Shown here piece by piece: positions 1 through 64,000 of a stretch of 64,000 bases of DNA. The stretch is from Opitutus sp. (GTDB lineage: Bacteria > Verrucomicrobiota > Verrucomicrobiia > Opitutales > Opitutaceae). The notes beneath the pieces are model-generated. The model was not told the DNA's origin, did not search any database, and was given only the letters and a program-made list of their open reading frames with translations. The number at the start of each line of letters is the position of its first letter. Position 1 is the stretch's first letter. The stretch is from assembly GCA_024707325.1 (NCBI GenBank), contig JANPZY010000001.1:2294501-2358500 (forward strand). Reading direction: 5' to 3'. Both the position numbers and the translations under genes were made by a program.

Positions 1-593
1 ACCGCCGCGATCGCCAGTTGCACGAACAACAGCGCGCAGCATGCGATGCCCCAGCGGCGCACGGCCGGTCCGACGCTCGCACCGCCCTTGATCCAGCCTC
101 GCGTGCAACTCACCGCGACCGCGATCAGCGTGCAGACGAAGAGCTGCGCGAGACACGCGTGCAGCATCGCGAAAAGCCGCCCGACCGATGTATCCACCAT
201 TTCAATATGCAGGTGATCGAGCAGCACGCGAAGTCCACCGACCAGCGCCTGCACGAGCACCAATCCGACCGCGAAATAGGAAAGCTTGCGCAACCAGCCG
301 CGTGCTTCGCGACGCCACAGCCAGATTGCGAGCACGATGGTGATGGTGCTCATCACGCCCGCCGAAAGACGGTGTGAGTGCTCCGCAAACATCGCGATGT
401 CCGTCAGCCAGCCCTCGGGGTTGATCGACCCGTTGGAGAGCGGCCAGTCGGGAAACACCATGCCCGCTCCGATGCTCGTCGTGAACGCTCCGAGCACCAC
501 GAGCAGAAACACCCACGCGCTGCCGAAACCGGCGAACAGCGCGAGTGCGGGCTTGTAGTCGGCAGTGCGTGGAAGAGCCGAGGAAGAGTCCAT
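1..593 (-). CDS. ctaA: Heme A synthase (CtaA/COX15), truncated by window edge
   Basis: Integral membrane enzyme that oxidises heme O to heme A for aa3-type cytochrome oxidase. I read the reverse strand by hand: the ATG at 593 opens 197 codons running off the left edge. Early membrane segments are followed by the family motif TSIGAGMVFPDWPLSNGS, then AEHSHRLSAG, whose His pair is the conserved heme-binding motif after the first helices. A further helix pair follows with LHACLAQLF, carrying another conserved His. It is divergent from the SCO1-type copper chaperone starting at 680, with an 86-bp gap that probably holds both promoters. Heme A and CuA insertion are both steps of oxidase assembly, so the pairing supports the call. 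The C-terminal half is not in the window. Confidence 0.9.
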   Translation of the reverse strand, partial: MDSSSALPRTADYKPALALFAGFGSAWVFLLVVLGAFTTSIGAGMVFPDWPLSNGSINPEGWLTDIAMFAEHSHRLSAGVMSTITIVLAIWLWRREARGWLRKLSYFAVGLVLVQALVGGLRVLLDHLHIEMVDTSVGRLFAMLHACLAQLFVCTLIAVAVSCTRGWIKGGASVGPAVRRWGIACCALLFVQLAIAA

Positions 594-679
594 GAGCAGG
601 GAGACTTGGCAGCAGAAGGCCCCTTGCTGCTGTGAGCAAACCCTTTGACAATTTTTTCCGGCAGCGAATCCGTTGCACC

Positions 680-1560
680 ATGAAATCTTATGGGTTCGTC
701 CTCGTGTTCGCTGCAGCGCTGGTGCTGACCGCCGGCTGCGCACGCAAGGAAACCAGCCAACCCGCCTCGCAGCGCGCGGTCACCCGCTCACGGGCGAAGT
801 CATCTCGATCGATCCCGAGCGCAACGTCATGATCGTGCGCCATGATCCGATCGAAGATTTGATGCCGGCGATGACGATGGAGTTTCTCGTGTCGCCCGGT
901 GATGTCGCTGTCATCAAGCCCGGCCAGCGTATCCGGGCCCGTTTGATTCCGAGCGCCAACGACGATTGGCGGCTCGAGAGCATCTGGCCGGACGACGCTG
1001 CGTCGGAGGCCGCGGTGACGGCACGCGCTCAGGCGCTTCGCCAGGAAACCATGATCCGCGGCAAGAACGCCTACCGTGAAGTAGGCGAGGCGATCCCTGA
1101 TTTCGCGCTCTACGATCAGGACGCGCGCGTGGTGCAGAGCACGCGTTTCCGCGGAAAGCAGATCATGCTGAACTTCATCTTCACGCGCTGCCCGGTCGCG
1201 ACGATGTGTCCGGCCGCCACGGCGAAAATGATGCAAACCCAGCGGCTCGCGCGTGAGGCCGGCGTGACCAATCTCGAACTCGTCTCCATCACGCTCGACC
1301 CGGACTACGACACGCCCGGCGTGCTCAAGGAATACGCGCAGCAGCGCGGGATCGACACGTCCAACTTCAGTTTTCTCACCGGCCCCGAGGCCGCGATCAA
1401 GGACCTGCTCGTGCAGTTTGGCGTCATCGCCGAATCCGACGGGGACTTGATCAAACACACGCTCGCCACGCTGCTGATCGACGCCGACGGCCGCATCGCG
1501 CATCGCACCGACGGCAGCGTGTGGGAGCCGAAGGAGTTTGTGGCCAAAATGAAGAAATGA
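680..1560 (+). CDS. CusF-domain/SCO1 fusion lipoprotein, frame broken as given
   Basis: Likely periplasmic copper chaperone for cytochrome oxidase assembly. The ATG at 680 encodes a lipoprotein signal, MKSYGFVLVFAAALVLTAGC. After a frame break near 776-783 the reading continues as HPLTGEVISIDPERN and MPAMTMEF, a CusF/CopK-type copper-binding fold with the MPAMTM signature (about residues 40-110). A thioredoxin-fold SCO domain follows, with FTRCPVATMCP holding two Cys separated by five residues (canonical SCO has CxxxC) and the conserved His in LIKHTLATLL. Adding one base near 780 gives 294 clean codons, so a single-base deletion explains the break. The stop overlaps the next gene's ATG. The CusF-SCO fusion is recognised from motifs only. 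Confidence 0.8.
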
Positions 1561-2525
1561 GCACCGCCAGTCCCTCGACTTCTCCTGCGCTGACGCGCCG
1601 CCAGTTGCGCCAGATCGCGATCATCACCGCGGTCGCGATCGCGATCTTCGCGTTCATGCGCTGGCTGCCGACCGGCACGAATCTCAATCACATGGATTTC
1701 CGCGTCGATGCGAAGAACGTCATCGATTTCTGCGATCCGCTGAATCCGCAGTTCATCCCGGTCGTGGCGGTGACGTCGCCCGTGAACCTGACTTTGTCCG
1801 GCGTGCAAAACGCCCGCGCGGGCGAACTCGTCCGCGCCACCGCGGTGCTGCGCACGGCCAATGGCAAACCGATTGGCACGCCCGATCTCGTCGTTACGCA
1901 CACCGAGCTGCTGCATCTCCTCATCGTCGATCCTACGCTGACGGATTATCAGCACGTCCACCCGCAGCCGGGCCGCGCGCCGGGCGAGTGGGAGTTCGAG
2001 TTTACGCCGCGCTTCGGCGGCACCTATCGCGTGTTCGCCGATTTCACGCCGGCCGCGACCAACCGGGGACTGTATGCGCACGTCGACCTGCCCGTGGCCG
2101 GACCGACGCACGACCCGGTCCGCACCTTGTCCCGACCCGGTGCGCACTCGGTCCCGACTCAAGCCGGATTCGAGCCCGTCACGGACGGCGACTATGTATT
2201 CAAACTTTCAGGACAAACGTTCCCGATTCGCGCGGGGCAGCCGGCGGATTTGTGGCTCACGATCGAGCGCCTCGACGGTGGCACCGTGCCCCTTGAGCCG
2301 GTGATGGGCGCCTTCGCGCACCTGGTGGCTTTCGACGAAGCGAGCAGCGGTTTCGCGCACCTGCACCCGGGAGATCAGGATTTGACGAAACGCCCGGACG
2401 CGCATCGCCCGGCGCTCGATTTCAAGATCACGATTCCGCGCGCGGGCCGCTATGTGATTTGGTCGCAGGTGAATCTCGATGGGCGCGAAGTGTTCACGCC
2501 CTTCTGGTTCGAGGTCGTCGAGTGA
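1557..2525 (+). CDS. Membrane-anchored His-rich two-domain protein, putative metal-related
   Basis: 322 residues, with the ATG overlapping the SCO1 stop (ATGA), so translation is probably coupled. One N-terminal membrane segment (IAIITAVAIAIFAFMRWLP, about residues 20-38) is followed by an extracytoplasmic part with two similar beta-rich modules. Module one has LHLLIVDPTLTDYQHVHP then GGTYRVFADFTPA. Module two has AHLVAFDEASSGFAHLHP then AGRYVIWSQVNLDGREVF. The HxHP pair in each resembles extracytoplasmic modules found near copper/heavy-metal proteins, but I cannot name a family. Context (ctaA, SCO1) suggests a role in oxidase assembly or copper handling. The linker between modules is encoded by two units of the 22-bp repeat seen elsewhere in intergenic DNA (2115-2158). 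Confidence 0.7.
   Translation: MSTASPSTSPALTRRQLRQIAIITAVAIAIFAFMRWLPTGTNLNHMDFRVDAKNVIDFCDPLNPQFIPVVAVTSPVNLTLSGVQNARAGELVRATAVLRTANGKPIGTPDLVVTHTELLHLLIVDPTLTDYQHVHPQPGRAPGEWEFEFTPRFGGTYRVFADFTPAATNRGLYAHVDLPVAGPTHDPVRTLSRPGAHSVPTQAGFEPVTDGDYVFKLSGQTFPIRAGQPADLWLTIERLDGGTVPLEPVMGAFAHLVAFDEASSGFAHLHPGDQDLTKRPDAHRPALDFKITIPRAGRYVIWSQVNLDGREVFTPFWFEVVE
2104..2160. repeat. 22-bp repeat array H (2 units), inside a coding sequence
   Basis: Two exact 22-bp units (2115-2136 and 2137-2158) matching the intergenic arrays: CCGGTCCGCAC then CTTGTCCCGAC, and CCGGTGCGCAC then TCGGTCCCGAC. A degenerate half-unit precedes them. The reading frame stays open (DPVRTLSRPGAHSVPTQAG), and the repeat falls between the two modules of the protein. 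Confidence 0.85.
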
Positions 2526-2528
2526 GCC

Positions 2529-3298
2529 TCAGAACTTGAGGTGCTTCACTGTGAGTCCCTTGTTAATGAGTTGCTTTAGCGAATCGATGCCGATGCGCAG
2601 GTGCGCGGAGACATACGCGGCATCCACGGCCTTGTCGCTGCGGGCGGTTTTCACGCCCTCGGGTGTCATCGGTTGATCGGACACGAGGAGCAGCGCGCCG
2701 GTGGGGATTTGGTTGTAGAAACCGGTGGTGAAGATCGTGGCCGTCTCCATGTCGACGGCCATCACGTGGATTTTTTTAGGTAGCGCTTGAACGCCTCGTC
2801 GTGCTCCCACACGCGGCGGTTCGTGGTGTAAACGGTGCCGGTCCAGTAGTCGCGTGCGTGGTCGCGGATCGTGGTCGAGATCGCCTTTTGCAGCGCGAAC
2901 GCGGGGAGTGCGGGCACCTCGGGCGGCATGTAGTCGTTGCTCGTGCCTTCGCCGCGGATTGCCGCGATCGGGAGCACGAGTTCCCCGACGCCGGCGCGGT
3001 GTTTCACACCGCCGCATTTGCCGAGAAAGAGCACGGCCTCGGGTTTGATCGCGCTGAGCAGATCCATGATCGTCGCGGCCGTCGCGCTGCCCATGCCGAA
3101 GTTGATGATCGTGATGTCGTCGGCGGTGGCACTCGTCATCGGATAGTCGAGGCCCTCGACGTCCACCTTGTGCCACTCGGCGAAGAGTTTCACGTAGCGG
3201 TGAAAATTGGTCAGCAGGATGTAGCTGCCGAACTTCTTCAATGGGACTCCGGTGTAGCGCGGCAGCCAGTTCTCGACGATCTCACGGCGCGTTTTCAT
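2529..3298 (-). CDS. amn: AMP nucleosidase, frame broken in an A7 tract
   Basis: Hydrolyses AMP to adenine and ribose 5-phosphate (purine salvage or adenylate control). Start ATG at 3298 (MKTRREIVENWLPRYTG). Phosphorylase-fold features: INFGMGSATAATIMDLL, FLGKCGGVKHRAGVGELVLP, then HVMAVDMETATIFTTGFYN, containing the family's substrate-binding DMETATIF. The frame breaks at a run of seven T on the plus strand (2771-2777; A7 in the coding strand). One more A restores 257 codons, close to the short bacterial AMP nucleosidase length. In the coding strand the site reads CTA AAA AAA, which also fits a -1 slippery heptamer. Convergent with the preceding gene, three bases between stops. Confidence 0.85.
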
Positions 3299-3431
3299 GG
3301 GTGGGACATTGGTCGGTCGGTTTTTAAACACAGCTGAAAAGTTGCCACGGCGGGTGATTTGCGCGCTTCGGCAGATTTCTTCGCATCCTTCAGCAAAAGC
3401 TCGCGTCAGTCGTGTCGTAGTTTCCCCACAC

Positions 3432-6071
3432 ATGCTACTTTCCCCCCGGACCCCTGGCGCGGCGGCGTGGTCGTCGTGTCTCCGCTGGAGCAAGCACCTG
3501 TTTTTTGGCGCCTGTCTGGCCACGCCATCGCTCGCCGCGACCGAGTCGCTGATGGTGAGCTTCGAGCGCGATGCGCTGCCGGTGCTGGATCAATTTTGCT
3601 ACGACTGCCACGGCTACGGCAGCGACAAGGGCGGGGTGGTGCTCGATGGTTTCGAGGACGAAGCCGCACTGCGCGATCACGCGCTCTGGTTGCGCGTGCT
3701 GAAAAATGTCCGCAGCCACATCATGCCGCCGGCGGACAAGCCGCAGCCGAGCGAGGATGAAGTCGCGTCGCTCATCCGCTGGATCAAGCGCGATGCCTTC
3801 GCGCTCGATCCTTCGCTGCCGGATCCCGGCCGCGTGACGGTGCGCCGGCTCAATCGGGTCGAATATCGCAACACCATCCGCGAGCTGCTCGGCGTTGATT
3901 ACAACACAGCGGAAGAGTTTCCCGCCGACGACACCGGCCATGGTTTCGACAATATTGGCGACGTGCTCTCGATCTCGCCGATGCTGCTCGAGAAATATCT
4001 CGATGCGGCGCAGACCGTCGTCGCCGAAGCCGTGCCCACACGCTCTCGCGTGGTCGCGGAGGCTCCGATTCCCGGCCGTGATTTCGCGGTCGTTTCGTCG
4101 TCCTCCGTTGATGAAGCGGCTTCCTCGACCGAACAAACGTCGCGCCTGCGTCCTGCGCCGAAGCCGGTCGGCAGTGCGCTCGATCTGTCCTACTACACGC
4201 CGGCGCTCGTGCGCGCGGAACACGCGGTGAACTTCGCCGGGAGATATCAGCTCGTCGTCGATTTCAAAGCGGTCGAGCGCTACGTGGACGATAAGTTCGA
4301 TTACAACCGCTGCCGGTTGATCGTCCGCGATGGCGACGAGGTGTTGATGGATCAGGAATTCGTCCGACAGAGCGACAAGTCCTTCCAGTTTACCTTCGAT
4401 CGCGAGTGGACCGTGGGCACGCACGCCGTTTCGGTCGAGATCGTGCCGGTCGGCGAAGAGCAGCCGCAGCCGCGCTTGCTCCGCATTCGCCTGCAAAACG
4501 TCACCGTGCGCGGTCCGTTCGACGAGCGCCATTGGGTCGCGCCGAAAAACTACGCGAAATTCTTCCCGCGTCCGGTGCCGGAATCGGCCGAGGAAAAACG
4601 AAACTACGCCCGCGAGCTCTTGAGCAACTTCGCGCTGCGCGCCTTCCGTCGTCCCGCGGATGCCGACGTGGTGGAGCGTCTCGTTACTCTGGCCGAGCGC
4701 GCTTCGTCTGTTCCGGACGGCACCTTCGAGTCCGGCATCGCGCAGTCGATGGTCGCGACGCTCGCCTCGCCGCGCTTCATCTTCCGCGAGGAAGGCACGG
4801 AAGCGTTGCGGCCGGGGCAGGCGCACCCGTTCGTCGACGAATACGCGTTGGCGTCGCGGCTGTCTTATTTCCTCTGGTCGTCGATGCCCGACGAGGAACT
4901 CTTCCGGCTGGCGGGCGAGGGGAAACTGCGCGCCAATCTCGCGGCGCAGGTCGACCGCATGCTCAACGATCCGCGCTCGCAGGAGTTCGTGCGCAACTTC
5001 ACCGGCCAGTGGCTGCAGGCGCGCGACATCGAGACGGTGCCGATCAACGCGTTCGACGTTTACCTCCGCGAAAATCCGCGCCCCGACGTCGAAGAGGCGC
5101 GGGAAACCTTCCGTTCGATCGTGTCGATCCCCGATGAGAATCGCACGCCGGAGCAGCGCGAGGCGTTCGCCGAGGCGCGCCGGGTGTTTCTGGAATTTCT
5201 GCGCGCACCGAAGCCGGATCTCACCGATCCGCTACGCTCCGCGATGCGCCGCGAGTCGGAATTGGTATTCGAATACGTGATACGCAACGATCGCAGCCTG
5301 CTCGAGCTCATCGACGCCAACTACACTTTCCTCAACGAGGCGTTGGCGAAACACTACGACGTGCCGGGCGTGGAAGGCCCCGAGATGCGGCTCGTCACGC
5401 TGCCCGAGGACAGCCCGCGCGGCGGCGTGCTTACGCAGGGCACGGTGCTCGCCGTCACCTCGAATCCCACCCGCACGTCGCCGGTGAAGCGCGGCGTCTT
5501 CATCCTCGAGGCGATTCTCGGCACGCCGCCCGCGCCGCCGCCGCCCAATATCCCCCCGCTCGAAAACGCCGCGGGCGACAAACTCTCCGAACTCAGCTTG
5601 CGCGAGACGATGGCACTCCATGCGAAAAACAAGATGTGCGCTTCGTGCCACAGCCGCATGGACCCGCTTGGTCTCGCGCTCGAGAACTTCAATGCCCTCG
5701 GAAAATTCCGCACCGCCGAACTTAACCAACCGATTCAACCGGAGGGCAAATTGATCACCGGCGAGGCATTCACGAATATCCGCGAGCTGAAGCGCATCCT
5801 CGCGACCGGCCACCGTCACGATTTCTACCACAGCATCAGCGAGAAATTGCTCACCTACGCACTCGGCCGCGGCCTCGACTATCGCGATACCGATACGCTC
5901 GATCGCCTCGTCGAGCAACTCGAGGCTTCCGGCGGCAAGCCCTCGGTTCTCCTTCGCGGCATCATCAATGCTGCTCCGTTCCAGCAGCGCCGCGCCGACG
6001 ATACTTCCCTTGCGCTCGACTCCGTCGATACCGCAGCCACCCACATCGCTCAATCCGCACCCCAACCATGA
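3432..6071 (+). CDS. DUF1592/DUF1588 planctomycete-type cytochrome c protein
   Basis: 879 residues. I chose the ATG at 3432 because it opens a signal-like stretch (LFFGACLATPSLAA); an in-frame ATG at 3297 would overlap the amn start. Domains in order: N-terminal cytochrome-c-like module with heme motif CYDCH (about residue 57) and the distal MPPADKPQP loop; DUF1587 (VTVRRLNRVEYRNTIRELLG); a beta-rich DUF1595-like part; DUF1592 (YALASRLSYFLWSSMPDEEL); DUF1588 (CASCHSRMDPLGLALENFN, a second CxxCH); and DUF1585 at the end (LLTYALGRGLDYRDTDTLDR). Such proteins are typical of Planctomycetes and Verrucomicrobia and are encoded next to DUF1552 proteins, as here. The biochemical role is not established. 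First gene of a four-gene operon. Confidence 0.88.
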   Translation: MLLSPRTPGAAAWSSCLRWSKHLFFGACLATPSLAATESLMVSFERDALPVLDQFCYDCHGYGSDKGGVVLDGFEDEAALRDHALWLRVLKNVRSHIMPPADKPQPSEDEVASLIRWIKRDAFALDPSLPDPGRVTVRRLNRVEYRNTIRELLGVDYNTAEEFPADDTGHGFDNIGDVLSISPMLLEKYLDAAQTVVAEAVPTRSRVVAEAPIPGRDFAVVSSSSVDEAASSTEQTSRLRPAPKPVGSALDLSYYTPALVRAEHAVNFAGRYQLVVDFKAVERYVDDKFDYNRCRLIVRDGDEVLMDQEFVRQSDKSFQFTFDREWTVGTHAVSVEIVPVGEEQPQPRLLRIRLQNVTVRGPFDERHWVAPKNYAKFFPRPVPESAEEKRNYARELLSNFALRAFRRPADADVVERLVTLAERASSVPDGTFESGIAQSMVATLASPRFIFREEGTEALRPGQAHPFVDEYALASRLSYFLWSSMPDEELFRLAGEGKLRANLAAQVDRMLNDPRSQEFVRNFTGQWLQARDIETVPINAFDVYLRENPRPDVEEARETFRSIVSIPDENRTPEQREAFAEARRVFLEFLRAPKPDLTDPLRSAMRRESELVFEYVIRNDRSLLELIDANYTFLNEALAKHYDVPGVEGPEMRLVTLPEDSPRGGVLTQGTVLAVTSNPTRTSPVKRGVFILEAILGTPPAPPPPNIPPLENAAGDKLSELSLRETMALHAKNKMCASCHSRMDPLGLALENFNALGKFRTAELNQPIQPEGKLITGEAFTNIRELKRILATGHRHDFYHSISEKLLTYALGRGLDYRDTDTLDRLVEQLEASGGKPSVLLRGIINAAPFQQRRADDTSLALDSVDTAATHIAQSAPQP

Positions 6072-7450
6072 ACACGTCCACCCCGCACCCCTCCGGCTCG
6101 TTCACGATGGATCGCCGCAACTTTCTCCGCGGCCTCGGCGCGTGTATCGCGCTGCCCACGCTCGGTTCGATGATTCCATCCCGACTGGTCGGTGCGGGCG
6201 GCCCCGCGCTCGCGACCACCGCGACGGGCGCGCCGCTGCGCACGGCGTTCGTCTTTTTCCCCAACGGCGCGATTCCGTCGCATTGGTGGCCGACGGGCGG
6301 GCTCACGGATTTCGCGCTCGGCGCGACGCTGAATCCGCTCGAAACGCTGCGAAACAAGATCCAGGTGCTCGGCGGACTCGACCACTCCAACGCCAATGCC
6401 GGCAACGACGGCGGTGGCGATCACGCGCGCGGCAACAGCGTCTTCCTCACCGGGGTGCGTATCAACAAAAGCGCCACCGACGTCCGCGCCGGCATCTCGA
6501 TCGACCAGGTAATCGCCAACGAGATCGGCCACCTCACGCGCTTCCCGTCGCTGGAGTTGAGCTGCGACGCCGGTCGCAAATCCTCCGGCTGCGATTCCGG
6601 TTATGCGTGCTCCTATGTTTACAACGTGTCGTGGAAAAATCCCACGACGCCGATGACGCCCGAGTCCAATCCGCGTCTCGTCTTCGAGCGTCTCTTCGGC
6701 GCGGGCGAGCATGGCGAGCGCGCCGCCAACGCCCAGCAACGCATGGCCACCCGCCGCTCCGTGCTCGATTTCGTGCTCGAGGATGCGCGCCGGCTCACGC
6801 GGCGCCTCGATCTGCGCGATCGCGCAAAGATGGATCAATACCTCACCGGTATCCGGGAAATTGAGACACGTATCCAGCGCGCCGAGCAGTTCGGTCCGCC
6901 CGCCGATCCGAATTTCCCCACGCCGAAGGGCATCCCCGCCACGCAGGCGGAATACGTCGAGATCATGTATGACATGCTCGCGCTCGCCTTCGAAACCGAT
7001 TCCACGCGCGTCGCGACCATGATTCTCGGACACGACGGCGACAACCGGTCCTTCAGCGAGATCGGCATTGCCGAGGGTCACCACGACCTCTCGCACCATC
7101 AGAACAATCCCGAACGCATCGCCAAGGTCGCGCAAATCGACCGCTGGTATGCGAGCCAGTTTGGTCGCTTCCTGCAGAAGCTCGACAGCATTCAGGACGT
7201 GGACGGCAACTCGATCCTCCACAACTCGCGCATCCTCTACGGCAGCGGCAACGCCGACGGAAATCGTCACACGCACGAGAATCTGCCCGCCTTGCTTGCT
7301 GGCGGTGGCGGCGGATTGCTCACGCCCGGTCGTTTCGTCCAGCATGGCTCGACCCCGATGAGCAACCTCTTCCTCAGCCTCGCCGATCAAGTCGGCGTGA
7401 CGCACCTCGAGCGATTCGGCGACTCGACCGGCCGTCTCACGAATGTCTGA
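6068..7450 (+). CDS. DUF1552 domain protein with Tat signal
   Basis: 460 residues, ATG overlapping the preceding stop (ATGA). The N-terminus has a twin-arginine signal (MDRRNFLRGLGACIALP), so it is probably exported folded, with or without a cofactor. The rest is the DUF1552 family: VFFPNGAIPSHWWPTG, GGLDHSNANAGNDGGGDHARG, FARLVFERLFG-like segment, and MILGHDGDNRSFSEIGIAEG followed by HHDLSHHQNNPE. The fold resembles alkaline-phosphatase-type DUF1501 proteins, but the function is unknown. Its near-constant partnership with DUF1592 cytochromes suggests a periplasmic oxidoreductase or hydrolase complex served by the c-type hemes encoded upstream and downstream. Confidence 0.88.
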   Translation: MNTSTPHPSGSFTMDRRNFLRGLGACIALPTLGSMIPSRLVGAGGPALATTATGAPLRTAFVFFPNGAIPSHWWPTGGLTDFALGATLNPLETLRNKIQVLGGLDHSNANAGNDGGGDHARGNSVFLTGVRINKSATDVRAGISIDQVIANEIGHLTRFPSLELSCDAGRKSSGCDSGYACSYVYNVSWKNPTTPMTPESNPRLVFERLFGAGEHGERAANAQQRMATRRSVLDFVLEDARRLTRRLDLRDRAKMDQYLTGIREIETRIQRAEQFGPPADPNFPTPKGIPATQAEYVEIMYDMLALAFETDSTRVATMILGHDGDNRSFSEIGIAEGHHDLSHHQNNPERIAKVAQIDRWYASQFGRFLQKLDSIQDVDGNSILHNSRILYGSGNADGNRHTHENLPALLAGGGGGLLTPGRFVQHGSTPMSNLFLSLADQVGVTHLERFGDSTGRLTNV

Positions 7451-8352
7451 TCGCCGCGGCGCCATCTCTGCCCGCCTGCTTTGGGTTCTCGGCGGCCTCG
7501 TCCTCGTGGCGGGAGCCGCCGCTGCCGTTCTCGAACGTCGCGGTGAATTTTCGCCCGCCGTTCGCGGCGAACGTCTCGCGTCCGAGGCCGGCTGCTTCGC
7601 GTGTCACGGCACCGGCGAGGAAAATCATCGCGGCAACTTCCGCCAACTCGCCTCAGGCGCGTGGCGCCCCAAAGCGATCCCCACGCTCTGGGAGAATGGC
7701 CTCGACCGCGCCGAGGTATTGAAAGACTGGATCGCCAACGGTGCGCCCGCCGCCGAAGCCGAAGCGCATCGCCGCTTGTTCATCCAGATGCCGGCGTATT
7801 CAGGTTTCTACGACGCGCGGCAGATCGATGACCTCGCGGCCTGGATTCTCGCCGAACAACTCGGCCGCACGCTGCTCGCCACGGCTGCCGCCGGGCGCGA
7901 AAAAACCCGCCGCCGCACCGCAGCCTGGCACGCTCGAGTTCCGCCGGGCCGCCGATCGACTCGCTCGTGAGCACGGCTGCTTCAGTTGCCATGGCGAGCA
8001 AGGGCAGGGCGGCGTGCGCAATCCCGCCGCCTTCAAAGGCTACATCCCCGGATTCTTCGGCCGCGATTTTCTCGCGCTCACCGCGGGCGGCGACCGCGAC
8101 GAAATTCTCCACTGGATCGACACCGGCCGCGGCCGCCACATCGAGTCCGGCTGGCTCGGCCGGCTCGCCAAACACTTTGGCGATTCGCAGGCGATCGGCA
8201 TGCCCGGCTACCGCGAGCGGCTCACCGACGCCGAGAAACAGATGCTCGTCGACTACCTTCTTCTCCTCAACGCCGACGGTCCGCTCGATGCCGCTGCATT
8301 CGAAAAACGTTTGCGCGACCTCGCGGCCGACGACGCCTCCGCCGATTCCTGA
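7443..8352 (+). CDS. Di-heme cytochrome c, frame broken in an A6 tract
   Basis: Electron-transfer protein of the DUF1592/DUF1552 operon; its start overlaps the previous gene by 8 bp. An N-terminal membrane anchor (LLWVLGGLVLVAGAAAAVL) leads to a first heme site (CFACHGTGEENHRG) and a second c-type module with CFSCHGEQGQGG and a distal methionine region (GMPGYRERLTDAEKQMLVDYL). The frame changes at an A6 run (7900-7905): with five A the reading is GREKPAAAPQPGTLEF and the whole gene is 303 codons. A single-base insertion, more likely a sequencing error than decay, explains it, since both halves are well conserved. Confidence 0.8.
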
Positions 8353-8362
8353 TTTTTTCTCT

Positions 8363-8809
8363 ATGAAACTCATCCCGCGATTCGCCCCCGTTGTTCTCCT
8401 CAGCTTTTTGGCCGCACCGCTGCACGCCGACGAAGGCATCGAAAAACTTCTCCCGCTGCCCGCCAACGTGCGCGAGATCTTCAACCAGAGCTGCGTGCTC
8501 TGCCACGGCGAGGTGATCGACGGCAAACCCGAGATCCGCGAAGACCTCGACCTCAGCACCGACGAACAACTCCGCCAAACGCTCAGCAGTGCGGAGACAC
8601 TCCGCGACGTGATCATCACCGGCGAGATGCCGCACGACGCGAAGCTCTCGTTTCGCCTCCGCAAGCAGCCGGAGATGCAGAATCGCCTGAAACAGCTCAA
8701 AGCCGACTACGACGCCCAAGGCAGCCAGCAACAACTCCTCGCCTGGCTCGAAAACGTCCTCGGCCCCGCGCCCGAAAACGCCGGCGAAAGCCGCAAGAAA
8801 AAGGACTGA
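8363..8809 (+). CDS. Mono-heme periplasmic cytochrome c
   Basis: 148 residues with a signal peptide (MKLIPRFAPVVLLSFLAAPLHA) and a single heme motif CVLCHGEVIDGKPE. EMPHDAKLSFRLRKQPEMQ follows, where EMP could supply the distal Met ligand. Begins 10 bp after the di-heme cytochrome, so it is the last gene of the operon. The ATG at 8363 is chosen because the upstream in-frame extension overlaps the preceding gene and lacks a signal peptide. Likely a soluble electron carrier for the neighbouring DUF1592/DUF1552 proteins. Confidence 0.8.
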   Translation: MKLIPRFAPVVLLSFLAAPLHADEGIEKLLPLPANVREIFNQSCVLCHGEVIDGKPEIREDLDLSTDEQLRQTLSSAETLRDVIITGEMPHDAKLSFRLRKQPEMQNRLKQLKADYDAQGSQQQLLAWLENVLGPAPENAGESRKKKD

Positions 8810-8818
8810 GCTTTTTCA

Positions 8819-8845
8819 GTAGGGACGGCTCTCCGAGCCGCGCCG
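8819..8845. repeat. GGGACGGCTCTCCGAGCCG-type palindromic repeat
   Basis: AGGGACGGCTCTCCGAGCCG just after the cytochrome stop, with an imperfect palindromic core (CGGCTC / GAGCCG). A related sequence forms a perfect hairpin at 43806-43830, so this looks like a dispersed palindromic repeat that may act as a 3' end. Confidence 0.6.
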
Positions 8846-8853
8846 CCTCCGTC

Positions 8854-9029
8854 TCTATCCGCACACCGGCGCGATCCCGTCCGCACCTGAACCCGACCGT
8901 GTGCGCACCTTCGTTCGACGGTGTCCGCACTGCGTCCCGACCCCGTCCGCACTGTGTCCCGACACGGTGCGCACTCTGTCTCGACCGTGTCCGCACTTCG
9001 TCCTGAAGCGATCCGCATCGAGCTTCGAA
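8854..9029. repeat. 22-bp repeat array A (8 units)
   Basis: Eight contiguous units with exact 22-bp phasing (8854, 8876, 8898, 8920, 8942, 8964, 8986 and 9008). The unit in this orientation is about CGTGTCCGCAC plus TTCGTCCCGAC. It lies between the end of the cytochrome operon and the convergent small gene at 9302-9502. Confidence 0.9.
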
Positions 9030-9048
9030 CGTGTCGCACCTCCCAAAG

Positions 9049-9080
9049 CGTTCTCGTTCTCTCAATCGTTCTCGTTCTCG
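9049..9080. repeat. CGTTCT hexamer repeat element
   Basis: Two copies of CGTTCTCGTTCTC separated by a few bases, directly after array A. The same hexamer pattern appears as an inverted pair at 57905-57982. Confidence 0.65.
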
Positions 9081-9114
9081 CAGACTTGGTCTGCACGTTC
9101 CCGCACTTGAGCAG

Positions 9115-9196
9115 GGTGGAGCCCGACGTCCTCGTCGGGCTGTTCACCTTGCATTCGCCGACTCCATTCAAGCCGCGGGGGACGGCGGGTTCCACC
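9115..9196. repeat. Double-hairpin palindromic element, copy 1
   Basis: The left arm contains GGTGGAGCCCGACGTCCTC then GTCGGGCTG, an internal hairpin (GCCCGACG / CGTCGGGC). The right arm is a near complement ending GGCGGGTTCCACC. The outer arms (GGTGGAGCC / GGTTCCACC) also pair. A second, more symmetrical copy is at 24188-24263. Confidence 0.75.
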
Positions 9197-9301
9197 TTCA
9201 GTCTCGCTCCGTCCTGGTCTGTCGTTTGCGCCCAAAAGAAAAACCGCCGCGGAACAAAGTCGCGCGGCGGTTAAGGGAAACGCTCGAGGGCGTCGGGTGA
9301 G

Positions 9302-9502
9302 TCAGACATTTCGGGCGAGTGCATCCGGCTTCGGAATACTGGACACGAGCTTCGAGATATCGGCCACCGGAATGACGACATTCAGCGGGGGAGCTTTGAA
9401 GACGGGGCGGTTCCACAGCACGTCCTCGCGCTCGAAAACGCGGACCACGGAGGGTTTATCCGGGGTGGGCTGCGGCGGTAGTTCTGGTAGTGCGAACGGC
9501 AT
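9302..9502 (-). CDS. Small hypothetical protein
   Basis: 66 residues (MPFALPELPPQPTPDKPS...). Proline-rich N-terminus, no signal peptide or membrane segment, and codon use like the neighbours. I recognise no family and see no clear Shine-Dalgarno sequence. It faces repeat array A at its 3' end. It could be a real short gene or chance; the coding-like codon use makes the first somewhat more likely. Confidence 0.45.
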   Translation of the reverse strand: MPFALPELPPQPTPDKPSVVRVFEREDVLWNRPVFKAPPLNVVIPVADISKLVSSIPKPDALARNV

Positions 9503-9579
9503 GGCGGGGTAGGTGACATAGGCTTCGGCGCGTTGTGCCGAAAACCTTAGGGAAATTTGGTCACGTTTAGATGGTAAAG

Positions 9580-9623
9580 CGAAGCGGAGGAGCGCGAGCG
9601 GAAAGCGCGCTCCTCCGGGATTT
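9580..9623. terminator. Strong hairpin with T run, likely terminator near hsp20
   Basis: GGAGGAGCGC and GCGCTCCTCC form a long stem with a short purine-rich loop, followed on the plus strand by a run of T. It lies just beyond the hsp20 stop (9638, minus strand). In the hsp20 direction the stem is preceded by the A run and followed by only a weak T-rich stretch, so the direction of action is uncertain. Confidence 0.5.
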
Positions 9624-9637
9624 TTTTCGCGTGGAAC

Positions 9638-10036
9638 TCAGGCGACGCGGGCCAGCGCGGGATTCGCGGCGCCGAGGCGCTTGGGAATCACGAGCGTGAG
9701 CACGCCGTTGTCGAACTCGGCGCTGAGCGACGGAAAGTCGAAGCCGAGGCCGAGCCGCAGCCGGAGCTGGTAGTCGCGCTGCGCGGTTTCCAAGTGCAGA
9801 GCGGTCCAGTTGACGCGGACGAAATGAGTTTTACGGGCCGTGATGAGCAGATCGGGGCCGCGAGCCTCAATTTCCACGCCCGAGGCTTCGACGCCCGGGA
9901 TGTAGACCGTGAGTTTCACCTCCCCCGGCTGCTCACGGCAGTCGTAGTTCGGCTTTCGGAAATCGGATTTGGACCCGACTTCCTTGCGGCGACGAAGGCG
10001 ACTGGCAGGAGTGCGTGGGTTGATGATCGTATGCAT
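9638..10036 (-). CDS. Small heat-shock protein, Hsp20/alpha-crystallin family
   Basis: ATP-independent holdase that binds unfolding proteins. 132 residues from the ATG at 10036. The alpha-crystallin domain is visible: KLTVYIPGVEASGVEIEAR, the DLLITARKTHFV strand, and FDNGVLTLVIPKR, corresponding to the A-x-x-x-N-G-V-L signature of the family. Short N-terminal arm, short C-terminal tail without a clear IxI motif. Longer in-frame starts upstream (to 10093) are possible but lack family similarity. A strong hairpin lies beyond the stop. Confidence 0.85.
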   Translation of the reverse strand: MHTIINPRTPASRLRRRKEVGSKSDFRKPNYDCREQPGEVKLTVYIPGVEASGVEIEARGPDLLITARKTHFVRVNWTALHLETAQRDYQLRLRLGLGFDFPSLSAEFDNGVLTLVIPKRLGAANPALARVA

Positions 10037-10399
10037 GGGAAAAAGATTTGAACATGGGAGGAGATTCCTCGGGGCTTGGAGGCCGCCGGGCATTCGAGAG
10101 GTGATCTAAACTGGGTCCGTTAAGACGGAGGTTTAGGCCTCGAAGCCCGCGCCGGTCGTTTGCTGTTTGCTCCAATTATGGACGACCTGACACATCTGGG
10201 CGCGGCAAGAGCAAGCGACGGCCTTCGTAAACGAAGCGCCGGCGGTGCCGCGGAGATGTTTTTGATGCAGGTTCATTCGGAGCGTGAGTCACGATGCACA
10301 ACGCAGCTCCCGTGCCAAGTGTTTCCCGCGTCACTTGTGTGAAGTTTGCGTGACGGACTGTGCTGGTCTCGTAAGGTCGCCGCGCCGCTTCAACACCCC
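10037..10399. other. Non-coding divergent gap between hsp20 and the BASS transporter
   Basis: About 360 bp with no convincing gene on either strand. Being divergent, it should contain promoters for both flanking genes, but I could not identify convincing -35/-10 pairs or a CIRCE/HAIR-type heat-shock operator by eye. No 22-bp repeat units are present. Confidence 0.5.
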
Positions 10400-11327
10400 A
10401 TGAACCGTCTGCTCGCGCTCGCCACCAACGCTTTTCCTGTCTGGGTCGTCATTGGAGGCGCGCTCGCGCTCGTCGAGCCGCGCTGGTTCACCTGGTTCGC
10501 GCCCTATATCGTGCCTGGGCTCGCCGTCATCATGCTGGGCATGGGCGTGACGCTCGGCGTGGAGGATTTCCGCCGCGTGGCGAAGATGCCCCGGCCCGTC
10601 GCCCTGGGGTTTGCCGCGCAATACGCGATCATGCCGCTCATGGGCTGGAGCGTCGCGCATATGATGAATCTGGATACGCCGTTCGCGGTGGGCTTGATCC
10701 TCGTGTCGTGCTGCCCGGGCGGCACGGCGTCGAACGTAGTCACGTTCATCGCCCGCGCGAATGTCGCGCTCTCGGTGGCGATGACGGCGTGCTCGACGTT
10801 CACCGCGGTGTTCATGACGCCGCTGCTCACGACGTGGCTCGTGGGCACGCGCGTGGAGGTGGATGCGATCGGACTTTTCTGGAGCACGTTTCAAGTGGTG
10901 ATCCTGCCGGTGGCGGCGGGCGTCGCGATCAATCGCTTTTTCCCCGCGCGGTCCGGTGGGTGACGCCCGGTGCACCGTTGGTGTCGGTGCTCACCATTGC
11001 GCTGATCTGTGCGTGCATCATCGGACAAAGCGCCGAGGCCGTGCGCGCGAGCGCGGGCGTGTTGCTCGTTTCGGTGTGCCTGGTGCACGCCGGCGGATTC
11101 GCGCTGGGCTACGTGGTGTCGCGCGTGATCGGCTTCGAGCAAATCGTCGCGCGCACCATCTCGATCGAGGTCGGCATGCAGAACTCCGGGCTCGGCGTGG
11201 TGCTCGCGCGCGTAGTAACTTCGCCGATCCGCTGACCGCGGTGCCGTGCGCGATTTCGAGCGTGTTTCACTCGGTGATCGGCAGCATGCTGGCGGGCTAC
11301 TGGCGCCGGTGCGATCGAGGGAAGTGA
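10400..11327 (+). CDS. Bile acid:sodium symporter (BASS) family transporter, two frame breaks
   Basis: Inner-membrane sodium-coupled transporter family with ten helices. The three reading-frame segments together cover the whole family: MNRLLALATNAFPVWVVIGG and PGLAVIMLGMGVTLGVEDF at the start; LILVSCCPGGTASNVVTFIA, the conserved CPGGTxSN motif; then VTPGAPLVSVLTIALICACI; EVGMQNSGLGVVLA, the second signature; and DPLTAVPCAISSVFHSVIG at the end. The first break follows a T/C run (10937-10945), the second is near 11205-11216. One added base at each gives 310 codons, the normal length. Two independent indels make either poor base quality or a decaying gene possible. Confidence 0.75.
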
Positions 11328-11362
11328 TTGCGGGCCTCACGACCTCGGGGCAGGGTGGCGGC

Positions 11363-11737
11363 ATGGCAACGTTGACCGATGCGACCACCACAGTGGCGGA
11401 ACTGCGCGAGCGCCTGCGCGCTTTCGTGCACGAGCGCGATTGGGAGCAGTTTCACGCGCCGAAAAATCTCAGCATGGCGCTCGCCGCCGAGGCGGGCGAG
11501 TTGATGGAACACTTTCTTTGGGCGACACCGGAGGCTTCGAGCGAGATCGCGCAGCGGCCGGAAAAACGCGCCAAGATCGCGGAGGAACTTGCCGACGTGG
11601 TGATCTACGCACTGGAGTTTGCCAACGTCACCGGTCTCGACGTCGCCGGGGCGATCGAGGCCAAGATGGCGGCCAACGCGAAAAAATATCCCGTCGAGAA
11701 AGCCCGCGGTCGCTCGGAAAAATACACCGAGCTTTGA
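11363..11737 (+). CDS. MazG-like nucleotide pyrophosphohydrolase
   Basis: Probably cleaves non-canonical or excess NTPs or dNTPs to NMP and PPi (house-cleaning). 124 residues from the ATG at 11363, preceded by AGGGTGG at good spacing. The all-alpha NTP-PPase helices show metal-binding acidic motifs: LAAEAGELMEHFLW (ExxE) and ELADVVIYALEFANVTGLD (E/D pair). This is the RS21-C6/MazG-like single-domain type; substrate cannot be read from the sequence. It follows the transporter gene by 35 bp. Confidence 0.85.
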   Translation: MATLTDATTTVAELRERLRAFVHERDWEQFHAPKNLSMALAAEAGELMEHFLWATPEASSEIAQRPEKRAKIAEELADVVIYALEFANVTGLDVAGAIEAKMAANAKKYPVEKARGRSEKYTEL

Positions 11738-11788
11738 TCGTGTTTGGGCGCGCGGGCGGCGCGGCCGGATTCGCGAGCCTGCGGCGCG

Positions 11789-12133
11789 TTAAAAAACGTC
11801 GCCCTTCCAGCCCCACATGCCTCGGGCGACGTCGATGAACTTCACGTAGACGCGATCGCAGGGAATGCCGAGGTGACCTTCGATCAATTTGCACAAGGAT
11901 TGGCTGAGGTCTTTCGTCGCTTTCGCGGGCAGAGCGATGCTCTTCAGTTCGAGAAAAGCGACCGGATCGTCGCTGCCCGCAAAGAGCATCGGCGTATCCG
12001 GCTGGATGGCGATCATCACGAAGCTCTCGGGTTTGCCGAGTTCCTCGGCGACGAGCGTGGAGGCGCTCCGCAGAATCGTGCGCTCCGCTTTTTTGCTCAG
12101 AGGGAGATTCGTCTGGATCTTCAGGTAGGGCAT
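11789..12133 (-). CDS. MIF-like tautomerase family protein
   Basis: 114 residues, the length of macrophage migration inhibitory factor homologues (trimeric tautomerases). Begins MPYLKIQTN, so processing would leave the catalytic Pro1. Further family features are AEELGKPESFVMIAIQPD and the conserved FAGSDDPVAFLELKSI segment, then RVYVKFIDVARGMWGWKG at the end, matching the conserved C-terminal strand. Its physiological substrate in bacteria is generally unknown. Convergent with the MazG-like gene, about 50 bp between stops. Confidence 0.85.
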   Translation of the reverse strand: MPYLKIQTNLPLSKKAERTILRSASTLVAEELGKPESFVMIAIQPDTPMLFAGSDDPVAFLELKSIALPAKATKDLSQSLCKLIEGHLGIPCDRVYVKFIDVARGMWGWKGDVF

Positions 12134-12289
12134 GGCGCGAACGGGGTTGAGGGTTTTACGCTACCGTGGACCGAGGCCCCATTTTGGCGCAGGAAACTCA
12201 CTGCCGCAATCGACCGCGCGGAAAAATCCCCGCCCTTAAAGTGCGCGTTCAGCTTGCGTTCTGGCCCAACGCAAAATGCCCGCGCCGCC

Positions 12290-12817
12290 TCAAGCGCCCT
12301 TCGGCCGAAATGGCTTCATCACCGCCTCGTTGGTCTCGATCCGTGGGCCGCCGATGAGATCGATGCAGTAGGGGATGGCGGGAAACACCGCCTCGAGATT
12401 TTCGCGGATCGCCTTCGGGCGACCAGGCAAGTTCACGATTAAGGTTCGGCCGCGAATGCCCGCGACGGCGCGCGAGAGGATGGCCGTCGGCACGAACTTC
12501 AGCGACGCCGCCCGCATCTGCTCGCCGAAACCGGGCAGCAGTTTTTCGCAGACCGCCATCGTCGCTTCCGGTGTCACATCGCGCGGCGCCGGACCGGTGC
12601 CGCCGGTGGTCACGACGAGGCAGCAGCCTGCTTCGTCGGCCATGCGCTTCAGCTCCGCTTCGATCACCGGCTGCTCGTCCGGGATCACTTTGTAATCGGT
12701 CTCAAACGATCCCGTGATCCACTCGCGCAGGAGCGCGAGACACGCCTGGCCCGGCTCGTCGGAATAGACGCCTGCGCTGGCCCGGTCGGAGATGTTGAGC
12801 ACGCCGATGCGAATCAT
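12290..12817 (-). CDS. mogA: Molybdopterin adenylyltransferase MogA
   Basis: Activates molybdopterin by adenylation before molybdate insertion. Start ATG at 12817 (MIRIGVLNISDRASAGVYSD), 175 residues. Signature regions are clear: VTTGGTGPAPRDVTPEAT, LLPGFGEQMRAASLKFVPT, AILSRAVAGIRGRTLIVNLPG and IPYCIDLIGGP, closer to MogA than to MoaB. No other Mo-cofactor genes are adjacent, although a MOSC-domain protein lies at 23266-24084. Confidence 0.9.
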   Translation of the reverse strand: MIRIGVLNISDRASAGVYSDEPGQACLALLREWITGSFETDYKVIPDEQPVIEAELKRMADEAGCCLVVTTGGTGPAPRDVTPEATMAVCEKLLPGFGEQMRAASLKFVPTAILSRAVAGIRGRTLIVNLPGRPKAIRENLEAVFPAIPYCIDLIGGPRIETNEAVMKPFRPKGA

Positions 12818-12863
12818 GGAGCGACTGAAACCAGTTCTGACCGCGCCGCGCACGGCTAAAAAC

Positions 12864-13769
12864 TCACGCACCGCGCTCCGCCGCTTCGCTCGCGACAAAC
12901 TCCCGCAAGAGATCCTCCGGCTTCACGCCGCGCTCGCGCAGCGCGCGGAGGCTGAGCGCGTCGTGTCGCTTCGCCAGCCGCACGCCGTTCTCATCCTTCA
13001 TCAACGGACAATGGAAATACTGCGGCGCCGGGTGGCCGAGCGCCTGCAACAGGAGGATTTGGCGAAACGTGCTCTTGATGAGATCCGCGCCGCGCACGAC
13101 TTCGGTGATCTGCATCGCGGCATCGTCGACCGCGCACGCGAGTTGGTAGCTCGGCACGCCGTCTTTTCGCCACACGAGGAAATCGCCGAAGTCGCGTCCG
13201 GCGACCGCGCGTTGTTCGCCGCAGCGTTCGTCCACGAACACGATTGCCTCGTCGTCCGGCACCCGAAAGCGCCAGTTCACGCCGCTCGTTTCCCACAGCG
13301 GCGGAAGCGGCGCGTCCTTCGCCGGGCGGAACTGCTTCGGATACACGGGCTCATCGTCTGCCGCGCCCTCATGCGGCGCGCCCGCGGCCTCGAGCACGTC
13401 GCGACGCGAGTGTGCGCAGGGAAAGATCAACCTCGCCGCGTGCAGCCGCTCCATCGCCGCGCGATAAAGCGGCAGCCGCTCGCGCTGGCTATACGGCCCA
13501 AACACGCCACCAACATCCGGACCCTCGCTCCACGCAAACCCGAGCCAGCGCAAATCCTCCAGCATCGCGTCCACGAACTCCGGACGGTGCCGAGCCGTAT
13601 CCAGATCGTCGTTACGCAGGATCAACGTGCCGCCTGCCGCGCGCGCCCGCTCGGCCGCGAACCAAAACGTCCGCGCATGTCCCAGGTGCAAATGACCGGT
13701 GGGAGAGGGCGCGAGACGCCCACGATAGCCGGTGGCGGCAGTCGTCGAAGCTTGAGCGTCGTCTTTCAC
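12864..13769 (-). CDS. gluQ: Glutamyl-Q tRNA(Asp) synthetase
   Basis: Truncated glutamyl-tRNA synthetase paralogue that attaches glutamate to the queuosine of tRNA(Asp). About 301 residues from a GTG at 13769; the frame stays open further upstream but the family begins here. HIGH region: GRLAPSPTGHLHLGHARTF. KMSKS-equivalent: GVRLAKRHDALSL. It lacks the anticodon-binding domain, as expected for GluQRS. The zinc-binding region retains only part of the usual Cys set (FPCAHSRRDVL). Start choice is uncertain because no good ribosome-binding site is seen. Divergent from the LOG gene at 13833. Confidence 0.85.
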   Translation of the reverse strand: MKDDAQASTTAATGYRGRLAPSPTGHLHLGHARTFWFAAERARAAGGTLILRNDDLDTARHRPEFVDAMLEDLRWLGFAWSEGPDVGGVFGPYSQRERLPLYRAAMERLHAARLIFPCAHSRRDVLEAAGAPHEGAADDEPVYPKQFRPAKDAPLPPLWETSGVNWRFRVPDDEAIVFVDERCGEQRAVAGRDFGDFLVWRKDGVPSYQLACAVDDAAMQITEVVRGADLIKSTFRQILLLQALGHPAPQYFHCPLMKDENGVRLAKRHDALSLRALRERGVKPEDLLREFVASEAAERGA

Positions 13770-13832
13770 GATGCGCGGAGCTTTGAATTTGATCTCCCGG
13801 GGCTCAATACTCAGCTCTCCACTTTTCTTCGC

Positions 13833-14414
13833 ATGTCCAAACTCCTCTGCGTCTACTGCTCGTCGAGCGACCGCCTCGCTCAAAAGTATTTTGCCGCGGC
13901 CGATCAGCTCGGCCGCGAAATCGCCATGCAGGGATGGGGACTCGTCTACGGCGGTGGCCGCACGGGGCTGATGGGCGCGGTCGCGCGCGCGACGAAGCAG
14001 GCTGGCGGTCCCGTGGTCGGCATCATCCCCGAGTTCATGAAACTGAAGGAACTCGCCTACACCGAGGCTGATGAACTCATCACCGTCGATACGATGCGCG
14101 AGCGCAAACTCCTCATGGAAACGCGCGCCGATGCGTTCGTCGCGCTTCCCGGTGGCTTCGGCACGCTCGAGGAGATCATGGAGATTCTCACGCTCCGTCA
14201 GCTCGATGTCGTCCGGAAGCCCTGCGTGCTGCTCAACCAGGACGGCTTTTACGACGATCTCCTCGCGTTTTTCCAACGCATGTTGCGCGACGATTTCTGC
14301 AAGCCGTCCGTCCTCGATCTCTTCCGCGTGGCCAACACGGTGCCGGAAATTTTTGCGAAGCTCGAAGAAGCCGGACAGGTCCGCGCCGAGTCGAAGTGGT
14401 TCGACACGAAATAA
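13833..14414 (+). CDS. LOG family protein (cytokinin riboside 5'-monophosphate phosphoribohydrolase-like)
   Basis: 193 residues, Rossmann-like. Family motifs: VYCSSSDRLAQKY at the N-terminus, VYGGGRTGLMGAVA, METRADAFVALPGGFGTLEE (the PGGxGTxxE catalytic motif) and the preceding MRERK arginine. LOG enzymes release the free base from nucleoside 5'-monophosphates; in bacteria the biological use is often unclear. ATG at 13833; the NUDIX gene follows after 22 bp, probably the same transcript. Confidence 0.88.
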   Translation: MSKLLCVYCSSSDRLAQKYFAAADQLGREIAMQGWGLVYGGGRTGLMGAVARATKQAGGPVVGIIPEFMKLKELAYTEADELITVDTMRERKLLMETRADAFVALPGGFGTLEEIMEILTLRQLDVVRKPCVLLNQDGFYDDLLAFFQRMLRDDFCKPSVLDLFRVANTVPEIFAKLEEAGQVRAESKWFDTK

Positions 14415-14436
14415 ACGCCGCGCCTCGATCTTCCGG

Positions 14437-15003
14437 ATGCACCGCGACGCCGTCCTTTCTCTTCTCCGTGCCCACGCCGCGCGCTCGCTCGAACCGCACG
14501 AAGCCGCGATGGCCCGCGCCACGATCGAGTTTGTCGAGGCGCACGCCGACTGCCTTCTGCGCTCGTGCGTGCCCGGCCACTTGACCGGCTCCGCGTGGAT
14601 CGTCGATCCCACCCGCACCCGCACGCTGCTCACTCATCACGGCAAACTCGACAAATGGCTCCAGCTCGGTGGCCACGCCGATGGTGAACCCGATCTGCTC
14701 GCCGTTGCGCTGAAGGAAGCCCAGGAGGAAAGCGGCGTCGCGAACTTTCGCGTGCTGTCGTCCGCGATCTTCGATCTCGATCGTCACCTGATTCCCGCGC
14801 GCAAGACCGAACCCGAACACTATCACTATGATCTTCGCTTCATCTTCGAAGCCGATCCCGCCGCGCCCCTCGTCGTGACCAGCGAATCCAAGGATCTCGC
14901 GTGGGTGGAAATCGACCGCGTCACCTCGCTCAATCCCGAGGAATCGATGGCGCGCATGGTCCGCAAAACCCAGGCACTCCGCACAAAGTCAACCAATAGT
15001 TGA
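14437..15003 (+). CDS. NUDIX hydrolase
   Basis: 188 residues. Nudix box: GGHADGEPDLLAVALKEAQE followed by ESG (GX5EX7REUXEEXGU type, with Lys-Glu in the RE position), preceded by LTHHGKLDKWLQL. Long N-terminal helix region before the fold. Substrate not predictable. The stop codon TGA (15001-15003) lies inside a palindrome, GTCAACC AAT AGTTGAC, that recurs at 44547-44574. Confidence 0.85.
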   Translation: MHRDAVLSLLRAHAARSLEPHEAAMARATIEFVEAHADCLLRSCVPGHLTGSAWIVDPTRTRTLLTHHGKLDKWLQLGGHADGEPDLLAVALKEAQEESGVANFRVLSSAIFDLDRHLIPARKTEPEHYHYDLRFIFEADPAAPLVVTSESKDLAWVEIDRVTSLNPEESMARMVRKTQALRTKSTNS

Positions 15004-15009
15004 CATGTG
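14982..15009. repeat. GTCAAC palindrome, copy 1
   Basis: CACAAAGTCAACC, AAT, AGTTGACATGTG: inverted repeat with 3-bp centre, overlapping the NUDIX stop. A more symmetrical copy is at 44547-44574. In both places it lies on the same side of a 22-bp array relative to array orientation. Confidence 0.75.
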
Positions 15010-15081
15010 GTTGGCCCTCTAGCGGGGGCGTTGGCCGAGGGGGGCGGATGTTTTTTCCGCGAGTTGTCCTTCGCTCGCGTG

Positions 15082-15279
15082 GAGACGGGACAGAGTGCGG
15101 ACCGAGTCATGCCAAGGTGCGGACTGGGTCGTGCCACAATCCGTCCCGCGCCGAGCCACGGTGTGGATCGAGTCGGGACACAGTCCGTCCCATGTCGCAC
15201 CAAGGTGCGTCCACGGTTGAGCCACGGCGCGTCCCACGTCGGGACAACGTGCGAACATGGTCGCAGCGCGGTGCGCCCC
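15082..15279. repeat. 22-bp repeat array B (9 units)
   Basis: Nine units in exact 22-bp phase starting at 15082. In this orientation the half-units are about GTCGGGACAAG and GTGCGTCCCAC. It fills most of the 389-bp gap between the convergent NUDIX and batD genes. No gene is supported in 15004-15392. Confidence 0.9.
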
Positions 15280-15286
15280 TGGATTT

Positions 15287-15380
15287 GTCGTTCTGAGCGC
15301 AGCGAAGAATCCAGTGTGCGATTCGTCGCGAAGCACGGCTGCAAAGCTCCAGGTGGATTCTTGCTGCGCTCGGAAAGACA
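15287..15380. repeat. Inverted-repeat element (TTCTGAGCG...GAAGAATCC type), copy 1
   Basis: Left arm GTTCTGAGCGCAGCGAAG followed by AATCCAG, right arm TGGATTCTTGCTGCGCTCG, imperfectly complementary and about 45 bp apart. When translated such elements give SERSEE or ILSEAKN peptides, known in databases as repeat-derived false proteins. It directly follows array B. Confidence 0.75.
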
Positions 15381-15392
15381 GAAGGACCGGCG

Positions 15393-17867
15393 TTACTTCC
15401 AGAGGCCGATGACCTCTTCCTTGCGCACCCAGCCGGTCTGACCGTTGTCGAAGGTGAGCTGCACCCAGCCGAGTAGTGTCTTTCCGGATACGGCGAGACT
15501 GCCGGCGGGAAGCGGGCTGGTTTTCTGCGTGTTGTCGGCTTCGGTCGGAATCGAGCGCAGCGTGCCCGTGCGCCACACGATCACGGCGTCGCGATGCGCG
15601 GCGGTGCCGTAGGTTTTGGCGGCGCCGAGACTCGCAGCGCCGAGCGCGAGGGCGAGTCCGAGCACCGACACGGATGCCCAACCGAAGCGGCCAAACGAAC
15701 CGCGATAACCGCGCGTGATCATCACGCATAGACATCCGGCGGCGAGGAGCAGCGCGCCGAAGTAGACGAACTGCCAGGTGCCCGCGGATGCCTGGGCGGC
15801 GAATTTTTCGGCCGGGCCGGGCGGAAGAAAACGCGCGAGCGGCGCAGGCACGAAGCCGGCGCGTTGCGAGGCGAGCGTGAACTGCCACTGGATCGCGGGC
15901 TCGGCGGGCGCCTGCACAAACGCGGCGGCGGCGTGCGCGGCGGCTTCGGCCCAGCGGTCCTGCTGTGCGAGCGCGAGCGAGAGATTGTAGCGTGCGGCAG
16001 CGTCGGTCGGATTCTCGCGCACGCGTTTTCGCCAGGCGGTCGCAGCGGTCTCGAAATCGCCGGCGCGATAAGCGGCGGAGGGATCGCGCTCGGCGGCGTG
16101 TCCGGTCGAGGCGAAGACGGTCAACGCGGCCAACGCGATCGCGGCGACAAACGGAAAGAGATTGCGCGGAAGGAAAATGCGCGCGGGCGAGAAACCAGGC
16201 ACGGTTTTCGCGGCGAGCGCGGCGGAGGCGCGCGTGGTCCAGTCGGCGGGGAGCTCAGCCTCGGCGCTGTAGAGCGCACGATCGGCTTCGGTCCAGAGCT
16301 TCATCCACTCGGGCGATTGCGCGAACGCGGTCGCGGCGGGCGCGGCGTGCGGGATCGACCAGAGCTGCGCGGTGTCGTGCTGCCAGCGGAGGAGCAGCGT
16401 CGAACGCTCGGCACCAGACGTGCGTGCGATCTGCGCGATCGTCTCGGCGAGACGCTGACGCGCTGCGCGTTGCGGATTGAGCGGATCGGTGGCGCGGGCG
16501 CGTCGCGTCGCGAGTGCGAGCCAGAAAACGATCACGGCGGCGATCGCTGCACCCGCGACGCCGACAAGCCACGACGACGAAAGCGGCACGCGGCTCGCGA
16601 GCGAACCCGCGAGCGGATCACGCGGGAGGCCCGAAGGCGCGGTCGGCACTTTCGCTTTGAGGTCGGCGAATGAAGGCGCGGCGGGCACGGTGTCGGCCTG
16701 GCTCGAGGCGGACGGTTGCGCGGGAGCGGCCGAGGCCGGATCGGGGGCGGCGGGGGCGATCGTGAGCGTGGTGCGCGGCGTGGTGAGCGTTTTGTAGGCG
16801 CCGGCGGCGGGATCGAAATAGACGAACGAAACCGGGCCGAGCGTGTAGGTGCCGGGTTGCGTGGGCATCAGCACGACGTCTTCGGATAGCGTGACGTCGA
16901 AGAGTTTTCCCTCGGCGGCGGTGCGTTTGGCCTGCGGCTGGATGACTTGGAAATTCTTGGAAACAGAGCGCGCGGGCAGGCCGCCGATGTCGGGCCAGTT
17001 GCCCGTGCCGCTGAGCTCGAGCGTCCACGTGATCGGTTCGCCGACCGTGGCTTGTTCGGGCACGACCTTCGAAACGAGTTTGAACTGACCGACGGCGCCG
17101 GCGAAGTCGGCGGGCGCGGGGGGCAGCGGGCGGATGTTGAGCCGCGGGCGATCCGTTGTGACGGTGAGTTGTTCGACGCGCGGCGCCTGGAAGAGGCCGA
17201 AACCGACGCTGCCGGTTTGCACGTTGACGAGCTGATTCGCGGCATCGAGTTCGAGCGGGCCGGGCGTCTTGGCGTAGGCGCGCGTGCGATAGGAGATCGC
17301 GAGCCGGGGCTCGCCGTTGAGAACGCTCTCGGTCGGTTCGGGATTGGACCACTCTTCGACGACGAGCGCGCCGGGGGACCAGTTCACGTTGGTGCCGAGC
17401 TGACTGAAGTGGCGACGGTTGACGTTGAGCGTATAAGTGAGCGGGAAAACCTCGCCGGCCCAGAGGGTGTTTTTGCCCGGAGCGAGCGTGGCGTTGATGT
17501 TGAGATCGGACGCGGAGCGCGGCGTGCCACCGGTAAACGCGGCGACGCTGATCGAGCCCTTGTTGGTCTGCACGTCGAACGCAGGAATCTGCAGCGGCAC
17601 GGACTTCGTCGAACGCACGCGGTAGGTGAGAATCGTCGAGCGCGAGAGCGAGAAGTTGTTGATCATCGTCTGCGACGACGTGCCGGCGAGCGTGAGCGTG
17701 ACGCCGTCGATGCGCGGGAGCTTCGGGTCGCCTTCGGGCGTGCAGTCCTGAAACACGAGCAGGACTTCGGAAGGATCGCCGGTGTCCGACTGTTCCCAAC
17801 GAACGGCCTGCGCGAGCGCCGGGGCGATCGCGAGAAGGAAGAGAAGGGAAGCGAGGAGTTGTCGCAT
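15393..17867 (-). CDS. BatD/BatE-like fusion: BatD domain, TPR and SH3 domain
   Basis: 824 residues. Signal peptide MRQLLASLLFLLAIAPALAQA, then BatD-type beta domains (about residues 20-370, with VEQLTVTTDRPRLNIRP and WTLELSGTGNWPDIGG), a Pro/Ala-rich linker, a membrane segment (LVGVAGAAIAAVIVFWLALA), a cytoplasmic stretch, more membrane segments, TPR-like repeats (AYRAGDFETAATAWRKRVRE and DAAARYNLSLALAQQDRW) and a C-terminal SH3-like domain (LGWVQLTFDNGQTGWVRKEE). In Bacteroides batD and batE are separate, so this looks like a D/E fusion. Last gene of the moxR-bat operon, 6 bp after batB/C. Role probably in envelope stress or aerotolerance. Confidence 0.82.
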   Translation of the reverse strand: MRQLLASLLFLLAIAPALAQAVRWEQSDTGDPSEVLLVFQDCTPEGDPKLPRIDGVTLTLAGTSSQTMINNFSLSRSTILTYRVRSTKSVPLQIPAFDVQTNKGSISVAAFTGGTPRSASDLNINATLAPGKNTLWAGEVFPLTYTLNVNRRHFSQLGTNVNWSPGALVVEEWSNPEPTESVLNGEPRLAISYRTRAYAKTPGPLELDAANQLVNVQTGSVGFGLFQAPRVEQLTVTTDRPRLNIRPLPPAPADFAGAVGQFKLVSKVVPEQATVGEPITWTLELSGTGNWPDIGGLPARSVSKNFQVIQPQAKRTAAEGKLFDVTLSEDVVLMPTQPGTYTLGPVSFVYFDPAAGAYKTLTTPRTTLTIAPAAPDPASAAPAQPSASSQADTVPAAPSFADLKAKVPTAPSGLPRDPLAGSLASRVPLSSSWLVGVAGAAIAAVIVFWLALATRRARATDPLNPQRAARQRLAETIAQIARTSGAERSTLLLRWQHDTAQLWSIPHAAPAATAFAQSPEWMKLWTEADRALYSAEAELPADWTTRASAALAAKTVPGFSPARIFLPRNLFPFVAAIALAALTVFASTGHAAERDPSAAYRAGDFETAATAWRKRVRENPTDAAARYNLSLALAQQDRWAEAAAHAAAAFVQAPAEPAIQWQFTLASQRAGFVPAPLARFLPPGPAEKFAAQASAGTWQFVYFGALLLAAGCLCVMITRGYRGSFGRFGWASVSVLGLALALGAASLGAAKTYGTAAHRDAVIVWRTGTLRSIPTEADNTQKTSPLPAGSLAVSGKTLLGWVQLTFDNGQTGWVRKEEVIGLWK

Positions 17868-17873
17868 GAAAAA

Positions 17874-19703
17874 TTACCAATCCTTGGAGGGCTGCGCGGG
17901 GGCGCCTTTCTTTTCGCCTTCGAGCAATTGGAAGAGCTGTGCGGGCGAGTCCTTTTCACGGAGCTGATCCAATTTCTGCAACGGCATCGCGAGTGAGGGA
18001 TCGGAGGGCGGAGGCGACTGGCGCTGTTTGTCGCCGCCGACTTGCTGCGTCTCCTCAGACTGCGGCGGCTGCTGGGATTTCTGCTCGTCGTCTTCGGACT
18101 GGGGGGAGTCCTGCTCGGAGTCGTTCTGATTTTCGTTCTGCTGCTGCTCGTCGGAATTTTCCGAATCGGAATCCTGCTGCTGTTGTTGTTGCTGCTGGTC
18201 GTTCTGGTCCGACGAAGAATCCTGGTTCTGCTTCTGATCCTGATTCTGTTGATCCTGCTTCTGCTGGTTCTGTTGTTGCTGCTGCTGTTCGGGCGGCGGC
18301 TGTTCCTGCTCCTTGTCGTCTTCGAGGAGTGCGCGCAGATCGGCGCGAAGCTTGTCCCAGTTGGCGGTCTTGGCGTTGGCCTTTTCGAGGTGGTCGACCG
18401 CTTCGAGCGCGTCGTAAACGGGACCGGGAATCACGGTCTGGCCGGCGTCCTTGAGACGCTGGCCCCAGCGCAGCGTTTCCTGCGCGATCTCGTTGTAGTC
18501 GAGAGGCGAGAGCTGATCCTTCTGCGCGAGACGCGCGTAGATTTTGCCGAGCAATGGCCCGGTGTCTTCCGCAGCAGTGGCTCGGTCGGAGCCGAACAGC
18601 GCGACGATCCCCGCCAGCATCAGCGCCGATACGGTGCCGCTCGTGGCGCGACTCGGGACGGCATCGGGCGCGGATCGGGACAGACGCAGATCGCGCGGAC
18701 GCGGTTTTACGGGAAACTCGTAGAAGAGGCTCACGAGGAAACACCACAACGCGAGCGCGAGCGGCCACTGGTAGCGCTCGACGAGGCGGATGGAGTTTTT
18801 CTCCACGAACTCGCCCTTGCGTCCGGTCTCGACCGTTTCGGCGACGAGCGCGGCGAGATCGACCCAGCCGCTGGCGTCGCGATAGGCGCCGGAGGTTTCG
18901 TCGGCGAGCGAGCGCAGTGTTGCGCTCTCGAGTTTGGACAACACGACGGCGCCGCGGGAGTCTTTCACGAAGCCGCCGCTGCCGTCGGGAATCATCGTGC
19001 CCGCGTCGGTGCCGACGCCGAGGCCGAGGACGCGGATGCCGCGTTCTTTCAGCGTCTCGACACGGCTACGCCAGTCGTCGTCCGTCGCCTCGCCGTCACT
19101 AAGCACGATGAGAAAACGATCCGCCGAACCCGTGGAGCCGAACGCCTGCAGCGCGGTGTCGAGCAGCGCACGGTAGTTGGTGCCGCCCTGCGGAAGATAG
19201 GAGGGTGTGAGCGCCGGCAGAAAATCTCGCAGAATCTCGTAGTCGGCGCTGAGCGGGCTTTGGAGAAACGCGGTGCCGGAAAACACAATCAAGCCCACGC
19301 GCTCGCCCTCGAGCCGCTCGAGGAGCGACTGGATGAGCAGTTTCGCGCGCTCAAGGCGCGACGGTTTCACGTCGGGCGCGAGCATCGAGCGCGAAAGGTC
19401 GATCGCGATGAGGATCTCCCGCGATTGATCAAAGACTGGTTCGTCGATGCGACCCCATTGCGGACGCGCCAGCGCGACGATCGTCAACGCCACGGCGATC
19501 CACAGCCACGGGCGCACGCGTGCACCGGCGGAAGCGCCCGTGGCTGAGGATGCGGCGAGTCGCAGGGCGTGCATGCCGGCCTCGGCGCGCAGGATCTTCG
19601 GGTGACTGCGCGACGCGACCACGCGGCGCCGCCGAAACTCCCACGGCAGCAGGAGGGCGGGCACCAACAGGAGCCAGAGCAGATGCGGCCAGGCAAATGT
19701 CAT
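17874..19703 (-). CDS. BatB/BatC-like fusion: VWA domain, TPR and Gln-rich tail
   Basis: 609 residues, ATG overlapping batA's stop (ATGA). Two N-terminal membrane segments, then a von Willebrand A domain with MIDAS DLSRSMLAPD (DxSxS) and a Thr/Asp pair (GGTNYRALLDTAL; LSDGEATDDDW). A third membrane segment (LALALWCFLVSLFYEF) and a fourth near residue 410 follow, then a TPR-like part (DYNEIAQETLRWGQRL). The last about 130 residues are dominated by Gln, Asn, Asp and Ser, typical of BatC. Inner-membrane protein of the Bat complex. Confidence 0.85.
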   Translation of the reverse strand: MTFAWPHLLWLLLVPALLLPWEFRRRRVVASRSHPKILRAEAGMHALRLAASSATGASAGARVRPWLWIAVALTIVALARPQWGRIDEPVFDQSREILIAIDLSRSMLAPDVKPSRLERAKLLIQSLLERLEGERVGLIVFSGTAFLQSPLSADYEILRDFLPALTPSYLPQGGTNYRALLDTALQAFGSTGSADRFLIVLSDGEATDDDWRSRVETLKERGIRVLGLGVGTDAGTMIPDGSGGFVKDSRGAVVLSKLESATLRSLADETSGAYRDASGWVDLAALVAETVETGRKGEFVEKNSIRLVERYQWPLALALWCFLVSLFYEFPVKPRPRDLRLSRSAPDAVPSRATSGTVSALMLAGIVALFGSDRATAAEDTGPLLGKIYARLAQKDQLSPLDYNEIAQETLRWGQRLKDAGQTVIPGPVYDALEAVDHLEKANAKTANWDKLRADLRALLEDDKEQEQPPPEQQQQQQNQQKQDQQNQDQKQNQDSSSDQNDQQQQQQQQDSDSENSDEQQQNENQNDSEQDSPQSEDDEQKSQQPPQSEETQQVGGDKQRQSPPPSDPSLAMPLQKLDQLREKDSPAQLFQLLEGEKKGAPAQPSKDW

Positions 19704-20788
19704 GACGAAGTGGATACGACCTCCGTCGACTCGCGCGCGGGCACGGACGCGGCGATGGAGGCGGGAGGCGATTTTTTGGCGGTGCCGTTGCCGCGGGCGC
19801 GGACAATGAACGCGGCGGCGAGCAGGGCGGCGAGACCCGGCACGGCAAACCAAGGGAAGAGCTCGGTCGTGAGCATGTAGCTCTTCGCCTGAAATTCGAT
19901 TTTCTGCGCCTTGTTGATCGCGTTGAACGCGGCTTGCACGGTGCCGGTGTCCTGCGCGCGGAAGAAATGGCCGCCCGTCATCTCGGCGATTTCGCGGAGC
20001 GTGCCCTCGTCGAGATCGGACATCACACGGCGATAGCCCAGCTTGCGGCCGTTTTCGTCGAGGACCGGGAAACGCACGAGGCCGTTGCGACCGGCGCCGA
20101 TCGTGTAAACGGGAATGCCGCGCGACTTCGCGATCTCGGCCGCCTGCAGCGGAGCGAGCGCGCCGCGGTTGTTGGCGCCGTCAGTGAGGAGCACGACGAA
20201 TGCGCCCTGACGGAGTCCGCCGGCTTCGTGCCTGGCTTGTTCGAGGCGCGTGAGCGCGACACCGAGGCCGTCGCCGATCGCGGTGCCGTCCTCGATCAGC
20301 CCGATCTTCAAGCGATCAAGCTGCGAGAGCAGCCAGCGTTGGTCGAAGGTGAGCGGAGCGAGCGTGTAGGCGCGACCGGCAAACAGCACGACGCCGATGC
20401 GATCGCTCGAGCGTTGTTCGACGAACGCGCGGATGATCGGCATGATTGCGTCGAAGCGGTTGACCGAATCGCCGCTGCGCTCGAAGTCTTCGGACAACAT
20501 CGAGCCCGAGAGATCGATCGCGAGCACGATGTCGTAGCCCTGCGAGCGGACTTCGCGTTTGTCCTCGATCCGCTGCGGACGCGCGAGGGCGGCGACGAGG
20601 CAGACGAGTCCGACAACCGTGAGCGCCACCGGCCAGCGCGAGACCGAGATGACCGACGCGCGATGCCACGCGGCGGCAAACGGCACGAGCAGCACGGGCA
20701 CGCTCCGGCGTCCGCGCAACCACAACACCAGCGCGATCGCACCGAGCGCGAGGAACCACCACGGATGTTGGAACGTGAACTCCTTCAT
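19700..20788 (-). CDS. batA: BatA-like VWA domain protein
   Basis: 362 residues from the ATG at 20788, overlapping the DUF58 stop. Two N-terminal membrane segments (FLALGAIALVLWLRG; ALTVVGLVCLVAALA), VWA domain with complete MIDAS: AIDLSGSMLSEDF (DxSxS), EDGTAIGDGLGVAL (Thr) and LLTDGANNRGALAP (Asp). A C-terminal membrane helix (FPWFAVPGLAALLAAAFIV) returns the chain. Member of the Bat complex with the MoxR ATPase and DUF58 protein encoded just upstream. Confidence 0.87.
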   Translation of the reverse strand: MKEFTFQHPWWFLALGAIALVLWLRGRRSVPVLLVPFAAAWHRASVISVSRWPVALTVVGLVCLVAALARPQRIEDKREVRSQGYDIVLAIDLSGSMLSEDFERSGDSVNRFDAIMPIIRAFVEQRSSDRIGVVLFAGRAYTLAPLTFDQRWLLSQLDRLKIGLIEDGTAIGDGLGVALTRLEQARHEAGGLRQGAFVVLLTDGANNRGALAPLQAAEIAKSRGIPVYTIGAGRNGLVRFPVLDENGRKLGYRRVMSDLDEGTLREIAEMTGGHFFRAQDTGTVQAAFNAINKAQKIEFQAKSYMLTTELFPWFAVPGLAALLAAAFIVRARGNGTAKKSPPASIAASVPARESTEVVSTSS

Positions 20789-21702
20789 GACCGTGCGCCG
20801 CTCTTCATGCGGGCGTGGAAAAATTGCACGAGTGCATCGAGCCGGTTTTCGTCCGTGCCGACGACGAGCCGGCTCATCGTATCCGGAAACAAAGCACGCC
20901 AGAGCGTCTCGCGCTGTTCGCGCCACACGCGGTGGGCATCGCGTTCGGCGGAGTTGCCCTCGATCGTGACGAGCTTGCCCGAGATGGCGTCGTAGGCCGC
21001 GAACGGCTCGCCCGTCGGCAGCTCGCGTTCCCACGGGTCTTCGACGCGAAAGCCCATCGTCTGGTAACGACGCTGCAGCACAGCCCAGCCATCGGGCATC
21101 GGGCGCGGCGGAAAATCACTGAGCCAGAGCAGCACGCTGTGCTTCGGCGCGGCGCGCGAGAGCAGGCGCCACGGGATTTCCGCGACCGGCGAGGCGAGTT
21201 CAGCGCTGGCTTCGAGCGAAGGCGTCGGTTGCGCGAGCAAGGTCGCCGCGGCGTGCAGGATCGGGCCGCGACCACGAACCGGTTCGTGAAACTGATAACC
21301 GGTCGGCGACACGTAAACGAAACCCACGCGGTCGCGATTGACGGCGCCGAGCATCATTACGAGGCCCGCGAGTTCCATCAGCGCCTCGCGTTTGGAAAAC
21401 TCACCCGAGCCGAATTGCAGCGACGGCGAATCCTCGAGCACCACGAGGAGCGTGACCTCGCGCTCCTCCACGAATTTTTTCCGGTAAGGTTCGCCGAGAC
21501 GCGCGGTGACATTCCAGTCGATGTCGCGCACGTCGTCGCCGAATTCGTAGCGCACGACCTGGTCGAACTCCATGCCGCGTCCGCGAAACGTCGAGCGATA
21601 CTCGCCGCTGAGCACGCTCTCCACCGCATGGCGCACGCGCCACTCCAACTGACGCAGCAGCGCCAGAGGCGAAAGGGCGGGAGTGGGAGTGGAGTCGGAC
21701 AT
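20785..21702 (-). CDS. DUF58 domain protein
   Basis: 305 residues. The DUF58 signature GEYRSTFRGRGMEFDQVVRY, DDVRDIDWNVTARLGEPYRK, then a VWA-like core (LLVVLEDSPSLQFGSG) with a degenerate MIDAS. DUF58 proteins are partners of MoxR AAA ATPases; the order moxR-DUF58-batA-batB/C-batD/E is preserved here. The stop overlaps the batA start by 4 bp. A GC-rich inverted repeat lies between moxR and this gene. Confidence 0.87.
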   Translation of the reverse strand: MSDSTPTPALSPLALLRQLEWRVRHAVESVLSGEYRSTFRGRGMEFDQVVRYEFGDDVRDIDWNVTARLGEPYRKKFVEEREVTLLVVLEDSPSLQFGSGEFSKREALMELAGLVMMLGAVNRDRVGFVYVSPTGYQFHEPVRGRGPILHAAATLLAQPTPSLEASAELASPVAEIPWRLLSRAAPKHSVLLWLSDFPPRPMPDGWAVLQRRYQTMGFRVEDPWERELPTGEPFAAYDAISGKLVTIEGNSAERDAHRVWREQRETLWRALFPDTMSRLVVGTDENRLDALVQFFHARMKSGARS

Positions 21703-21725
21703 GGGAGAATCGGGCGATCGGCAAT

Positions 21726-21823
21726 CTCGTGCTCGTGATCTTGCTCGTGCTCGCGAGTTTTCAGGTGGCGTGCTGTGTCGCGTGGTCGTCGAGCACGATT
21801 ACGAGCACGAGCAAGAGCACGAC
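21726..21823. repeat. CGTGCT-rich inverted repeat in the moxR-DUF58 spacer
   Basis: CTTGCTCGTGCTCG (21740-21753) is exactly complementary to CGAGCACGAGCAAG (21802-21815), with more hexamer-like sequence on each side. It lies inside the operon, so it would form a hairpin in the mRNA before DUF58. The pattern resembles the CGTTCT hexamer elements at 9049 and 57905. Confidence 0.7.
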
Positions 21824-21827
21824 GGCT

Positions 21828-22787
21828 CTATTTCGCCGGCACCGGCGTTTGTTCGAGCACCTGGGCGACGATCTTGTCGGTCGTCACTTCCTCGGCCTCG
21901 GCTTCGTAAGTGAGGCCGATGCGGTGGCGAAGCACGTCGACGGCGACCTCCTGCACAAGCGCGGGCGAAAGATAATCCGTGCCGCGCAGCCACGCCAGTG
22001 CGCGGCCGGCCTGGAAGAGCGCCAGCGACGCACGCGGCGAGGCGCCGAAAGTGAGATAACGCTTCTTCGCCGCGCCGTCGGCGAGCGCGCGCGTCGCACG
22101 AACGAGCGAGAGGATGTAGCCCTGAACGGTCGGCGCGACGTGGATGCGATCCACTTCCTGACGCAATCCGAGCAGTTCTTCGCCGCTGGATGCCGGCGCG
22201 AGCACCGGCTGCTGCGTGACCTGACCCCAGCGTTGCATCATCGTGGCTTCTTCGTCGGCGGTCGGGTAGTCGACGATCAGCTTGAAAAGGAAGCGGTCCG
22301 TCTGCGCCTCGGGCAACGGATACGTGCCCTCCTGCTCGACGGGATTCTGCGTCGCCATCACGAAGAACGGCTTCGGCAACGGATGCGTTTGTCCGCCGAT
22401 CGTGACCTGACGCTCCTGCATCGCTTCGAGCAACGCGCTCTGCACCTTCGCGGGCGCGCGGTTGATTTCGTCGGCGAGCACGAGATTGGCGAAAATCGGT
22501 CCGCGGTGCGCGGTGAATTCGCCGGTCTTCGGTTGGAAGATCATCGTGCCCACGACGTCGCTCGGCAGCAGGTCGGGCGTGAACTGGATGCGCTCGAACT
22601 GCACGCCGAGCGCGGTGCCGAGCGACTTGACCAGCAGCGTCTTTGCGAGCCCGGGCATGCCTTCGAGCAGCACGTGGCCGTTCGCCAGCAGCGCGACGAG
22701 CAGGCGCTCGACGATCGCATCCTGGCCGATCACGGCTTTACCGATTTCGTTGCGGAGTTTTTCTGACCAAGCGGGTCCGGTGATCAT
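21828..22787 (-). CDS. MoxR family AAA+ ATPase
   Basis: 319 residues. Walker [18 protein letters not shown]; Walker B and sensor region [41 protein letters not shown] with sensor 1 (ATQNP). The C-terminal lid includes [21 protein letters not shown]. MoxR ATPases act as chaperones or remodellers with VWA proteins; this is the first gene of the bat operon. No promoter was identified upstream (divergent from the gene at 22866). Confidence 0.92.
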
Positions 22788-22865
22788 GTGAGAAAGGGAG
22801 CTGGCAAAGGCGGGCGTTTGACTCCCTGCCTAAGCATAAGTTTCCCTCAAGGAAAGGAACCGCTG

Positions 22866-23258
22866 ATGGCTTTACCAACCCAAATCGACGAATGGCTGGC
22901 CAAGCTGGGCGCGCGTGCAGAAGACGTGGACGAACGGTTCGTGCGCGGCAGCGGTCCGGGCGGGCAAAAGATCAACAAAACGTCCAGCACCGTGTGGCTG
23001 CGTCATCGGCCAACAGGCATCGAAGTGCGTTGTCAGGCGGAGCGTTCGCAAGCGGCGAATCGCGAAGCCGCATGGTTCGAACTGTGCGAAAAACTTCAGG
23101 CGCGCCAACGCGAAGCCGCGCGCGAACGTCAGCAGGCCCGCGAGGCGGAACGCCGCCGCACGCGTCAGAAAAGCCGCGGCCAGAAATTGCGCATGATCGC
23201 CTCGAAGAAGCACCGCGCGAAGATCAAGTCCGCGCGCGGTCGGAACTTCGACGAGTGA
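22866..23258 (+). CDS. Peptide-chain-release-factor-like protein (GGQ domain only)
   Basis: 130 residues from the ATG at 22866; preceded by AAGGAA at good spacing. A single RF-1 catalytic domain with [20 protein letters not shown], followed by [20 protein letters not shown] very basic C-terminal helix ([19 protein letters not shown]) resembles the ribosome-entry tail of ArfB/YaeJ-type rescue factors. No codon-recognition domain. It probably hydrolyses peptidyl-tRNA on stalled ribosomes. Confidence 0.85.
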
Positions 23259-23265
23259 GAGCAGG

Positions 23266-24084
23266 TTACTTCACCTGCACGCTCGCGCCGACGCGGAGCA
23301 TGCCGCTCTTCGTTTCCGGGATGAAATTCTGCGCGAAGTTCACCGCCGTCGGCTCCTCCGCGTCGCGGCGAAATGTCGCCAGCGTGCGCAGCGGTTCCGG
23401 CCCGCGCCGTTCGCCCGAGCGCTGATCCTGCGTGGTCATGATGCAGCGACTGCACGGGCCGCCGGAGCGCAGCACGACGCCGTCGATGTCGATCCGCGGC
23501 CAATGGTCTTCGGCGAATGCCTCGGCGTCCGCGATCACGATGTTGGGACGAAAACGATCCATCGGCACCGTCTCGCCGCCGCGCTCGACGATTCGGGCGT
23601 TGAGGTCGGCGAGCGAAGCTTCGTTGGCGACGAGAAACGGATAGCCGTCGGCAAACGACACGACGTCGCCGGGCACGGCGAACTTCTTCACCGGGCGCAC
23701 GAACTCGCGGCCGATCCGCACCAGACGGCAACGCACACCGAGCACGCTCGAGAGCCATTCCGCGGGCGCTTCGCCGCAGTCTTCCGTTTTTAACGGATTG
23801 CTGCCCCACACGGACGTGACGCGCAGAGGCGCGGAAGGATCGGATGCGCGCGAGATGGCGATGCTACCCGCGCCTTCGGCCGAGAGCGTAAGCGTGTCGG
23901 CGGAGAGAGCGGTTGCGACGGTCGCCATTTGGGGATGTGCGCGCTGCGTGAGCATCTCGTTGTTTTCATCGATCACCAGAAAACGCCGGTCACCGACGAG
24001 GCCGAGCGCGTCGAACGCCGCCTCCTCGAGCGCGATCCCGCGCAGCGATTTCACGGGGTAGATGAAAAGTCCAGAGACGTGCAT
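23266..24084 (-). CDS. MOSC domain protein (mARC/YcbX-like)
   Basis: 272 residues from the ATG at 24084. N-terminal MOSC beta-barrel (LFIYPVKSLRGIALEEAAFD, GDRRFLVIDENNEMLTQRA) then the MOSC domain with MDRFRPNIVIADAEAFAED and GGPCSRCIMTTQDQRSGE, whose CxxC includes the Cys that ligates molybdenum in mARC-type proteins. Such proteins carry Mo-cofactor and reduce N-hydroxylated compounds, or act as sulfur carriers. There is no ferredoxin domain as in YcbX. mogA is about 11 kb away. Confidence 0.85.
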   Translation of the reverse strand: MHVSGLFIYPVKSLRGIALEEAAFDALGLVGDRRFLVIDENNEMLTQRAHPQMATVATALSADTLTLSAEGAGSIAISRASDPSAPLRVTSVWGSNPLKTEDCGEAPAEWLSSVLGVRCRLVRIGREFVRPVKKFAVPGDVVSFADGYPFLVANEASLADLNARIVERGGETVPMDRFRPNIVIADAEAFAEDHWPRIDIDGVVLRSGGPCSRCIMTTQDQRSGERRGPEPLRTLATFRRDAEEPTAVNFAQNFIPETKSGMLRVGASVQVK

Positions 24085-24187
24085 GCACCGAGAGAAACGA
24101 ACCCGACCGCACCCGGCGAGCCTGCTGACGCGGTTCGCGCCCTCACACCACGCCAACATTCGAGTGAGTGCAGTGGGCGGACGGTAA

Positions 24188-24263
24188 GGTGGAGCCCGGC
24201 GTCCTCGCCGGGCTGTTGGATTTTGGTGGCGTCTTCAGCCCGCCGGGGACGGCGGGCTCCACC
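24188..24263. repeat. Double-hairpin palindromic element, copy 2
   Basis: The left arm has inner hairpin GCCCGGCG / CGCCGGGC; the right arm has inner hairpin GCCCGCCG / CGGCGGGC. The outer ends GGTGGAGCCCG and CGGGCTCCACC are complementary. Same family as 9115-9196. It lies in the gap between the divergent MOSC and GH43 genes. Confidence 0.8.
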
Positions 24264-24336
24264 TCCGGCGCTCGGTTGCTCGCGGTAGTTGCGCGATGCG
24301 TGCGTCCGTGCAGCTTGCGCGGTCCGGCGCACACCC

Positions 24337-25311
24337 ATGCCACTCGCTGCGCTCAACTACAAAAATCCCGTCTGGCCCGGCTACTTCGCGGACCCGTTCG
24401 TGCTGCGTGTCGGGAACGAGTATTTCGCCTACGGCACCGGGTCGGACGAGGGCAATGGACGCCAGCCAGACGGACGCGTTTTTCCACTGCTGCGCTCGAA
24501 CGACCTGGTGAACTGGGAGTATCTCGGCGGCGCGCTCGAGCCGCTCACGGATTCGCGGTCCACGGCGTATTGGGCACCGGAAGTCGCCGAGCGGGAGGGG
24601 AAGTTTTTCATGTATTACGCGGCGGACATGCGGTTGCGTATTGCGATCGCGGATACACCGCGCGGACCGTTTCGCGATGCGGGAAACGAACTGTTTCCCG
24701 ACGAACCGTTTTCGATCGATGCTCATCCCTTTCGCGATCCGAAGGACGGACGTTGGTATCTGTTTTTCGCGAAGGATTTTTTCGATGGACGCACGGGCAC
24801 TGGCACCGCGGTGGTGCCGCTGGCGGACGACATGATGACTCCGCGCGAGCCGCCGCGCGTCGTCGTGCGCGCGAGCGCCGACTGGCAAATCTACGAGCGC
24901 AACCGTCGTTGGTATGACCGCGATTGGGAAGCGTGGCACACAGTCGAGGGGCCGTTTGTGGTCGAGCGCGGTGGACGCTACTTCTGTCTCTACTCCGGCG
25001 GACGTTGGGAAACGGCGGATTACGGCGTGGGTTTTGCCGTGGCGGATCATCCGCTGGGACCGTGGACCGACGAGTGGAGTCACCTCGGGCCGACCGTGCT
25101 ACGCGGACGCGAAGGCGAGGTGCTCGGTCCCGGCCACAACAGTGTGGTGCTCGGTCCCGACGACCGGACGCTCTACATGGTTTATCACGCGTGGGACGTG
25201 CAGAAAACCGCCCGCCGCATGTGCATCGATCCGCTCGTGTGGGTGGAGGGCTGCCCGAAATGCGTCGGTCCTACCAGTGGCCGAACCGAACCGCGCCCAA
25301 GTGCAGACTAA
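24337..25311 (+). CDS. Glycoside hydrolase family 43-like protein
   Basis: 324 residues from the ATG at 24337, no signal peptide seen, so cytoplasmic. Five-bladed propeller features: GYFADPFVLRVGNEYFAYG (catalytic-base Asp region), STAYWAPEVAEREGKFFMYY, SIDAHPFRDPKDGRWYLFFA, and GPGHNSVVLGPDDRTLYMVY followed by HAWD. Likely beta-xylosidase or alpha-arabinofuranosidase on imported oligosaccharides; substrate cannot be fixed. The last codons and the stop (25309-25311) lie within the first unit of repeat array C. Confidence 0.83.
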   Translation: MPLAALNYKNPVWPGYFADPFVLRVGNEYFAYGTGSDEGNGRQPDGRVFPLLRSNDLVNWEYLGGALEPLTDSRSTAYWAPEVAEREGKFFMYYAADMRLRIAIADTPRGPFRDAGNELFPDEPFSIDAHPFRDPKDGRWYLFFAKDFFDGRTGTGTAVVPLADDMMTPREPPRVVVRASADWQIYERNRRWYDRDWEAWHTVEGPFVVERGGRYFCLYSGGRWETADYGVGFAVADHPLGPWTDEWSHLGPTVLRGREGEVLGPGHNSVVLGPDDRTLYMVYHAWDVQKTARRMCIDPLVWVEGCPKCVGPTSGRTEPRPSAD

Positions 25312-25377
25312 GTCGAGCCAAGGTGCGCACCGTGTCGGGACGAGGTGCGGACACGGTCGCACCAGGGTGCGGCGCGA
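25290..25377. repeat. 22-bp repeat array C (4 units)
   Basis: Units at 25290, 25312, 25334 and 25356 in exact phase, half-units about GTCGGGACGAG and GTGCGGACACG. The array overlaps the GH43 stop at one end and reaches to within a base of the stop of the convergent TIGR03067 gene at the other, filling the 67-bp gap. Confidence 0.9.
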
Positions 25378-25378
25378 G

Positions 25379-25735
25379 TCAGGAGGCCTTGCGGCGGTAG
25401 GTGACGAGGTAGCGCGAATCGCGTGCGGTGGTGGCGAATTCGGAGGGATAGCGGCCGTCGAGGCCGTAGCAGATGCGGAGGCGGTCGCCTTTGAGCTGGT
25501 AAATGCAGGCGATCGTGCGGCCGGCATTGGGGCCGGCGGTGCCGCGGAGTTCGAGGCGGGCGGGTTCGCCTTCGGACTTCTGTTCGGCCCGGCCCGTATC
25601 CGAAATTTGGTTACCATAGCGCACGGTGTAGTGCGTGGCGGTCAGTTCGAGTTCGAGCGACACGAGCGCTTCGGGCGGCGCGGTTTCTCCGGAAAGTTCG
25701 GCGCGGATGGCCTGCCAGTGACCAAAAAGAGACAT
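25379..25735 (-). CDS. TIGR03067-type small protein
   Basis: 118 residues. Pattern of the TIGR03067 family (Planctomycetes/Verrucomicrobia): WQAIRAELSGETAPPEALVS near the start, ACIYQLKGDRLRICYGLDG, and PSEFATTARDSRYLVTYRR at the end, forming a small beta-barrel-like domain. Function unknown. No signal peptide. It is followed upstream (operon order) by rmuC, 20 bp away. Confidence 0.72.
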   Translation of the reverse strand: MSLFGHWQAIRAELSGETAPPEALVSLELELTATHYTVRYGNQISDTGRAEQKSEGEPARLELRGTAGPNAGRTIACIYQLKGDRLRICYGLDGRYPSEFATTARDSRYLVTYRRKAS

Positions 25736-25755
25736 CGGGAAAGGGACGGTGGGTT

Positions 25756-27069
25756 TTAGGCGCGCTTGAGGATGTCGCGCGGCGTGGTTTCCACGGAGGA
25801 AGGAGCGTTGAGTTCCTTCGCACCACGGGCGCCGAGTTCGGCGAAGCGGCGGGCGCCGGGGAGGACGGACGATTCGAAGGAGCCCACGGCGGAATTGTAG
25901 CCTTTGAGCGCGGTGTCGAGGGCGCGACCGACTTTGTCGAGGTTGTCGGCAAAGGTGACCATGCGGTCGTAAAGCTGGCGTCCGAGCTGCGCGATTTCCT
26001 CGGCGTTTTTTGAAACGGATTCCTGGCGCCAGCCGTAAGCGGCCGCTTTGAGGAGAGCGATAAGCGTCGAGGGAGTGGCGAGCAGCACGCGCTTCGCGAT
26101 CGCGCGATCCATGAGCGTGCTGTCGGCGTGCAGCGCGGCGCCGAGGAACTGGTCGCCCGGGAGGAAGAGGACGACGAACTCGGGCGCGGGTTGAAACTGC
26201 TCCCAGTAGTTTTTCGCGCCGAGGGCGTCGATGTGGCCGCGGACTTTTTGTGCGTGCTCGGCGAGACGGGCGGCACGGATGTTTTCGTCGGTCGCTTCGG
26301 AAGCGGCGCGGAAGGATTCGAGCGGAGTCTTGGCATCGACGACGATGCGCTGGCCGCCGGGGAGACGGACAACGAGGTCGGCGCGGAGGCTGCCGGATGT
26401 TTCCTGTTCGCAGAAATCGCAGTAGCCGAGCATGTCGGCCATCTCGACGACGCGGCGGAGTTGGAGCTCGCCCCAACTGCCGGCGTAGGTCGTGGAGCGG
26501 AGTGCGGTGGAGAGGCGGGCGGCCTCGGTCTGGAGTTGAAGCTGGGCGGTGTTGAGCGAGCGGAGCTGCTCGGAGAGCGTGCCATAGGCTTCCTTGCGGG
26601 CGTTTTCGATGGCGCCGATTTTGGCGTCCACTTTCTCGAGCGATTCCTTGAGCGGCTTCACGAGCGAGTCGATCGCCTGCTGACGTTTGCCGAGGTCGTC
26701 GGCGGATTGCTGGTGAAGCTTGGCGAAAGTTTCGCGCGCGAGTTCGAGAAAGGACTGGTTGTTGGAGCGAAGCGCGTCGGCGGAGAGGGCTTTGAAGGAC
26801 GCGGTCAGCTGCTCGTGCGCGGAAGTCAGGGCGGCGAGTTTTTCGGTGGCGGTGGCGCGCTCGGAGGCCAGTTGGGTTTGAAGCTGAGCGTTGTCGGCGG
26901 CGAGGCGTGTGGAGTCCGCGCGAGCGTTGGCGACGTCAGTGCGCGCAGTGGCGAGCTCGGCCTCGAGCAGGCGGGCGCGTTCGGCGAGCGTAGCGGCGCG
27001 GGCGTGGGCGATGAACCAACCGAGGGCGCCGGCGAGCACGGCGGCGATCAGCGCGATGAGAATTTCCAT
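25756..27069 (-). CDS. rmuC: DNA recombination protein RmuC
   Basis: 437 residues. N-terminal membrane anchor (ILIALIAAVLAGALGWFIA), then a long Ala/Glu-rich coiled coil (about residues 25-130), then the RmuC nuclease-like core: SWGELQLRRVVEMADMLGYC, VVDAKTPLESFRAASEATDE, AKNYWEQFQPAPEFVVLFLP and STLIALLKAAAYGWRQE. RmuC limits inversions and rearrangements between short inverted repeats in E. coli, an interesting neighbour in so repeat-rich a genome. Confidence 0.9.
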   Translation of the reverse strand: MEILIALIAAVLAGALGWFIAHARAATLAERARLLEAELATARTDVANARADSTRLAADNAQLQTQLASERATATEKLAALTSAHEQLTASFKALSADALRSNNQSFLELARETFAKLHQQSADDLGKRQQAIDSLVKPLKESLEKVDAKIGAIENARKEAYGTLSEQLRSLNTAQLQLQTEAARLSTALRSTTYAGSWGELQLRRVVEMADMLGYCDFCEQETSGSLRADLVVRLPGGQRIVVDAKTPLESFRAASEATDENIRAARLAEHAQKVRGHIDALGAKNYWEQFQPAPEFVVLFLPGDQFLGAALHADSTLMDRAIAKRVLLATPSTLIALLKAAAYGWRQESVSKNAEEIAQLGRQLYDRMVTFADNLDKVGRALDTALKGYNSAVGSFESSVLPGARRFAELGARGAKELNAPSSVETTPRDILKRA

Positions 27070-27193
27070 TGAGCGCGGAGTGAAGGAGAGCGAGCGCGCG
27101 GGGTCAAACCGGCGGAAAACGGAAGCCGCAAAGGAGCGCCTGTGCGCGCCGTTTTTTCGCTGCGTAACTGACCGGGCCTGCGCGGCCGTGCGC

Positions 27194-28480
27194 TTAACGG
27201 CCGAAGGTGACGTGGGCCTGCGGAGCGCCGTCCTTGGCGGGAAGATAAACCGTGAAGCACGTGCCCGCGCCGAGCGTGGTTTTCACGTGGATGAGGCCGT
27301 GGTGATGACGGACGAGACGAGTGACGATCGCGAGGCCGAGGCCGGTGCCGGCTTCGGCTTTGGTGGTGAAATACGCTTCGAAAATTCGCGACAGCACGTC
27401 GCGCGGGATGCCAGGACCCTGGTCGATCACCGACAAAGCGGCGAGGGGACCGGTGTTGTCGAAAGAGTCGAGGCCGATGAAGCGTTCGGTCGGCGAGTCG
27501 TGAAACGTGTTGATCGGCAGCTTCGCATCGAAGCGCTCGGCGGTGATGAACACCGTCTGCGGTTTCGTGGAGGCCTGGAACGCGTTGATCGTGAGATTGA
27601 GCAGCACCTGAATCATCTCGGTGCCGCCGATCTTGGCCATTGTGTCGCGGTCGAGGCGCTTCACCACCAGCGTGCCGCCGCGCAGCGACGGATGATTGCG
27701 CATCAAAGTCTGCACATCCTCGATGACCTGGTTGATCGAGACCTCGGGATTGGAGGCGGATCGCTTGTTTACGAACCGCAGGTAGCGGCGCATGATCGCG
27801 GAGCAGGTGGTGACCTGCTTTGAGAGGAGCGCGACTTCCTGCTTCACGGCGTCGAGATCGGCGCCGTGCAACGCACCGACTTTGCCCAGACGGTGGTGCA
27901 GCAGATCAACATAGCCCGCGATGATCGTGAGCGGGTTGTTGATGTCGTGCAGCGCGCCCGCATAGATCTCGGACGTGGTGCGCGCAACCTCCTCGCGGAG
28001 CGCGGAGTCGTGCAATTGATCGGAGAGCGCCTTCAGACGTTCCTCGGTGGAGGAAACGGTTTCGGAAATACGGCGCAGGTGCAGCGCGTGACCAACCGCC
28101 TCGCGAATCGTCGCGAGGTCGAAGGGTTTGCTCAGGTAATCGCAGGCGCCGAGTCGCAGAGCCTGACGCGCCGTCTCGATCGTCTCGTAGGCGGTGAGCA
28201 TCAGCACCTCAATGTGCGGATCGATCTCCTTCAACTCGCGCAGCACCTCGATGCCGGTCTTGCCGGCCATGCGGATATCAAGAATCGCCACGTGCACGGG
28301 ATGCTCGCGAGCGAAGGCGAGCGCCGCGTCGCCGTGATCGAACACGTGGACCTGAAAGTCCTGCTTGAACACCATGCGCAGCGACTGACGCGGTCCTTCC
28401 TCATCATCGACGATGAGCAGGTTGGGCAACGTGGCAGCGGCCTTGGGAGCCTGAACGAGCGGCGGTGCGGCAGTGATCAT
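27194..28480 (-). CDS. Receiver-histidine kinase hybrid (REC-HisKA-HATPase)
   Basis: 428 residues with the receiver first. Receiver: acidic pair D25/D26, phospho-acceptor D68 in HVAILDIRM, K118 in YLSKPF. Kinase: H178 in GALHDINNPLTIIAGY, an N-box NLTINAFQAS, and G-boxes DQGPGIPRDVLSRIFEAYFT and GTGLGLAIVTRL. No membrane segment, so cytoplasmic. A REC-kinase order is the architecture of PhcR/PhcQ-like proteins of fatty-acid methyl ester quorum sensing. It lies in a minus-strand run with fadL and another kinase. Confidence 0.88.
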   Translation of the reverse strand: MITAAPPLVQAPKAAATLPNLLIVDDEEGPRQSLRMVFKQDFQVHVFDHGDAALAFAREHPVHVAILDIRMAGKTGIEVLRELKEIDPHIEVLMLTAYETIETARQALRLGACDYLSKPFDLATIREAVGHALHLRRISETVSSTEERLKALSDQLHDSALREEVARTTSEIYAGALHDINNPLTIIAGYVDLLHHRLGKVGALHGADLDAVKQEVALLSKQVTTCSAIMRRYLRFVNKRSASNPEVSINQVIEDVQTLMRNHPSLRGGTLVVKRLDRDTMAKIGGTEMIQVLLNLTINAFQASTKPQTVFITAERFDAKLPINTFHDSPTERFIGLDSFDNTGPLAALSVIDQGPGIPRDVLSRIFEAYFTTKAEAGTGLGLAIVTRLVRHHHGLIHVKTTLGAGTCFTVYLPAKDGAPQAHVTFGR

Positions 28481-28511
28481 GGTGACGATGCGACGATGCG
28501 CAGGTTGAACG

Positions 28512-29729
28512 CTAGAAATACCAGGCCACGGAGAGCGAGACCGCGTTGATGGCGTTGTCGTAAATGCCGTCGGCCGAAACGGCTGTCATCGACGGAGGAC
28601 TGCCCGCAACTTGGCGTTTGCCGCCATCGCCGTAGTGCCACGCGAGATCGGCCGAGAGTCGGGCCGAGCGATAACCGACGCCGAGCGAGTAGAACGAACG
28701 ATCGCTATCCGGCACCGCCGGCGTGTAGCTGGAGTCCGGGACGGAGTTGGCCGTGAAGCAGTAACCTGCGCTGACCGACCAGCCGCCGGCGAAATAGCGC
28801 GTGGCGCCGAATTCGTAGAAGAAGTCGGACTCCCAGTTGAACGGCGTCGGCTGATCGCCGGAGCCTTTCGCGATCGTGACGGTGTTGAGCCGGTCCCAGT
28901 TGGTCCAATCGATGTTGACCTCGAGATTCCATTGCGGCGTGGGGCGATAAGACCAGCCGGCGATGATCACCTCGGGAAAGTCGAACGTGGCGCGCGCGGA
29001 CTCGGTGACGGGCGCCATCAGCGTCGTGGTGGCCGTGCCGTCCATCCGAATGCGCGTTTGATGCGAGTAGCTGAGGCCGAAGCTGTGCTGCGGCGCCGGT
29101 TGCCAAAGCAGTCCGAGATTGAAGCCAACCGCATCGCCATCGCCCGAAAACTCGAAACGATCGCCCGGCACGAAGCCGAGGCCCTGTCTCAGGTCGGTGG
29201 ATACACGGTTGTAAGTGACGGCGCCGCCGAGCGAGAGCTGCGGCGTGAGCTGCCACGCACCACTGAGATTGTAGGTGAGGTAAGTCTGCTCGTTTTTCAG
29301 CGCGTGCGTGCGCAGCGCGGAGTTTTCACCCCAGTCGCTCGAGAGACCAAACGGAGCGTAAACGCCGAAACCGCCGGCCCAGGCCGAATCCTTCGGGTGC
29401 CAAACCGCGTAAAACGACGGCACGGCCTGGTAGTCGTCGTCCATCGACGCGGTGCCCGCGGCGCCGGTGTAGTCGGACGCGACACTCACCGCGTAGAGAT
29501 TGGCGCTGACGGCCGCGCCGTTGATCTGCGTGAGACCGGCGGGATTGTAATAGATCGCGCTCGGATTGTCGGCGGTGGCGACGAAGGCGTTGCCGCGTGC
29601 GAGTGCAAACGCGTCCTTGAAACCGACGCGTGTCCCAGAACCGCGGATACACGGCACGGAAGCGAGCAAGCTGGCGAGGGCGAGCGTGAGCGGATGGATG
29701 GGAGACTGGAAGAACGAGCGGAGACGCAT
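28512..29729 (-). CDS. FadL/OmpP1-type outer membrane channel
   Basis: 405 residues with an N-terminal signal region (LALASLLASVPCIRG) and a short hatch-like N-terminus: FKDAFALARGNAFVATADNP and SAIYYNPAGLTQINGAAVS, the family's NPAG signature. The rest alternates hydrophobic and polar residues as a 14-strand barrel and ends in an aromatic C-terminal strand (VSLSVAWYF), as required for BAM insertion. FadL proteins take up long-chain fatty acids or other hydrophobics. Located between two kinase genes in a cluster with an acylhydrolase-methyltransferase, it may pass a lipidic signal. Confidence 0.88.
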   Translation of the reverse strand: MRLRSFFQSPIHPLTLALASLLASVPCIRGSGTRVGFKDAFALARGNAFVATADNPSAIYYNPAGLTQINGAAVSANLYAVSVASDYTGAAGTASMDDDYQAVPSFYAVWHPKDSAWAGGFGVYAPFGLSSDWGENSALRTHALKNEQTYLTYNLSGAWQLTPQLSLGGAVTYNRVSTDLRQGLGFVPGDRFEFSGDGDAVGFNLGLLWQPAPQHSFGLSYSHQTRIRMDGTATTTLMAPVTESARATFDFPEVIIAGWSYRPTPQWNLEVNIDWTNWDRLNTVTIAKGSGDQPTPFNWESDFFYEFGATRYFAGGWSVSAGYCFTANSVPDSSYTPAVPDSDRSFYSLGVGYRSARLSADLAWHYGDGGKRQVAGSPPSMTAVSADGIYDNAINAVSLSVAWYF

Positions 29730-29732
29730 GAA

Positions 29733-31745
29733 TCAGCGGGGAAGGGGAAGGCGCAGGACGAGATCGGGTGAGGAAGGTTGCTCGCGGCGGCGAACTTCGA
29801 GGCGGCCGTGATGGGCCTCGGCGACGCGCCGCGCAATGGTGAGACCGAGTCCGACGCCGGTGTTCCGCGTCGTGTAGAAAGGTTCGGTCGCGCGAGCCAC
29901 GGCGTCTTCGTCGAAGCCGTGGCCGCTGTCGCGAAACTCAATCAGCAGCTCGGGCGTGCCGTTGGCATCGGATTCCGAGCGCACCGTTACAGAAATGCGG
30001 CGGGACGAACCGGTGCTCGATTGTAAGCCGTTGAGGAAAATCTCCTCCAGCGCGTGCGCGAAGCTCGCGCGGTTGCAGCGGAGAAAAACCGGCGGCAGAT
30101 CACTCTTTATCTCCAGCGTGCCCTCGCCGCTCGCGTAAGCGCGGGAGCGGTCGAAGCTCGCCCGCAGCAGTTCGTCGAGCGGTGTGAGTTCGGCCGCCGA
30201 CTGATCCGAGCGGGCGAGCAACAGCATCTGATCGGTGAAGCGTTGGATGCGCTGCGTCTCGCGACCGAGCGCGGAGCGGAGCGAGTCGCGAAACTCCGGT
30301 TCGCCGATCTGCTCGTTGAAAAGCTGCGCGTGCGTGGTGAGCGGCACCAGCGAATTGCGGATTTCGTGAGCGAAACGCCGCGCAATCACGCTGATGAGCT
30401 TGAGATTGGACGACTCGATCTCGGCGCGCTGCGCCGCGCGGACCTGCGTGAAATCCTCCAGCAGCAACATCGCGGTGCGCGGCAGCTTCGGATTGGTGCC
30501 GAGCGGGATGATCGTGGCGCGGCAAACGCGACCGGAGCCGTCGCTCGCTTCATGGAAGAAAGGCTCGATCGTCGCGCCCTTTTCGACCGCGGCGTGGAGT
30601 TGCCGCGTGATCGCGGCCGGTAGTTGCGTGAGATCGAACGGACCTTTGGCGCTGGCCTCCACGAAACCGTGGATCGCGCGATTCGCGTAGAGCACTTGTT
30701 GGTGAGGTCCGACCACGAGTGCGCCCACGGTCAGGCCGTTGAGCACGTCGCCCAGCAATTGGTGACTGCCGCGAAGCTGGTGGTGCAGCCAGCTGTTTTT
30801 CACCGCGACCCCGAGCTCTTCGAGCAGGTGATAAACGAGGAGAAGCTCGCTGTCGGAATACTCGCCGCCCGTGATGCGGCCACCGAGCACCGCGACGCCG
30901 AGCGTGCGCTCGCGATCGTTGACGGGAATGGCTACGTGACCGCCCAGCACTTCGAACTCGCGCCACGCCTTCGCATCCGGCGTGGGGCCGCTGGTCGTTT
31001 GGGCGCGGAGAATCTGCGGATGCAGCGTGAGTTGCCGGCCGAGACCGCTGCGCCGCGAGAGTGCGAAGCATTCCATCAAATCCGCGGGCAATCCCACGGC
31101 AGCGACGCAGGCGAGCCGGGTTTTGTCCACCGTCGCGCCGGTGTCGGGCAGCGCGTCGTTGGCGCTCGGTTCGAGAAAGATCGCGATGCGCGTGATCCCG
31201 ATCACTTCGCGCAGCTTAAGAATGAAGTGCTGCGTGAGCTGCCGGTAGTCGAGCGAGTAGCTCAGCACTTGCGAGATGTCGCGCAGCACTTCGAGCGCGG
31301 ACGAGAGCACTTCATTGCGACCGGCGAGCGAGCGGGTGGGGGCCGGTTCGGGCGCGAGGGAAAAGGCCTGGTTTGCGGCCGCGCGGGCGGTCAGGCGCGT
31401 GAGCGCGGACGCGAGCGCGGCGACATCGGCCGGCTGAAACAACACGCTGTCGGCGCCGGCGGAGAGCACTTGGGTCTGGCTTTCCGGCGGCACTCCGGCC
31501 GGAAGCACGACCACGATGACCACGTCGGGAGCGGCGTCGCGCGCGGCTTTGATTTCCTGCGGGAGATCGACGTCCACCGCAGCGGGCAAAAGCAGACACG
31601 CTTCGAACGCGCCGGCTTTGAGCGGACCCACCACGTCCGTGAGACGTTCGCGGTGCACTGCTTGAAAGTCGGCGGATGAAGACAGCGCGGAGGACAGGTG
31701 CTGCGCTTGCGATGAGTCTTCGGTGATGAGGAGAAGCCGGATCAC
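29733..31745 (-). CDS. Histidine kinase: degenerate receiver, GAF, PAS, HisKA and HATPase
   Basis: 670 residues. Residues 1-125 look like a receiver (MIRLLLITEDSSQAQHLSSA; VLFQPADVAALASALTRL) in which LLLPAAVDVD replaces the phospho-acceptor Asp segment, so phosphorylation there is doubtful. GAF about 150-320, PAS about 330-430 (LNGLTVGALVVGPHQQVLYA). Kinase: ARRFAHEIRNSLVPLTTHA, N-box LEEIFLNGLQ, FRDSGHGFDEDAVARATEPF and VGLGLTIARRV. No membrane helices, so a soluble kinase. 3 bp from fadL. Confidence 0.87.
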   Translation of the reverse strand: MIRLLLITEDSSQAQHLSSALSSSADFQAVHRERLTDVVGPLKAGAFEACLLLPAAVDVDLPQEIKAARDAAPDVVIVVVLPAGVPPESQTQVLSAGADSVLFQPADVAALASALTRLTARAAANQAFSLAPEPAPTRSLAGRNEVLSSALEVLRDISQVLSYSLDYRQLTQHFILKLREVIGITRIAIFLEPSANDALPDTGATVDKTRLACVAAVGLPADLMECFALSRRSGLGRQLTLHPQILRAQTTSGPTPDAKAWREFEVLGGHVAIPVNDRERTLGVAVLGGRITGGEYSDSELLLVYHLLEELGVAVKNSWLHHQLRGSHQLLGDVLNGLTVGALVVGPHQQVLYANRAIHGFVEASAKGPFDLTQLPAAITRQLHAAVEKGATIEPFFHEASDGSGRVCRATIIPLGTNPKLPRTAMLLLEDFTQVRAAQRAEIESSNLKLISVIARRFAHEIRNSLVPLTTHAQLFNEQIGEPEFRDSLRSALGRETQRIQRFTDQMLLLARSDQSAAELTPLDELLRASFDRSRAYASGEGTLEIKSDLPPVFLRCNRASFAHALEEIFLNGLQSSTGSSRRISVTVRSESDANGTPELLIEFRDSGHGFDEDAVARATEPFYTTRNTGVGLGLTIARRVAEAHHGRLEVRRREQPSSPDLVLRLPLPR

Positions 31746-31891
31746 ATCCGTAGAATGTGCGCATCAAGCGACGCCCCGGCTCGATGAGCAAGCGCGAAGT
31801 CCCGTAGAAGCGGGCTAAATTTGCGCCGCGCGCGGGAGTTGCTCATTGCCATGCGCGCAGGGATTCCCTCACTCGACGCTGGCCGACCGCA

Positions 31892-33595
31892 ATGATTGCC
31901 GACTCCTCGCACGTCCAAGCAGGACAAATACGCACGGACTTCGTCAGCTTCCCGAATCGCGCCGGCTTGAACATCGCCGCGTGCATCGATCACACCGGTG
32001 ATCTCCGCGGGCGGCCATGGGTTGTTATTACGCCTAAATACGGCGAGACGAAGAAGAACAACCTGCAGACTGCGTATTACCTCGCACTCAACGGCGTGAA
32101 CGTTCTTCGCTTCGATCTCGCCAATCACGTCGGCGAGAGCGAGGGGCAGATGCCGCTGTTCACGATTCCGGGCGCGGTGGACGACATCCTCGCGGCCTAC
32201 GATTATCTCGAAAAGGAAATCGGCGTCTCCGGCGCGGGCCTGCTCGCCAATTCGCTCTCCGCGCGCATGGCGATCCGCGCCACCGCGATCGATCCGCGCA
32301 TCACGTATCTGGTGTCGCTCGTCGGCGTGGTGAACGTGCAGCGCACGTTGACCATCGTCTATCAGGAGGACGTCGTGGCCAACTTCATCGCGGGCAAGCG
32401 CTGGGGCATCAACGACGTGCTCGGCTTCGATATCGATTTTGAGAATTTTCTCGGCGCGCTCGTGGCAAGCGGTCTCCACACGCTCGAGGGCACGGCGACC
32501 GATCTGGCGCGCGTGCAGGTGCCGGTGGCGTTTCTCTCCGCGCAGAACGACGCGTGGGTCGACATTGCCGACGTCGAGGCCGTGGTCGCGCGCGGGCGCA
32601 CCTGTGTTTTTCGTCCGATCAAGGACGCGATGCACGAGGTCCGCGAAAATCCCGAGGCGGCCGAGCGGGCGTTTCGGGAGTTGGTCGCGCTCTGTCTCTC
32701 GTGGGCGCGGAAGACCGACATCACGCCCGCCGAGGTGCTGGTGCCCGACAAGAAGCTCTACCTCCGCCAAAACAAGATCGAGCGCGAGCGCTTCCGCCGC
32801 GCGGGCCCGCAGCCGATCAACGAGACGGATTTTTGGAGCCGCTATCTCGGCAAATACGAGTTCTTCCAGCAGGTCGACGTCTACCAGTATTACGTCCAGC
32901 TCATCGGCGGCCTGCTCGGGCCGTTCCGACCCAAGGACGTGCTGCTCGACGCCGGTTGCGGCAATGGACTCTTCGGCCTGTGGGCGTTGCGGCAGTTGCT
33001 CGAACAACAGCCCGAGCCGCTCGATCCGCCGCCGGTTTACGTCGGCATCGATCTCACGAGCAAGGGTCTGCTCGACGCGCTTTCCAAGCACGACGAAATC
33101 CGCGCCCAGCTCGAGCAACGCGCTCCGGAGCGCGCCTCGCGCATGGGGCTCGCCTACGTGCAGATGGACCTCGATCAGTTCGGCGGTTTTCGCGCCGCGG
33201 AGGAGGGTTTGGTCGATTTCGCGCCCAACACCTTCGATAAGATCTGCTGCTCACTGCTGATCTCGTATCTGAAGCGCCCGCAGGATCTGCTGCGTCAGCT
33301 TCATCGCGTGCTCAAGCCCGGTGGCCGCATCGTGGTCACGAGCATGAAGCCATTTGCCGATCTGTCGGATCTCTACCGACGCTACGTCGAGGGCAACGAC
33401 TCGGAGGAGCAGGTCGAATCGGCGCGCGATCTCCTGCGCGCCGCCGGCAAGATCAAGGTCAAGGAAGAGCAGGGCTACTATACGTTTTTCTCCGGCGACG
33501 AGTTGTGTGAAGCGATGCTCGCCGCCGGATTCCGCTCGCCGACGGCCACGATGGGCTTCGGCAACCAGGCGACCGTGGTCTCCGCGGAGAAATGA
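31892..33595 (+). CDS. LuxD-like acylhydrolase fused to a SAM methyltransferase
   Basis: 567 residues. Residues about 1-275 match LuxD (acyl-ACP thioesterase/acyltransferase of bacterial luciferase operons): VLRFDLANHVGESEGQM, GLLANSLSARMAIRA and LVSLVGVVNVQRTL. The triad is intact: S121 in NSLSA, D220 in QNDAWV, H248 in DAMHEV, with spacing close to LuxD's Ser114/Asp211/His241 as I recall. Residues about 310-567 are a class I methyltransferase: motif I VLLDAGCGNGLFGLWAL (349-365), VYVGIDLTSKGLLDAL, KICCSLLISYLKRPQDLL and LKPGGRIVVTSMKP. No lux reductase genes nearby. Stop overlaps the next kinase start (ATGA). I infer synthesis of a methylated acyl product, possibly a signal. Confidence 0.85.
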   Translation: MIADSSHVQAGQIRTDFVSFPNRAGLNIAACIDHTGDLRGRPWVVITPKYGETKKNNLQTAYYLALNGVNVLRFDLANHVGESEGQMPLFTIPGAVDDILAAYDYLEKEIGVSGAGLLANSLSARMAIRATAIDPRITYLVSLVGVVNVQRTLTIVYQEDVVANFIAGKRWGINDVLGFDIDFENFLGALVASGLHTLEGTATDLARVQVPVAFLSAQNDAWVDIADVEAVVARGRTCVFRPIKDAMHEVRENPEAAERAFRELVALCLSWARKTDITPAEVLVPDKKLYLRQNKIERERFRRAGPQPINETDFWSRYLGKYEFFQQVDVYQYYVQLIGGLLGPFRPKDVLLDAGCGNGLFGLWALRQLLEQQPEPLDPPPVYVGIDLTSKGLLDALSKHDEIRAQLEQRAPERASRMGLAYVQMDLDQFGGFRAAEEGLVDFAPNTFDKICCSLLISYLKRPQDLLRQLHRVLKPGGRIVVTSMKPFADLSDLYRRYVEGNDSEEQVESARDLLRAAGKIKVKEEQGYYTFFSGDELCEAMLAAGFRSPTATMGFGNQATVVSAEK

Positions 33596-35674
33596 TCTTC
33601 TACTGCCTTCTGTCTTCGCTGCTCAACGCCGTCGCGAGCTTGGTGCTCGGGGTGGTGGTGATCTCGAAGAAGCCGCGCGAGCCGCGCACGCTCACGTTTG
33701 CGGGCGTCACGCTGGGCGTCGCGACGTGGTCGGCCGGATATTTTCTGTGGCAACTCGCGCCCGATGCCGGCACCGCGCTGGCCTACTGCCGCTTTTTCTC
33801 GGCCGCGGCGATCGTCATCCCGATCTGTTATTTTCACTTCGCCACGAAACTCACCGGGCGTGAGCGCCGGCGCGAAGTGCTCGTCGGTTATGCGGTGACG
33901 GCGCCGTTCGTGCCGCTCTCGTTCACCGGAGACATCGTGCGCGATGTCGCGCCGAAAATGATGTTTCCGCACTGGCCGGAGCCAGGCGCGCTGTATCCGC
34001 TCTATCTCGCGGTGTTCTTTTATTTCCTGATCCGGAGCTGGCACCTGCTGTATTTCGAATACCGGATGTCGCGCTTCATGCGCCGCAACCAGCTCCTCTA
34101 CGTGCTGGCCTATACGGTGACCGGTTTCGCGGGCGGCGCGACGAACTTTCTGCTGTGGTATGACGTTCCCATCCCGCCGATCGGAAACATCTTTGTCGGC
34201 GCCTACATGGCGGGCGTGGGCTACGCAGTCGTTCGGTTCCGGCTGATGGATTTCAACCTGCTCGTTGCGCGTGTCGCCGGCTACGGCGTGCTGGCGGCGG
34301 TCCTGGCGCTGGTGATCCCCGGATTGTATGCGCTCGTGCTGCTGTTGCCGGTGCAGGGCATCGGGATTGTGCCGCTGTTCTTCGTCTCTTTCCTCGTGGT
34401 GAGCTCGTTGTTTTGGCTCATCCCGCTGCTACGCCGTCGTCTGGACGTGCTCCTTGAAACGCGGGTGATGGGCGCGCGGCTGCCCAATCGCGAGATGCTG
34501 CGCCATCTCGCCGTCACGCTCAGCTCCGCGCAGGGTGAGGCCGCGCTTTTTCTCACCGCGGCAAAAGGCATCGGCGAGGCGCTGGAGGTGAGTGACGTCG
34601 GTGTTTATACGCGCACGGAGTTTGAAACTGATTTTGCCCGGCGCGCCGGCGGCGTGAAGCTGGTGAGCTTCCCGCAAAAATCTCCGCTGGCCGTCCGCCT
34701 GCAGGAAACCGGGCGCAGCGTTTTGCTCGACGAGGTGGAGCACGATGGCCCCGCGCAGACGCGCGCCTACTTTCTGGAACTTCGCCGCAAGCAGGGCATC
34801 GAGCTTGCGGTGCCGATCCTTGGCGACCGGTTTTTCTACGGCTTCTTCACGCTCGGCGCGCGACGCGGTCAGGCGCTCTTTAACGAAGTCGACGTCTCGC
34901 TGGTTGAGGCCATCGGTCTCCAGGTCGGACTCAATCTCCGCGCGCGCCAGCTCGAGCGGCAGGCCAGCCAGTCGGAGAAGCTGATCTCGCTCGGCACCCT
35001 CGCTGCCGGTCTCGCGCACGAGCTGCGTAATCCGCTCACTTCGGTGCAGACGTTTTCCGCGCTGCTGCGCGAGCAGCGGCCCGATCCGGAAGCGCTGCAG
35101 GAGTTCGCGGGCGTCGTGCAACGCGATGTCAACCGCATCGCCAGCATCGTCGAAAACGTCTCCGCCTTTGCCGAAAGCAACAAGGTCGCCATGACCGCCG
35201 TCGCGATCGGCGAGGTGCTGCGCACGGTCACCGACATCCTTCGTCCTGATTTCGAACGCACCAAGATCGAGCTTCGTCGTGCTCGACGTTCCGCCGATCA
35301 CGGTGAGGGGCAACCACGGGCAACTGCTTCAAGTATTCATCAACCTGATACAGAATGCGCTCCAGGCGCTCGAAAACCGCCCGGGCTCGCGCGTCATGGT
35401 GTCCGTGGCGAGTCGGTCCGCCGACGTGCGCAAGCCGATCGTCACGATCTGCGTGGCCGACAACGGCCCGGGCATCGATCCGGCGCTGTTGCCGCACATC
35501 TTCGAGCCGTTCATCACCACGAAAGCCACCGGCCAGCGTCGCGGCGGCGGCGGCATGGGACTCGGGCTCGCCATCGTGAAGCGACTCGTGCAACACCACG
35601 AGGGCGAGATTGAGGCCGTCAGCGATCCCGGTCGCGGCACCACGTTCCGCGTTCACCTGCCACTTCTTTCCTGA
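33592..35674 (+). CDS. Membrane sensor kinase: 7TM-type region, GAF, HisKA, HATPase; frame broken
   Basis: N-terminal multi-helix region (about residues 1-285, seven to eight helices, starting MIFYCLLSSLLNAVASLVLG) of the HisKA_7TM sensor type, a GAF domain (about 300-450), then SLGTLAAGLAHELRNPLTSV (H-box). After a frame break at 35273-35274 (one extra T) the ATPase domain continues: FINLIQNALQALENRP, VADNGPGIDPALLPHIFEPF and GGMGLGLAIVKRLVQHHEG. Removing one T gives 694 codons and the clean junction TKIELVVLDVPP. Translation is coupled to the LuxD-methyltransferase gene, so this is its likely cognate sensor. A multi-helix domain suits a hydrophobic ligand. Confidence 0.83.
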
Positions 35675-35675
35675 C

Positions 35676-37028
35676 ATGTCGCCTGTCGTTCCCACCGTGC
35701 CCGTCGATGGACCCGCCGCCTTGCGCGCACTCGCCCGCGCGTTCGGCCAGTTTCACGATTTCGGAAATTTCGTGAGCGCGCTCTCCGCCGCGTTGGAGAA
35801 ATCCGCCGTCTTCGAAAAGACCACGCTGCTGCTCGAACGAAATCTCGCCGAAGGTGCGGCGCCCTTTTCTCCGGGCTCGCTTACGCTGCCGGTTTCGATG
35901 GGCCCGCAACGCCTCGGCGTCGTCCAGGTTTCAGGCGATTCCGCGACGCGCCTCTTCGGTCCCGAGGACCTGCACCTGATGGCTGGTCTCGCCGATTTTC
36001 TCGGCGCCGTGCTCGGCCAGTCGCTTCGTTTTCAAGAAGCGGAGAAAGCCCGCGAGCTTCTGCGGTTTCTCCTCAATCAGGCGCCGGTCGGCATCGCGGC
36101 GTATGGCGAGGATCTGCGTCCGATCGTCAGTAACGATCTCGCCACGCGCTGGCTCGCGGGGCTCACGCTGCCCGCCGAGTTGTTAACCGGCGAGGGCGGG
36201 GGCTTCCATCTCCAGACCGGCGGCAAACTGATCTACGGCGAGGCGCGGAAAATTGCCGGCGACACCAGCGGCTCGATCCTTCTCGTGCTGCACGATCTCA
36301 CGCTCGATCAGGTGCGCCTGCTCGAACTCCTGAAACGCGACACCTACCGCGCGCTTGCCGAGCACGATGTTGTTTCGTTTGCGATCATCGAAAGCCCGCA
36401 GGTGCAGGACGGCGTGCTGCGCGCCTTGCCCGCCGTGCGGGCACAACTCACTGCGACGGAAGCGGCCGGTCCTTACGATGCGCATCGGATTGCGCTCGTG
36501 TTCCGCGGTGCGAGAGCGCTGCAGGCACGGGCGCGCTTGCGCACGTTACGCGCGGCGCTCGGCTCCGGACCGCTCCGGCTCGGCCTGGCCGAACTCGGAC
36601 GCAACGGAAACTCGCCGGAAGCGCTGCTCGATGCCGCGCTGCAGCAACCGCAGGATTTCGACGCCGCGCTCCGCGCGCGCATTCTCGTGCACGACGAGAA
36701 TCCCGACGTCGCGCAGTCGTTCGCCCTGTTTCTGGGCAAAGAATTTCAGGTGGTCGTCAGCACTCAGACGGAGGAGGCGCTGAAGCGGGTGCGACAAGAA
36801 CCGTTCGAAGCGATCGTGACCGAACTCGAACCGCGCAACGGCCCGGCCGGACTCGACGTGCTCGCCGAAGCCAGCGCCGCGCAGCCCGGTATCCAAGGTT
36901 TCATTACAACCCTGCGCGCTCCGCTCACCAGCGGAATTCCGGCGGAGATTCCGCTGATCGAAAAGCCCTTCGATATCTCGGCGATCACCGCTCTTTTCAG
37001 GCAACGGCTCACCGTCGTGGCGAAGTGA
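35676..37028 (+). CDS. GAF-PAS-pseudoreceiver regulatory protein
   Basis: 450 residues, starting 1 bp after the kinase stop. GAF-like domain about residues 15-115, PAS about 130-215 (FLLNQAPVGIAAYGEDLRPI), a middle part about 225-325 that resembles a degenerate cyclase fold without GGDEF (LRLGLAELGRNGNSPEALL), and a C-terminal receiver-like domain (334-448). The receiver has D340/E341 and K430 (IEKPFD), but the phospho-acceptor position is Glu (E383 in IVTELEPRNGP), so it may be locked in a phosphorylated-like state. No DNA-binding domain. The array-bearing 3' gap follows. Confidence 0.75.
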   Translation: MSPVVPTVPVDGPAALRALARAFGQFHDFGNFVSALSAALEKSAVFEKTTLLLERNLAEGAAPFSPGSLTLPVSMGPQRLGVVQVSGDSATRLFGPEDLHLMAGLADFLGAVLGQSLRFQEAEKARELLRFLLNQAPVGIAAYGEDLRPIVSNDLATRWLAGLTLPAELLTGEGGGFHLQTGGKLIYGEARKIAGDTSGSILLVLHDLTLDQVRLLELLKRDTYRALAEHDVVSFAIIESPQVQDGVLRALPAVRAQLTATEAAGPYDAHRIALVFRGARALQARARLRTLRAALGSGPLRLGLAELGRNGNSPEALLDAALQQPQDFDAALRARILVHDENPDVAQSFALFLGKEFQVVVSTQTEEALKRVRQEPFEAIVTELEPRNGPAGLDVLAEASAAQPGIQGFITTLRAPLTSGIPAEIPLIEKPFDISAITALFRQRLTVVAK

Positions 37029-37035
37029 GATCGCT

Positions 37036-37195
37036 GCCACGACGCGGTGCGTCCCGTGTCGTGCCCAAGTTCGGACCGAGTCACGCCAAAGTGCGTCCAC
37101 GGTCGTGCCAAGGTGCGTCCCGAGTCGGGACAAGGTGCGGACAGGGTCGAGCCACGGTGCGCACCGGGGTGGGACGCGGTGCGGCGTGAGTCGCG
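37036..37195. repeat. 22-bp repeat array D (7 units)
   Basis: Units at 37036, 37058, 37080, 37102, 37124, 37146 and 37168, then a partial unit that abuts the ybeY stop (37196). The half-units show the 11-bp substructure best: GTCGTGCCAAG, GTGCGTCCCGA, GTCGGGACAAG, GTGCGGACAGG. It fills the convergent gap of 167 bp. Confidence 0.92.
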
Positions 37196-37732
37196 TCAGC
37201 GTTTTTTCTTCTGTGCGCGCAGCGTGAAGCGCGGGCGGACGTCCGAAAGGAGTTTCATCGCGCGGGCTTCGGCGCGGCGCATTTCGCGTTTCTTCGCGGG
37301 TTGCAGGTCGTCGTAGCCGGCGAGGTGCAGCCAGCCGTGCACGACGTAGAGCGTAAGTTCGCTCGAGAAGTCGCGTCCGTGTTCGCGCGCGTAGGCCGCG
37401 GCGGTGTCGGCGGAGACGCAAATCTCGCCCGCCGAACCGGCGCCAGGCGGAAGGCCGAGCGCGGTGTCGCCTTCGAAGGTGATCACGTCGGTCGTGGTGG
37501 GATCGTCGAGAAAATCGGCGTGAAGCTGCGCGAGCGCGCGATCGGTGAGGAACGCGAGCGAGAGTTCGCCGGCGGGGCAGCCGCCACGGAAGAGCGCGCG
37601 GTGCGCGTCGAGCGTCGCGATCACTTCGAGAACGGCGGCGCGGCTGAAGCGAAGGCGCGGGTGGCGGTTGCTGATGCTGACCGCGCGCTCGATGGGCGCG
37701 GCGGCGGCCGAAGAAGAGCGAGCGCGGCTCAT
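37196..37732 (-). CDS. ybeY: Endoribonuclease YbeY
   Basis: 178 residues. Metal-dependent RNase for rRNA maturation and ribosome quality control. Family core: ELSLAFLTDRALAQLHADFL, DDPTTTDVITFEGD, GEICVSADTAAAYAREHG, then LYVVHGWLHLAGYDD. The usual zinc motif is HGxLHLxGYDH; here the third His is replaced by Asp, still a possible ligand. A lysine-rich tail (LRAQKKKR) ends the protein. Part of hit-phoH-pgpH-ybeY; the ATG overlaps the pgpH stop. Confidence 0.9.
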   Translation of the reverse strand: MSRARSSSAAAAPIERAVSISNRHPRLRFSRAAVLEVIATLDAHRALFRGGCPAGELSLAFLTDRALAQLHADFLDDPTTTDVITFEGDTALGLPPGAGSAGEICVSADTAAAYAREHGRDFSSELTLYVVHGWLHLAGYDDLQPAKKREMRRAEARAMKLLSDVRPRFTLRAQKKKR

Positions 37733-40056
37733 GCCTTGGCTTGGGCGGGTTTGGAGTCGCTGCCCGGGTAGGGCACGCGCGAGTGGAGCATGTTGAGCAG
37801 CGTGAACTGGAAGCTGTTTTTGATGCGGGCGATTTCCACGAAAGTGAGCGGAGCTTCGTCGAGCTGGCCGTCACGGATACGATCCTGCACGACCTGATCG
37901 ATGAGTTCGCTGAGTTGGGCCGGCGTGGCTTCGCGAAGCGAGCGCGAGGCGGCTTCGACGCCGTCGGCGAGAGAGATGATGGCGCTCTCCTTGAACTGCG
38001 GGCGCGGGCCGTCGTAGCGGAACGCATCTTCGGGCACGGTGGCGGCGCTGCCCGAACTGGACTGCGTGGCCTGCACGGCGCGGTGGTAGAAATAGCGGAC
38101 GAGCGTGGTGCCGTGGTGCTGGCGAATGACATCGCGCACGGCGCGCGGGAGTCGGTGTTTGCGGGCAAGCTCCACGCCGTCGGTGACGTGTTGCTTGATC
38201 ATGCGCGCGGATTCCTCGGGCGTGAGCACGGTGTGCGGGTTGATCCCGTCACGCTGATTCTCGGTGAAGAACGCGGCGTGCGCGGTCTTGCCGATGTCGT
38301 GGAAAAGCGCGCACGTGCGGACGAGGAGAGCGTTGGCGCCGATCGCGCTCGCGGCATTTTCGGCGAGTTGCGCGACGACGAGCGAGTGGTGGTAAGTGCC
38401 CGGCGCATCCATCTGCATGCGGCGCAGCAGCGGATGATTGTAGTCCGTGCACTCGAGCAGCGTGATGTCGGTGGTGCGCTTGAAGAGCGATTCGAGCACG
38501 GGCAACAGGCCGACCACAGCGATGCCGGTGAGGAGACCGGTGACGACACCCGCGGTCATCTGGCGGAGCAACGTGTCCATCGCGGTCTGTTCGGCGATGG
38601 CGATGAGCGCGGCGAAGACCGCGATCGTGAGGCCGCCGGCGCCGGCCGCGCGCACGACTTTGCCACGCTGGTGAGCGTCGCGGGAGAAGAAGATCGCGAT
38701 GAGCGAAGAGAGGAACGTGATGACGACGAGGTCGAGGCGGTTGCCGTAGATGACGCCGGTGAAGATCGAGATCAGCAGCGCCATGAAGATCGCCGAGCCC
38801 GCATCGATCAGGATCGCGACGATCAGCGGGGCGAGCGCCGTCGGTGCGACGTAGGGCAGGGTCGATGACCACGCGCTATCGCGCAGGATAAACTCGGCGC
38901 CGCCGAGCGAGTAATTGGCGCGGACGAGGGCGAGATTGATGATGACGACGAGCGCGAGCAGACCGAGGCGGACGTTGCTCTGCAGCGTCTCCGGATCCTC
39001 GATGCGGATGTAGATGACCGACGCGAGAACCATCGCGAGCACGAGCAGCACGCGGCCAAAGAGCAGGCGGTGTTCGTCGAGGCGGAGTTCCTTGTGCTCG
39101 TGGAGGAAGTTCCGTTGCGCGAGGAACATCTCGTATTGCTCGGGCGTGACCCGCTCGCCGGGTTCGATGATCGTCTGACCGCGGACCACGTTGACTACGA
39201 CCGGCTTCAACCGGCTGACTGCGAGCGCTTCGCGGGCCTCGGAAGCTTCGCGGTCGAAAACGAGATTGGGCGCGAGGCCGTTGCGGAAGAGGCGGAAGAG
39301 CGCGGACTGGGCATTACGCGGGAGTCCTTCGGAGGCGAGATTGACGCGGAGGACGGTGAGCGCGTCTTCCATGGATTGCACGGGGCGCTGCGAGATCTGT
39401 CCGTTGGGCCGCACGATCTGGAGGATGGTCGCGCTGGTCGGACCGGCGTTGCCGAAAGAGCCGTCCTGCACGCCTTGCTCGTAAAGATCGCTGAGCGCCG
39501 CGAAACCGTTTTCAAACAGTGCGAGTCGCGCCTTCGCGTCGCCCGCGGAAAGAATTGCAGCGAGGTCATCGACGCTCACGCGATAGGAGCCGCGGGAGTT
39601 GAACGACTCGGCGATCGCGCCGAGTTCGGCGCGGGCTTCGGCGATGCCCGGAGCTTTGGCCTCATGCTGCTGCTCGTAGAGTTCGAGCTGGGAAAGGAGA
39701 TCGCGCGCGGCTGCTTCGAAGATCTGCAGCTGCTCCATCTCGAGACGGTAGACGGGCGGGACGCGGTTGAGCAGTTGTTCGCGCGCAATCCGGGTTTTCT
39801 CTTCGCTCTCGTAGGAGAAGGATGTGTTGGCGACCACGCGGGTCGTCGCGATCTGGTTGGGCTGAACCGGGATCGTGAGCGTGTTCATCCACAACGAACT
39901 GATCGCAACGATCGCGACCACCGTGGCGATGAAGATGAGGCCCGCGACCAGGCGGCTGCGGTCGAGGAAATCCAGGGTGGGCGACGAGCCGTCGCGCCGC
40001 CGCGGACGGGAGCCTAGGCCGCCGAGCAGGAGCTTGAGTTGATCTCGAACGGACAT
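37729..40056 (-). CDS. pgpH: 7TM-HD family (PgpH-like) cyclic-di-AMP phosphodiesterase
   Basis: 775 residues. A membrane segment near residue 40 (LIFIATVVAIVAISSLWMN), a large extracytoplasmic 7TMR-HDED-like domain (about 60-330), seven membrane helices (about 335-530), then a cytoplasmic HD domain: NHPLLRRMQMDAPGTYHHSL, RTCALFHDIGKTAHAAFFTE (HDIG) and RDVIRQHHGTTLVRYFYH. PgpH homologues hydrolyse c-di-AMP; the position phoH-pgpH-ybeY is conserved across many phyla, which supports the call. Confidence 0.9.
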   Translation of the reverse strand: MSVRDQLKLLLGGLGSRPRRRDGSSPTLDFLDRSRLVAGLIFIATVVAIVAISSLWMNTLTIPVQPNQIATTRVVANTSFSYESEEKTRIAREQLLNRVPPVYRLEMEQLQIFEAAARDLLSQLELYEQQHEAKAPGIAEARAELGAIAESFNSRGSYRVSVDDLAAILSAGDAKARLALFENGFAALSDLYEQGVQDGSFGNAGPTSATILQIVRPNGQISQRPVQSMEDALTVLRVNLASEGLPRNAQSALFRLFRNGLAPNLVFDREASEAREALAVSRLKPVVVNVVRGQTIIEPGERVTPEQYEMFLAQRNFLHEHKELRLDEHRLLFGRVLLVLAMVLASVIYIRIEDPETLQSNVRLGLLALVVIINLALVRANYSLGGAEFILRDSAWSSTLPYVAPTALAPLIVAILIDAGSAIFMALLISIFTGVIYGNRLDLVVITFLSSLIAIFFSRDAHQRGKVVRAAGAGGLTIAVFAALIAIAEQTAMDTLLRQMTAGVVTGLLTGIAVVGLLPVLESLFKRTTDITLLECTDYNHPLLRRMQMDAPGTYHHSLVVAQLAENAASAIGANALLVRTCALFHDIGKTAHAAFFTENQRDGINPHTVLTPEESARMIKQHVTDGVELARKHRLPRAVRDVIRQHHGTTLVRYFYHRAVQATQSSSGSAATVPEDAFRYDGPRPQFKESAIISLADGVEAASRSLREATPAQLSELIDQVVQDRIRDGQLDEAPLTFVEIARIKNSFQFTLLNMLHSRVPYPGSDSKPAQAKA

Positions 40057-40074
40057 GGAAAAACGTGGGTGGGC

Positions 40075-41063
40075 TCAGGCGCGATCGGCCGTGCCGCCGA
40101 CCGGATTGCGATACGATTCGTAGGCGTCGATGATCCGCTGCACGAGCGGATGGCGGACGACGTCGGTGCCACTGAAGGTGTGGAAATCGATGCCCGGGAT
40201 GTCGCGCAGGATGTGGCGCACTTCGAGCAGGCCGGAGAGCTTCGAGCGCGGCAGGTCGATCTGCGTGATGTCGCCGGTGATCACCATGCGGGACTCTTCG
40301 CCGAGGCGGGTGAGGAACATCATCATCTGCTCCGGCGTGGTGTTTTGCGCCTCGTCGAGCACGATGAATGCGTTGGCCAGCGTGCGACCGCGCATGTAGG
40401 CCAGCGGCGCGATCTCGATCACGCCCTTTTCCGTGAGACGGGAAACGTCCTCGGGATCGAGCATGTCGTGCAACGCATCGTAGAGCGGACGCAGGTAGGG
40501 GAGAATTTTTTCCCGCAGATCGCCGGGCAAAAACCCGAGCGCCTCGCCGGCCTCGACTGCGGGACGCGTGAGGATGATGCGCTGCACCTGATTCTTGAGC
40601 AGCGCGGAAACCGCCGCGGCCATCGCGAGGTAGGTCTTGCCCGTGCCGGCGGGGCCGACGCCGAAAACCACCGGGTGCTCGAGCATCGACTTCAGATAGA
40701 GTTTTTGGCCGAGCGTTTTCGGGACGATGCTCTTGCGGTTCGTCGGGATGACGAGCGGCTCGGAAAACAACTCGCGCAACTGCTCGCCTTCGCCCCGCGA
40801 GAAGGCGTCGGTGAGCCGGTGAAAATCCGCCGTGCGGATCGTCATGCCTTGGCCGCGGGCGTCGTTGAGAAACGTGAACAGCGCCTCGGCGCGACCCACC
40901 GGCTCAGCGGAACCGTCGATCTTCAGGAACGCGTCGCGAGAAACCAGTTTCACGCCGAGCGCGCGCTCGGCGTAGGCGAGGTTGTCGTCACGACCGGCGT
41001 AGAGCGCCTCGAGATGGCGAGGCGAGGGAAGTGGAGCGTTTTGGCGGAAGAGGAGGTGGGCAT
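40075..41063 (-). CDS. phoH: PhoH family ATPase, frame broken near the N-terminus
   Basis: Cytoplasmic P-loop ATPase with KH-like N-terminal part. Walker A GVGPAGTGKTYLAMAAAVSA; ILTRPAVEAGEALGFLPGDL; Walker B AFIVLDEAQNTTPEQMMMFL; VITGDITQIDLPRSKLSGL. The clear coding part begins RHLEALYAGRDDNLAYAERA upstream of the first in-frame ATG. An ATG at 41063 in another frame gives MPTSSSAKTLHF; one more C in the CCC run (plus strand GGG 41026-41028) joins them into a 330-codon gene. A short form would start at 40953 and lack the conserved N-terminus. Starts 20 bp after hit. Confidence 0.85.
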
Positions 41064-41082
41064 GATGCGGCAGCAGCGTGGA

Positions 41083-41580
41083 TCACGCGGCTGCGAGTTC
41101 GCGGGCCACGCTGGTGAGGCGTTCCCACGTCGAATCCAACGCCTGCGGAAGCGTGCGCGTCTGACCGAGCACGGGCATGAAGTTGGTGTCGCCGTTCCAC
41201 CGCGGCACGATGTGGCCGTGGAGGTGGGCGATGCTCCCGCCGGCGGCCGAGCCGAGATTGAAGCCGACGTTGAAACCGTCGGGCTTCAGCGCGGCGCCGA
41301 GCAGGCGCTTACCGAAAATAATCGTCTCCATGAGGTCCGCCCGCTCGGCCGAGTTCAGCGCCTCCAACTCGACCACCTCGCGGAACGGCACCGCCAGCAG
41401 GTGTCCCGGGTTGTAGGGAAACCGGTTGAGGATGAGGTAGGAGAGGGAAGTGCGATGCACGATCAGAGCCGCGCGGTCATCCCCGAGCGCGGGAAGTTCC
41501 GAAAACGGTCGCTTCATCGAATCCGGATAGCGTGGCGCCTGGATGTATTCCATGCGCCAGTAAGCGTGAAGCTGCTCCAT
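41083..41580 (-). CDS. HIT family hydrolase/phosphorylase
   Basis: 165 residues. Histidine triad GSIAHLHGHIVPRWNGDTNF with the HxHxH core and a third part VGFNLGSAAGG typical of AP4A-phosphorylase-like HIT proteins. NRFPYNPGHLLAVPFREVVE is the conserved substrate region. Likely acts on dinucleoside polyphosphates. First gene of the hit-phoH-pgpH-ybeY run. Confidence 0.87.
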   Translation of the reverse strand: MEQLHAYWRMEYIQAPRYPDSMKRPFSELPALGDDRAALIVHRTSLSYLILNRFPYNPGHLLAVPFREVVELEALNSAERADLMETIIFGKRLLGAALKPDGFNVGFNLGSAAGGSIAHLHGHIVPRWNGDTNFMPVLGQTRTLPQALDSTWERLTSVARELAAA

Positions 41581-41729
41581 GGGTGAGAACGAAAGGTCGG
41601 AGCAAAAGGGCAGACTTGGGCGAAGTCAAAGCCTGTAGCCGTTCGTTTTTCGCGGGCAGCCGGAGACAATTTAACCCTTTCGGTGCGGGGTATAAGCACC
41701 GCCAAAAGTGAGGGATTTGCGGCTTGCGC

Positions 41730-41758
41730 TTGCTTTATATGACGATCGACATTTTATG
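41730..41758 (+). promoter_or_regulatory. Possible promoter of the tetR gene
   Basis: TTGCTT (41730-41735) and TTTATG (41753-41758) with a 17-bp spacer, just before the ATG at 41767, in an AT-rich stretch that stands out from the GC-rich surroundings. The transcript would be nearly leaderless. Weak -10 match, so tentative. Confidence 0.25.
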
Positions 41759-41766
41759 CGCGTCAC

Positions 41767-42429
41767 ATGCGTTACCCGCCTTCTCACAAACTCGCCACCC
41801 GGCGCCGCATCGTGGCGGCGGCCAGCGCGGCGTTTCGCGAGCAAGGCGTTGCCGAGACGGGACTTGATGACGTCATGCGGCGCGCGGGTCTCACGCACGG
41901 CGGGTTTTATTCTCACTTTTCCGATAAGTCCGAGCTGATCGCCGAGGCGTGCGCGGACGCCTTTGAGGCGGCGGTGCCCAATCTCGACCGGATCGCGTCG
42001 ATGCCCACGGCCGCCCAACGCGCCCGGCTCCTCATCGATAGTTATCTCGCCGTGCGCCACCGCGATAATCGCGGCGCGGGCTGCTTGCTGGTGGCCGTTG
42101 GCGCCGACATGGCCCGGCTCCGCGGGTCCGCGCGCACGGGTTATACGCAAGGGTTTCGGCGTCACCTCGATCGGTTGTGCGCCGCGCTGCGACTCGACGA
42201 ACGTCCCGAGGAAAACCGCGAGCGCGTGCTGCGCCTGCTCAGTTCTCTGGTGGGCGCGCTTTTGCTTGCGCGTGCGATCGACGATGAAAGCGCGAGCACC
42301 GCCATGCTCGCGTCAATTCGCCGTCAGTTGCGCGACGAGTTTTGCCGCGAATCGTCGAAACGCGCGACTTCGCGACCGGCCCCGGCCGGCGGATTTTTGC
42401 CGTCGCACGACTTCTTTCTGTCCGTCTAA
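41767..42429 (+). CDS. TetR family transcriptional regulator
   Basis: 220 residues. N-terminal helix-turn-helix: TRRRIVAAASAAFREQGVAE, TGLDDVMRRAGLTHGGFYSH and FSDKSELIAEACADAF. The C-terminal ligand-binding domain has CLLVAVGADMARLRGSAR, of the AcrR-like type. It sits 14 bp before a FabF-type synthase, probably co-transcribed; TetR regulators of this kind often sense acyl-CoA or aromatic ligands, but I cannot assign the ligand. No clear operator palindrome could be fixed. Confidence 0.85.
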   Translation: MRYPPSHKLATRRRIVAAASAAFREQGVAETGLDDVMRRAGLTHGGFYSHFSDKSELIAEACADAFEAAVPNLDRIASMPTAAQRARLLIDSYLAVRHRDNRGAGCLLVAVGADMARLRGSARTGYTQGFRRHLDRLCAALRLDERPEENRERVLRLLSSLVGALLLARAIDDESASTAMLASIRRQLRDEFCRESSKRATSRPAPAGGFLPSHDFFLSV

Positions 42430-42443
42430 CCTCTTTCTTTTTT

Positions 42444-43766
42444 ATGAGCCAAACCTCCGTCTCTTCGCGCCGCGTGGTCATCACGGGCCTGGGTGCAGTC
42501 ACGCCGTGCGGTAATACCGCCGCGGATACGTGGGCCTCGCTGATCGCCGGTCGCAGCGGCTTGGGTCGCATCACCCGTTTCGATCCCACCGGTTGCAACG
42601 CCCAGATCGCCGGCGAAGTGCGCGACTTCGACCCAACGCGCCCGCTGCCGACGCCGCTCTTCCCGCGTGGTGCCGGCAGCGAGCCGTTCACGCAGGTCCT
42701 GACGCCGAAAGACGTGAAGAAATTCGGTCGCTTCACCCATCTCGGCGCCGCTGCGGCGGTTGAGGCGTATGCGGATTCCGGACTCGATGCGCACCGCGCC
42801 TCGCTCAACGCCGAACGCATGGGCGTAAACCTCGGCGTCGGTCTCGGTGGCCTGCCTGAAATGGAAGCCACGCACGACACGTGGAAAGCCGGCGGCTACC
42901 GCAAGATTTCGCCGTTCTTCATCATCCAGATCGCGCCCAATCTGCTCGCCGGACAGGTGAGTCTCTTGCTCGATTTTCGCGGACCCAACATGAGCGTCGC
43001 CTCCGCGTGTGCGACCAGCGGTCACGCCCTGGGCGAGGCCGCCGCCGCGATCGCGCGCGGTGATGTCGACGTGATGCTCGCGGGCGGCTCCGAGTCGACT
43101 GTGACTCCGCTCGCCATCGGCGCCTTTGCGCAGATGCGCGCACTCTCCACGCGCAACGACGCTCCCGAAAAAGCGTCGCGTCCCTACGATGCCGATCGCG
43201 ACGGCTTTGTTCTCTCGGAAGGCTCCGTCGTCTTCGTGCTCGAAGAACGCGAGCAAGCCCTCAAGCGCGGCGCCCGCATTTACGCCGAGTTCCTCGGCTA
43301 CGGCGCGTCGGCCGATGCGTATCACCTTTCCTCGCTCGCGCCCGGTGCCGAAGGCTCTGCGCGTGCGATGAAGGCCGCGATCGCGCGCTCCGGACTTTCG
43401 CCCAATGACATCGACTACGTTTCCGCGCACGCGACTTCCACGCCTGGCGGCGACGGCGAAGAAGCCACTGCGATCGCCACCGTGTTTGCGGACAACAAAG
43501 CCAACCTCCACGTGAGCGGCGTGAAATCGATGGTCGGTCACCTCCTCGGTGGCGCCGGCGCGATGGGCGCCTTTGCCGCGACCAAGGCCGTGCACGAAGG
43601 CATCATCCCGCCGACGATCAACCTCGACAACGTCGACCCCGCATGCGCCGCGCTCGGCCTGAACTTCACGCCGAACACCGCGGTGAAGAAGGAAGTCCGC
43701 GCCGCGCTCGCCAACAGCTTCGGTTTCGGCGGCACCAACGCCTCCGTCGTGGTCGGCCGCGCCTAA
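42444..43766 (+). CDS. Beta-ketoacyl-ACP synthase, FabF type
   Basis: 440 residues from the ATG at 42444. Thiolase fold with N-terminal RVVITGLGAVTPCGNTAAD, active-site Cys in MSVASACATSGHALGEAA, first active His in DYVSAHATSTPGGDGEEA, second in GVKSMVGHLLGGAGAMGA, and FGFGGTNASVVVGRA at the end. Elongates acyl-ACP in fatty-acid or polyketide-like synthesis. As it is alone with a TetR gene rather than in a fab cluster, it may be a specialised paralogue rather than the housekeeping FabF. Confidence 0.88.
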   Translation: MSQTSVSSRRVVITGLGAVTPCGNTAADTWASLIAGRSGLGRITRFDPTGCNAQIAGEVRDFDPTRPLPTPLFPRGAGSEPFTQVLTPKDVKKFGRFTHLGAAAAVEAYADSGLDAHRASLNAERMGVNLGVGLGGLPEMEATHDTWKAGGYRKISPFFIIQIAPNLLAGQVSLLLDFRGPNMSVASACATSGHALGEAAAAIARGDVDVMLAGGSESTVTPLAIGAFAQMRALSTRNDAPEKASRPYDADRDGFVLSEGSVVFVLEEREQALKRGARIYAEFLGYGASADAYHLSSLAPGAEGSARAMKAAIARSGLSPNDIDYVSAHATSTPGGDGEEATAIATVFADNKANLHVSGVKSMVGHLLGGAGAMGAFAATKAVHEGIIPPTINLDNVDPACAALGLNFTPNTAVKKEVRAALANSFGFGGTNASVVVGRA

Positions 43767-43805
43767 GCGCAGTTGGCCCCACACGCATCGTTTGCCAAAG
43801 CCGGA

Positions 43806-43830
43806 AGGGACGGCATGGGGAGCCGTCCCT
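43806..43830. terminator. Perfect hairpin after the FabF-type gene
   Basis: AGGGACGGC (43806-43814) and GCCGTCCCT (43822-43830) with a 7-nt loop. No T run, so it may be a dispersed palindromic repeat that protects or ends the transcript. The related sequence at 8819 supports the repeat reading. Confidence 0.55.
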
Positions 43831-43863
43831 GCTGTATCCATCCTCAGGATACCACGGTTTGAG

Positions 43864-43929
43864 GGGACGCGCACCGAGTTGCGGTAGGATCCGCACTCTG
43901 TCGCGACCGCTCCCGCATGGTGACGCGAC
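43864..43929. repeat. 22-bp repeat array E (3 units)
   Basis: Units at 43864, 43886 and 43908; the last two end in GTCGCGAC and GACGCGAC-type half sites. More degenerate than the other arrays. Confidence 0.7.
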
Positions 43930-43945
43930 TTCGTTGCGCAGATGG

Positions 43946-43972
43946 AGCCGCGGCGCCCCCGCCGCGGCTTTT
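43946..43972 (+). terminator. Hairpin with T run
   Basis: AGCCGCGGCG and CGCCGCGGCT form a perfect 10-bp stem with a CCCC loop, followed by TTTT. It is about 180 bp beyond the fabF-type stop, in the correct orientation for an intrinsic terminator of that transcript. Confidence 0.55.
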
Positions 43973-44055
43973 GCGTCGCAAACGGGACGCACGCATCGCG
44001 TTCCATGATCGAATGGACGCGGCTCGCGCGGACCGTTCGGAGAGCCGTCGTTGCC

Positions 44056-44238
44056 TCATGGTAAGACCATGGAGCCTGTCATTCTGAGCGAAGCGAAGAA
44101 TCCAGTTGGAGAATCGCTTTCGGATTTCTCCATGCCTGTGACGACCTCGCGATCGCGGCGGATCGTGCCGACGCCGATACCGTAGGAGAGGCCGAAGCCC
44201 ACGCCCGCGATGAAGATGAACGGCACCAAATGGCGCAC
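44056..44238 (-). CDS. Possible small membrane protein inside an inverted-repeat element
   Basis: 60 codons from a GTG: LVPFIFIAGVGFGLSYGIGV is a plausible membrane helix, then a charged stretch (TIRRDREVVTGMEKSES), then residues read through the left inverted repeat (FFASLRMTG). Could be a short gene or the remains of one carried by the element. I recognise no family. Confidence 0.3.
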   Translation of the reverse strand: MRHLVPFIFIAGVGFGLSYGIGVGTIRRDREVVTGMEKSESDSPTGFFASLRMTGSMVLP

Positions 44239-44307
44239 GAAATGAGCGCAGGATCGAGTGGACGGCTACGCCGCGCGAAGTGGATTCTTCGCTTCGCTCA
44301 GAATGAC
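44078..44307. mobile_element. MITE-like element with 27-bp perfect terminal inverted repeats
   Basis: 44078-44104 and 44281-44307 are exact reverse complements (27 bp, containing TTCTGAGCGAAGCG and AAGAATCCA), with 176 bp between. Same family as the imperfect pair at 15287-15380. No transposase inside, so if mobile it depends on one elsewhere. Target-site duplication was not evident by eye. Confidence 0.65.
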
Positions 44308-44328
44308 AAAGCAGGGGCGTTTGCGTCC

Positions 44329-44526
44329 ATGTCCGCATTGCCGTGAGCCCCCGGTGCGCACCCTGGCGCGACTCGGTGCGCACTTCGTCCCGATTCGAGC
44401 CGCATCACGCGGCATCCCCGTCCGCACCTTCCCTCGACGATGGCCGCACCTTGTTCCGACCGTGTCCGCACCGCTGCACGACCCGTTGCGGATCTTGGCG
44501 CGATCCGGTGCGCACACGACCGCGAC
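44329..44526. repeat. 22-bp repeat array F (9 units)
   Basis: Nine exact 22-bp units from 44329 to 44526, half-units about CCGGTGCGCAC and CCTGGCGCGAC. It sits between the inverted-repeat element (ending 44307) and the GTCAAC palindrome (44547). The 900-bp interval 43767-44666 holds only repeats, hairpins and one doubtful small gene. Confidence 0.92.
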
Positions 44527-44546
44527 TCGGCTCACGCGTGGCTCAC

Positions 44547-44574
44547 CACAATGTCAACTAATAGTTGACATTGT
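44547..44574. repeat. GTCAAC palindrome, copy 2
   Basis: CACAATGTCAACT (44547-44559), AAT, AGTTGACATTGT (563-574 of the same kb): 12 bp of complementary arm with a 3-bp centre. About 93 bp upstream of the exosortase start, so an operator role is possible, but its copy at 14982 lies at a gene end, which favours a repeat-element role. Confidence 0.8.
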
Positions 44575-44666
44575 ATTCGGCGAGCGAAGGTGCGGGTGGG
44601 TTTCATAGTTGTGTGACAAGGGCTGGGGCTTGATCCGCGGCGGGGTGTCGTCAGAAAGGCGGGCGA

Positions 44667-45662
44667 ATGTCCACTTCGCTGAAAAAGGTTTTGGAGGCGC
44701 TGTCGCCTTCGCTGTTGGTTGGTCTTGTCGTGACGGGAGCGTTTTTCGCCTTCGTGGCGTGGGACCAGTCGCACTGGTGGCAGTTGAAAGAGGACTACTC
44801 GTTCGGCTGGCTGGTGCCGGTGTTCGTGGCGTTCGTGGTTTACGATCGCTGGGCACGCATCACGGAGGCGGCGCGCGCGTGTGCCGCCGACGGAAGCGCC
44901 CGGGCGGTCGGCTTCGGCGCCATGCTGTTGAAGCTGGCGGTGTGGGCCTCGATCGTGGGCGGCGCGGGCATGTTTTTGCTCGGCGCGCTTTATCGCGCGG
45001 GCGCGGGCACATCGCAACCGAGCACGCTGGCGTTGACGATCGGTGCGGTCGGGCTGGGCGTGGGCGCGATCTTTCTGAACGCGCCGTCGGCGGCGTCGGT
45101 CACGCCGGTGCGTTTTTGGCGCGACGCGCGGCTGCAGTTGCTCGCGTGGTTCACGTTTCCGCTGCTCGTGTGGCTGATCTCGGCGCCGATGGTCTCGGTG
45201 GTGGAGCGGGAGTTGAATTTGTTTCTGCTGCGCAAGGTCGTGGCGGTGGTCTCGTTCGTGTTCGAGACGCTCGGGCTGCCGATCGAGCAGCGTGGCAATG
45301 TGCTGCTCTTGCCGTCGGGCAGCGTGGGCGTGGAGGACGCGTGCTCGGGCATCCGCTCGCTGACGGCGTGCTTGTTCGCCGGATCGTTTCTCGCGGCGGT
45401 GTTTTTGGAAAAGTGGTGGAAAAAAATCCTGCTCGTGGGCTCGGCGATGCTGCTCGCGTTTATCACGAATCTCGGGCGCGGACTCTTCCTCACGAGCTGG
45501 GCGTATCGCAACGGCGCGGACTCGATCGGCGGCACGGTGCACGATGTCGCGGGCTACGCGGTGCTCGGCGTGACCGTGCTCGGTCTGCTGTGCCTGTTGC
45601 CGTTGATGAATCTCGGCAGCGAACCCGAGCCGGTCGCCTCGGCGGAAACAAAACGCGAGTGA
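44667..45662 (+). CDS. Exosortase/archaeosortase family protein
   Basis: 331 residues, about eight membrane helices. Membrane-embedded cysteine transpeptidase-like enzyme that recognises short C-terminal sorting signals such as PEP-CTERM. The catalytic set is complete: Cys in VGVEDACSGIRSLTACL, Arg in FITNLGRGLFLTSWAY, His in GGTVHDVAGYAVLGV. Ribosome-binding site AAAGGCGGG precedes the ATG at 44667. No target protein or exopolysaccharide genes are in the window. Convergent with the M16 gene, 9 bp between stops. Confidence 0.88.
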   Translation: MSTSLKKVLEALSPSLLVGLVVTGAFFAFVAWDQSHWWQLKEDYSFGWLVPVFVAFVVYDRWARITEAARACAADGSARAVGFGAMLLKLAVWASIVGGAGMFLLGALYRAGAGTSQPSTLALTIGAVGLGVGAIFLNAPSAASVTPVRFWRDARLQLLAWFTFPLLVWLISAPMVSVVERELNLFLLRKVVAVVSFVFETLGLPIEQRGNVLLLPSGSVGVEDACSGIRSLTACLFAGSFLAAVFLEKWWKKILLVGSAMLLAFITNLGRGLFLTSWAYRNGADSIGGTVHDVAGYAVLGVTVLGLLCLLPLMNLGSEPEPVASAETKRE

Positions 45663-45671
45663 GGGGAGCGC

Positions 45672-48486
45672 TCAGCGGTGCGGCGTCGCGACGAAGATCT
45701 GCGCGCGATTGCCGTGCAGGAATTTCGCGGCGGCGGCGTTGACTTCCTTCAGCGTGATGGAGCGCAGATCCGCTTCGCGCGTGCGTGGCCAGTCGAGGCG
45801 GAACGGCTCGCTCTGCGCCGGCGTCACGATGTGGTAGAGCCAGTAGCTGTTGTTGCGCAGTCGGGTGGGATTCTCGGCGATGCGCGGCTCGATCTCGGCG
45901 TGCAGGTCGTCGAGCGTGGCGCCGTTGCGGCGAAAGTCTTCGGCGATGCGTGCGACGAGTTTGGCGAGTTCGCTGGCATCCTGCGGATGCGCGGAAAGCG
46001 TGATGATCAGGTAACCGTCGTCACGGATGGTGTCGTCGGTCCACAAATCGGAATCGGGATCGTAGGTGGCGCCGAGTTTTTCGCGGATCTCGCGGCGCAC
46101 GCGATTTTGCAGGATGCCGGCCACGGTATCGACGACGCGCTGCTGACGAATTTGCATGAGCCCGGAAACGGGCCACTGCACGCGGACGAGAGCGCGCGGG
46201 ATCGGACTGTCCACTTGCGCGGTCCAGGAGCCGGCCTTGCGAGTAAAAGGAACGAGCTTGAGCGATGAAGTGCCGGCGGGCAGCGGACGGCGCGGCAGCG
46301 CGCCGAGCGTGCGGGCCACGCGGTCGATCGTTTCCTCAACGTCGAAATCGCCCACCAGCCCGAGCTCGATCGAACCGCGGTGCACCTCGCCCTCGATCCA
46401 GGTCATGAGTTCGCTGAGCGTGCGCGAGGCGGTTTGCGGGTAGGGCGGCAAGGCCAGGCGGGGATCGTCGCGCGAGATCGTGCGGAGGGCGAGGAAGTTG
46501 AGCGCGGAGGCCGGGTCGTATTGGATTTCTTGATACGCGCTGATGATCTTGGAGTGCGCCGCGGCAAACTCGCGGGGGCGCCACGCCGGATCCGAGACGT
46601 AGGCCTGCAGGAGCAGCAGGAGATCGGGCAGCGATTCGCGATCGGAGGCGCCGGTGAGCGTGAATGCGGTGGATTCGGCGGCGAAGCCGAGCGAGAGATT
46701 ACGTTCGGCGGTGAAGCGCTGGAGCTCGGAGTTGTCGTGGCGACCGACGCCGGCGTCGTTGAGGTAGGGCGCGGCGAGGAGTGCGAGCCCGGGGAGATCC
46801 TTTGGCTGGCTGAGTCGGCCGCGACCGACGCGGGCGCGGACCTGGATCAGGTTGCGGTTGAAATCGGTGCGCTTGAGGTTGAGCCGCACGCCGTTGGCGA
46901 ACTCGACGAGGTGGATATCGAGATCGGCCACGTGACTGCGCGCGCGAATCGTGCCTGCGGTTTCATAGGGCGCGTAAGCGAGCGTGGTCGGCTGCGGACG
47001 CGGCAGCGGCGGGAGCGGCCCGAGCAGGCCGGACTTGAAGACCGAGACGATCTCGTGGGCAGCGTCGGCGAGCTGGAGATTGCTCAGCATGAAAAAGACG
47101 CGGAGCGCCCTGCGCCCAGATCTCGCGGGCGACCGCACGGGCGCGCTCGGGCGTCATCGTGGCGAGCACGGTGTCGTTGAGTTCCTTCGCCTGCGCCCAC
47201 GAAGAGGGCACGCGATCGAGCGCGAAGGCGAAAACCAGTTGGTCGGCGAGGGTGCGGGACGATTCGGTGGCCTCGGCGATGGCGGCGTAGTCGAAGCGGC
47301 GGCGAATCAATCGCATGCCGGCGGCGATTTCCTCTTCGCTGAAACCTTGCTCGGTCGCGCGGCGATACTCGCGGGCAAGAGCGGCGACCGCGGTGCGCCA
47401 GTGGAGCGCGGCGCAATCGATGTGGAGCGTGAAACTGGTGTGGTGTTGCCCGAACGGCTGCGTGATCGCGTGCGTCGCGCCAAACTCGCGCGCATTGTCG
47501 CGGCGGAGTTGGTTCATGCGCTCGGTCATCAGCGTCATCACGAAATCGCGCTCCATGGCGACGCGCCGGGCGGCGGCGGTTTCGAAACCACCGGGACCGG
47601 GCGCGATCGAGGTGAGCTCGAGTGTGACGGCGCCGGCGGCCGGCTCGCGATGGTAGTGGGCCTCGACTTCGGATGGGTTGGAAACGGGTCCGAGATCGGG
47701 CGGCGAGGGCAGGGGCGTCGTCGGTTTGGCGAGACTGGAGAAGTGTGCGCGGACGCGGCCCTCGAGTTGATCCGGCGTGAGGTCGCCGACGGCGATGACG
47801 ACCATGTTGTCCGCGCGATACCACTTTTCGTAGAAGCGACGGAGCTCGGCCGGTCCGGCGTTGCGGAGGACGGCGGCATCGCCAATCGGAAGCCGGCGTG
47901 AGATGAGCGAATGGGGAAACAGGAAACGGTCGCGCATCTCTCCGGCACGCGCGCCCCAGTTGTCGCGCGCGCGGCGCTCGCTCTCGACGACGCCGCGCTC
48001 GCGCGTGACTTCGTCGGAATCGAAGACCTGCCCATCCGCGAAGTCGCGGAGCACCTCGAGACCCTCGTCGAGACGGGAAAACTCCACCGGCACATCGAGT
48101 TGATAGATCGTGTGCGTGAGAAACGTGAACGCGCTCACGTCGGCTCCAAAGGCGAGGCCGTGGCGTTGGAGAATTTCGGTGAGTGTGTTGCGCGGAAACC
48201 GGCGCGTGCTGCTGAACGCCATGTGCTCGACGAAGTGCGTGAGCCCGAGTTCGTCTTCGTTCTCGTGCAAGGAACCGACGCGCACAAAAAGCCGGAGCGC
48301 GATGCGGCCGCGAGGCTCGGCGTTTTGCTGGACGATGAAGCGCAGGCCGTTGTCGAGCCGGCCGAAACGTATCGAGGGGTTAACCGGCAGATCGCTTTGC
48401 TCGTGCGGCCACGCGGGACTCGCCGGTGCCACCGAGAAAAGGAGCAGCGCCAGCAAAAGGAGGCAGGCGCGGCGGAGGTGAAGCAT
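45672..48486 (-). CDS. M16 zinc metalloprotease (pitrilysin-like, two halves), frame broken
   Basis: Periplasmic or envelope protease of about 937 residues with signal peptide (LLLLALLLFSVAPASPAWP). N-terminal half has the inverted zinc motif in GLTHFVEHMAFSSTRRF (HFVEH) and the distal Glu region in EVTRERGVVESERRARDNWG. The C-terminal half is the inactive partner lobe: LALLAAPYLNDAGVGRHD and IREKLGATYDPDSDLWTDD. The frame changes at an A5 run on the plus strand (47092-47096); with four A the junction is GAPRLFMLSNLQLADAAHE and the gene has 938 codons, the normal two-lobe length. Confidence 0.85.
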
Positions 48487-48604
48487 CTGCGAAAAGCTGG
48501 CGGGAGTGGGCAGGGTGGTCACGCGAATTTCTCGCGAGCGGGCGGTGATGAAAGACTTGGAAAGCGTCGGCACCGGAGTAGAGGTGGCGGTCTCTTTCGC
48601 TCCC

Positions 48605-49888
48605 ATGGTCTGGCTTTACCGGCTATTGTTTCTCCCTGTGATGCTCGTGCTTGTGCCGGGCTACCTGCTGCGCATGCGCCGGCGCGGCGGCTACGGGGAG
48701 AAGTTCAGCCAGCGGTTTGGTGCGGGGCATCGTCCGCCGCCGCGGCGCCCGGGCGTGCGTCGTGTGTGGGTCCAGGCGGTGAGTGTGGGCGAGATGCTCG
48801 CGATCGGACCGTTGCTGCAGTCGCTCACGAACGAGGGCGACGTGGAAATCTATCTCACGACCACGACGAGCACCGGTTTCAAACTCGCCCGCGAACGTTA
48901 CGCGGGGCTCACGATTGGCATCGGTTACTTTCCGCTCGATTGGTGGTTCTTTTCTGCGCGCACGTGGCGGGCAGTTGCGCCGGATCTGGCGATCCTCACG
49001 GAAGGCGAGCGCTGGCCTGAGCATATCCACCAAGCGAATACACGTCGCGTGCCGGTGCTGAGCGTCAACGCGCGTCTCTCCGACCGAAGCTTCCGGCGCA
49101 TGCGGCGCTTTCGTTGGGCGGTGCAGGGTGTGCTGCGCGGCATGGATCGCGTGCTCGCGGGGTCGGCGCACGACGCGGAACGCTTTCTTGAACTCGGCGT
49201 TCGCCGCGACGCACTTGAGGTCACGGGCAACCTGAAGCTCGATGTCACGATCCCTCGGCTCGCCGACGAAGAACGCGAAACGCTGCGCCGCGAGCTGGGC
49301 CTTTCCCCGGGCCTTGTGCTCGTCGGGTCTTCGACGTGGCCGGGCGAGGAGGAGGTGCTGCTCGCCGCTTACCAAAAGGCGCGGGACGAAGGCATCGCTT
49401 GCGGACTGCTGCTTGTGCCGCGACATGCGGAGCGCCGTCGCGACGTCGAGCGGTTGTTGTCCGAAAACGGTGTAACTTCGCATTTCCGTTCGCGCGGAGT
49501 GGCGCCGGCGATCGTCGACGTCGCGGTAGGCGACACCACGGGCGAGCTGCAGAAACTCGCGCAACTCGCCGATCTTGTTTTCGTCGGAAAAAGTCTCCCG
49601 CCCAACGAAGGCGGTCAGACGCCGGTCGAGGCCGCAGCGCTGGGCAAGCCGATCGTCTTCGGCCCGCGCATGACGAACTTCACGCCGATCGCCCGCGAAC
49701 TCACGCAAAGCGGCGCGGCGGCACAGGTTTCAGACGCAGCTCAAGCCGGGCGCGAGATCGTGGCTCTCCTGCGTTCGCCCGAACGCCGGCAGGCGATGGC
49801 TGCCGCCGCGGTGCAGTGGCACGCGGCCAACGCCGGCGCGGTCGAGCGCACGGTGGCGGCGATCAGGCAATGGCTGCCTCAGCGGTGA
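48605..49888 (+). CDS. waaA: 3-deoxy-D-manno-octulosonic acid (KDO) transferase
   Basis: 427 residues from the ATG at 48605. Transfers KDO from CMP-KDO to lipid A precursor at the inner membrane. N-terminal hydrophobic anchor (LYRLLFLPVMLVLVPGYLL); then RRVWVQAVSVGEMLAIGPLL with the catalytic Glu region, TTTTSTGFKLARERY, YFPLDWWFFSARTWRAVAPD, ILTEGERWPEHIHQA; and the nucleotide side GSSTWPGEEEVLLAAYQKAR and NEGGQTPVEAAALGKPIVFG. Its presence shows a Gram-negative envelope with KDO. 26 bp of its 3' end overlap the convergent phosphoesterase gene. Confidence 0.9.
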   Translation: MVWLYRLLFLPVMLVLVPGYLLRMRRRGGYGEKFSQRFGAGHRPPPRRPGVRRVWVQAVSVGEMLAIGPLLQSLTNEGDVEIYLTTTTSTGFKLARERYAGLTIGIGYFPLDWWFFSARTWRAVAPDLAILTEGERWPEHIHQANTRRVPVLSVNARLSDRSFRRMRRFRWAVQGVLRGMDRVLAGSAHDAERFLELGVRRDALEVTGNLKLDVTIPRLADEERETLRRELGLSPGLVLVGSSTWPGEEEVLLAAYQKARDEGIACGLLLVPRHAERRRDVERLLSENGVTSHFRSRGVAPAIVDVAVGDTTGELQKLAQLADLVFVGKSLPPNEGGQTPVEAAALGKPIVFGPRMTNFTPIARELTQSGAAAQVSDAAQAGREIVALLRSPERRQAMAAAAVQWHAANAGAVERTVAAIRQWLPQR

Positions 49889-50693
49889 CGTCGCGAGCGG
49901 GCCGGCGTTCTGCGCGGAAATCGTCGGAATCCGGCAGCGGGTAACCGCGCACGAACGAGGCGTAGTCCACGAGTTCGTAGCGGCCGTCGAGGTGCTCAAC
50001 CACCGCGGTGAGCGATTCGACCCAGTCGCCTGAATTCAGATAGTGGATACCGCCGAGCATCTTGTCGGCGGGCGTGTGGATGTGGCCGCACATCACGCCA
50101 ACGCAGCCCCGCTGGCGCGCGAGATCGGCAATGCGCTCCTCGAACTTCGAGATGTGGCTCACGGCCTTTTTCACGCGCGCCTTGATCGCCTTGCTGAGCG
50201 ACCAATAGTCGAGGCCGCGCCAGCTCCGCCAGGCGTTGTAGAGTCGATTCAGGCGGAGCAGCGCCCGGTAGCCTCGGTCACCGAGATGGGCGAGGAAGAC
50301 GAAGTTGCGCGTGATGGTGTCGAAGCCGTCGCCGTGCAGGACGAGATAGCGCCCGCGCAGACCGTCGTGCACGTAATCCTCGACGACGCGCAGTCCTTCG
50401 AACTCGAGGGGGAGAAACCTGCGCAGGATGTCGTCGTGATTGCCGCGCAGGTAAACGATCTCGGTATCGCGCTTCGCGAGCATCTTGAGCACGATGCGCA
50501 CGAACTCGGTGTGGGCGCGCGTCCAGCGGCCACCGCGAGTCAGGTGCCAGCCGTCGATGATGTCACCGTTAAGAATCAGACGCTCGCAGCGGACGTGGCG
50601 GAGGAAATGAAGCACTTCGTCCACCTTGCAGTCGGGGGTGCCGAGATGGATGTCGGAAAGGACGACGGTGCGGACGCAGAGGACGTTGTTCAT
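49863..50693 (-). CDS. Metallophosphoesterase, LpxH/UDP-diacylglucosamine pyrophosphohydrolase-like
   Basis: 276 residues. Calcineurin-like metal motifs: VVLSDIHLGTPD (DxH), LILNGDIIDGWHL (GDxxD), LRGNHDDILRRF (GNHD), VLHGDGFDTI and VMCGHIHTPADKM (GHxH). Resembles the COG2908 phosphoesterases whose best-known members cut UDP-2,3-diacylglucosamine in lipid A synthesis; in an operon with a glycosyltransferase and a lipid kinase it may act on another lipid. The ATG overlaps the stop of the lipid kinase gene. Confidence 0.85.
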   Translation of the reverse strand: MNNVLCVRTVVLSDIHLGTPDCKVDEVLHFLRHVRCERLILNGDIIDGWHLTRGGRWTRAHTEFVRIVLKMLAKRDTEIVYLRGNHDDILRRFLPLEFEGLRVVEDYVHDGLRGRYLVLHGDGFDTITRNFVFLAHLGDRGYRALLRLNRLYNAWRSWRGLDYWSLSKAIKARVKKAVSHISKFEERIADLARQRGCVGVMCGHIHTPADKMLGGIHYLNSGDWVESLTAVVEHLDGRYELVDYASFVRGYPLPDSDDFRAERRPARDVTAEAAIA

Positions 50694-51649
50694 CGGAAAC
50701 GGGGGAGCGACGGGCGAGCGGGACCGGGCTGTCGTATCCGTCGCTTCAATACGAAGCGGTCACGAGTGCCAGGTGCGGTTACGATGCGGAGCGCTGCGGG
50801 GTGCACGCGCACCTCGAGTTTGCTTCCGGCATAGTGAAGCTCTCCGTCGGTGTGGAGGAAGCCGGGCGCGATTCGCTCGAGCGTAAACTCGCGGGCGCGG
50901 AGGCGCAGTGTGCGCGGATTGGTGTGGAGGCGGCCGAGCATCAACTGCGCCGCAAACTGCACGGCGCGCAGAGGTCCCATCGGTTTCACCGCCACCAAAT
51001 CGATCAAACCATCGCGCACGGAGGCGCCCGGTGCGATGCATGCGTGGTGGCCGTATTGGTCCGAGTTTGAAACGGTCACCAGCAGCGTTTCGAGCGAGAC
51101 GCGGCGCGCGCCGGAGTCGATGGTGACGCGCATCGGCGCGCGTTGGAAAAACCGGGCCCACGTCGTGCGCGCGTAGGAGAGGAACGAGCGACGGGAGATC
51201 TCGTTGCACCGGCTGGCGATTTCGGCGTCGAGACCGAAGCCGGTGGTATTGACGAACACCACGTCATTAACGGTGCCGACATCGATTGCAACGGACCCCG
51301 AAGCAGGCTCGAGCGCGAGACCAAGCGCTTTCAACGGGTCGCGCGGGAGGCCGAGATGCGTGGCGAGCCCGTTGCCGGAGCCGGCGGGCACGATGCCGAG
51401 GGCGAGGCGTGTGCCGATCAGCGCTGGAGCGATCTCGTTGAGGGTGCCATCTCCGCCCACCGCAATGATGCGCGTGCAGCCGTCACGAACGGCGGCACGC
51501 GCGAGCTCAGTGGCGTGACCGCGTTCGCGCGTCTTGACGACGGAGACGTCGAGTCCGCTTTCGGCAACGCGTCGCGTGATGGCTTTGAACAACGCGGGCG
51601 TTCGGCGGCATTTCCCGGCGGCAGGATTGAAAATCAGGCAGGTTTTCAT
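50690..51649 (-). CDS. Diacylglycerol kinase family lipid kinase (YegS/DgkB type)
   Basis: 319 residues. Catalytic domain signatures: LIFNPAAGKCRRTPALFKA, IIAVGGDGTLNEIAPALIG (GGDGT nucleotide loop), LGIVPAGSGNGLATHLGLP and the C-terminal beta domain with VRDGLIDLVAVKPMGPLR and GFLHTDGELHYAGSKLEV. Likely phosphorylates diacylglycerol or a glycolipid. Start ATG at 51649 overlaps the glycosyltransferase stop. Confidence 0.88.
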   Translation of the reverse strand: MKTCLIFNPAAGKCRRTPALFKAITRRVAESGLDVSVVKTRERGHATELARAAVRDGCTRIIAVGGDGTLNEIAPALIGTRLALGIVPAGSGNGLATHLGLPRDPLKALGLALEPASGSVAIDVGTVNDVVFVNTTGFGLDAEIASRCNEISRRSFLSYARTTWARFFQRAPMRVTIDSGARRVSLETLLVTVSNSDQYGHHACIAPGASVRDGLIDLVAVKPMGPLRAVQFAAQLMLGRLHTNPRTLRLRAREFTLERIAPGFLHTDGELHYAGSKLEVRVHPAALRIVTAPGTRDRFVLKRRIRQPGPARPSLPRFR

Positions 51650-52845
51650 GCGTAGGCGGATTGGGTGGCGTGGGGCAGGGGACACGCGGAGACGACGGCC
51701 ATGAGGTCGGCTTCGAAACGATCGGCGACGTGGCTCCATGTTCGATCCAGGACGGCCGCGCGCGCGGACTCGCGGAGTCGGGTGCGCAACTCTCCATCGA
51801 CGGCGAGCCGCACGCCGGCAGCGATCAGCTCGCGCGGTTGATCGACCGCTGCGAGGAGCGCGTTGCGCTCGTGCTGGGCGAACTCGCGGGCGGCGGCGTA
51901 GTCGAAGCCGGCGACGGCCAGCCCACTGGCCATCGCTTCGGCGAAGACGTTGCCGTAGGTTTCGGTGAGACTGGCGTGGAGATAGAGGTCGGCCGACGCG
52001 TAGTGGCGGGCCAGTTCCTCGCGCGACACGAAGCCGGGAAACACACACGTGTAGTGCTCGCGCGCGAGAGTGGGGCGGAGCGGGCCGTCGCCCACGAGCA
52101 CGAAGCGGCATCGCGAATTCACGGACCGCATCCAGGCATAGGCCTGGAAGAGCAGTTCGTAGTTTTTTTCCGGCGCCATGCGGCCCACGTGCAACACCAC
52201 GGGATCATCCGGACGCGCGCCCCAAGTGCTGCGCAATTTCTCGCAGCGTTTGGCTGGCGTGAAGCGCGCGGTGTCGATGCCCCGGGAGAGCACGAGCAGG
52301 CGTTCAAAACCCTGGGACTCGAGCTCGGCACAGAGCTGCGCCGTCGGTGCAAACGTCCGCGCGGTGCGATTGTGCACATAGCGCAGCCACGCAAGCGCGA
52401 GCGGTCGCAGCAGGCCGAGTCCATAGTGCCGCGTGTAAGCATGAAAATGCGTGTGAAAACTCGATGTCACCGGAATCCCGAGCCGCCGCGCCGCGCGAAT
52501 GGCGGAGACGCCGAGCGGACCTTCGGTGACCACGTGCACGAGATCGGGGCGCTCCTTGCGCCAGCGAGCGCGCAGCGCGGCACCGGCGGGATGCCCCATT
52601 TGCAGCTGGGGATAGCCCGGGATCGGCAAGCCCGGCATCGCGATCTCCTCGAATGTCGCGGCGGCTTGTTGGGTATCAGCGCCTTGAGATCCGCGCGGTC
52701 GATAGACGGTCACGCGATGGCCGCGGCGTGCGAGTTCTTCCGCGAGATGACCGAAGGTCATCGCGACGCCATTGATCTCGGGCGGGAAAGTTTCGGTGAC
52801 GATGGCGAGGTGCACGGGAGCGAGCGGTTGTTCTCTCGCATGCAA
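51646..52845 (-). CDS. Glycosyltransferase, GT4-type (alpha-mannosyl/diacylglycerol glycosyltransferase-like)
   Basis: GT-B fold. N-terminal LAIVTETFPPEINGVAMTFG, HVVTEGPLGVSAIRAARRLG, TSSFHTHFHAYTRHYGLGLL; C-terminal VLHVGRMAPEKNYELLFQAY, CVFPGFVSREELARHYASAD and HASLTETYGNVFAEAMASGL with the EX7E pair. Similar to enzymes that glycosylate diacylglycerol or phosphatidylinositol, which fits the lipid kinase downstream. The frame opens at TTG 52845; GTG at 52815 (VHLAIVTETF) matches the usual family start better. Confidence 0.87.
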   Translation of the reverse strand: MHAREQPLAPVHLAIVTETFPPEINGVAMTFGHLAEELARRGHRVTVYRPRGSQGADTQQAAATFEEIAMPGLPIPGYPQLQMGHPAGAALRARWRKERPDLVHVVTEGPLGVSAIRAARRLGIPVTSSFHTHFHAYTRHYGLGLLRPLALAWLRYVHNRTARTFAPTAQLCAELESQGFERLLVLSRGIDTARFTPAKRCEKLRSTWGARPDDPVVLHVGRMAPEKNYELLFQAYAWMRSVNSRCRFVLVGDGPLRPTLAREHYTCVFPGFVSREELARHYASADLYLHASLTETYGNVFAEAMASGLAVAGFDYAAAREFAQHERNALLAAVDQPRELIAAGVRLAVDGELRTRLRESARAAVLDRTWSHVADRFEADLMAVVSACPLPHATQSAYA

Positions 52846-52976
52846 CTTCCTCGATCACTGTGGCATTCGCGTGTCGTTGCGGTGACGACCACGTGAAATC
52901 GGCGCGCCCGCGAATTTAGCGCAATTCGGTATTGCACCCTCCTCCGTGGTTTCTACGGTCGCGCCTTTTACGCCGA

Positions 52977-55586
52977 ATGCAGTCCCACGGTCCCAAGCGG
53001 GTCTACACGCCACAGTCCCTGGAGTTTTGGTTCGATCGGCTTGCCGATGATTGGGCGGAGGCGTTTACCGCACAACAGCTCGAAGAAGGACGTCGCATCT
53101 ATCGCGATGGCGAGGTGCGGGAGCTGGAACTCACGGCGAAAGACGCGATTATCCACCGCCGCATCGAGAAAAAGGACGAGTATGCGGTGATCGAGTGGAG
53201 CACCGAGGGCCTCGCGGTTCGTTCCTCCACGACCGACCGCGATCTCGCTCACGCGCTCGCGGTGGCCGGGCTGCACGAGATCGAGGAACTGGTGGCCGAC
53301 GAGATTTCGCCGCTCCCCGATGACGGTCCGGCGAACGGAACCAACGGACACACCAATGGTAACGGCGCTTCCAATGGCTCGACGAACGGCGCCCGCGGCC
53401 TGCTCGCGAGCAAACTCGATCCGGCGAAAAACGGCGGGAGCGGAACTCCGAGCCGCACGCTGCTCTTGGTTTTCAAAACGAAGACGACGGGCCTGACGTT
53501 TCAGGCGTTTTGGGCTGAGGGCGACGGCAAGACCCGCCACCCTGCGCTCGGCACCGCCGCGCATGCCAACGGCAACGGCCACGTCTCGTCCTCCGAGCGC
53601 GCCAAGCTCATCGGCCTCGCGGCCTACGCGCGCAAAGCGCATTTCCAGTATCATCAGGAGACGGGCGTTTACTCGATGGAGTCGCTGGTCGAGATCCCCA
53701 ACTTCCTGAAAACCGTGCTCCCCGCGTGGCGAAAGATGTTCGCCGTGGAGCTCGACGACAAATCGGCCAACCTCCTCAAGGGCACGCGCGCGATCGAGAT
53801 CGAAGCCGTCGCCGAGCGGACCACGCCGGGAAGTGCGACTGCGTCCTCGCCGGCCTCCGAGGTGCCGGGACTCAACCTCCGCTGGATCTTCCGCGCCGGC
53901 GAGCGCTTGCTCACCGACAGCGAGGTGAACACGCTCCTGAAGAAGGGCGGGGCGCCCGTGATTCTGCCCAGCCTGGGCATCGTTTCGCTTTCTGGAGAAA
54001 AGTGGGAGTCGTTCCGCGCGTGGCGCGACAACATCGAAGAAACGCACAGCGACGGCTCGCTCTCGCCGTATCTCGTTTTTTCCCTGTTCAACGACGCGCG
54101 CCTGAAGCTCACGCTTTCTCCCGAGATCGAGGGCTGGCGTCAGCAGGTGCTCGCCGGTCCGTCGCAACCGCCCGCGCTCCCGGAGATTCTTCGTCCTTAC
54201 CAGCGCCGCGGCGTCGAGTGGCTCGCGCATCTGTGCAACGTCGGCTGCCACGGCCTGCTCGCCGACGAAATGGGTCTCGGTAAAACCCTTCAGGTCATCA
54301 CGCTGCTCGCGAAGCGTCCGATCGAGGGCAAGTCGCACCTCATCGTGTGCCCGGCGAGCGTCGTGCCGGTGTGGTGCGAGGAAATCGCACACTTCTATCC
54401 CGAGCTGAAGGTCGACGTGCTCAAGTCCGGCCACGACTTCAAGTCGCGCCCCGATCCGGTGATCTGGCTCGCGAGCTACACGCAGCTGCGCAAGCACCGC
54501 GAGCAGCTCGCGTCGTGCGATTTTGGATACGCCGTGCTCGACGAAGGGCAGTTCATCAAGAACCCCGATGCGAAGATCACGCAGACCTGCTTCGCGATCA
54601 AAGCCGCGCATCGCATCGTCCTCACCGGCACGCCGCTCGAGAATCGTCAGCTCGATCTCTGGAGCATCTTCCGCTTCCTGCTGCCCGGTTTGCTCGGCTC
54701 GCGCGCCAATTTCGAGGGAGCGCTCAACCGCGATCGTGCCGGCACCCTCGAACGCCTTCGCGCGCAGCTCGCGCCGTTTATTCTCCGCCGCACGAAGAAG
54801 GAGGTCGCCACCGAGCTTCCGCCGAAGGTCGAGATGGAGCTCCTGTGCCCGCTCACCGACGTGCAACGCGCCGAGTATGCGCGTATTTGCAGCGAGGGCC
54901 TCGAGCGCCTCGGCGACGACGTCGGCGCGGCGATGCGCGAAAAGTCCTTCGGTTTCCTCGCGCTGCTCACGCGTCTCCGCCAGACCTGCTGCGATCCGGA
55001 CATGCTTCCGTGGCGCAAGGCGCCGCTCACCGATTCCGGCAAGATCATGCTGCTGGTCGAGAAACTCGCCGAAGTGATCGGCAGCGGCCACAAGGTCGTG
55101 ATCTTCTCGCAGTTCGTGATGCTGCTCGACCGCGTGCGCGAAGCGCTCATCCAGAATTTCCCGGATCTGCCGCGCTACGAGTTGACCGGCATGACGCTCG
55201 ACCGGCTCAAGCCCGTGCAACAGTTCCAGACCGCGCCCGGTGCGGCCGCGATGCTCGTCTCGCTCAAGGCCGCCGGCACGGGCATTACGCTGCACGCGGC
55301 GGACTACGTTTTCCTGCTCGATCCGTGGTGGAATCCCGCCGTCGAGGACCAGGCCGTCGATCGCGTCCACCGCATCGGCCAAACGAACACCGTTTTCGTC
55401 TACCGCATGGTCACCGAGGGCACGATCGAGGAGCGCATCCAGGCGCTCAAGGCCGACAAGAAGGATCTCTTCGACAAACTCGTCGGAGGCCTCGGCGGCG
55501 ATTTCGATCTCAGCCAGCATTTCACCTCGCTGCGCGGACTCGTGCAGCTCACCACGCAGGTCGAGCCCGAACAGCCCCTCGCGTAA
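52977..55586 (+). CDS. SNF2-family DEAD/DEAH-like helicase
   Basis: 869 residues from the ATG at 52977 (TTG at 52932 possible). An N-terminal region of the SNF2-associated kind (EFWFDRLADDWAEAFTAQQL) is followed by an unusual Asn/Gly/Thr linker (NGTNGHTNGNGASNGSTNG, about residues 122-140). ATPase core: LLADEMGLGKTLQVITLL (Walker A), IVCPASVVPVWCEEI, YAVLDEGQFIKNPDAK (DEGQ box), VLTGTPLENRQLDLWSIF. Helicase C half: VIFSQFVMLLDRVREALIQ, LKAAGTGITLHAADYVFLLD and DQAVDRVHRIGQTNTVF. Likely remodels RNA polymerase- or nucleoid-bound DNA; RapA-like role not proven. Confidence 0.9.
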   Translation: MQSHGPKRVYTPQSLEFWFDRLADDWAEAFTAQQLEEGRRIYRDGEVRELELTAKDAIIHRRIEKKDEYAVIEWSTEGLAVRSSTTDRDLAHALAVAGLHEIEELVADEISPLPDDGPANGTNGHTNGNGASNGSTNGARGLLASKLDPAKNGGSGTPSRTLLLVFKTKTTGLTFQAFWAEGDGKTRHPALGTAAHANGNGHVSSSERAKLIGLAAYARKAHFQYHQETGVYSMESLVEIPNFLKTVLPAWRKMFAVELDDKSANLLKGTRAIEIEAVAERTTPGSATASSPASEVPGLNLRWIFRAGERLLTDSEVNTLLKKGGAPVILPSLGIVSLSGEKWESFRAWRDNIEETHSDGSLSPYLVFSLFNDARLKLTLSPEIEGWRQQVLAGPSQPPALPEILRPYQRRGVEWLAHLCNVGCHGLLADEMGLGKTLQVITLLAKRPIEGKSHLIVCPASVVPVWCEEIAHFYPELKVDVLKSGHDFKSRPDPVIWLASYTQLRKHREQLASCDFGYAVLDEGQFIKNPDAKITQTCFAIKAAHRIVLTGTPLENRQLDLWSIFRFLLPGLLGSRANFEGALNRDRAGTLERLRAQLAPFILRRTKKEVATELPPKVEMELLCPLTDVQRAEYARICSEGLERLGDDVGAAMREKSFGFLALLTRLRQTCCDPDMLPWRKAPLTDSGKIMLLVEKLAEVIGSGHKVVIFSQFVMLLDRVREALIQNFPDLPRYELTGMTLDRLKPVQQFQTAPGAAAMLVSLKAAGTGITLHAADYVFLLDPWWNPAVEDQAVDRVHRIGQTNTVFVYRMVTEGTIEERIQALKADKKDLFDKLVGGLGGDFDLSQHFTSLRGLVQLTTQVEPEQPLA

Positions 55587-55638
55587 TTTTCTTGTGCGAG
55601 CTTGTTTCGGGTGGGACCCGCACTAGCGTTTCTCCGCC

Positions 55639-56103
55639 GTGGAGTCGCCCACCGAACTCATCGCCCAACCTTCCGCCGTCCTGCTCGATTTCTCTGCTGC
55701 CTCCCGCGAAGCAGCGATCCGCACCTTGCACGGGAGCATCCAAACCGCGCCCGGCGTGCGCGATGCCGAGCGGTTTCTCTTCGATCTGCTCGAGCGCGCG
55801 ATGCTTTCGTCCGTGTGCATCGCACCCGAGATCGCGATGCCGCACGCGCGGACCGATTCGGTGGATCAGATGGTCTTCGCCGCGGCGCGCCTCGCCGAAC
55901 CCGGCGTGGCGTTCGATTCCGAGCACCCGAAAGTGCGCCTCATGTTTCTGATCGGCACACCGCGTCAGCACGTCGACGCGTATCTGCAGCTCGTGGCCGC
56001 GCTCTCGCGCACCTTGAAGGCCGATGGTGTGCTCGCCGGTTTGTTATCCGCGCGCAATAAGGAGGAGTTTCGCGGGTGGCTCGCCCGCGGCGTGCAGGCA
56101 TGA
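55639..56103 (+). CDS. PTS EIIA (PtsN-like) domain protein
   Basis: 154 residues from a GTG at 55639. EIIA-type 2 fold: ERFLFDLLERAMLSSVCIAP, then EIAMPHARTDSVDQMVFAAA, with the phosphorylatable His in MPHAR, and KVRLMFLIGTPRQHVDAYLQ. No transporter EIIB/EIIC genes nearby, so a regulatory PTSNtr-type role is more likely than sugar uptake. Its stop overlaps the ATG of the CLC channel (ATGA); a dedicated EIIA/CLC pair recurs in some bacteria, implying regulation of the channel. Confidence 0.83.
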   Translation: MESPTELIAQPSAVLLDFSAASREAAIRTLHGSIQTAPGVRDAERFLFDLLERAMLSSVCIAPEIAMPHARTDSVDQMVFAAARLAEPGVAFDSEHPKVRLMFLIGTPRQHVDAYLQLVAALSRTLKADGVLAGLLSARNKEEFRGWLARGVQA

Positions 56104-57875
56104 GCGTCATGCCGCAGCTGCCAAAGCCGCTGACGGAGCGCCTGCTCCGGTTGCTGCGCTGGCGCGTTTGGGTTCAGGAAAAACTTCAGCCGACCGAGTG
56201 GCAGATCACGCTGCTGTGGGCGGCGCTCGCCGGATTCCTCGGCGCGATGGTTTCGCTGGTCTTCACCGCGCTGACGGAGGGTATCCACGAACTCCTTACG
56301 GGTTACGACTCGGGCGTGGTGGAGACGATGCGGCAGCTCCCGTGGTGGGCGCGGGTGCTCGTGCCGGCCGGCGGTGGTCTGCTCGCGGGCCTCACGTTGC
56401 TGCTCGGTCGCCGCATCACGCGCGGACGCAGCTCCACCGACTACATGGAAGCGATCGTCATCGGCACCGGCGAGCTGCCCGTGCGCGCGAGTCTCGTGAA
56501 AAGCGCCGCGGCGCTTTTCAGCATCGGCTCCGGCGGGTCGATCGGACGCGAAGGTCCCCTCGTGCAACTCGCCGCAGTCGTGGCTTCGGCCATCGGCCGC
56601 TGGCGGAAATTTTCTCCGCCGCAACTCCGCCTCCTTGTAGCTTGCGGCGCCGCGGCGGGTATCGCGTCGGCCTACAACGCCCCGATCGCCGGTTCGTTCT
56701 TCGTCGCCGAAATCATCCTCGGCACGATCGCGATGGAGAGCCTCGGACCCCTCGCGGTTTCAGCCGTCGTCGCCGCGCTCACGATGCGCGTGCTCACCGA
56801 CGCGCAACAACTCTATCGCGTGCCGGAGTTCCATCTCCACTCGCCGTGGGAGATGGGGCCCTACGTCGTGCTCGGTCTGCTCGTCGGCACGCTTGCGCCG
56901 TGGTTCCTGCGCTCGTTGCGTCGCGCGGAGCAGTGGTTCATGACGACAAAGCTTCCGCCGATCGCGCGACTTGTGCTCGGTGGCATCATCGTCGGCGACC
57001 TGGCGATCTTCGTGCCCGAGGTGTGCGGCAACGGCTACACGGTCGTGGTCGATATTCTGAACGGGAAAATTTTCTGGGAAGCGCTGATCCTGATCTTCCT
57101 CGCGAAGTGGGTCGCGACGGCATCCTCCGTCGGCTCCGGCGCTCCGGGCGGTGTGTTCACGCCCGCACTCTTCATGGGCGCCAGCGCCGGTTATCTTTTC
57201 GGCACGGCGGTGCACCACGTATGGCCGCAGGGTGCGGTCGATCCGCAGGCGTTCGCGCTCGTCGGCATGGGTGCGTTTCTCTCGGCGGCGAGTTACGCGC
57301 CGATCATGGCGGTGATCATGCTCTTCGAAATGACGCTGAGCTACGACATCATCCTGCCCCTCATGCTCTGCAGCGTCATCGCCTACTACACGGCGAAGGG
57401 ACTCGAAGGACAGTCCCTCTACTCGGAGGCTCTGCGCCGGAAATCCGCCGAGACGCCGCAGCCCGAAATGCCGACCGGCCGCGTGCGCGATCTCATGAAG
57501 GTCGCGCCGCCGCAGGTGAAGAACACCGCTCCATTTGCCGAGCTCGCGCGCATGTTTCTCTCCGTGCGCGTGAACAACATCTACGTCGTTTCCGCCGGCG
57601 AACGTTTCCTCGGCGCGGTGTCGCTGCACGACATCAAACCGTATCTCGGCGATGCCGACCTCGCGAGCCTCGTGATCGCGAGCGACGTGCTGCGCGAAGA
57701 TTTCCCGCGGATCGGCCCCGAAGAAACGCTCGCCGACGCGCTCAACGGCTTTCTCAACCGCCCGATCGAGCGCCTGCCCGTCGTGGATCCCGCAACCGGC
57801 AAACTCCTCGGCAGCCTCGCGAAGACCGATCTGCTCCTCGCGCTCGTCGAAACGACGAAGAAGAAAACGGCGTAA
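56100..57875 (+). CDS. CLC family chloride channel/antiporter with CBS domains
   Basis: 591 residues. Selectivity motifs: GTGELPVRASLVKSAAALF then GSGGSIGREGPLVQLAAVV (the GREGP gate with Glu, proton-coupling type), FFVAEIILGTIAMESLGPLA, and GSGAPGGVFTPALFMGASAG (GxFxP). About ten membrane segments, then two CBS-like modules in the C-terminus (RVRDLMKVAPPQVKNTAPFA; LVIASDVLREDFPRIGPEET) that may bind adenine nucleotides. Translationally coupled to the PtsN-like gene. Confidence 0.9.
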   Translation: MSVMPQLPKPLTERLLRLLRWRVWVQEKLQPTEWQITLLWAALAGFLGAMVSLVFTALTEGIHELLTGYDSGVVETMRQLPWWARVLVPAGGGLLAGLTLLLGRRITRGRSSTDYMEAIVIGTGELPVRASLVKSAAALFSIGSGGSIGREGPLVQLAAVVASAIGRWRKFSPPQLRLLVACGAAAGIASAYNAPIAGSFFVAEIILGTIAMESLGPLAVSAVVAALTMRVLTDAQQLYRVPEFHLHSPWEMGPYVVLGLLVGTLAPWFLRSLRRAEQWFMTTKLPPIARLVLGGIIVGDLAIFVPEVCGNGYTVVVDILNGKIFWEALILIFLAKWVATASSVGSGAPGGVFTPALFMGASAGYLFGTAVHHVWPQGAVDPQAFALVGMGAFLSAASYAPIMAVIMLFEMTLSYDIILPLMLCSVIAYYTAKGLEGQSLYSEALRRKSAETPQPEMPTGRVRDLMKVAPPQVKNTAPFAELARMFLSVRVNNIYVVSAGERFLGAVSLHDIKPYLGDADLASLVIASDVLREDFPRIGPEETLADALNGFLNRPIERLPVVDPATGKLLGSLAKTDLLLALVETTKKKTA

Positions 57876-57904
57876 CAACCATCGTCCGAAGGACGGGCAC
57901 CGCG

Positions 57905-57982
57905 TCGTTCTCGTTCTCGACGGGCGGATACGCGGGCACTGCGTGGGCCGAGAACAAGAAAGAGAACGAAGAACGAGAACGA
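57905..57982. repeat. CGTTCT hexamer inverted-repeat element
   Basis: TCGTTCTCGTTCTCG on the left and GAACGAAGAACGAGAACGA on the right, complementary over most of their length, with about 25 bp between. Same hexamer as at 9049-9080. Directly upstream of array G. Confidence 0.7.
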
Positions 57983-58015
57983 TCCTCTCGCTCGCCACCG
58001 TATCGTAGCGCGACC

Positions 58016-58147
58016 TCAAGCCGCACCTTGTTGCGACTGTGTGCGCATCGGGGCGCGACCGTGTCCGCACCTTGGCGTGACCCGGTCCGTAACGTGTCCC
58101 GACTCGATGCGAACATTGTTACGACGAAGGGCGCACGTTTTGCCGGT
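58016..58147. repeat. 22-bp repeat array G (6 units, last one degenerate)
   Basis: Units at 58016, 58038, 58060, 58082, 58104 and 58126; half-units about CGTGTCCGCAC and CTTGGCGTGAC. The array ends exactly where the Pho box begins. The gap 57876-58232 has no gene. Confidence 0.88.
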
Positions 58148-58179
58148 TCGTCACAGAACCGTCATCTGTTCGTAACATT
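58147..58179 (+). promoter_or_regulatory. Pho box (PhoB-type operator) upstream of the porin
   Basis: Three 11-bp direct repeats: TTCGTCACAGA, ACCGTCATCTG, TTCGTAACATT. They match the GTCA/GTAA-containing 11-bp repeats of PhoB/PhoP sites, and lie 54 bp before the porin start with an AT-richer stretch after them. Predicts induction of the porin-pst operon by phosphate limitation. Confidence 0.75.
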
Positions 58180-58232
58180 CAGAGGGCAGGATGGAGGCGT
58201 TTTAGGACACCTAACCACTAAACGCCTTCTCC

Positions 58233-59480
58233 ATGTTGAAACTAAAATCCCAATGGCTCGCGCTCGTCAGTGGCGCGGCCTTGCTCGCCGGTCCGGTCTT
58301 CGCGCAGGACAGCGGTCCGCTTCTCGACCTCTTGGTTCGCAAGGGTCTCGTGTCCGATCAGGAAGCGGAAGAACTCCGCGCCGAACTCGCCCGTGAGGCT
58401 CACGCGGGCGTCGTCAGTTCGGTTTCGGGTGGCAAGAGCACCACGAATCTCTCCATCTCGGCCCGCATCCAGGCGCAGTATGCCGGACTGAGCACCGACA
58501 TCGACGGCGCTGCGGCTGATCCGGCCTCGACGTCGCACTTCTTCCTCCGCCGCGTTTACCTCGGCCTGAAGGCGAACCTCGTGAAAGACTGGTCCGCGAA
58601 TCTCAACTACGACTTCGCCGGTTCGACCTTCGACGCGGCGTTCGTGCAGTGGAAACGCAGCGATGCGTTCGTGCTCGATCTCGGTTTCCGCAAGGCGCCG
58701 ATCGGTCTCGACGAATGGTATACCTCGAGCAGCAACCTGCGTGCGATCGAGCGCTCGCCGGTCACGCGCTACTTCGTTGAAAGCAACAACGGCCGCCGCC
58801 TCGGCGCGGGCAGTTATCGCACGGGCGTCTTCCTCGGCGGCAAAGCCGACAACGGTGTGTTCTACAATGTCGCCGTCACCAATCCCGAACGCGACGAGTC
58901 CTCGCTCGGCGTGGCGGGCATCGGCAACAGCACGAACAACAATTTGGCCTACTGGGCCAACATCGGCTACAAGGGCAAGGCAGGCGAAGTCGCCTACACG
59001 CTCGGCGCGTCGGCGGGTTTCCTGCCGGACCAGGGCGGGACGGTGGTGGGCGCGGGCGACGACCTCACGGTCTACAACGTCTTCGCCGAAATCGCACGCG
59101 GCGGTTTCAACCTCCAGGCCGAATACTACGGCAGCCAAAACGAAAACGGCGTCTCGCCGACCGTAGACGCCTCAAGCTGGGGCTTTTCGGTCATGCCCTC
59201 GCTCAAACTCTCCGATCCGTTCGAACTCGTGGCGCGCTACAGCTATGTCGATTCCGACGGACGCGGCGTGAATCTCAGCGACGGCATCCGCTCGGCGCCC
59301 GGTGGTGGCACGATGGACAAAATGGAAGAATGGTTCCTCGGCTTTAACTACTATATCTCCGGCAACGACGTGAAACTCCAGGGCGGCTACCTCTACGGAA
59401 AATCCAAGGACACTCCCGCGGGCGGAACCGCGAAAGCCGAGACGCAAGGTCTCCGCTCGATGGTGCAGGTCGCCTTCTGA
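58233..59480 (+). CDS. Phosphate-selective porin (OprO/OprP family)
   Basis: 415 residues with a signal peptide (LALVSGAALLAGPVFAQ). A short coiled-coil segment (LLVRKGLVSDQEAEELRAEL) precedes the barrel, as in many OprP-like proteins. Barrel features: HFFLRRVYLGLKANLVKDWS, ANLNYDFAGSTFDAAFVQW and LDLGFRKAPIGLDEWYTSSS. The C-terminal strand ends in Phe. The Pho box upstream and pstS downstream support a phosphate-uptake role. Confidence 0.88.
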   Translation: MLKLKSQWLALVSGAALLAGPVFAQDSGPLLDLLVRKGLVSDQEAEELRAELAREAHAGVVSSVSGGKSTTNLSISARIQAQYAGLSTDIDGAAADPASTSHFFLRRVYLGLKANLVKDWSANLNYDFAGSTFDAAFVQWKRSDAFVLDLGFRKAPIGLDEWYTSSSNLRAIERSPVTRYFVESNNGRRLGAGSYRTGVFLGGKADNGVFYNVAVTNPERDESSLGVAGIGNSTNNNLAYWANIGYKGKAGEVAYTLGASAGFLPDQGGTVVGAGDDLTVYNVFAEIARGGFNLQAEYYGSQNENGVSPTVDASSWGFSVMPSLKLSDPFELVARYSYVDSDGRGVNLSDGIRSAPGGGTMDKMEEWFLGFNYYISGNDVKLQGGYLYGKSKDTPAGGTAKAETQGLRSMVQVAF

Positions 59481-59508
59481 TCGCACGAAAACCTTTTCAC
59501 TCACTCCC

Positions 59509-60315
59509 ATGAAAAAACTCCTTTCTCTCGTTTTAGCCGTGGCCGCCATCACGTCGGCTCAGGCGCAGAAACTCGTCATCAAGGGCTCGGATACGCTTGG
59601 CGCGAAACTCGTGCCGCAGCTCGCCGAGGCCTACAAGGCGAGTCACTCTGGCGTCTCGTTTGAGATCGCCGCCGAAGGTTCGACGACCGGCATCGCCGCC
59701 ATCACGGACGGAACCGCCCAGATCGGCATGTCTTCTCGTCGCGCCAAGGCCACGGAACTTTCGGCCGCACAGGCCAAGGGCGTTTCCATGAAACCGATCA
59801 TCGTCGCTTACGACGGCATGGCGGTGGTCGTGAACGCCAATAATCCGATCGCCAATCTCACGAAGCGTCAGGTGGAGCAGATCTTCACCGGCGATGTGAA
59901 CGACTGGTCCGCAGTCGGCGGCAATCCGGGAAAAATCTCGATCTACACGCGCAACACGTCGTCGGGCACGTATTCGGATTGGAAGGACCTCGCGATGAAG
60001 AAACGCGATTATGCGCGCTCGTCGCAGAAGATGGCGGGCAACGAACAGATCGTCGCCGAGGTCGCGAAGAATCCCAACGGCATCGGCTACGTCGGTCTCG
60101 CCTACATCAAGGCGCCCGGCGTCAAGGTCGTGCCGATCGACGGCGCAGTGCCGAGTCGTGAAACCGTGATGACGAAAAAGTATCCGTATGCGCGCCCGAC
60201 GTTCTACTACACCAACGGCGAGCCGAGCGGCGAAGCGGCGAAGTTCGTCGAGTTCACCTTGAGCGACGAAGGTCAGCGCATCGTCACCCAAGTCGGATTC
60301 GTGCCCGTCCGCTAA
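59509..60315 (+). CDS. pstS: Phosphate ABC transporter substrate-binding protein
   Basis: 268 residues with signal peptide MKKLLSLVLAVAAITSAQA. Phosphate-binding loops: LVIKGSDTLGAKLVPQLAEA, FEIAAEGSTTGIAAITDGTA and YTRNTSSGTYSDWKDLAM, whose SSGT corresponds to the second phosphate loop. 28 bp after the porin gene. Delivers periplasmic phosphate to PstCAB. Confidence 0.92.
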   Translation: MKKLLSLVLAVAAITSAQAQKLVIKGSDTLGAKLVPQLAEAYKASHSGVSFEIAAEGSTTGIAAITDGTAQIGMSSRRAKATELSAAQAKGVSMKPIIVAYDGMAVVVNANNPIANLTKRQVEQIFTGDVNDWSAVGGNPGKISIYTRNTSSGTYSDWKDLAMKKRDYARSSQKMAGNEQIVAEVAKNPNGIGYVGLAYIKAPGVKVVPIDGAVPSRETVMTKKYPYARPTFYYTNGEPSGEAAKFVEFTLSDEGQRIVTQVGFVPVR

Positions 60316-60384
60316 ACAGCATGATCGCCGGAGGGCTCGCTTGACCTTGTGGAGCGGCCCTCCGTCCTCTTCTCCCAGAACGCC

Positions 60385-61992
60385 ATGTCCCCAGCGCCCA
60401 CCAGCCCGACGCCCGAGCGTGAGTTTGTGATCCGACGCCGTCGTCTGCGGTTCCTCGGACTCTCGCTCGACGACGTGATCCGGATGTTTTTCGGCAGCAA
60501 CGCCCTCGTCGCGATGGTCGTGCTGGGTTTGATCACGGTCTTCCTCTTCAAGGAAGGCGCGGGCTTCTTCGGCGACAATCTCGACAACCTGCGCATCTAC
60601 CGCCGCGCCGGACTCGAATATGTGGACTACCTGCGGCGCGCCGAGGCGGAGCACACCGCGCTCACGCGCTATCTCTCCGACCTGCGACTGCGCACGCTGC
60701 AGCACTACATGAATGTCGAGAAGCTCAGCGTGGCCGAGGCCAACGCGAAGCTCGCGGAGTTCGACGCGTTTGCCGATCGCTTCGCTGAACCGGCGGAGCC
60801 GATTCGCGGATTCGTTTCCGATCTCACCGACGTCGTGGCCGAGATCAAAACCAAGCACGCGGTCACGCTCGATCAGATGGAGGAGAAACGTCAGCTCGTC
60901 GCGGTCGGCCGCGAAGCCGACGCCGACGCGATCGTGGTCGAGCCGGTCGATTTCGACGCGGAACTCGCGCCCGTGCTCGGCACGCTGCCGGCGTTCAAGG
61001 AAGCGAATCGCACCTTCATGCGCGAACTGCAGATCGCGCTCGACGATCAGCCGACGCTGCCGACCGACGAACTTAACCAACGCCTGGAAAAGTTTCAGCG
61101 CCTCGCGCGCACCTTCATCGGCACGCTGCCGCAGGTGGAGCGCGATCTCGAATCATGGGATCCGACGCAACCGATTCCGATGTGGAAAGCGTTCACGTCT
61201 TTCCTCTTCGGACGCCAATGGCTCACGGCGAGTTTCTGGCAGGACTGGTATGGCGTGCTGCCGCTGCTCGTCGGCTCGCTCATGGTGTCGGCGGTCGCGC
61301 TCGCGCTGGCGGTGCCGCTGGGGGTGGGGGCGGCGATCTATGTGAACCAGCTCGCGAGTCCAGCGGAGCAACGGTTCATCAAGCCCTGTATCGAGTTCAT
61401 CTCCGCGTTTCCGTCGGTCGTGCTCGGATTTTTCGGCATCGTTTTCCTCGGCGAACACCTCCGCGCGCTCTCGCAGGTCGAGTGGCTTTCGTGGGTGCCG
61501 GGTTTTCCGATCGCAGAGCGGCTCAACGTGCTCACCGCGGGCTGCCTGCTCGCGCTGCTCTCGGTGCCGACGATTTTCACGCTTGCGGAGGACGCGTTGA
61601 ACAACGTGCCCCGCGCGTTCAAGGAGGCGTCGTTCGCGCTCGGAGCGACGCGGCTCCAGACAATTCTCAAGATCACGGTGCCCGCCGGACTCTCGGGCAT
61701 CATCTCCGCCGTGCTGCTCGGTTTCGGCCGCGTGATCGGGGAGACGATGGTCGTGCTCCTGTGCGCGGGAAATCGCATCGCGATTCCCGATTTCTCGGAG
61801 GGGCTCGCGGCCTTCACGCAGCCCGTGCACACGATGACCGGCATCATCGCGCAGGAAATGGGCGAGGTCGTGCGCGGCAGCATCCACTATCGGGCGCTGT
61901 TCATGGTCGGCCTGGTGCTGTTCTTCCTCGCGCTGCTCATCAACTACATCGCGCAGCACATCGTGCGGCGCTACCGCATCTCCATCGGCTGA
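60385..61992 (+). CDS. pstC: Phosphate ABC transporter permease PstC with long N-terminal insert
   Basis: 535 residues, far longer than the about 320 of E. coli PstC. After the first helix (ALVAMVVLGLITVFLFKEGA) comes a roughly 230-residue mostly hydrophilic, partly helical region, then the MetI-type permease domain (YGVLPLLVGSLMVSAVALAL onwards), with the coupling helix EDALNNVPRAFKEASFALGA. A large extracytoplasmic PstC_N-like insert is known in some lineages. A start at 60349 (GTG) is possible. Confidence 0.88.
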   Translation: MSPAPTSPTPEREFVIRRRRLRFLGLSLDDVIRMFFGSNALVAMVVLGLITVFLFKEGAGFFGDNLDNLRIYRRAGLEYVDYLRRAEAEHTALTRYLSDLRLRTLQHYMNVEKLSVAEANAKLAEFDAFADRFAEPAEPIRGFVSDLTDVVAEIKTKHAVTLDQMEEKRQLVAVGREADADAIVVEPVDFDAELAPVLGTLPAFKEANRTFMRELQIALDDQPTLPTDELNQRLEKFQRLARTFIGTLPQVERDLESWDPTQPIPMWKAFTSFLFGRQWLTASFWQDWYGVLPLLVGSLMVSAVALALAVPLGVGAAIYVNQLASPAEQRFIKPCIEFISAFPSVVLGFFGIVFLGEHLRALSQVEWLSWVPGFPIAERLNVLTAGCLLALLSVPTIFTLAEDALNNVPRAFKEASFALGATRLQTILKITVPAGLSGIISAVLLGFGRVIGETMVVLLCAGNRIAIPDFSEGLAAFTQPVHTMTGIIAQEMGEVVRGSIHYRALFMVGLVLFFLALLINYIAQHIVRRYRISIG

Positions 61993-61995
61993 CGC

Positions 61996-63039
61996 ATGAC
62001 GCCCGCCACTTCCACCAATCCGTTCGCCTTTCGCCCCAGTCGCGCCCGCGCGTTGGAAAAAGGCTTCTCGTGGATCTTCCGCTTTGCGACCTACGCGGTG
62101 CTGCTCGCCGGCGCGGCGGTGTTCTTCCACATCGTCGCGAAGGGCGCTTCGACGGTGTTCACGGCGGCGCCGCCATTCATCAACGCCGAGTTTCTCTTTA
62201 GCGCGCCGGAGACGCTGTATGTTTTCGAATACGAGGGACAGCGCCACGAAATGGGCGATCGCGAGTTTCGCGCGTTTCGGGCGAGCCTGGGCAATCCCGA
62301 CATCTCCGCGGAAACCTATGCCTACTCGGCGGGCGGCATTTTCCCCTGCATCGTCGGCACGCTGCTGCTCGTGGGCGGAGCGATGACGATCGCGCTGTTC
62401 CTCGGCGTGTCCGCGGCGATTTATCTCAACGAATACGCACGCGACACGCGTGCGATCCGGCTCATCCGGCTCGCGGTCGTGAATCTCGCGGGCGTGCCGT
62501 CGATCGTGTTCGGTCTTTTTGGTTTCGGGCTCTTCGTGATTTTCTTCGGGTGGAACGTCTCGCTGCTCGCGGGCTGGTTCACGCTGGCGTTCATGGTTCT
62601 TCCGGTGGTGATCACCGCGAGCGAGGAGGCGCTGAAATCGATTCCGAAAGGTTTTCGCGAAGGCTCGCTCGCGCTCGGTGCGACCAAGTGGCAGACGATC
62701 CGCAAGAACGTGCTGCCGTATGCGCTGCCGGGCATTCTCACGTCGTCGATCCTCGGCATCGCGCGCGTCGCGGGCGAGACCGCGCCGATCATGTTCACCG
62801 CCGCCTACGTGGTGCGCGATCGCCTGCCGTGGGAGGTCGCGAAATGGAGCGACTTCTTTTTCCAGGGCGTGATGGCGCTGCCGTATCACATCTACGTCGT
62901 CAGTTCGAAGATTCCGCAGAACGACTACACCGAGCGCGTCCAATACGGCACCGCGCTGGTGTTCCTGCTCGTCGTGGCCGCCGTCGCCACCGCGTCGATC
63001 GTCCTGCGCAATAAACTCCGCAAACGCTACAAGTGGTGA
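61996..63039 (+). CDS. pstA: Phosphate ABC transporter permease PstA
   Basis: 347 residues. Helix near residue 30, then about 75 residues of extracytoplasmic loop ([20 protein letters not shown]), then the permease domain starting [20 protein letters not shown], with [20 protein letters not shown] (EAA coupling motif). Starts 3 bp after pstC; the stop overlaps the start region of pstB. Confidence 0.9.
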
Positions 63040-63044
63040 ACGCC

Positions 63045-63905
63045 ATGCTCACGATGGAACCTGCGCCCGTCCAAGCCACACCTTCCCGACCGATGTCTCC
63101 CTCCGCCCGTCCCACTGCGGCTTCGGCCGCCTCGTCCTCTTCTTCCGATCCCGCGATCATCGAGGTGCGAGATCTCGATTTCAACTACGGCAGCCACCAG
63201 GCGCTGCAGGGGATTTCGCTGGATATTCCGGAGAAGAAAGTCACGGCGTTCATCGGTCCGTCGGGCTGCGGCAAATCCACGCTGCTCCGCTGTTTCAACC
63301 GCATGAACGATCTGATCGACGGCGCGCGCGTCTCCGGCGGCTCGATCAAGATCCGTGGCGTCGACATCAACTCGCCGGCCGTGGACGCGATCGAGCTCCG
63401 CAAACGCGTGGGCATGGTTTTCCAGAAATCGAATCCGTTTCCCAAATCGATCTACGAAAACATCGCCTACGGTCTTCGCCTGCAGGGCATCCGGCAGCGC
63501 GAGCGGCTCGATGAAATCGTCGAACGCTCCCTGCGCGGGGCGGCATTGTGGGACGAAGTGAAGGATCGCCTCGACGCGAGTGCGCTGGGTCTCTCCGGCG
63601 GTCAGCAGCAACGGCTCTGCATCGCACGCGCGATCGCGGTTGAGCCCGAGATCATCCTGATGGATGAGCCGTGCTCCGCGCTCGATCCGGTTGCGACGGG
63701 CAAGGTCGAGGAGCTGATCCAGGACCTGCGCCACCGCTACACGATCGTGATCGTCACGCACAACATGCAACAGGCCTCGCGCTGCTCCGACTACACGGCG
63801 TTTTTCTATCTCGGCCGACTCGTCGAGTTTGGCGCCACGCGCAATCTCTTCATGAATCCCGCCAATCCGCAGACCGAGGCCTACGTCTCCGGTCGTTTTG
63901 GCTGA
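63045..63905 (+). CDS. pstB: Phosphate ABC transporter ATP-binding protein
   Basis: 286 residues from the ATG at 63045; a GTG at 63033 is in frame and overlaps pstA. Ala/Ser/Pro-rich N-terminal extension of about 35 residues, then the ATPase: Walker [21 protein letters not shown]-loop [20 protein letters not shown], signature [14 protein letters not shown], Walker [19 protein letters not shown], and H-loop [16 protein letters not shown]. Canonical PstB motifs. Confidence 0.93.
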
Positions 63906-63928
63906 TCCTTTCCACTCCGCTTTCCACC

Positions 63929-64000
63929 ATGACCCACTTCACTGAAGAGATGAGCAAGCTGAAGGATGCGCTCCTCGCGATGGCGAGCCACGCCGAGTCC
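63929..64000 (+). CDS. phoU: PhoU, truncated by window edge
   Basis: 24 codons: MTHFTEEMSKLKDALLAMAS then HAES, the characteristic first helix of PhoU, 23 bp after pstB. It normally silences the Pho response by contacting PstB and the sensor kinase. The rest lies beyond the right edge. Confidence 0.8.
   Translation, partial: MTHFTEEMSKLKDALLAMASHAES

What the first reader, a model, noticed from the sequence alone, without database searches (positions are those of the whole stretch)
2104..58147. Dispersed tandem-repeat family with exact 22-bp period made of two 11-bp half-units, eight loci in 64 kb
Arrays A (8854-9029), B (15082-15279), C (25290-25377), D (37036-37195), E (43864-43929), F (44329-44526), G (58016-58147) and H (2104-2160) all hold exact 22-bp phasing although individual bases vary. 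Each unit is two alternating half-units, for example GTCGGGACAAG and GTGCGGACACG in array D. Eleven bp is close to one turn of DNA, so equivalent bases recur on one face of the helix, as expected for a filament- or array-forming DNA-binding protein. The phase is conserved although the sequence drifts, implying selection on spacing or amplification by slippage. Variable unit number and orientation argue against simple gene relics. I know no named family with this unit.
Basis: seen in the sequence. Interest (0 to 1): 0.88.

Follow-up and report, generated by a model that had tools for sequence, protein, structure and literature searches.

The report
Evenly spaced 22-bp repeat arrays
One environmental bacterium of the family Opitutaceae carries several hundred short DNA arrays built on a strict 22-base rhythm, dotted at unusually even intervals along its chromosome and not found in the relatives examined; they look like a home-made set of landmarks for organising or exchanging its DNA, but what reads them is unknown.

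Summary
All eight window arrays are there (E is marginal). The family is genome-wide: 1506 pattern hits in this 4.04-Mb genome against at most 8 in each of 99 family relatives, and about 360 arrays estimated from a 31% sample. The unit is GTSCGSAC-nnn-GTCGnGMC-nnn, head to tail; 674 of 705 unit steps are exactly 22 bp even when other steps cost nothing. Samples of 21 relatives show no analogous periodic arrays. Arrays occupy 44 of 109 convergent gaps but 5 of 150 divergent ones, in either orientation. Local slippage is not the main source: neighbouring units are hardly more alike than units of distant arrays, yet distant arrays share long exact tracts far above a model. Ends fall at any phase, without target duplication. 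Three arrays inside genes lie over coding sequence without clear insertion. Arrays avoid each other: no two array-bearing gaps lie within 2 kb (8.4 expected), and counts per 20 kb are under-dispersed. Best reading: DNA-level, evenly spaced sites for a chromosome-organising protein, kept alike by exchange between arrays. No protein was identified; uptake-sequence-like drive and selfish conversion remain serious rivals.

The parts
2060..2169 (-). array H, about 5 unit positions, 2-3 clear, inside gene 1521/1605-2525
   Evidence: (63.6 bits), units printed; gene homologues
8843..9018 (-). array A, 8 units, downstream of gene ending 8809
   Evidence: (133.6 bits)
15073..15270 (+). array B, 9 units, convergent gap between gene ends 15003 and 15393
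   Evidence: (145.6 bits)
25279..25388 (+). array C, 5 units, convergent gap 25311/25379, overlapping both called gene ends
   Evidence: (79.4 bits)
37047..37200 (+). array D, 7 units, fills most of the convergent gap between stop codons at 37028 and 37196 (ybeY) and overlaps the latter by 5 bp
   Evidence: (137.0 bits)
43853..43918 (-). array E, 3 degenerate units, marginal
   Evidence: 20.1 bits against best chance 15.9
44362..44537 (-). array F, 8 units, upstream of the exosortase-like gene 44667-45662
   Evidence: (118.8 bits)
58027..58136 (-). array G, 5 units, between co-directional genes ending 57875 and starting 58233
   Evidence: (93.0 bits)

Best explanation
A lineage-specific family of about 360 phased arrays that act as DNA, not RNA. 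Each 22-bp unit carries two 8-bp pseudo-palindromic sites (GTSCGSAC and GTCGnGMC) one helical turn apart, so a protein, or a topoisomerase that wraps DNA, can bind along one face over roughly 90-290 bp. Arrays sit where they disturb least (3' ends, convergent gaps) and are spaced about 8-11 kb apart, as expected of chromosome-organising sites (domain boundaries, gyrase or nucleoid-protein loading). Units are kept alike by short-tract exchange between arrays genome-wide. Shown: phasing, conservation pattern, location, orientation neutrality, shared tracts, even spacing in the sample. Inferred: the exchange process, the protein, the wrapping or bridging, the organising role.
For: Exact 22-bp steps (674 of 688; 674 of 705 without step penalty) with very uneven conservation: positions 4, 5 and 15 differ from consensus in 3-8% of 799 units, position 16 in 67%. 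Orientation is neutral: 25 same and 22 opposite to co-directional neighbours. Gaps of at least 60 bp holding an array: 44 of 109 convergent, 46 of 345 co-directional, 5 of 150 divergent (Fisher p 1.8e-14 for convergent against divergent). Spacing: variance/mean 0.39 against a gap-matched null of 0.86 (sd 0.15), 0 pairs of array-bearing gaps under 2 kb against 8.4; holds over four score cut-offs and in 34 stretches chosen without knowledge of hits (VMR 0.33; gap-arrays 0.27 against 0.74, sd 0.17). Three of the ten arrays in genes were aligned with homologues and overlie sequence of homologous length. Precedent: E. coli gyrase has an extended motif with phased 10-bp G/C variation, taken from 130-bp windows, and its sites are enriched downstream of highly transcribed operons and in BIME-2 (PMC6379681, passages).
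Against: No binding protein found or tested. Not found in any relative examined, so no conserved system is known to need the arrays. The 11-bp G/C wave is modest (amplitude 0.127, less than 0.160 and 0.168 at 3.67 and 2.75 bp). Inter-array copying alone could explain likeness without function. Spacing was measured inside 20-kb stretches plus the window, not along the whole chromosome. Array polarity does not follow GC skew clearly (63 against 48 arrays).
Confidence: 0.4

Rival explanations
1. Selfish minisatellite spread by ectopic conversion: a chance 22-bp repeat seeded itself by short-tract, microhomology-driven copying into tolerated DNA; no host function.
For: Array pairs sharing exact in-phase 30-mers: 28 against 1.1 modelled, 34-mers 12 against 0.1. 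Sharing does not depend on distance: 5 of 79 pairs in one stretch and 494 of 5916 pairs in different stretches share a 20-mer. Random-phase ends, no target duplication. Arrays avoid promoters and genes. Not found in relatives.
Against: Does not predict mutual avoidance of arrays nor near-invariant CG cores beside free positions; few off-length steps.
Confidence: 0.28
2. Uptake-signal-like sequence: a DNA-import machine prefers arrays, so molecular drive accumulates them in place in unconstrained DNA.
For: Uptake sequences are described as without orientation bias, significantly evenly spaced according to Karlin et al., over-represented in non-coding and unconstrained coding DNA, and explicable by drive (PMC1939737, passages; [quoted passage not shown] Arrays match on orientation, spacing, species restriction and overlay of coding DNA.
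Against: Isolated units are few (16.8 per Mb at 16 bits or more, over a background of about 2) and 10 of 111 arrays lie in called genes, whereas that paper gives 65% and 35% of uptake sequences within reading frames in two species. Competence was not tested.
Confidence: 0.18
3. Bidirectional transcription terminators or roadblocks at gene ends.
For: Arrays abut stop codons (48 of 137 distances to 3' ends lie in the three 11-bp bins from -11 to +21) and prefer convergent gaps.
Against: Intrinsic terminators are about as common in convergent gaps with arrays (48% of 44) as without (54% of 69); even spacing is not expected.
Confidence: 0.07
4. Structured RNA element made from the arrays.
For: Array RNA folds more stably than dinucleotide shuffles on both strands (mean z -2.23 and -2.04, 40 arrays of six or more units).
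Against: Excess complementarity over independence is slight (best stem of eight pairs 0.027, combined z 4.5) and absent at the free positions 3 and 6; orientation random; no Rfam match in the window. Pseudo-palindromic motifs can explain the stability.
Confidence: 0.03

Closest known systems
REP/BIME elements, especially BIME-2 of E. coli
   Same: High-copy extragenic repeats, clustered, frequent between convergent genes (PMC1525189, passages); [quoted passage not shown]
   Different: Here one orientation per array, strict 22-bp head-to-tail steps, no clear hairpin covariation, units of 11-bp halves, mutual avoidance; Y1 transposase is not enriched (1 match; 0-13 in 18 relatives).
DNA uptake sequences (DUS/USS)
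   Same: Orientation-neutral, evenly spaced by one account, accumulate in unconstrained DNA (PMC1939737, passages).
   Different: Tandem arrays instead of single short motifs; mostly outside genes.
Dispersed bacterial tandem repeats such as MIRU or cyanobacterial STRR (recalled, no call)
   Same: Tandem units in many intergenic places.
   Different: Units hardly more alike within arrays than between them; very even spacing.
Plasmid centromere arrays with about 11-bp repeats such as ParR/parC (recalled, no call)
   Same: Short phased repeats expected to bind protein along one DNA face.
   Different: Hundreds of chromosomal copies instead of one site per replicon.

Membership tests
REP/BIME | Imperfect palindrome forming a conserved stem-loop | tested here: not met
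   only slight excess complementarity (0.027 over the best eight pairs, z 4.5); units contain 8-bp pseudo-palindromes without loop
REP/BIME | Units in alternating orientation within a mosaic element (abstract of PMC2817692 in the listing) | tested here: not met
   head-to-tail steps of exactly 22 bp, 674 of 688 or 705
REP/BIME | Frequent between convergent genes | tested here: met
   44 of 109 convergent against 5 of 150 divergent gaps
REP/BIME | Dedicated REP-associated tyrosine transposase | tested here: inconclusive
   one Y1_Tnp match in this genome, 0-13 in 18 relatives
DNA uptake sequence | Biased DNA uptake | not testable with these tools
   needs an assay
DNA uptake sequence | Even spacing and no orientation bias | tested here: met
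   (31% sample)
DNA uptake sequence | Single short motif, common inside genes | tested here: not met
   isolated units few; 10 of 111 arrays in called genes
MITE or other inserted element | Defined ends and target-site duplication | tested here: not met
   ends at 19 (left) and 20 (right) of 22 phases in 96 arrays; direct repeats of 4-8 bp not above shuffled pairs
Classical minisatellite by slippage | Copies within an array clearly more alike than between arrays | tested here: not met
   0.633 against 0.612; a few local duplicates (26-mers: 7 against 0.1)
Gyrase strong site or nucleoid-protein array | Binding of the protein in vitro or in vivo | not testable with these tools
   no binding data

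The most novel reading that the evidence does not exclude
This lineage has evolved its own chromosome-wide system of regularly placed, helically phased arrays, able to be written over existing DNA rather than inserted, that divides the chromosome into roughly 10-kb units through an unidentified array-binding protein, with units evolving as one recombining population across the genome.
Probability: 0.3. Interest if true: 0.92.

Novelty: new variant of a known kind. Interest (0 to 1): 0.77.

Why it matters
Even spacing of non-coding elements against a gap-matched null is unusual evidence that dispersed bacterial repeats may serve the chromosome as a whole. About 360 arrays in one genome and none found in relatives give a clear case for how such systems arise, and the arrays are ready baits for finding the protein that reads them. 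Arrays lying over coding sequence without clear insertion suggest that repeats can spread by replacement.

Tried and rejected
Replication polarity: an all-plus run on contig 1 in the first, capped hit list did not hold; sampled arrays are mixed (58 +, 53 -) and do not follow GC skew clearly (63 against 48). Higher-order repeat: no fixed order of unit types, only weak dependence beyond one unit. RNA hairpins. Transposition: no fixed ends, no target duplication; Y1 transposase not enriched. Terminator role. Synteny at array D: the left neighbour gene has no match in the loci around ybeY of 29 relatives, so insertion there could not be judged. Homologues of the L122 protein: none in 30 relatives. 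Isolated units as uptake signals: few. Similar DNA: array D against 72,556 plasmid records, array A against 50,697 phage records, patterns against viral contigs and genome contigs: no match in any; records of this or a very near genome may be left out. Papers: among the papers listed by searches (15 of 43 listed; 8 of 9 listed) I saw none that describes this family; passages were read in four papers, all others were seen only in listings.

Caveats: the gene caller is home-made. Array scores and conservation use a profile trained on the same genome. The second-order model does not hold every longer-range coupling. The counts of hits on two strands include some overlapping hits, as the unit is nearly palindromic. 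One search ended with a script error after its useful output. The fold-back half of L058 is probably an assembly artefact: one of its arrays was dropped, and the half beyond 11400, but it was kept. Some early stretches were chosen with listed hits in view, so repeats the spacing test on 34 stretches chosen without them. The Fisher tests set arrays against gaps of at least 100 bp; one search repeats them with counts of gaps.

Full report
What was checked. Seven score 64-146 bits and E scores 20, where the best chance chain was 15.9 bits in 1.2 Mb of relatives and 14.9 in the reversed own sequence. The unit, from 799 units of 111 arrays of at least 40 bits, reads GTGCGGACCGGGTCGCGCCAAG by majority and is better written GT-S-CG-S-AC nnn GTCG-n-G-M-C nnn: two 8-bp pseudo-palindromes 11 bp apart. 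Steps are exactly 22 bp in 674 of 688 cases, and in 674 of 705 when the parser is allowed steps of 17-27 bp without cost, while 5254 of 17578 bases differ from the consensus.

Extent. The window lies in a 4.04-Mb, 4-contig genome. The pattern GTGCGNACNNNGTCGNGNCNNNGTGCG with up to 2 mismatches has 742 + 764 hits there (some overlap on the two strands) and none for the reversed control pattern; among 99 other genomes of the family the highest count is 8, in the range of the controls. The only other held genome of the genus has 2. In 287 other genomes of the phylum a slightly stricter pattern gives at most 3. A longer exact pattern, with 25 matches in the 1.25-Mb own sample, has none in the genome collection; a shorter one, with 67 own matches, has none in viral contigs; records of this genome or one very near it may be left out of both. 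I sampled 61 stretches including the window (1,248,313 bases, 31% of the genome): 129 arrays of at least 16 bits, 111 of at least 40 bits, 58 plus and 53 minus, which scales to about 360 arrays (fold-back half of L058 left out). To see whether relatives use a different unit, I scanned 400 kb of the same-genus genome and 40 kb each of 20 other family genomes for periodicity at lags 8-89 not divisible by 3: no window reached the threshold, while this genome gave 375 windows at 22 and 283 at 44. The names of 80 loci encoding a homologue of the gene that holds array H (Opitutus, Opitutaceae, Opitutae, Verrucomicrobia and others) place the organism among the Opitutaceae; these loci hold no arrays (best score 13.6).

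How the arrays are built. In 42 arrays adjacent inner units are 63% identical and units of different arrays 61%, so arrays are mostly not recent local slippage products; local duplicates exist but are few. Spacer and centre bases are coupled over short range, with only weak dependence beyond one unit. Distant arrays share exact in-phase tracts: 28 pairs share a 30-mer against 1.1 in a position-specific second-order model, 12 share a 34-mer against 0.1, with no effect of proximity (5 of 79 pairs in one stretch against 494 of 5916 in different stretches share a 20-mer). I read this as short-tract exchange in a genome-wide population of units, although the model does not hold every longer-range coupling. 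Array ends fall at almost any phase of the unit and flanks show no target duplication (96 arrays).

Where they lie. Of 111 arrays, 10 lie in called genes, 4 at stretch edges, 44 in convergent, 47 in co-directional and 6 in divergent gaps. Counted by gaps of at least 60 bp, 44 of 109 convergent, 46 of 345 co-directional and 5 of 150 divergent gaps hold an array. Orientation is neutral to co-directional neighbours (25 same, 22 opposite). Array edges often coincide with stop codons. Intrinsic terminators are about equally common in convergent gaps with and without arrays (48% of 44, 54% of 69). Convergent gaps are longer than in pooled relatives (mean 175 against 153) in spite of shorter co-directional and divergent gaps, so in gaps arrays seem mostly to add DNA.

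Overlay in genes. In three of the ten gene cases homologues could be aligned. In the CbiX-like gene (array L132:1795-1904, 72 bits) the array columns hold 38 residues against 35-48 in 19 homologues; in the TgpA/transglutaminase gene (array L134:5884-5971, 42 bits) 30 against 28-48 in 14; in the gene holding array H 38 against 22-44 in 19. The best array score in those homologous loci is 12.0. The array columns are variable among the homologues too (identity 0.35 against 0.53 upstream for CbiX, 0.44 against 0.50 for TgpA, 0.39 against 0.60 for the H gene; to this genome 0.28, 0.40 and 0.34). Thus the array pattern lies over sequence of ordinary length: replacement or in-place change, not clear insertion. 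H lies in a variable linker and the TgpA case partly in a variable loop, so an in-frame insertion cannot be excluded there. L122 had no homologues to compare; the other six gene cases were not aligned.

Even spacing. Counts per 20 kb have mean 1.74 and variance 0.69 over 58 stretches (variance/mean 0.39). A null that drops arrays into the real gaps with probabilities matched to gap type and length gives 0.86 (sd 0.15); pairs of array-bearing gaps under 2 kb number 0 against 8.4, and the median distance is 7.9 kb against 5.0 kb; for variance/mean and for pairs under 2 kb none of 4000 simulations was as low. Convergent gaps alone have variance/mean 0.80. Cut-offs of 20, 30, 40 and 60 bits agree (at 20 bits one pair in gaps, and three pairs of any kind, lie under 2 kb; at 40 bits one pair of any kind, at 1983 bp). 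Because some early stretches were chosen with known hits in view, I repeated it on 34 stretches chosen without: variance/mean 0.33 for all arrays, and 0.27 against 0.74 (sd 0.17) for arrays in gaps.

Mechanism. Neutral orientation, unchanged terminators and lack of clearly covarying stems speak for a role as DNA, although array RNA does fold more stably than shuffles on both strands. Conservation is very uneven, with CG cores nearly fixed beside free positions, and off-length steps are few; this and the mutual avoidance favour sequence-specific recognition and a chromosome-scale role. E. coli gyrase offers a precedent: an extended motif with phased 10-bp G/C variation, and enrichment downstream of highly transcribed operons and in BIME-2 (PMC6379681, passages read); REPs frequently lie between convergent genes (PMC1525189, passages). 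The 11-bp G/C wave here is modest, so gyrase itself is only one candidate. Uptake sequences share orientation neutrality, reported even spacing and accumulation in unconstrained DNA (PMC1939737, passages), but are single motifs often inside genes. A purely selfish, conversion-driven repeat explains likeness and restriction to one lineage but not avoidance between arrays.

Verdict. A real, genome-wide, lineage-restricted family with an unexpected even spacing. Function and reader protein remain inferred.

Noticed in passing
window about 15283-15317 and 44288-44312; flanks of arrays in L053, L059, L060, L064, L065, L067: A second dispersed repeat resembling GTCATTCTGAGCG...GCGAAGAATCC (or its complement) lies beside several arrays.
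   Followed up: no
window 9040-9080 and 57949-57982: Runs of CGAGAA/CGTTCT-type short repeats beside arrays A and G.
   Followed up: no
L058 3945-18852 (end of contig C2): Inverted self-match at 95.8% identity with 410 gaps, most simply a fold-back assembly artefact; its duplicated array was dropped from several later counts.
   Followed up: partly
window 673-1560: One gene carries both CusF-like and SCO1/SenC domains, next to the gene that holds array H.
   Followed up: no
window 44667-45662: Exosortase EpsH-like gene just downstream of array F.
   Followed up: no
G000 against G003 and 20 other family genomes: This genome has shorter co-directional and divergent gaps than pooled relatives but longer convergent gaps, and its assembly is smaller than that of its genus mate (4.0 Mb at 93.6% completeness against 6.0 Mb).
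   Followed up: partly
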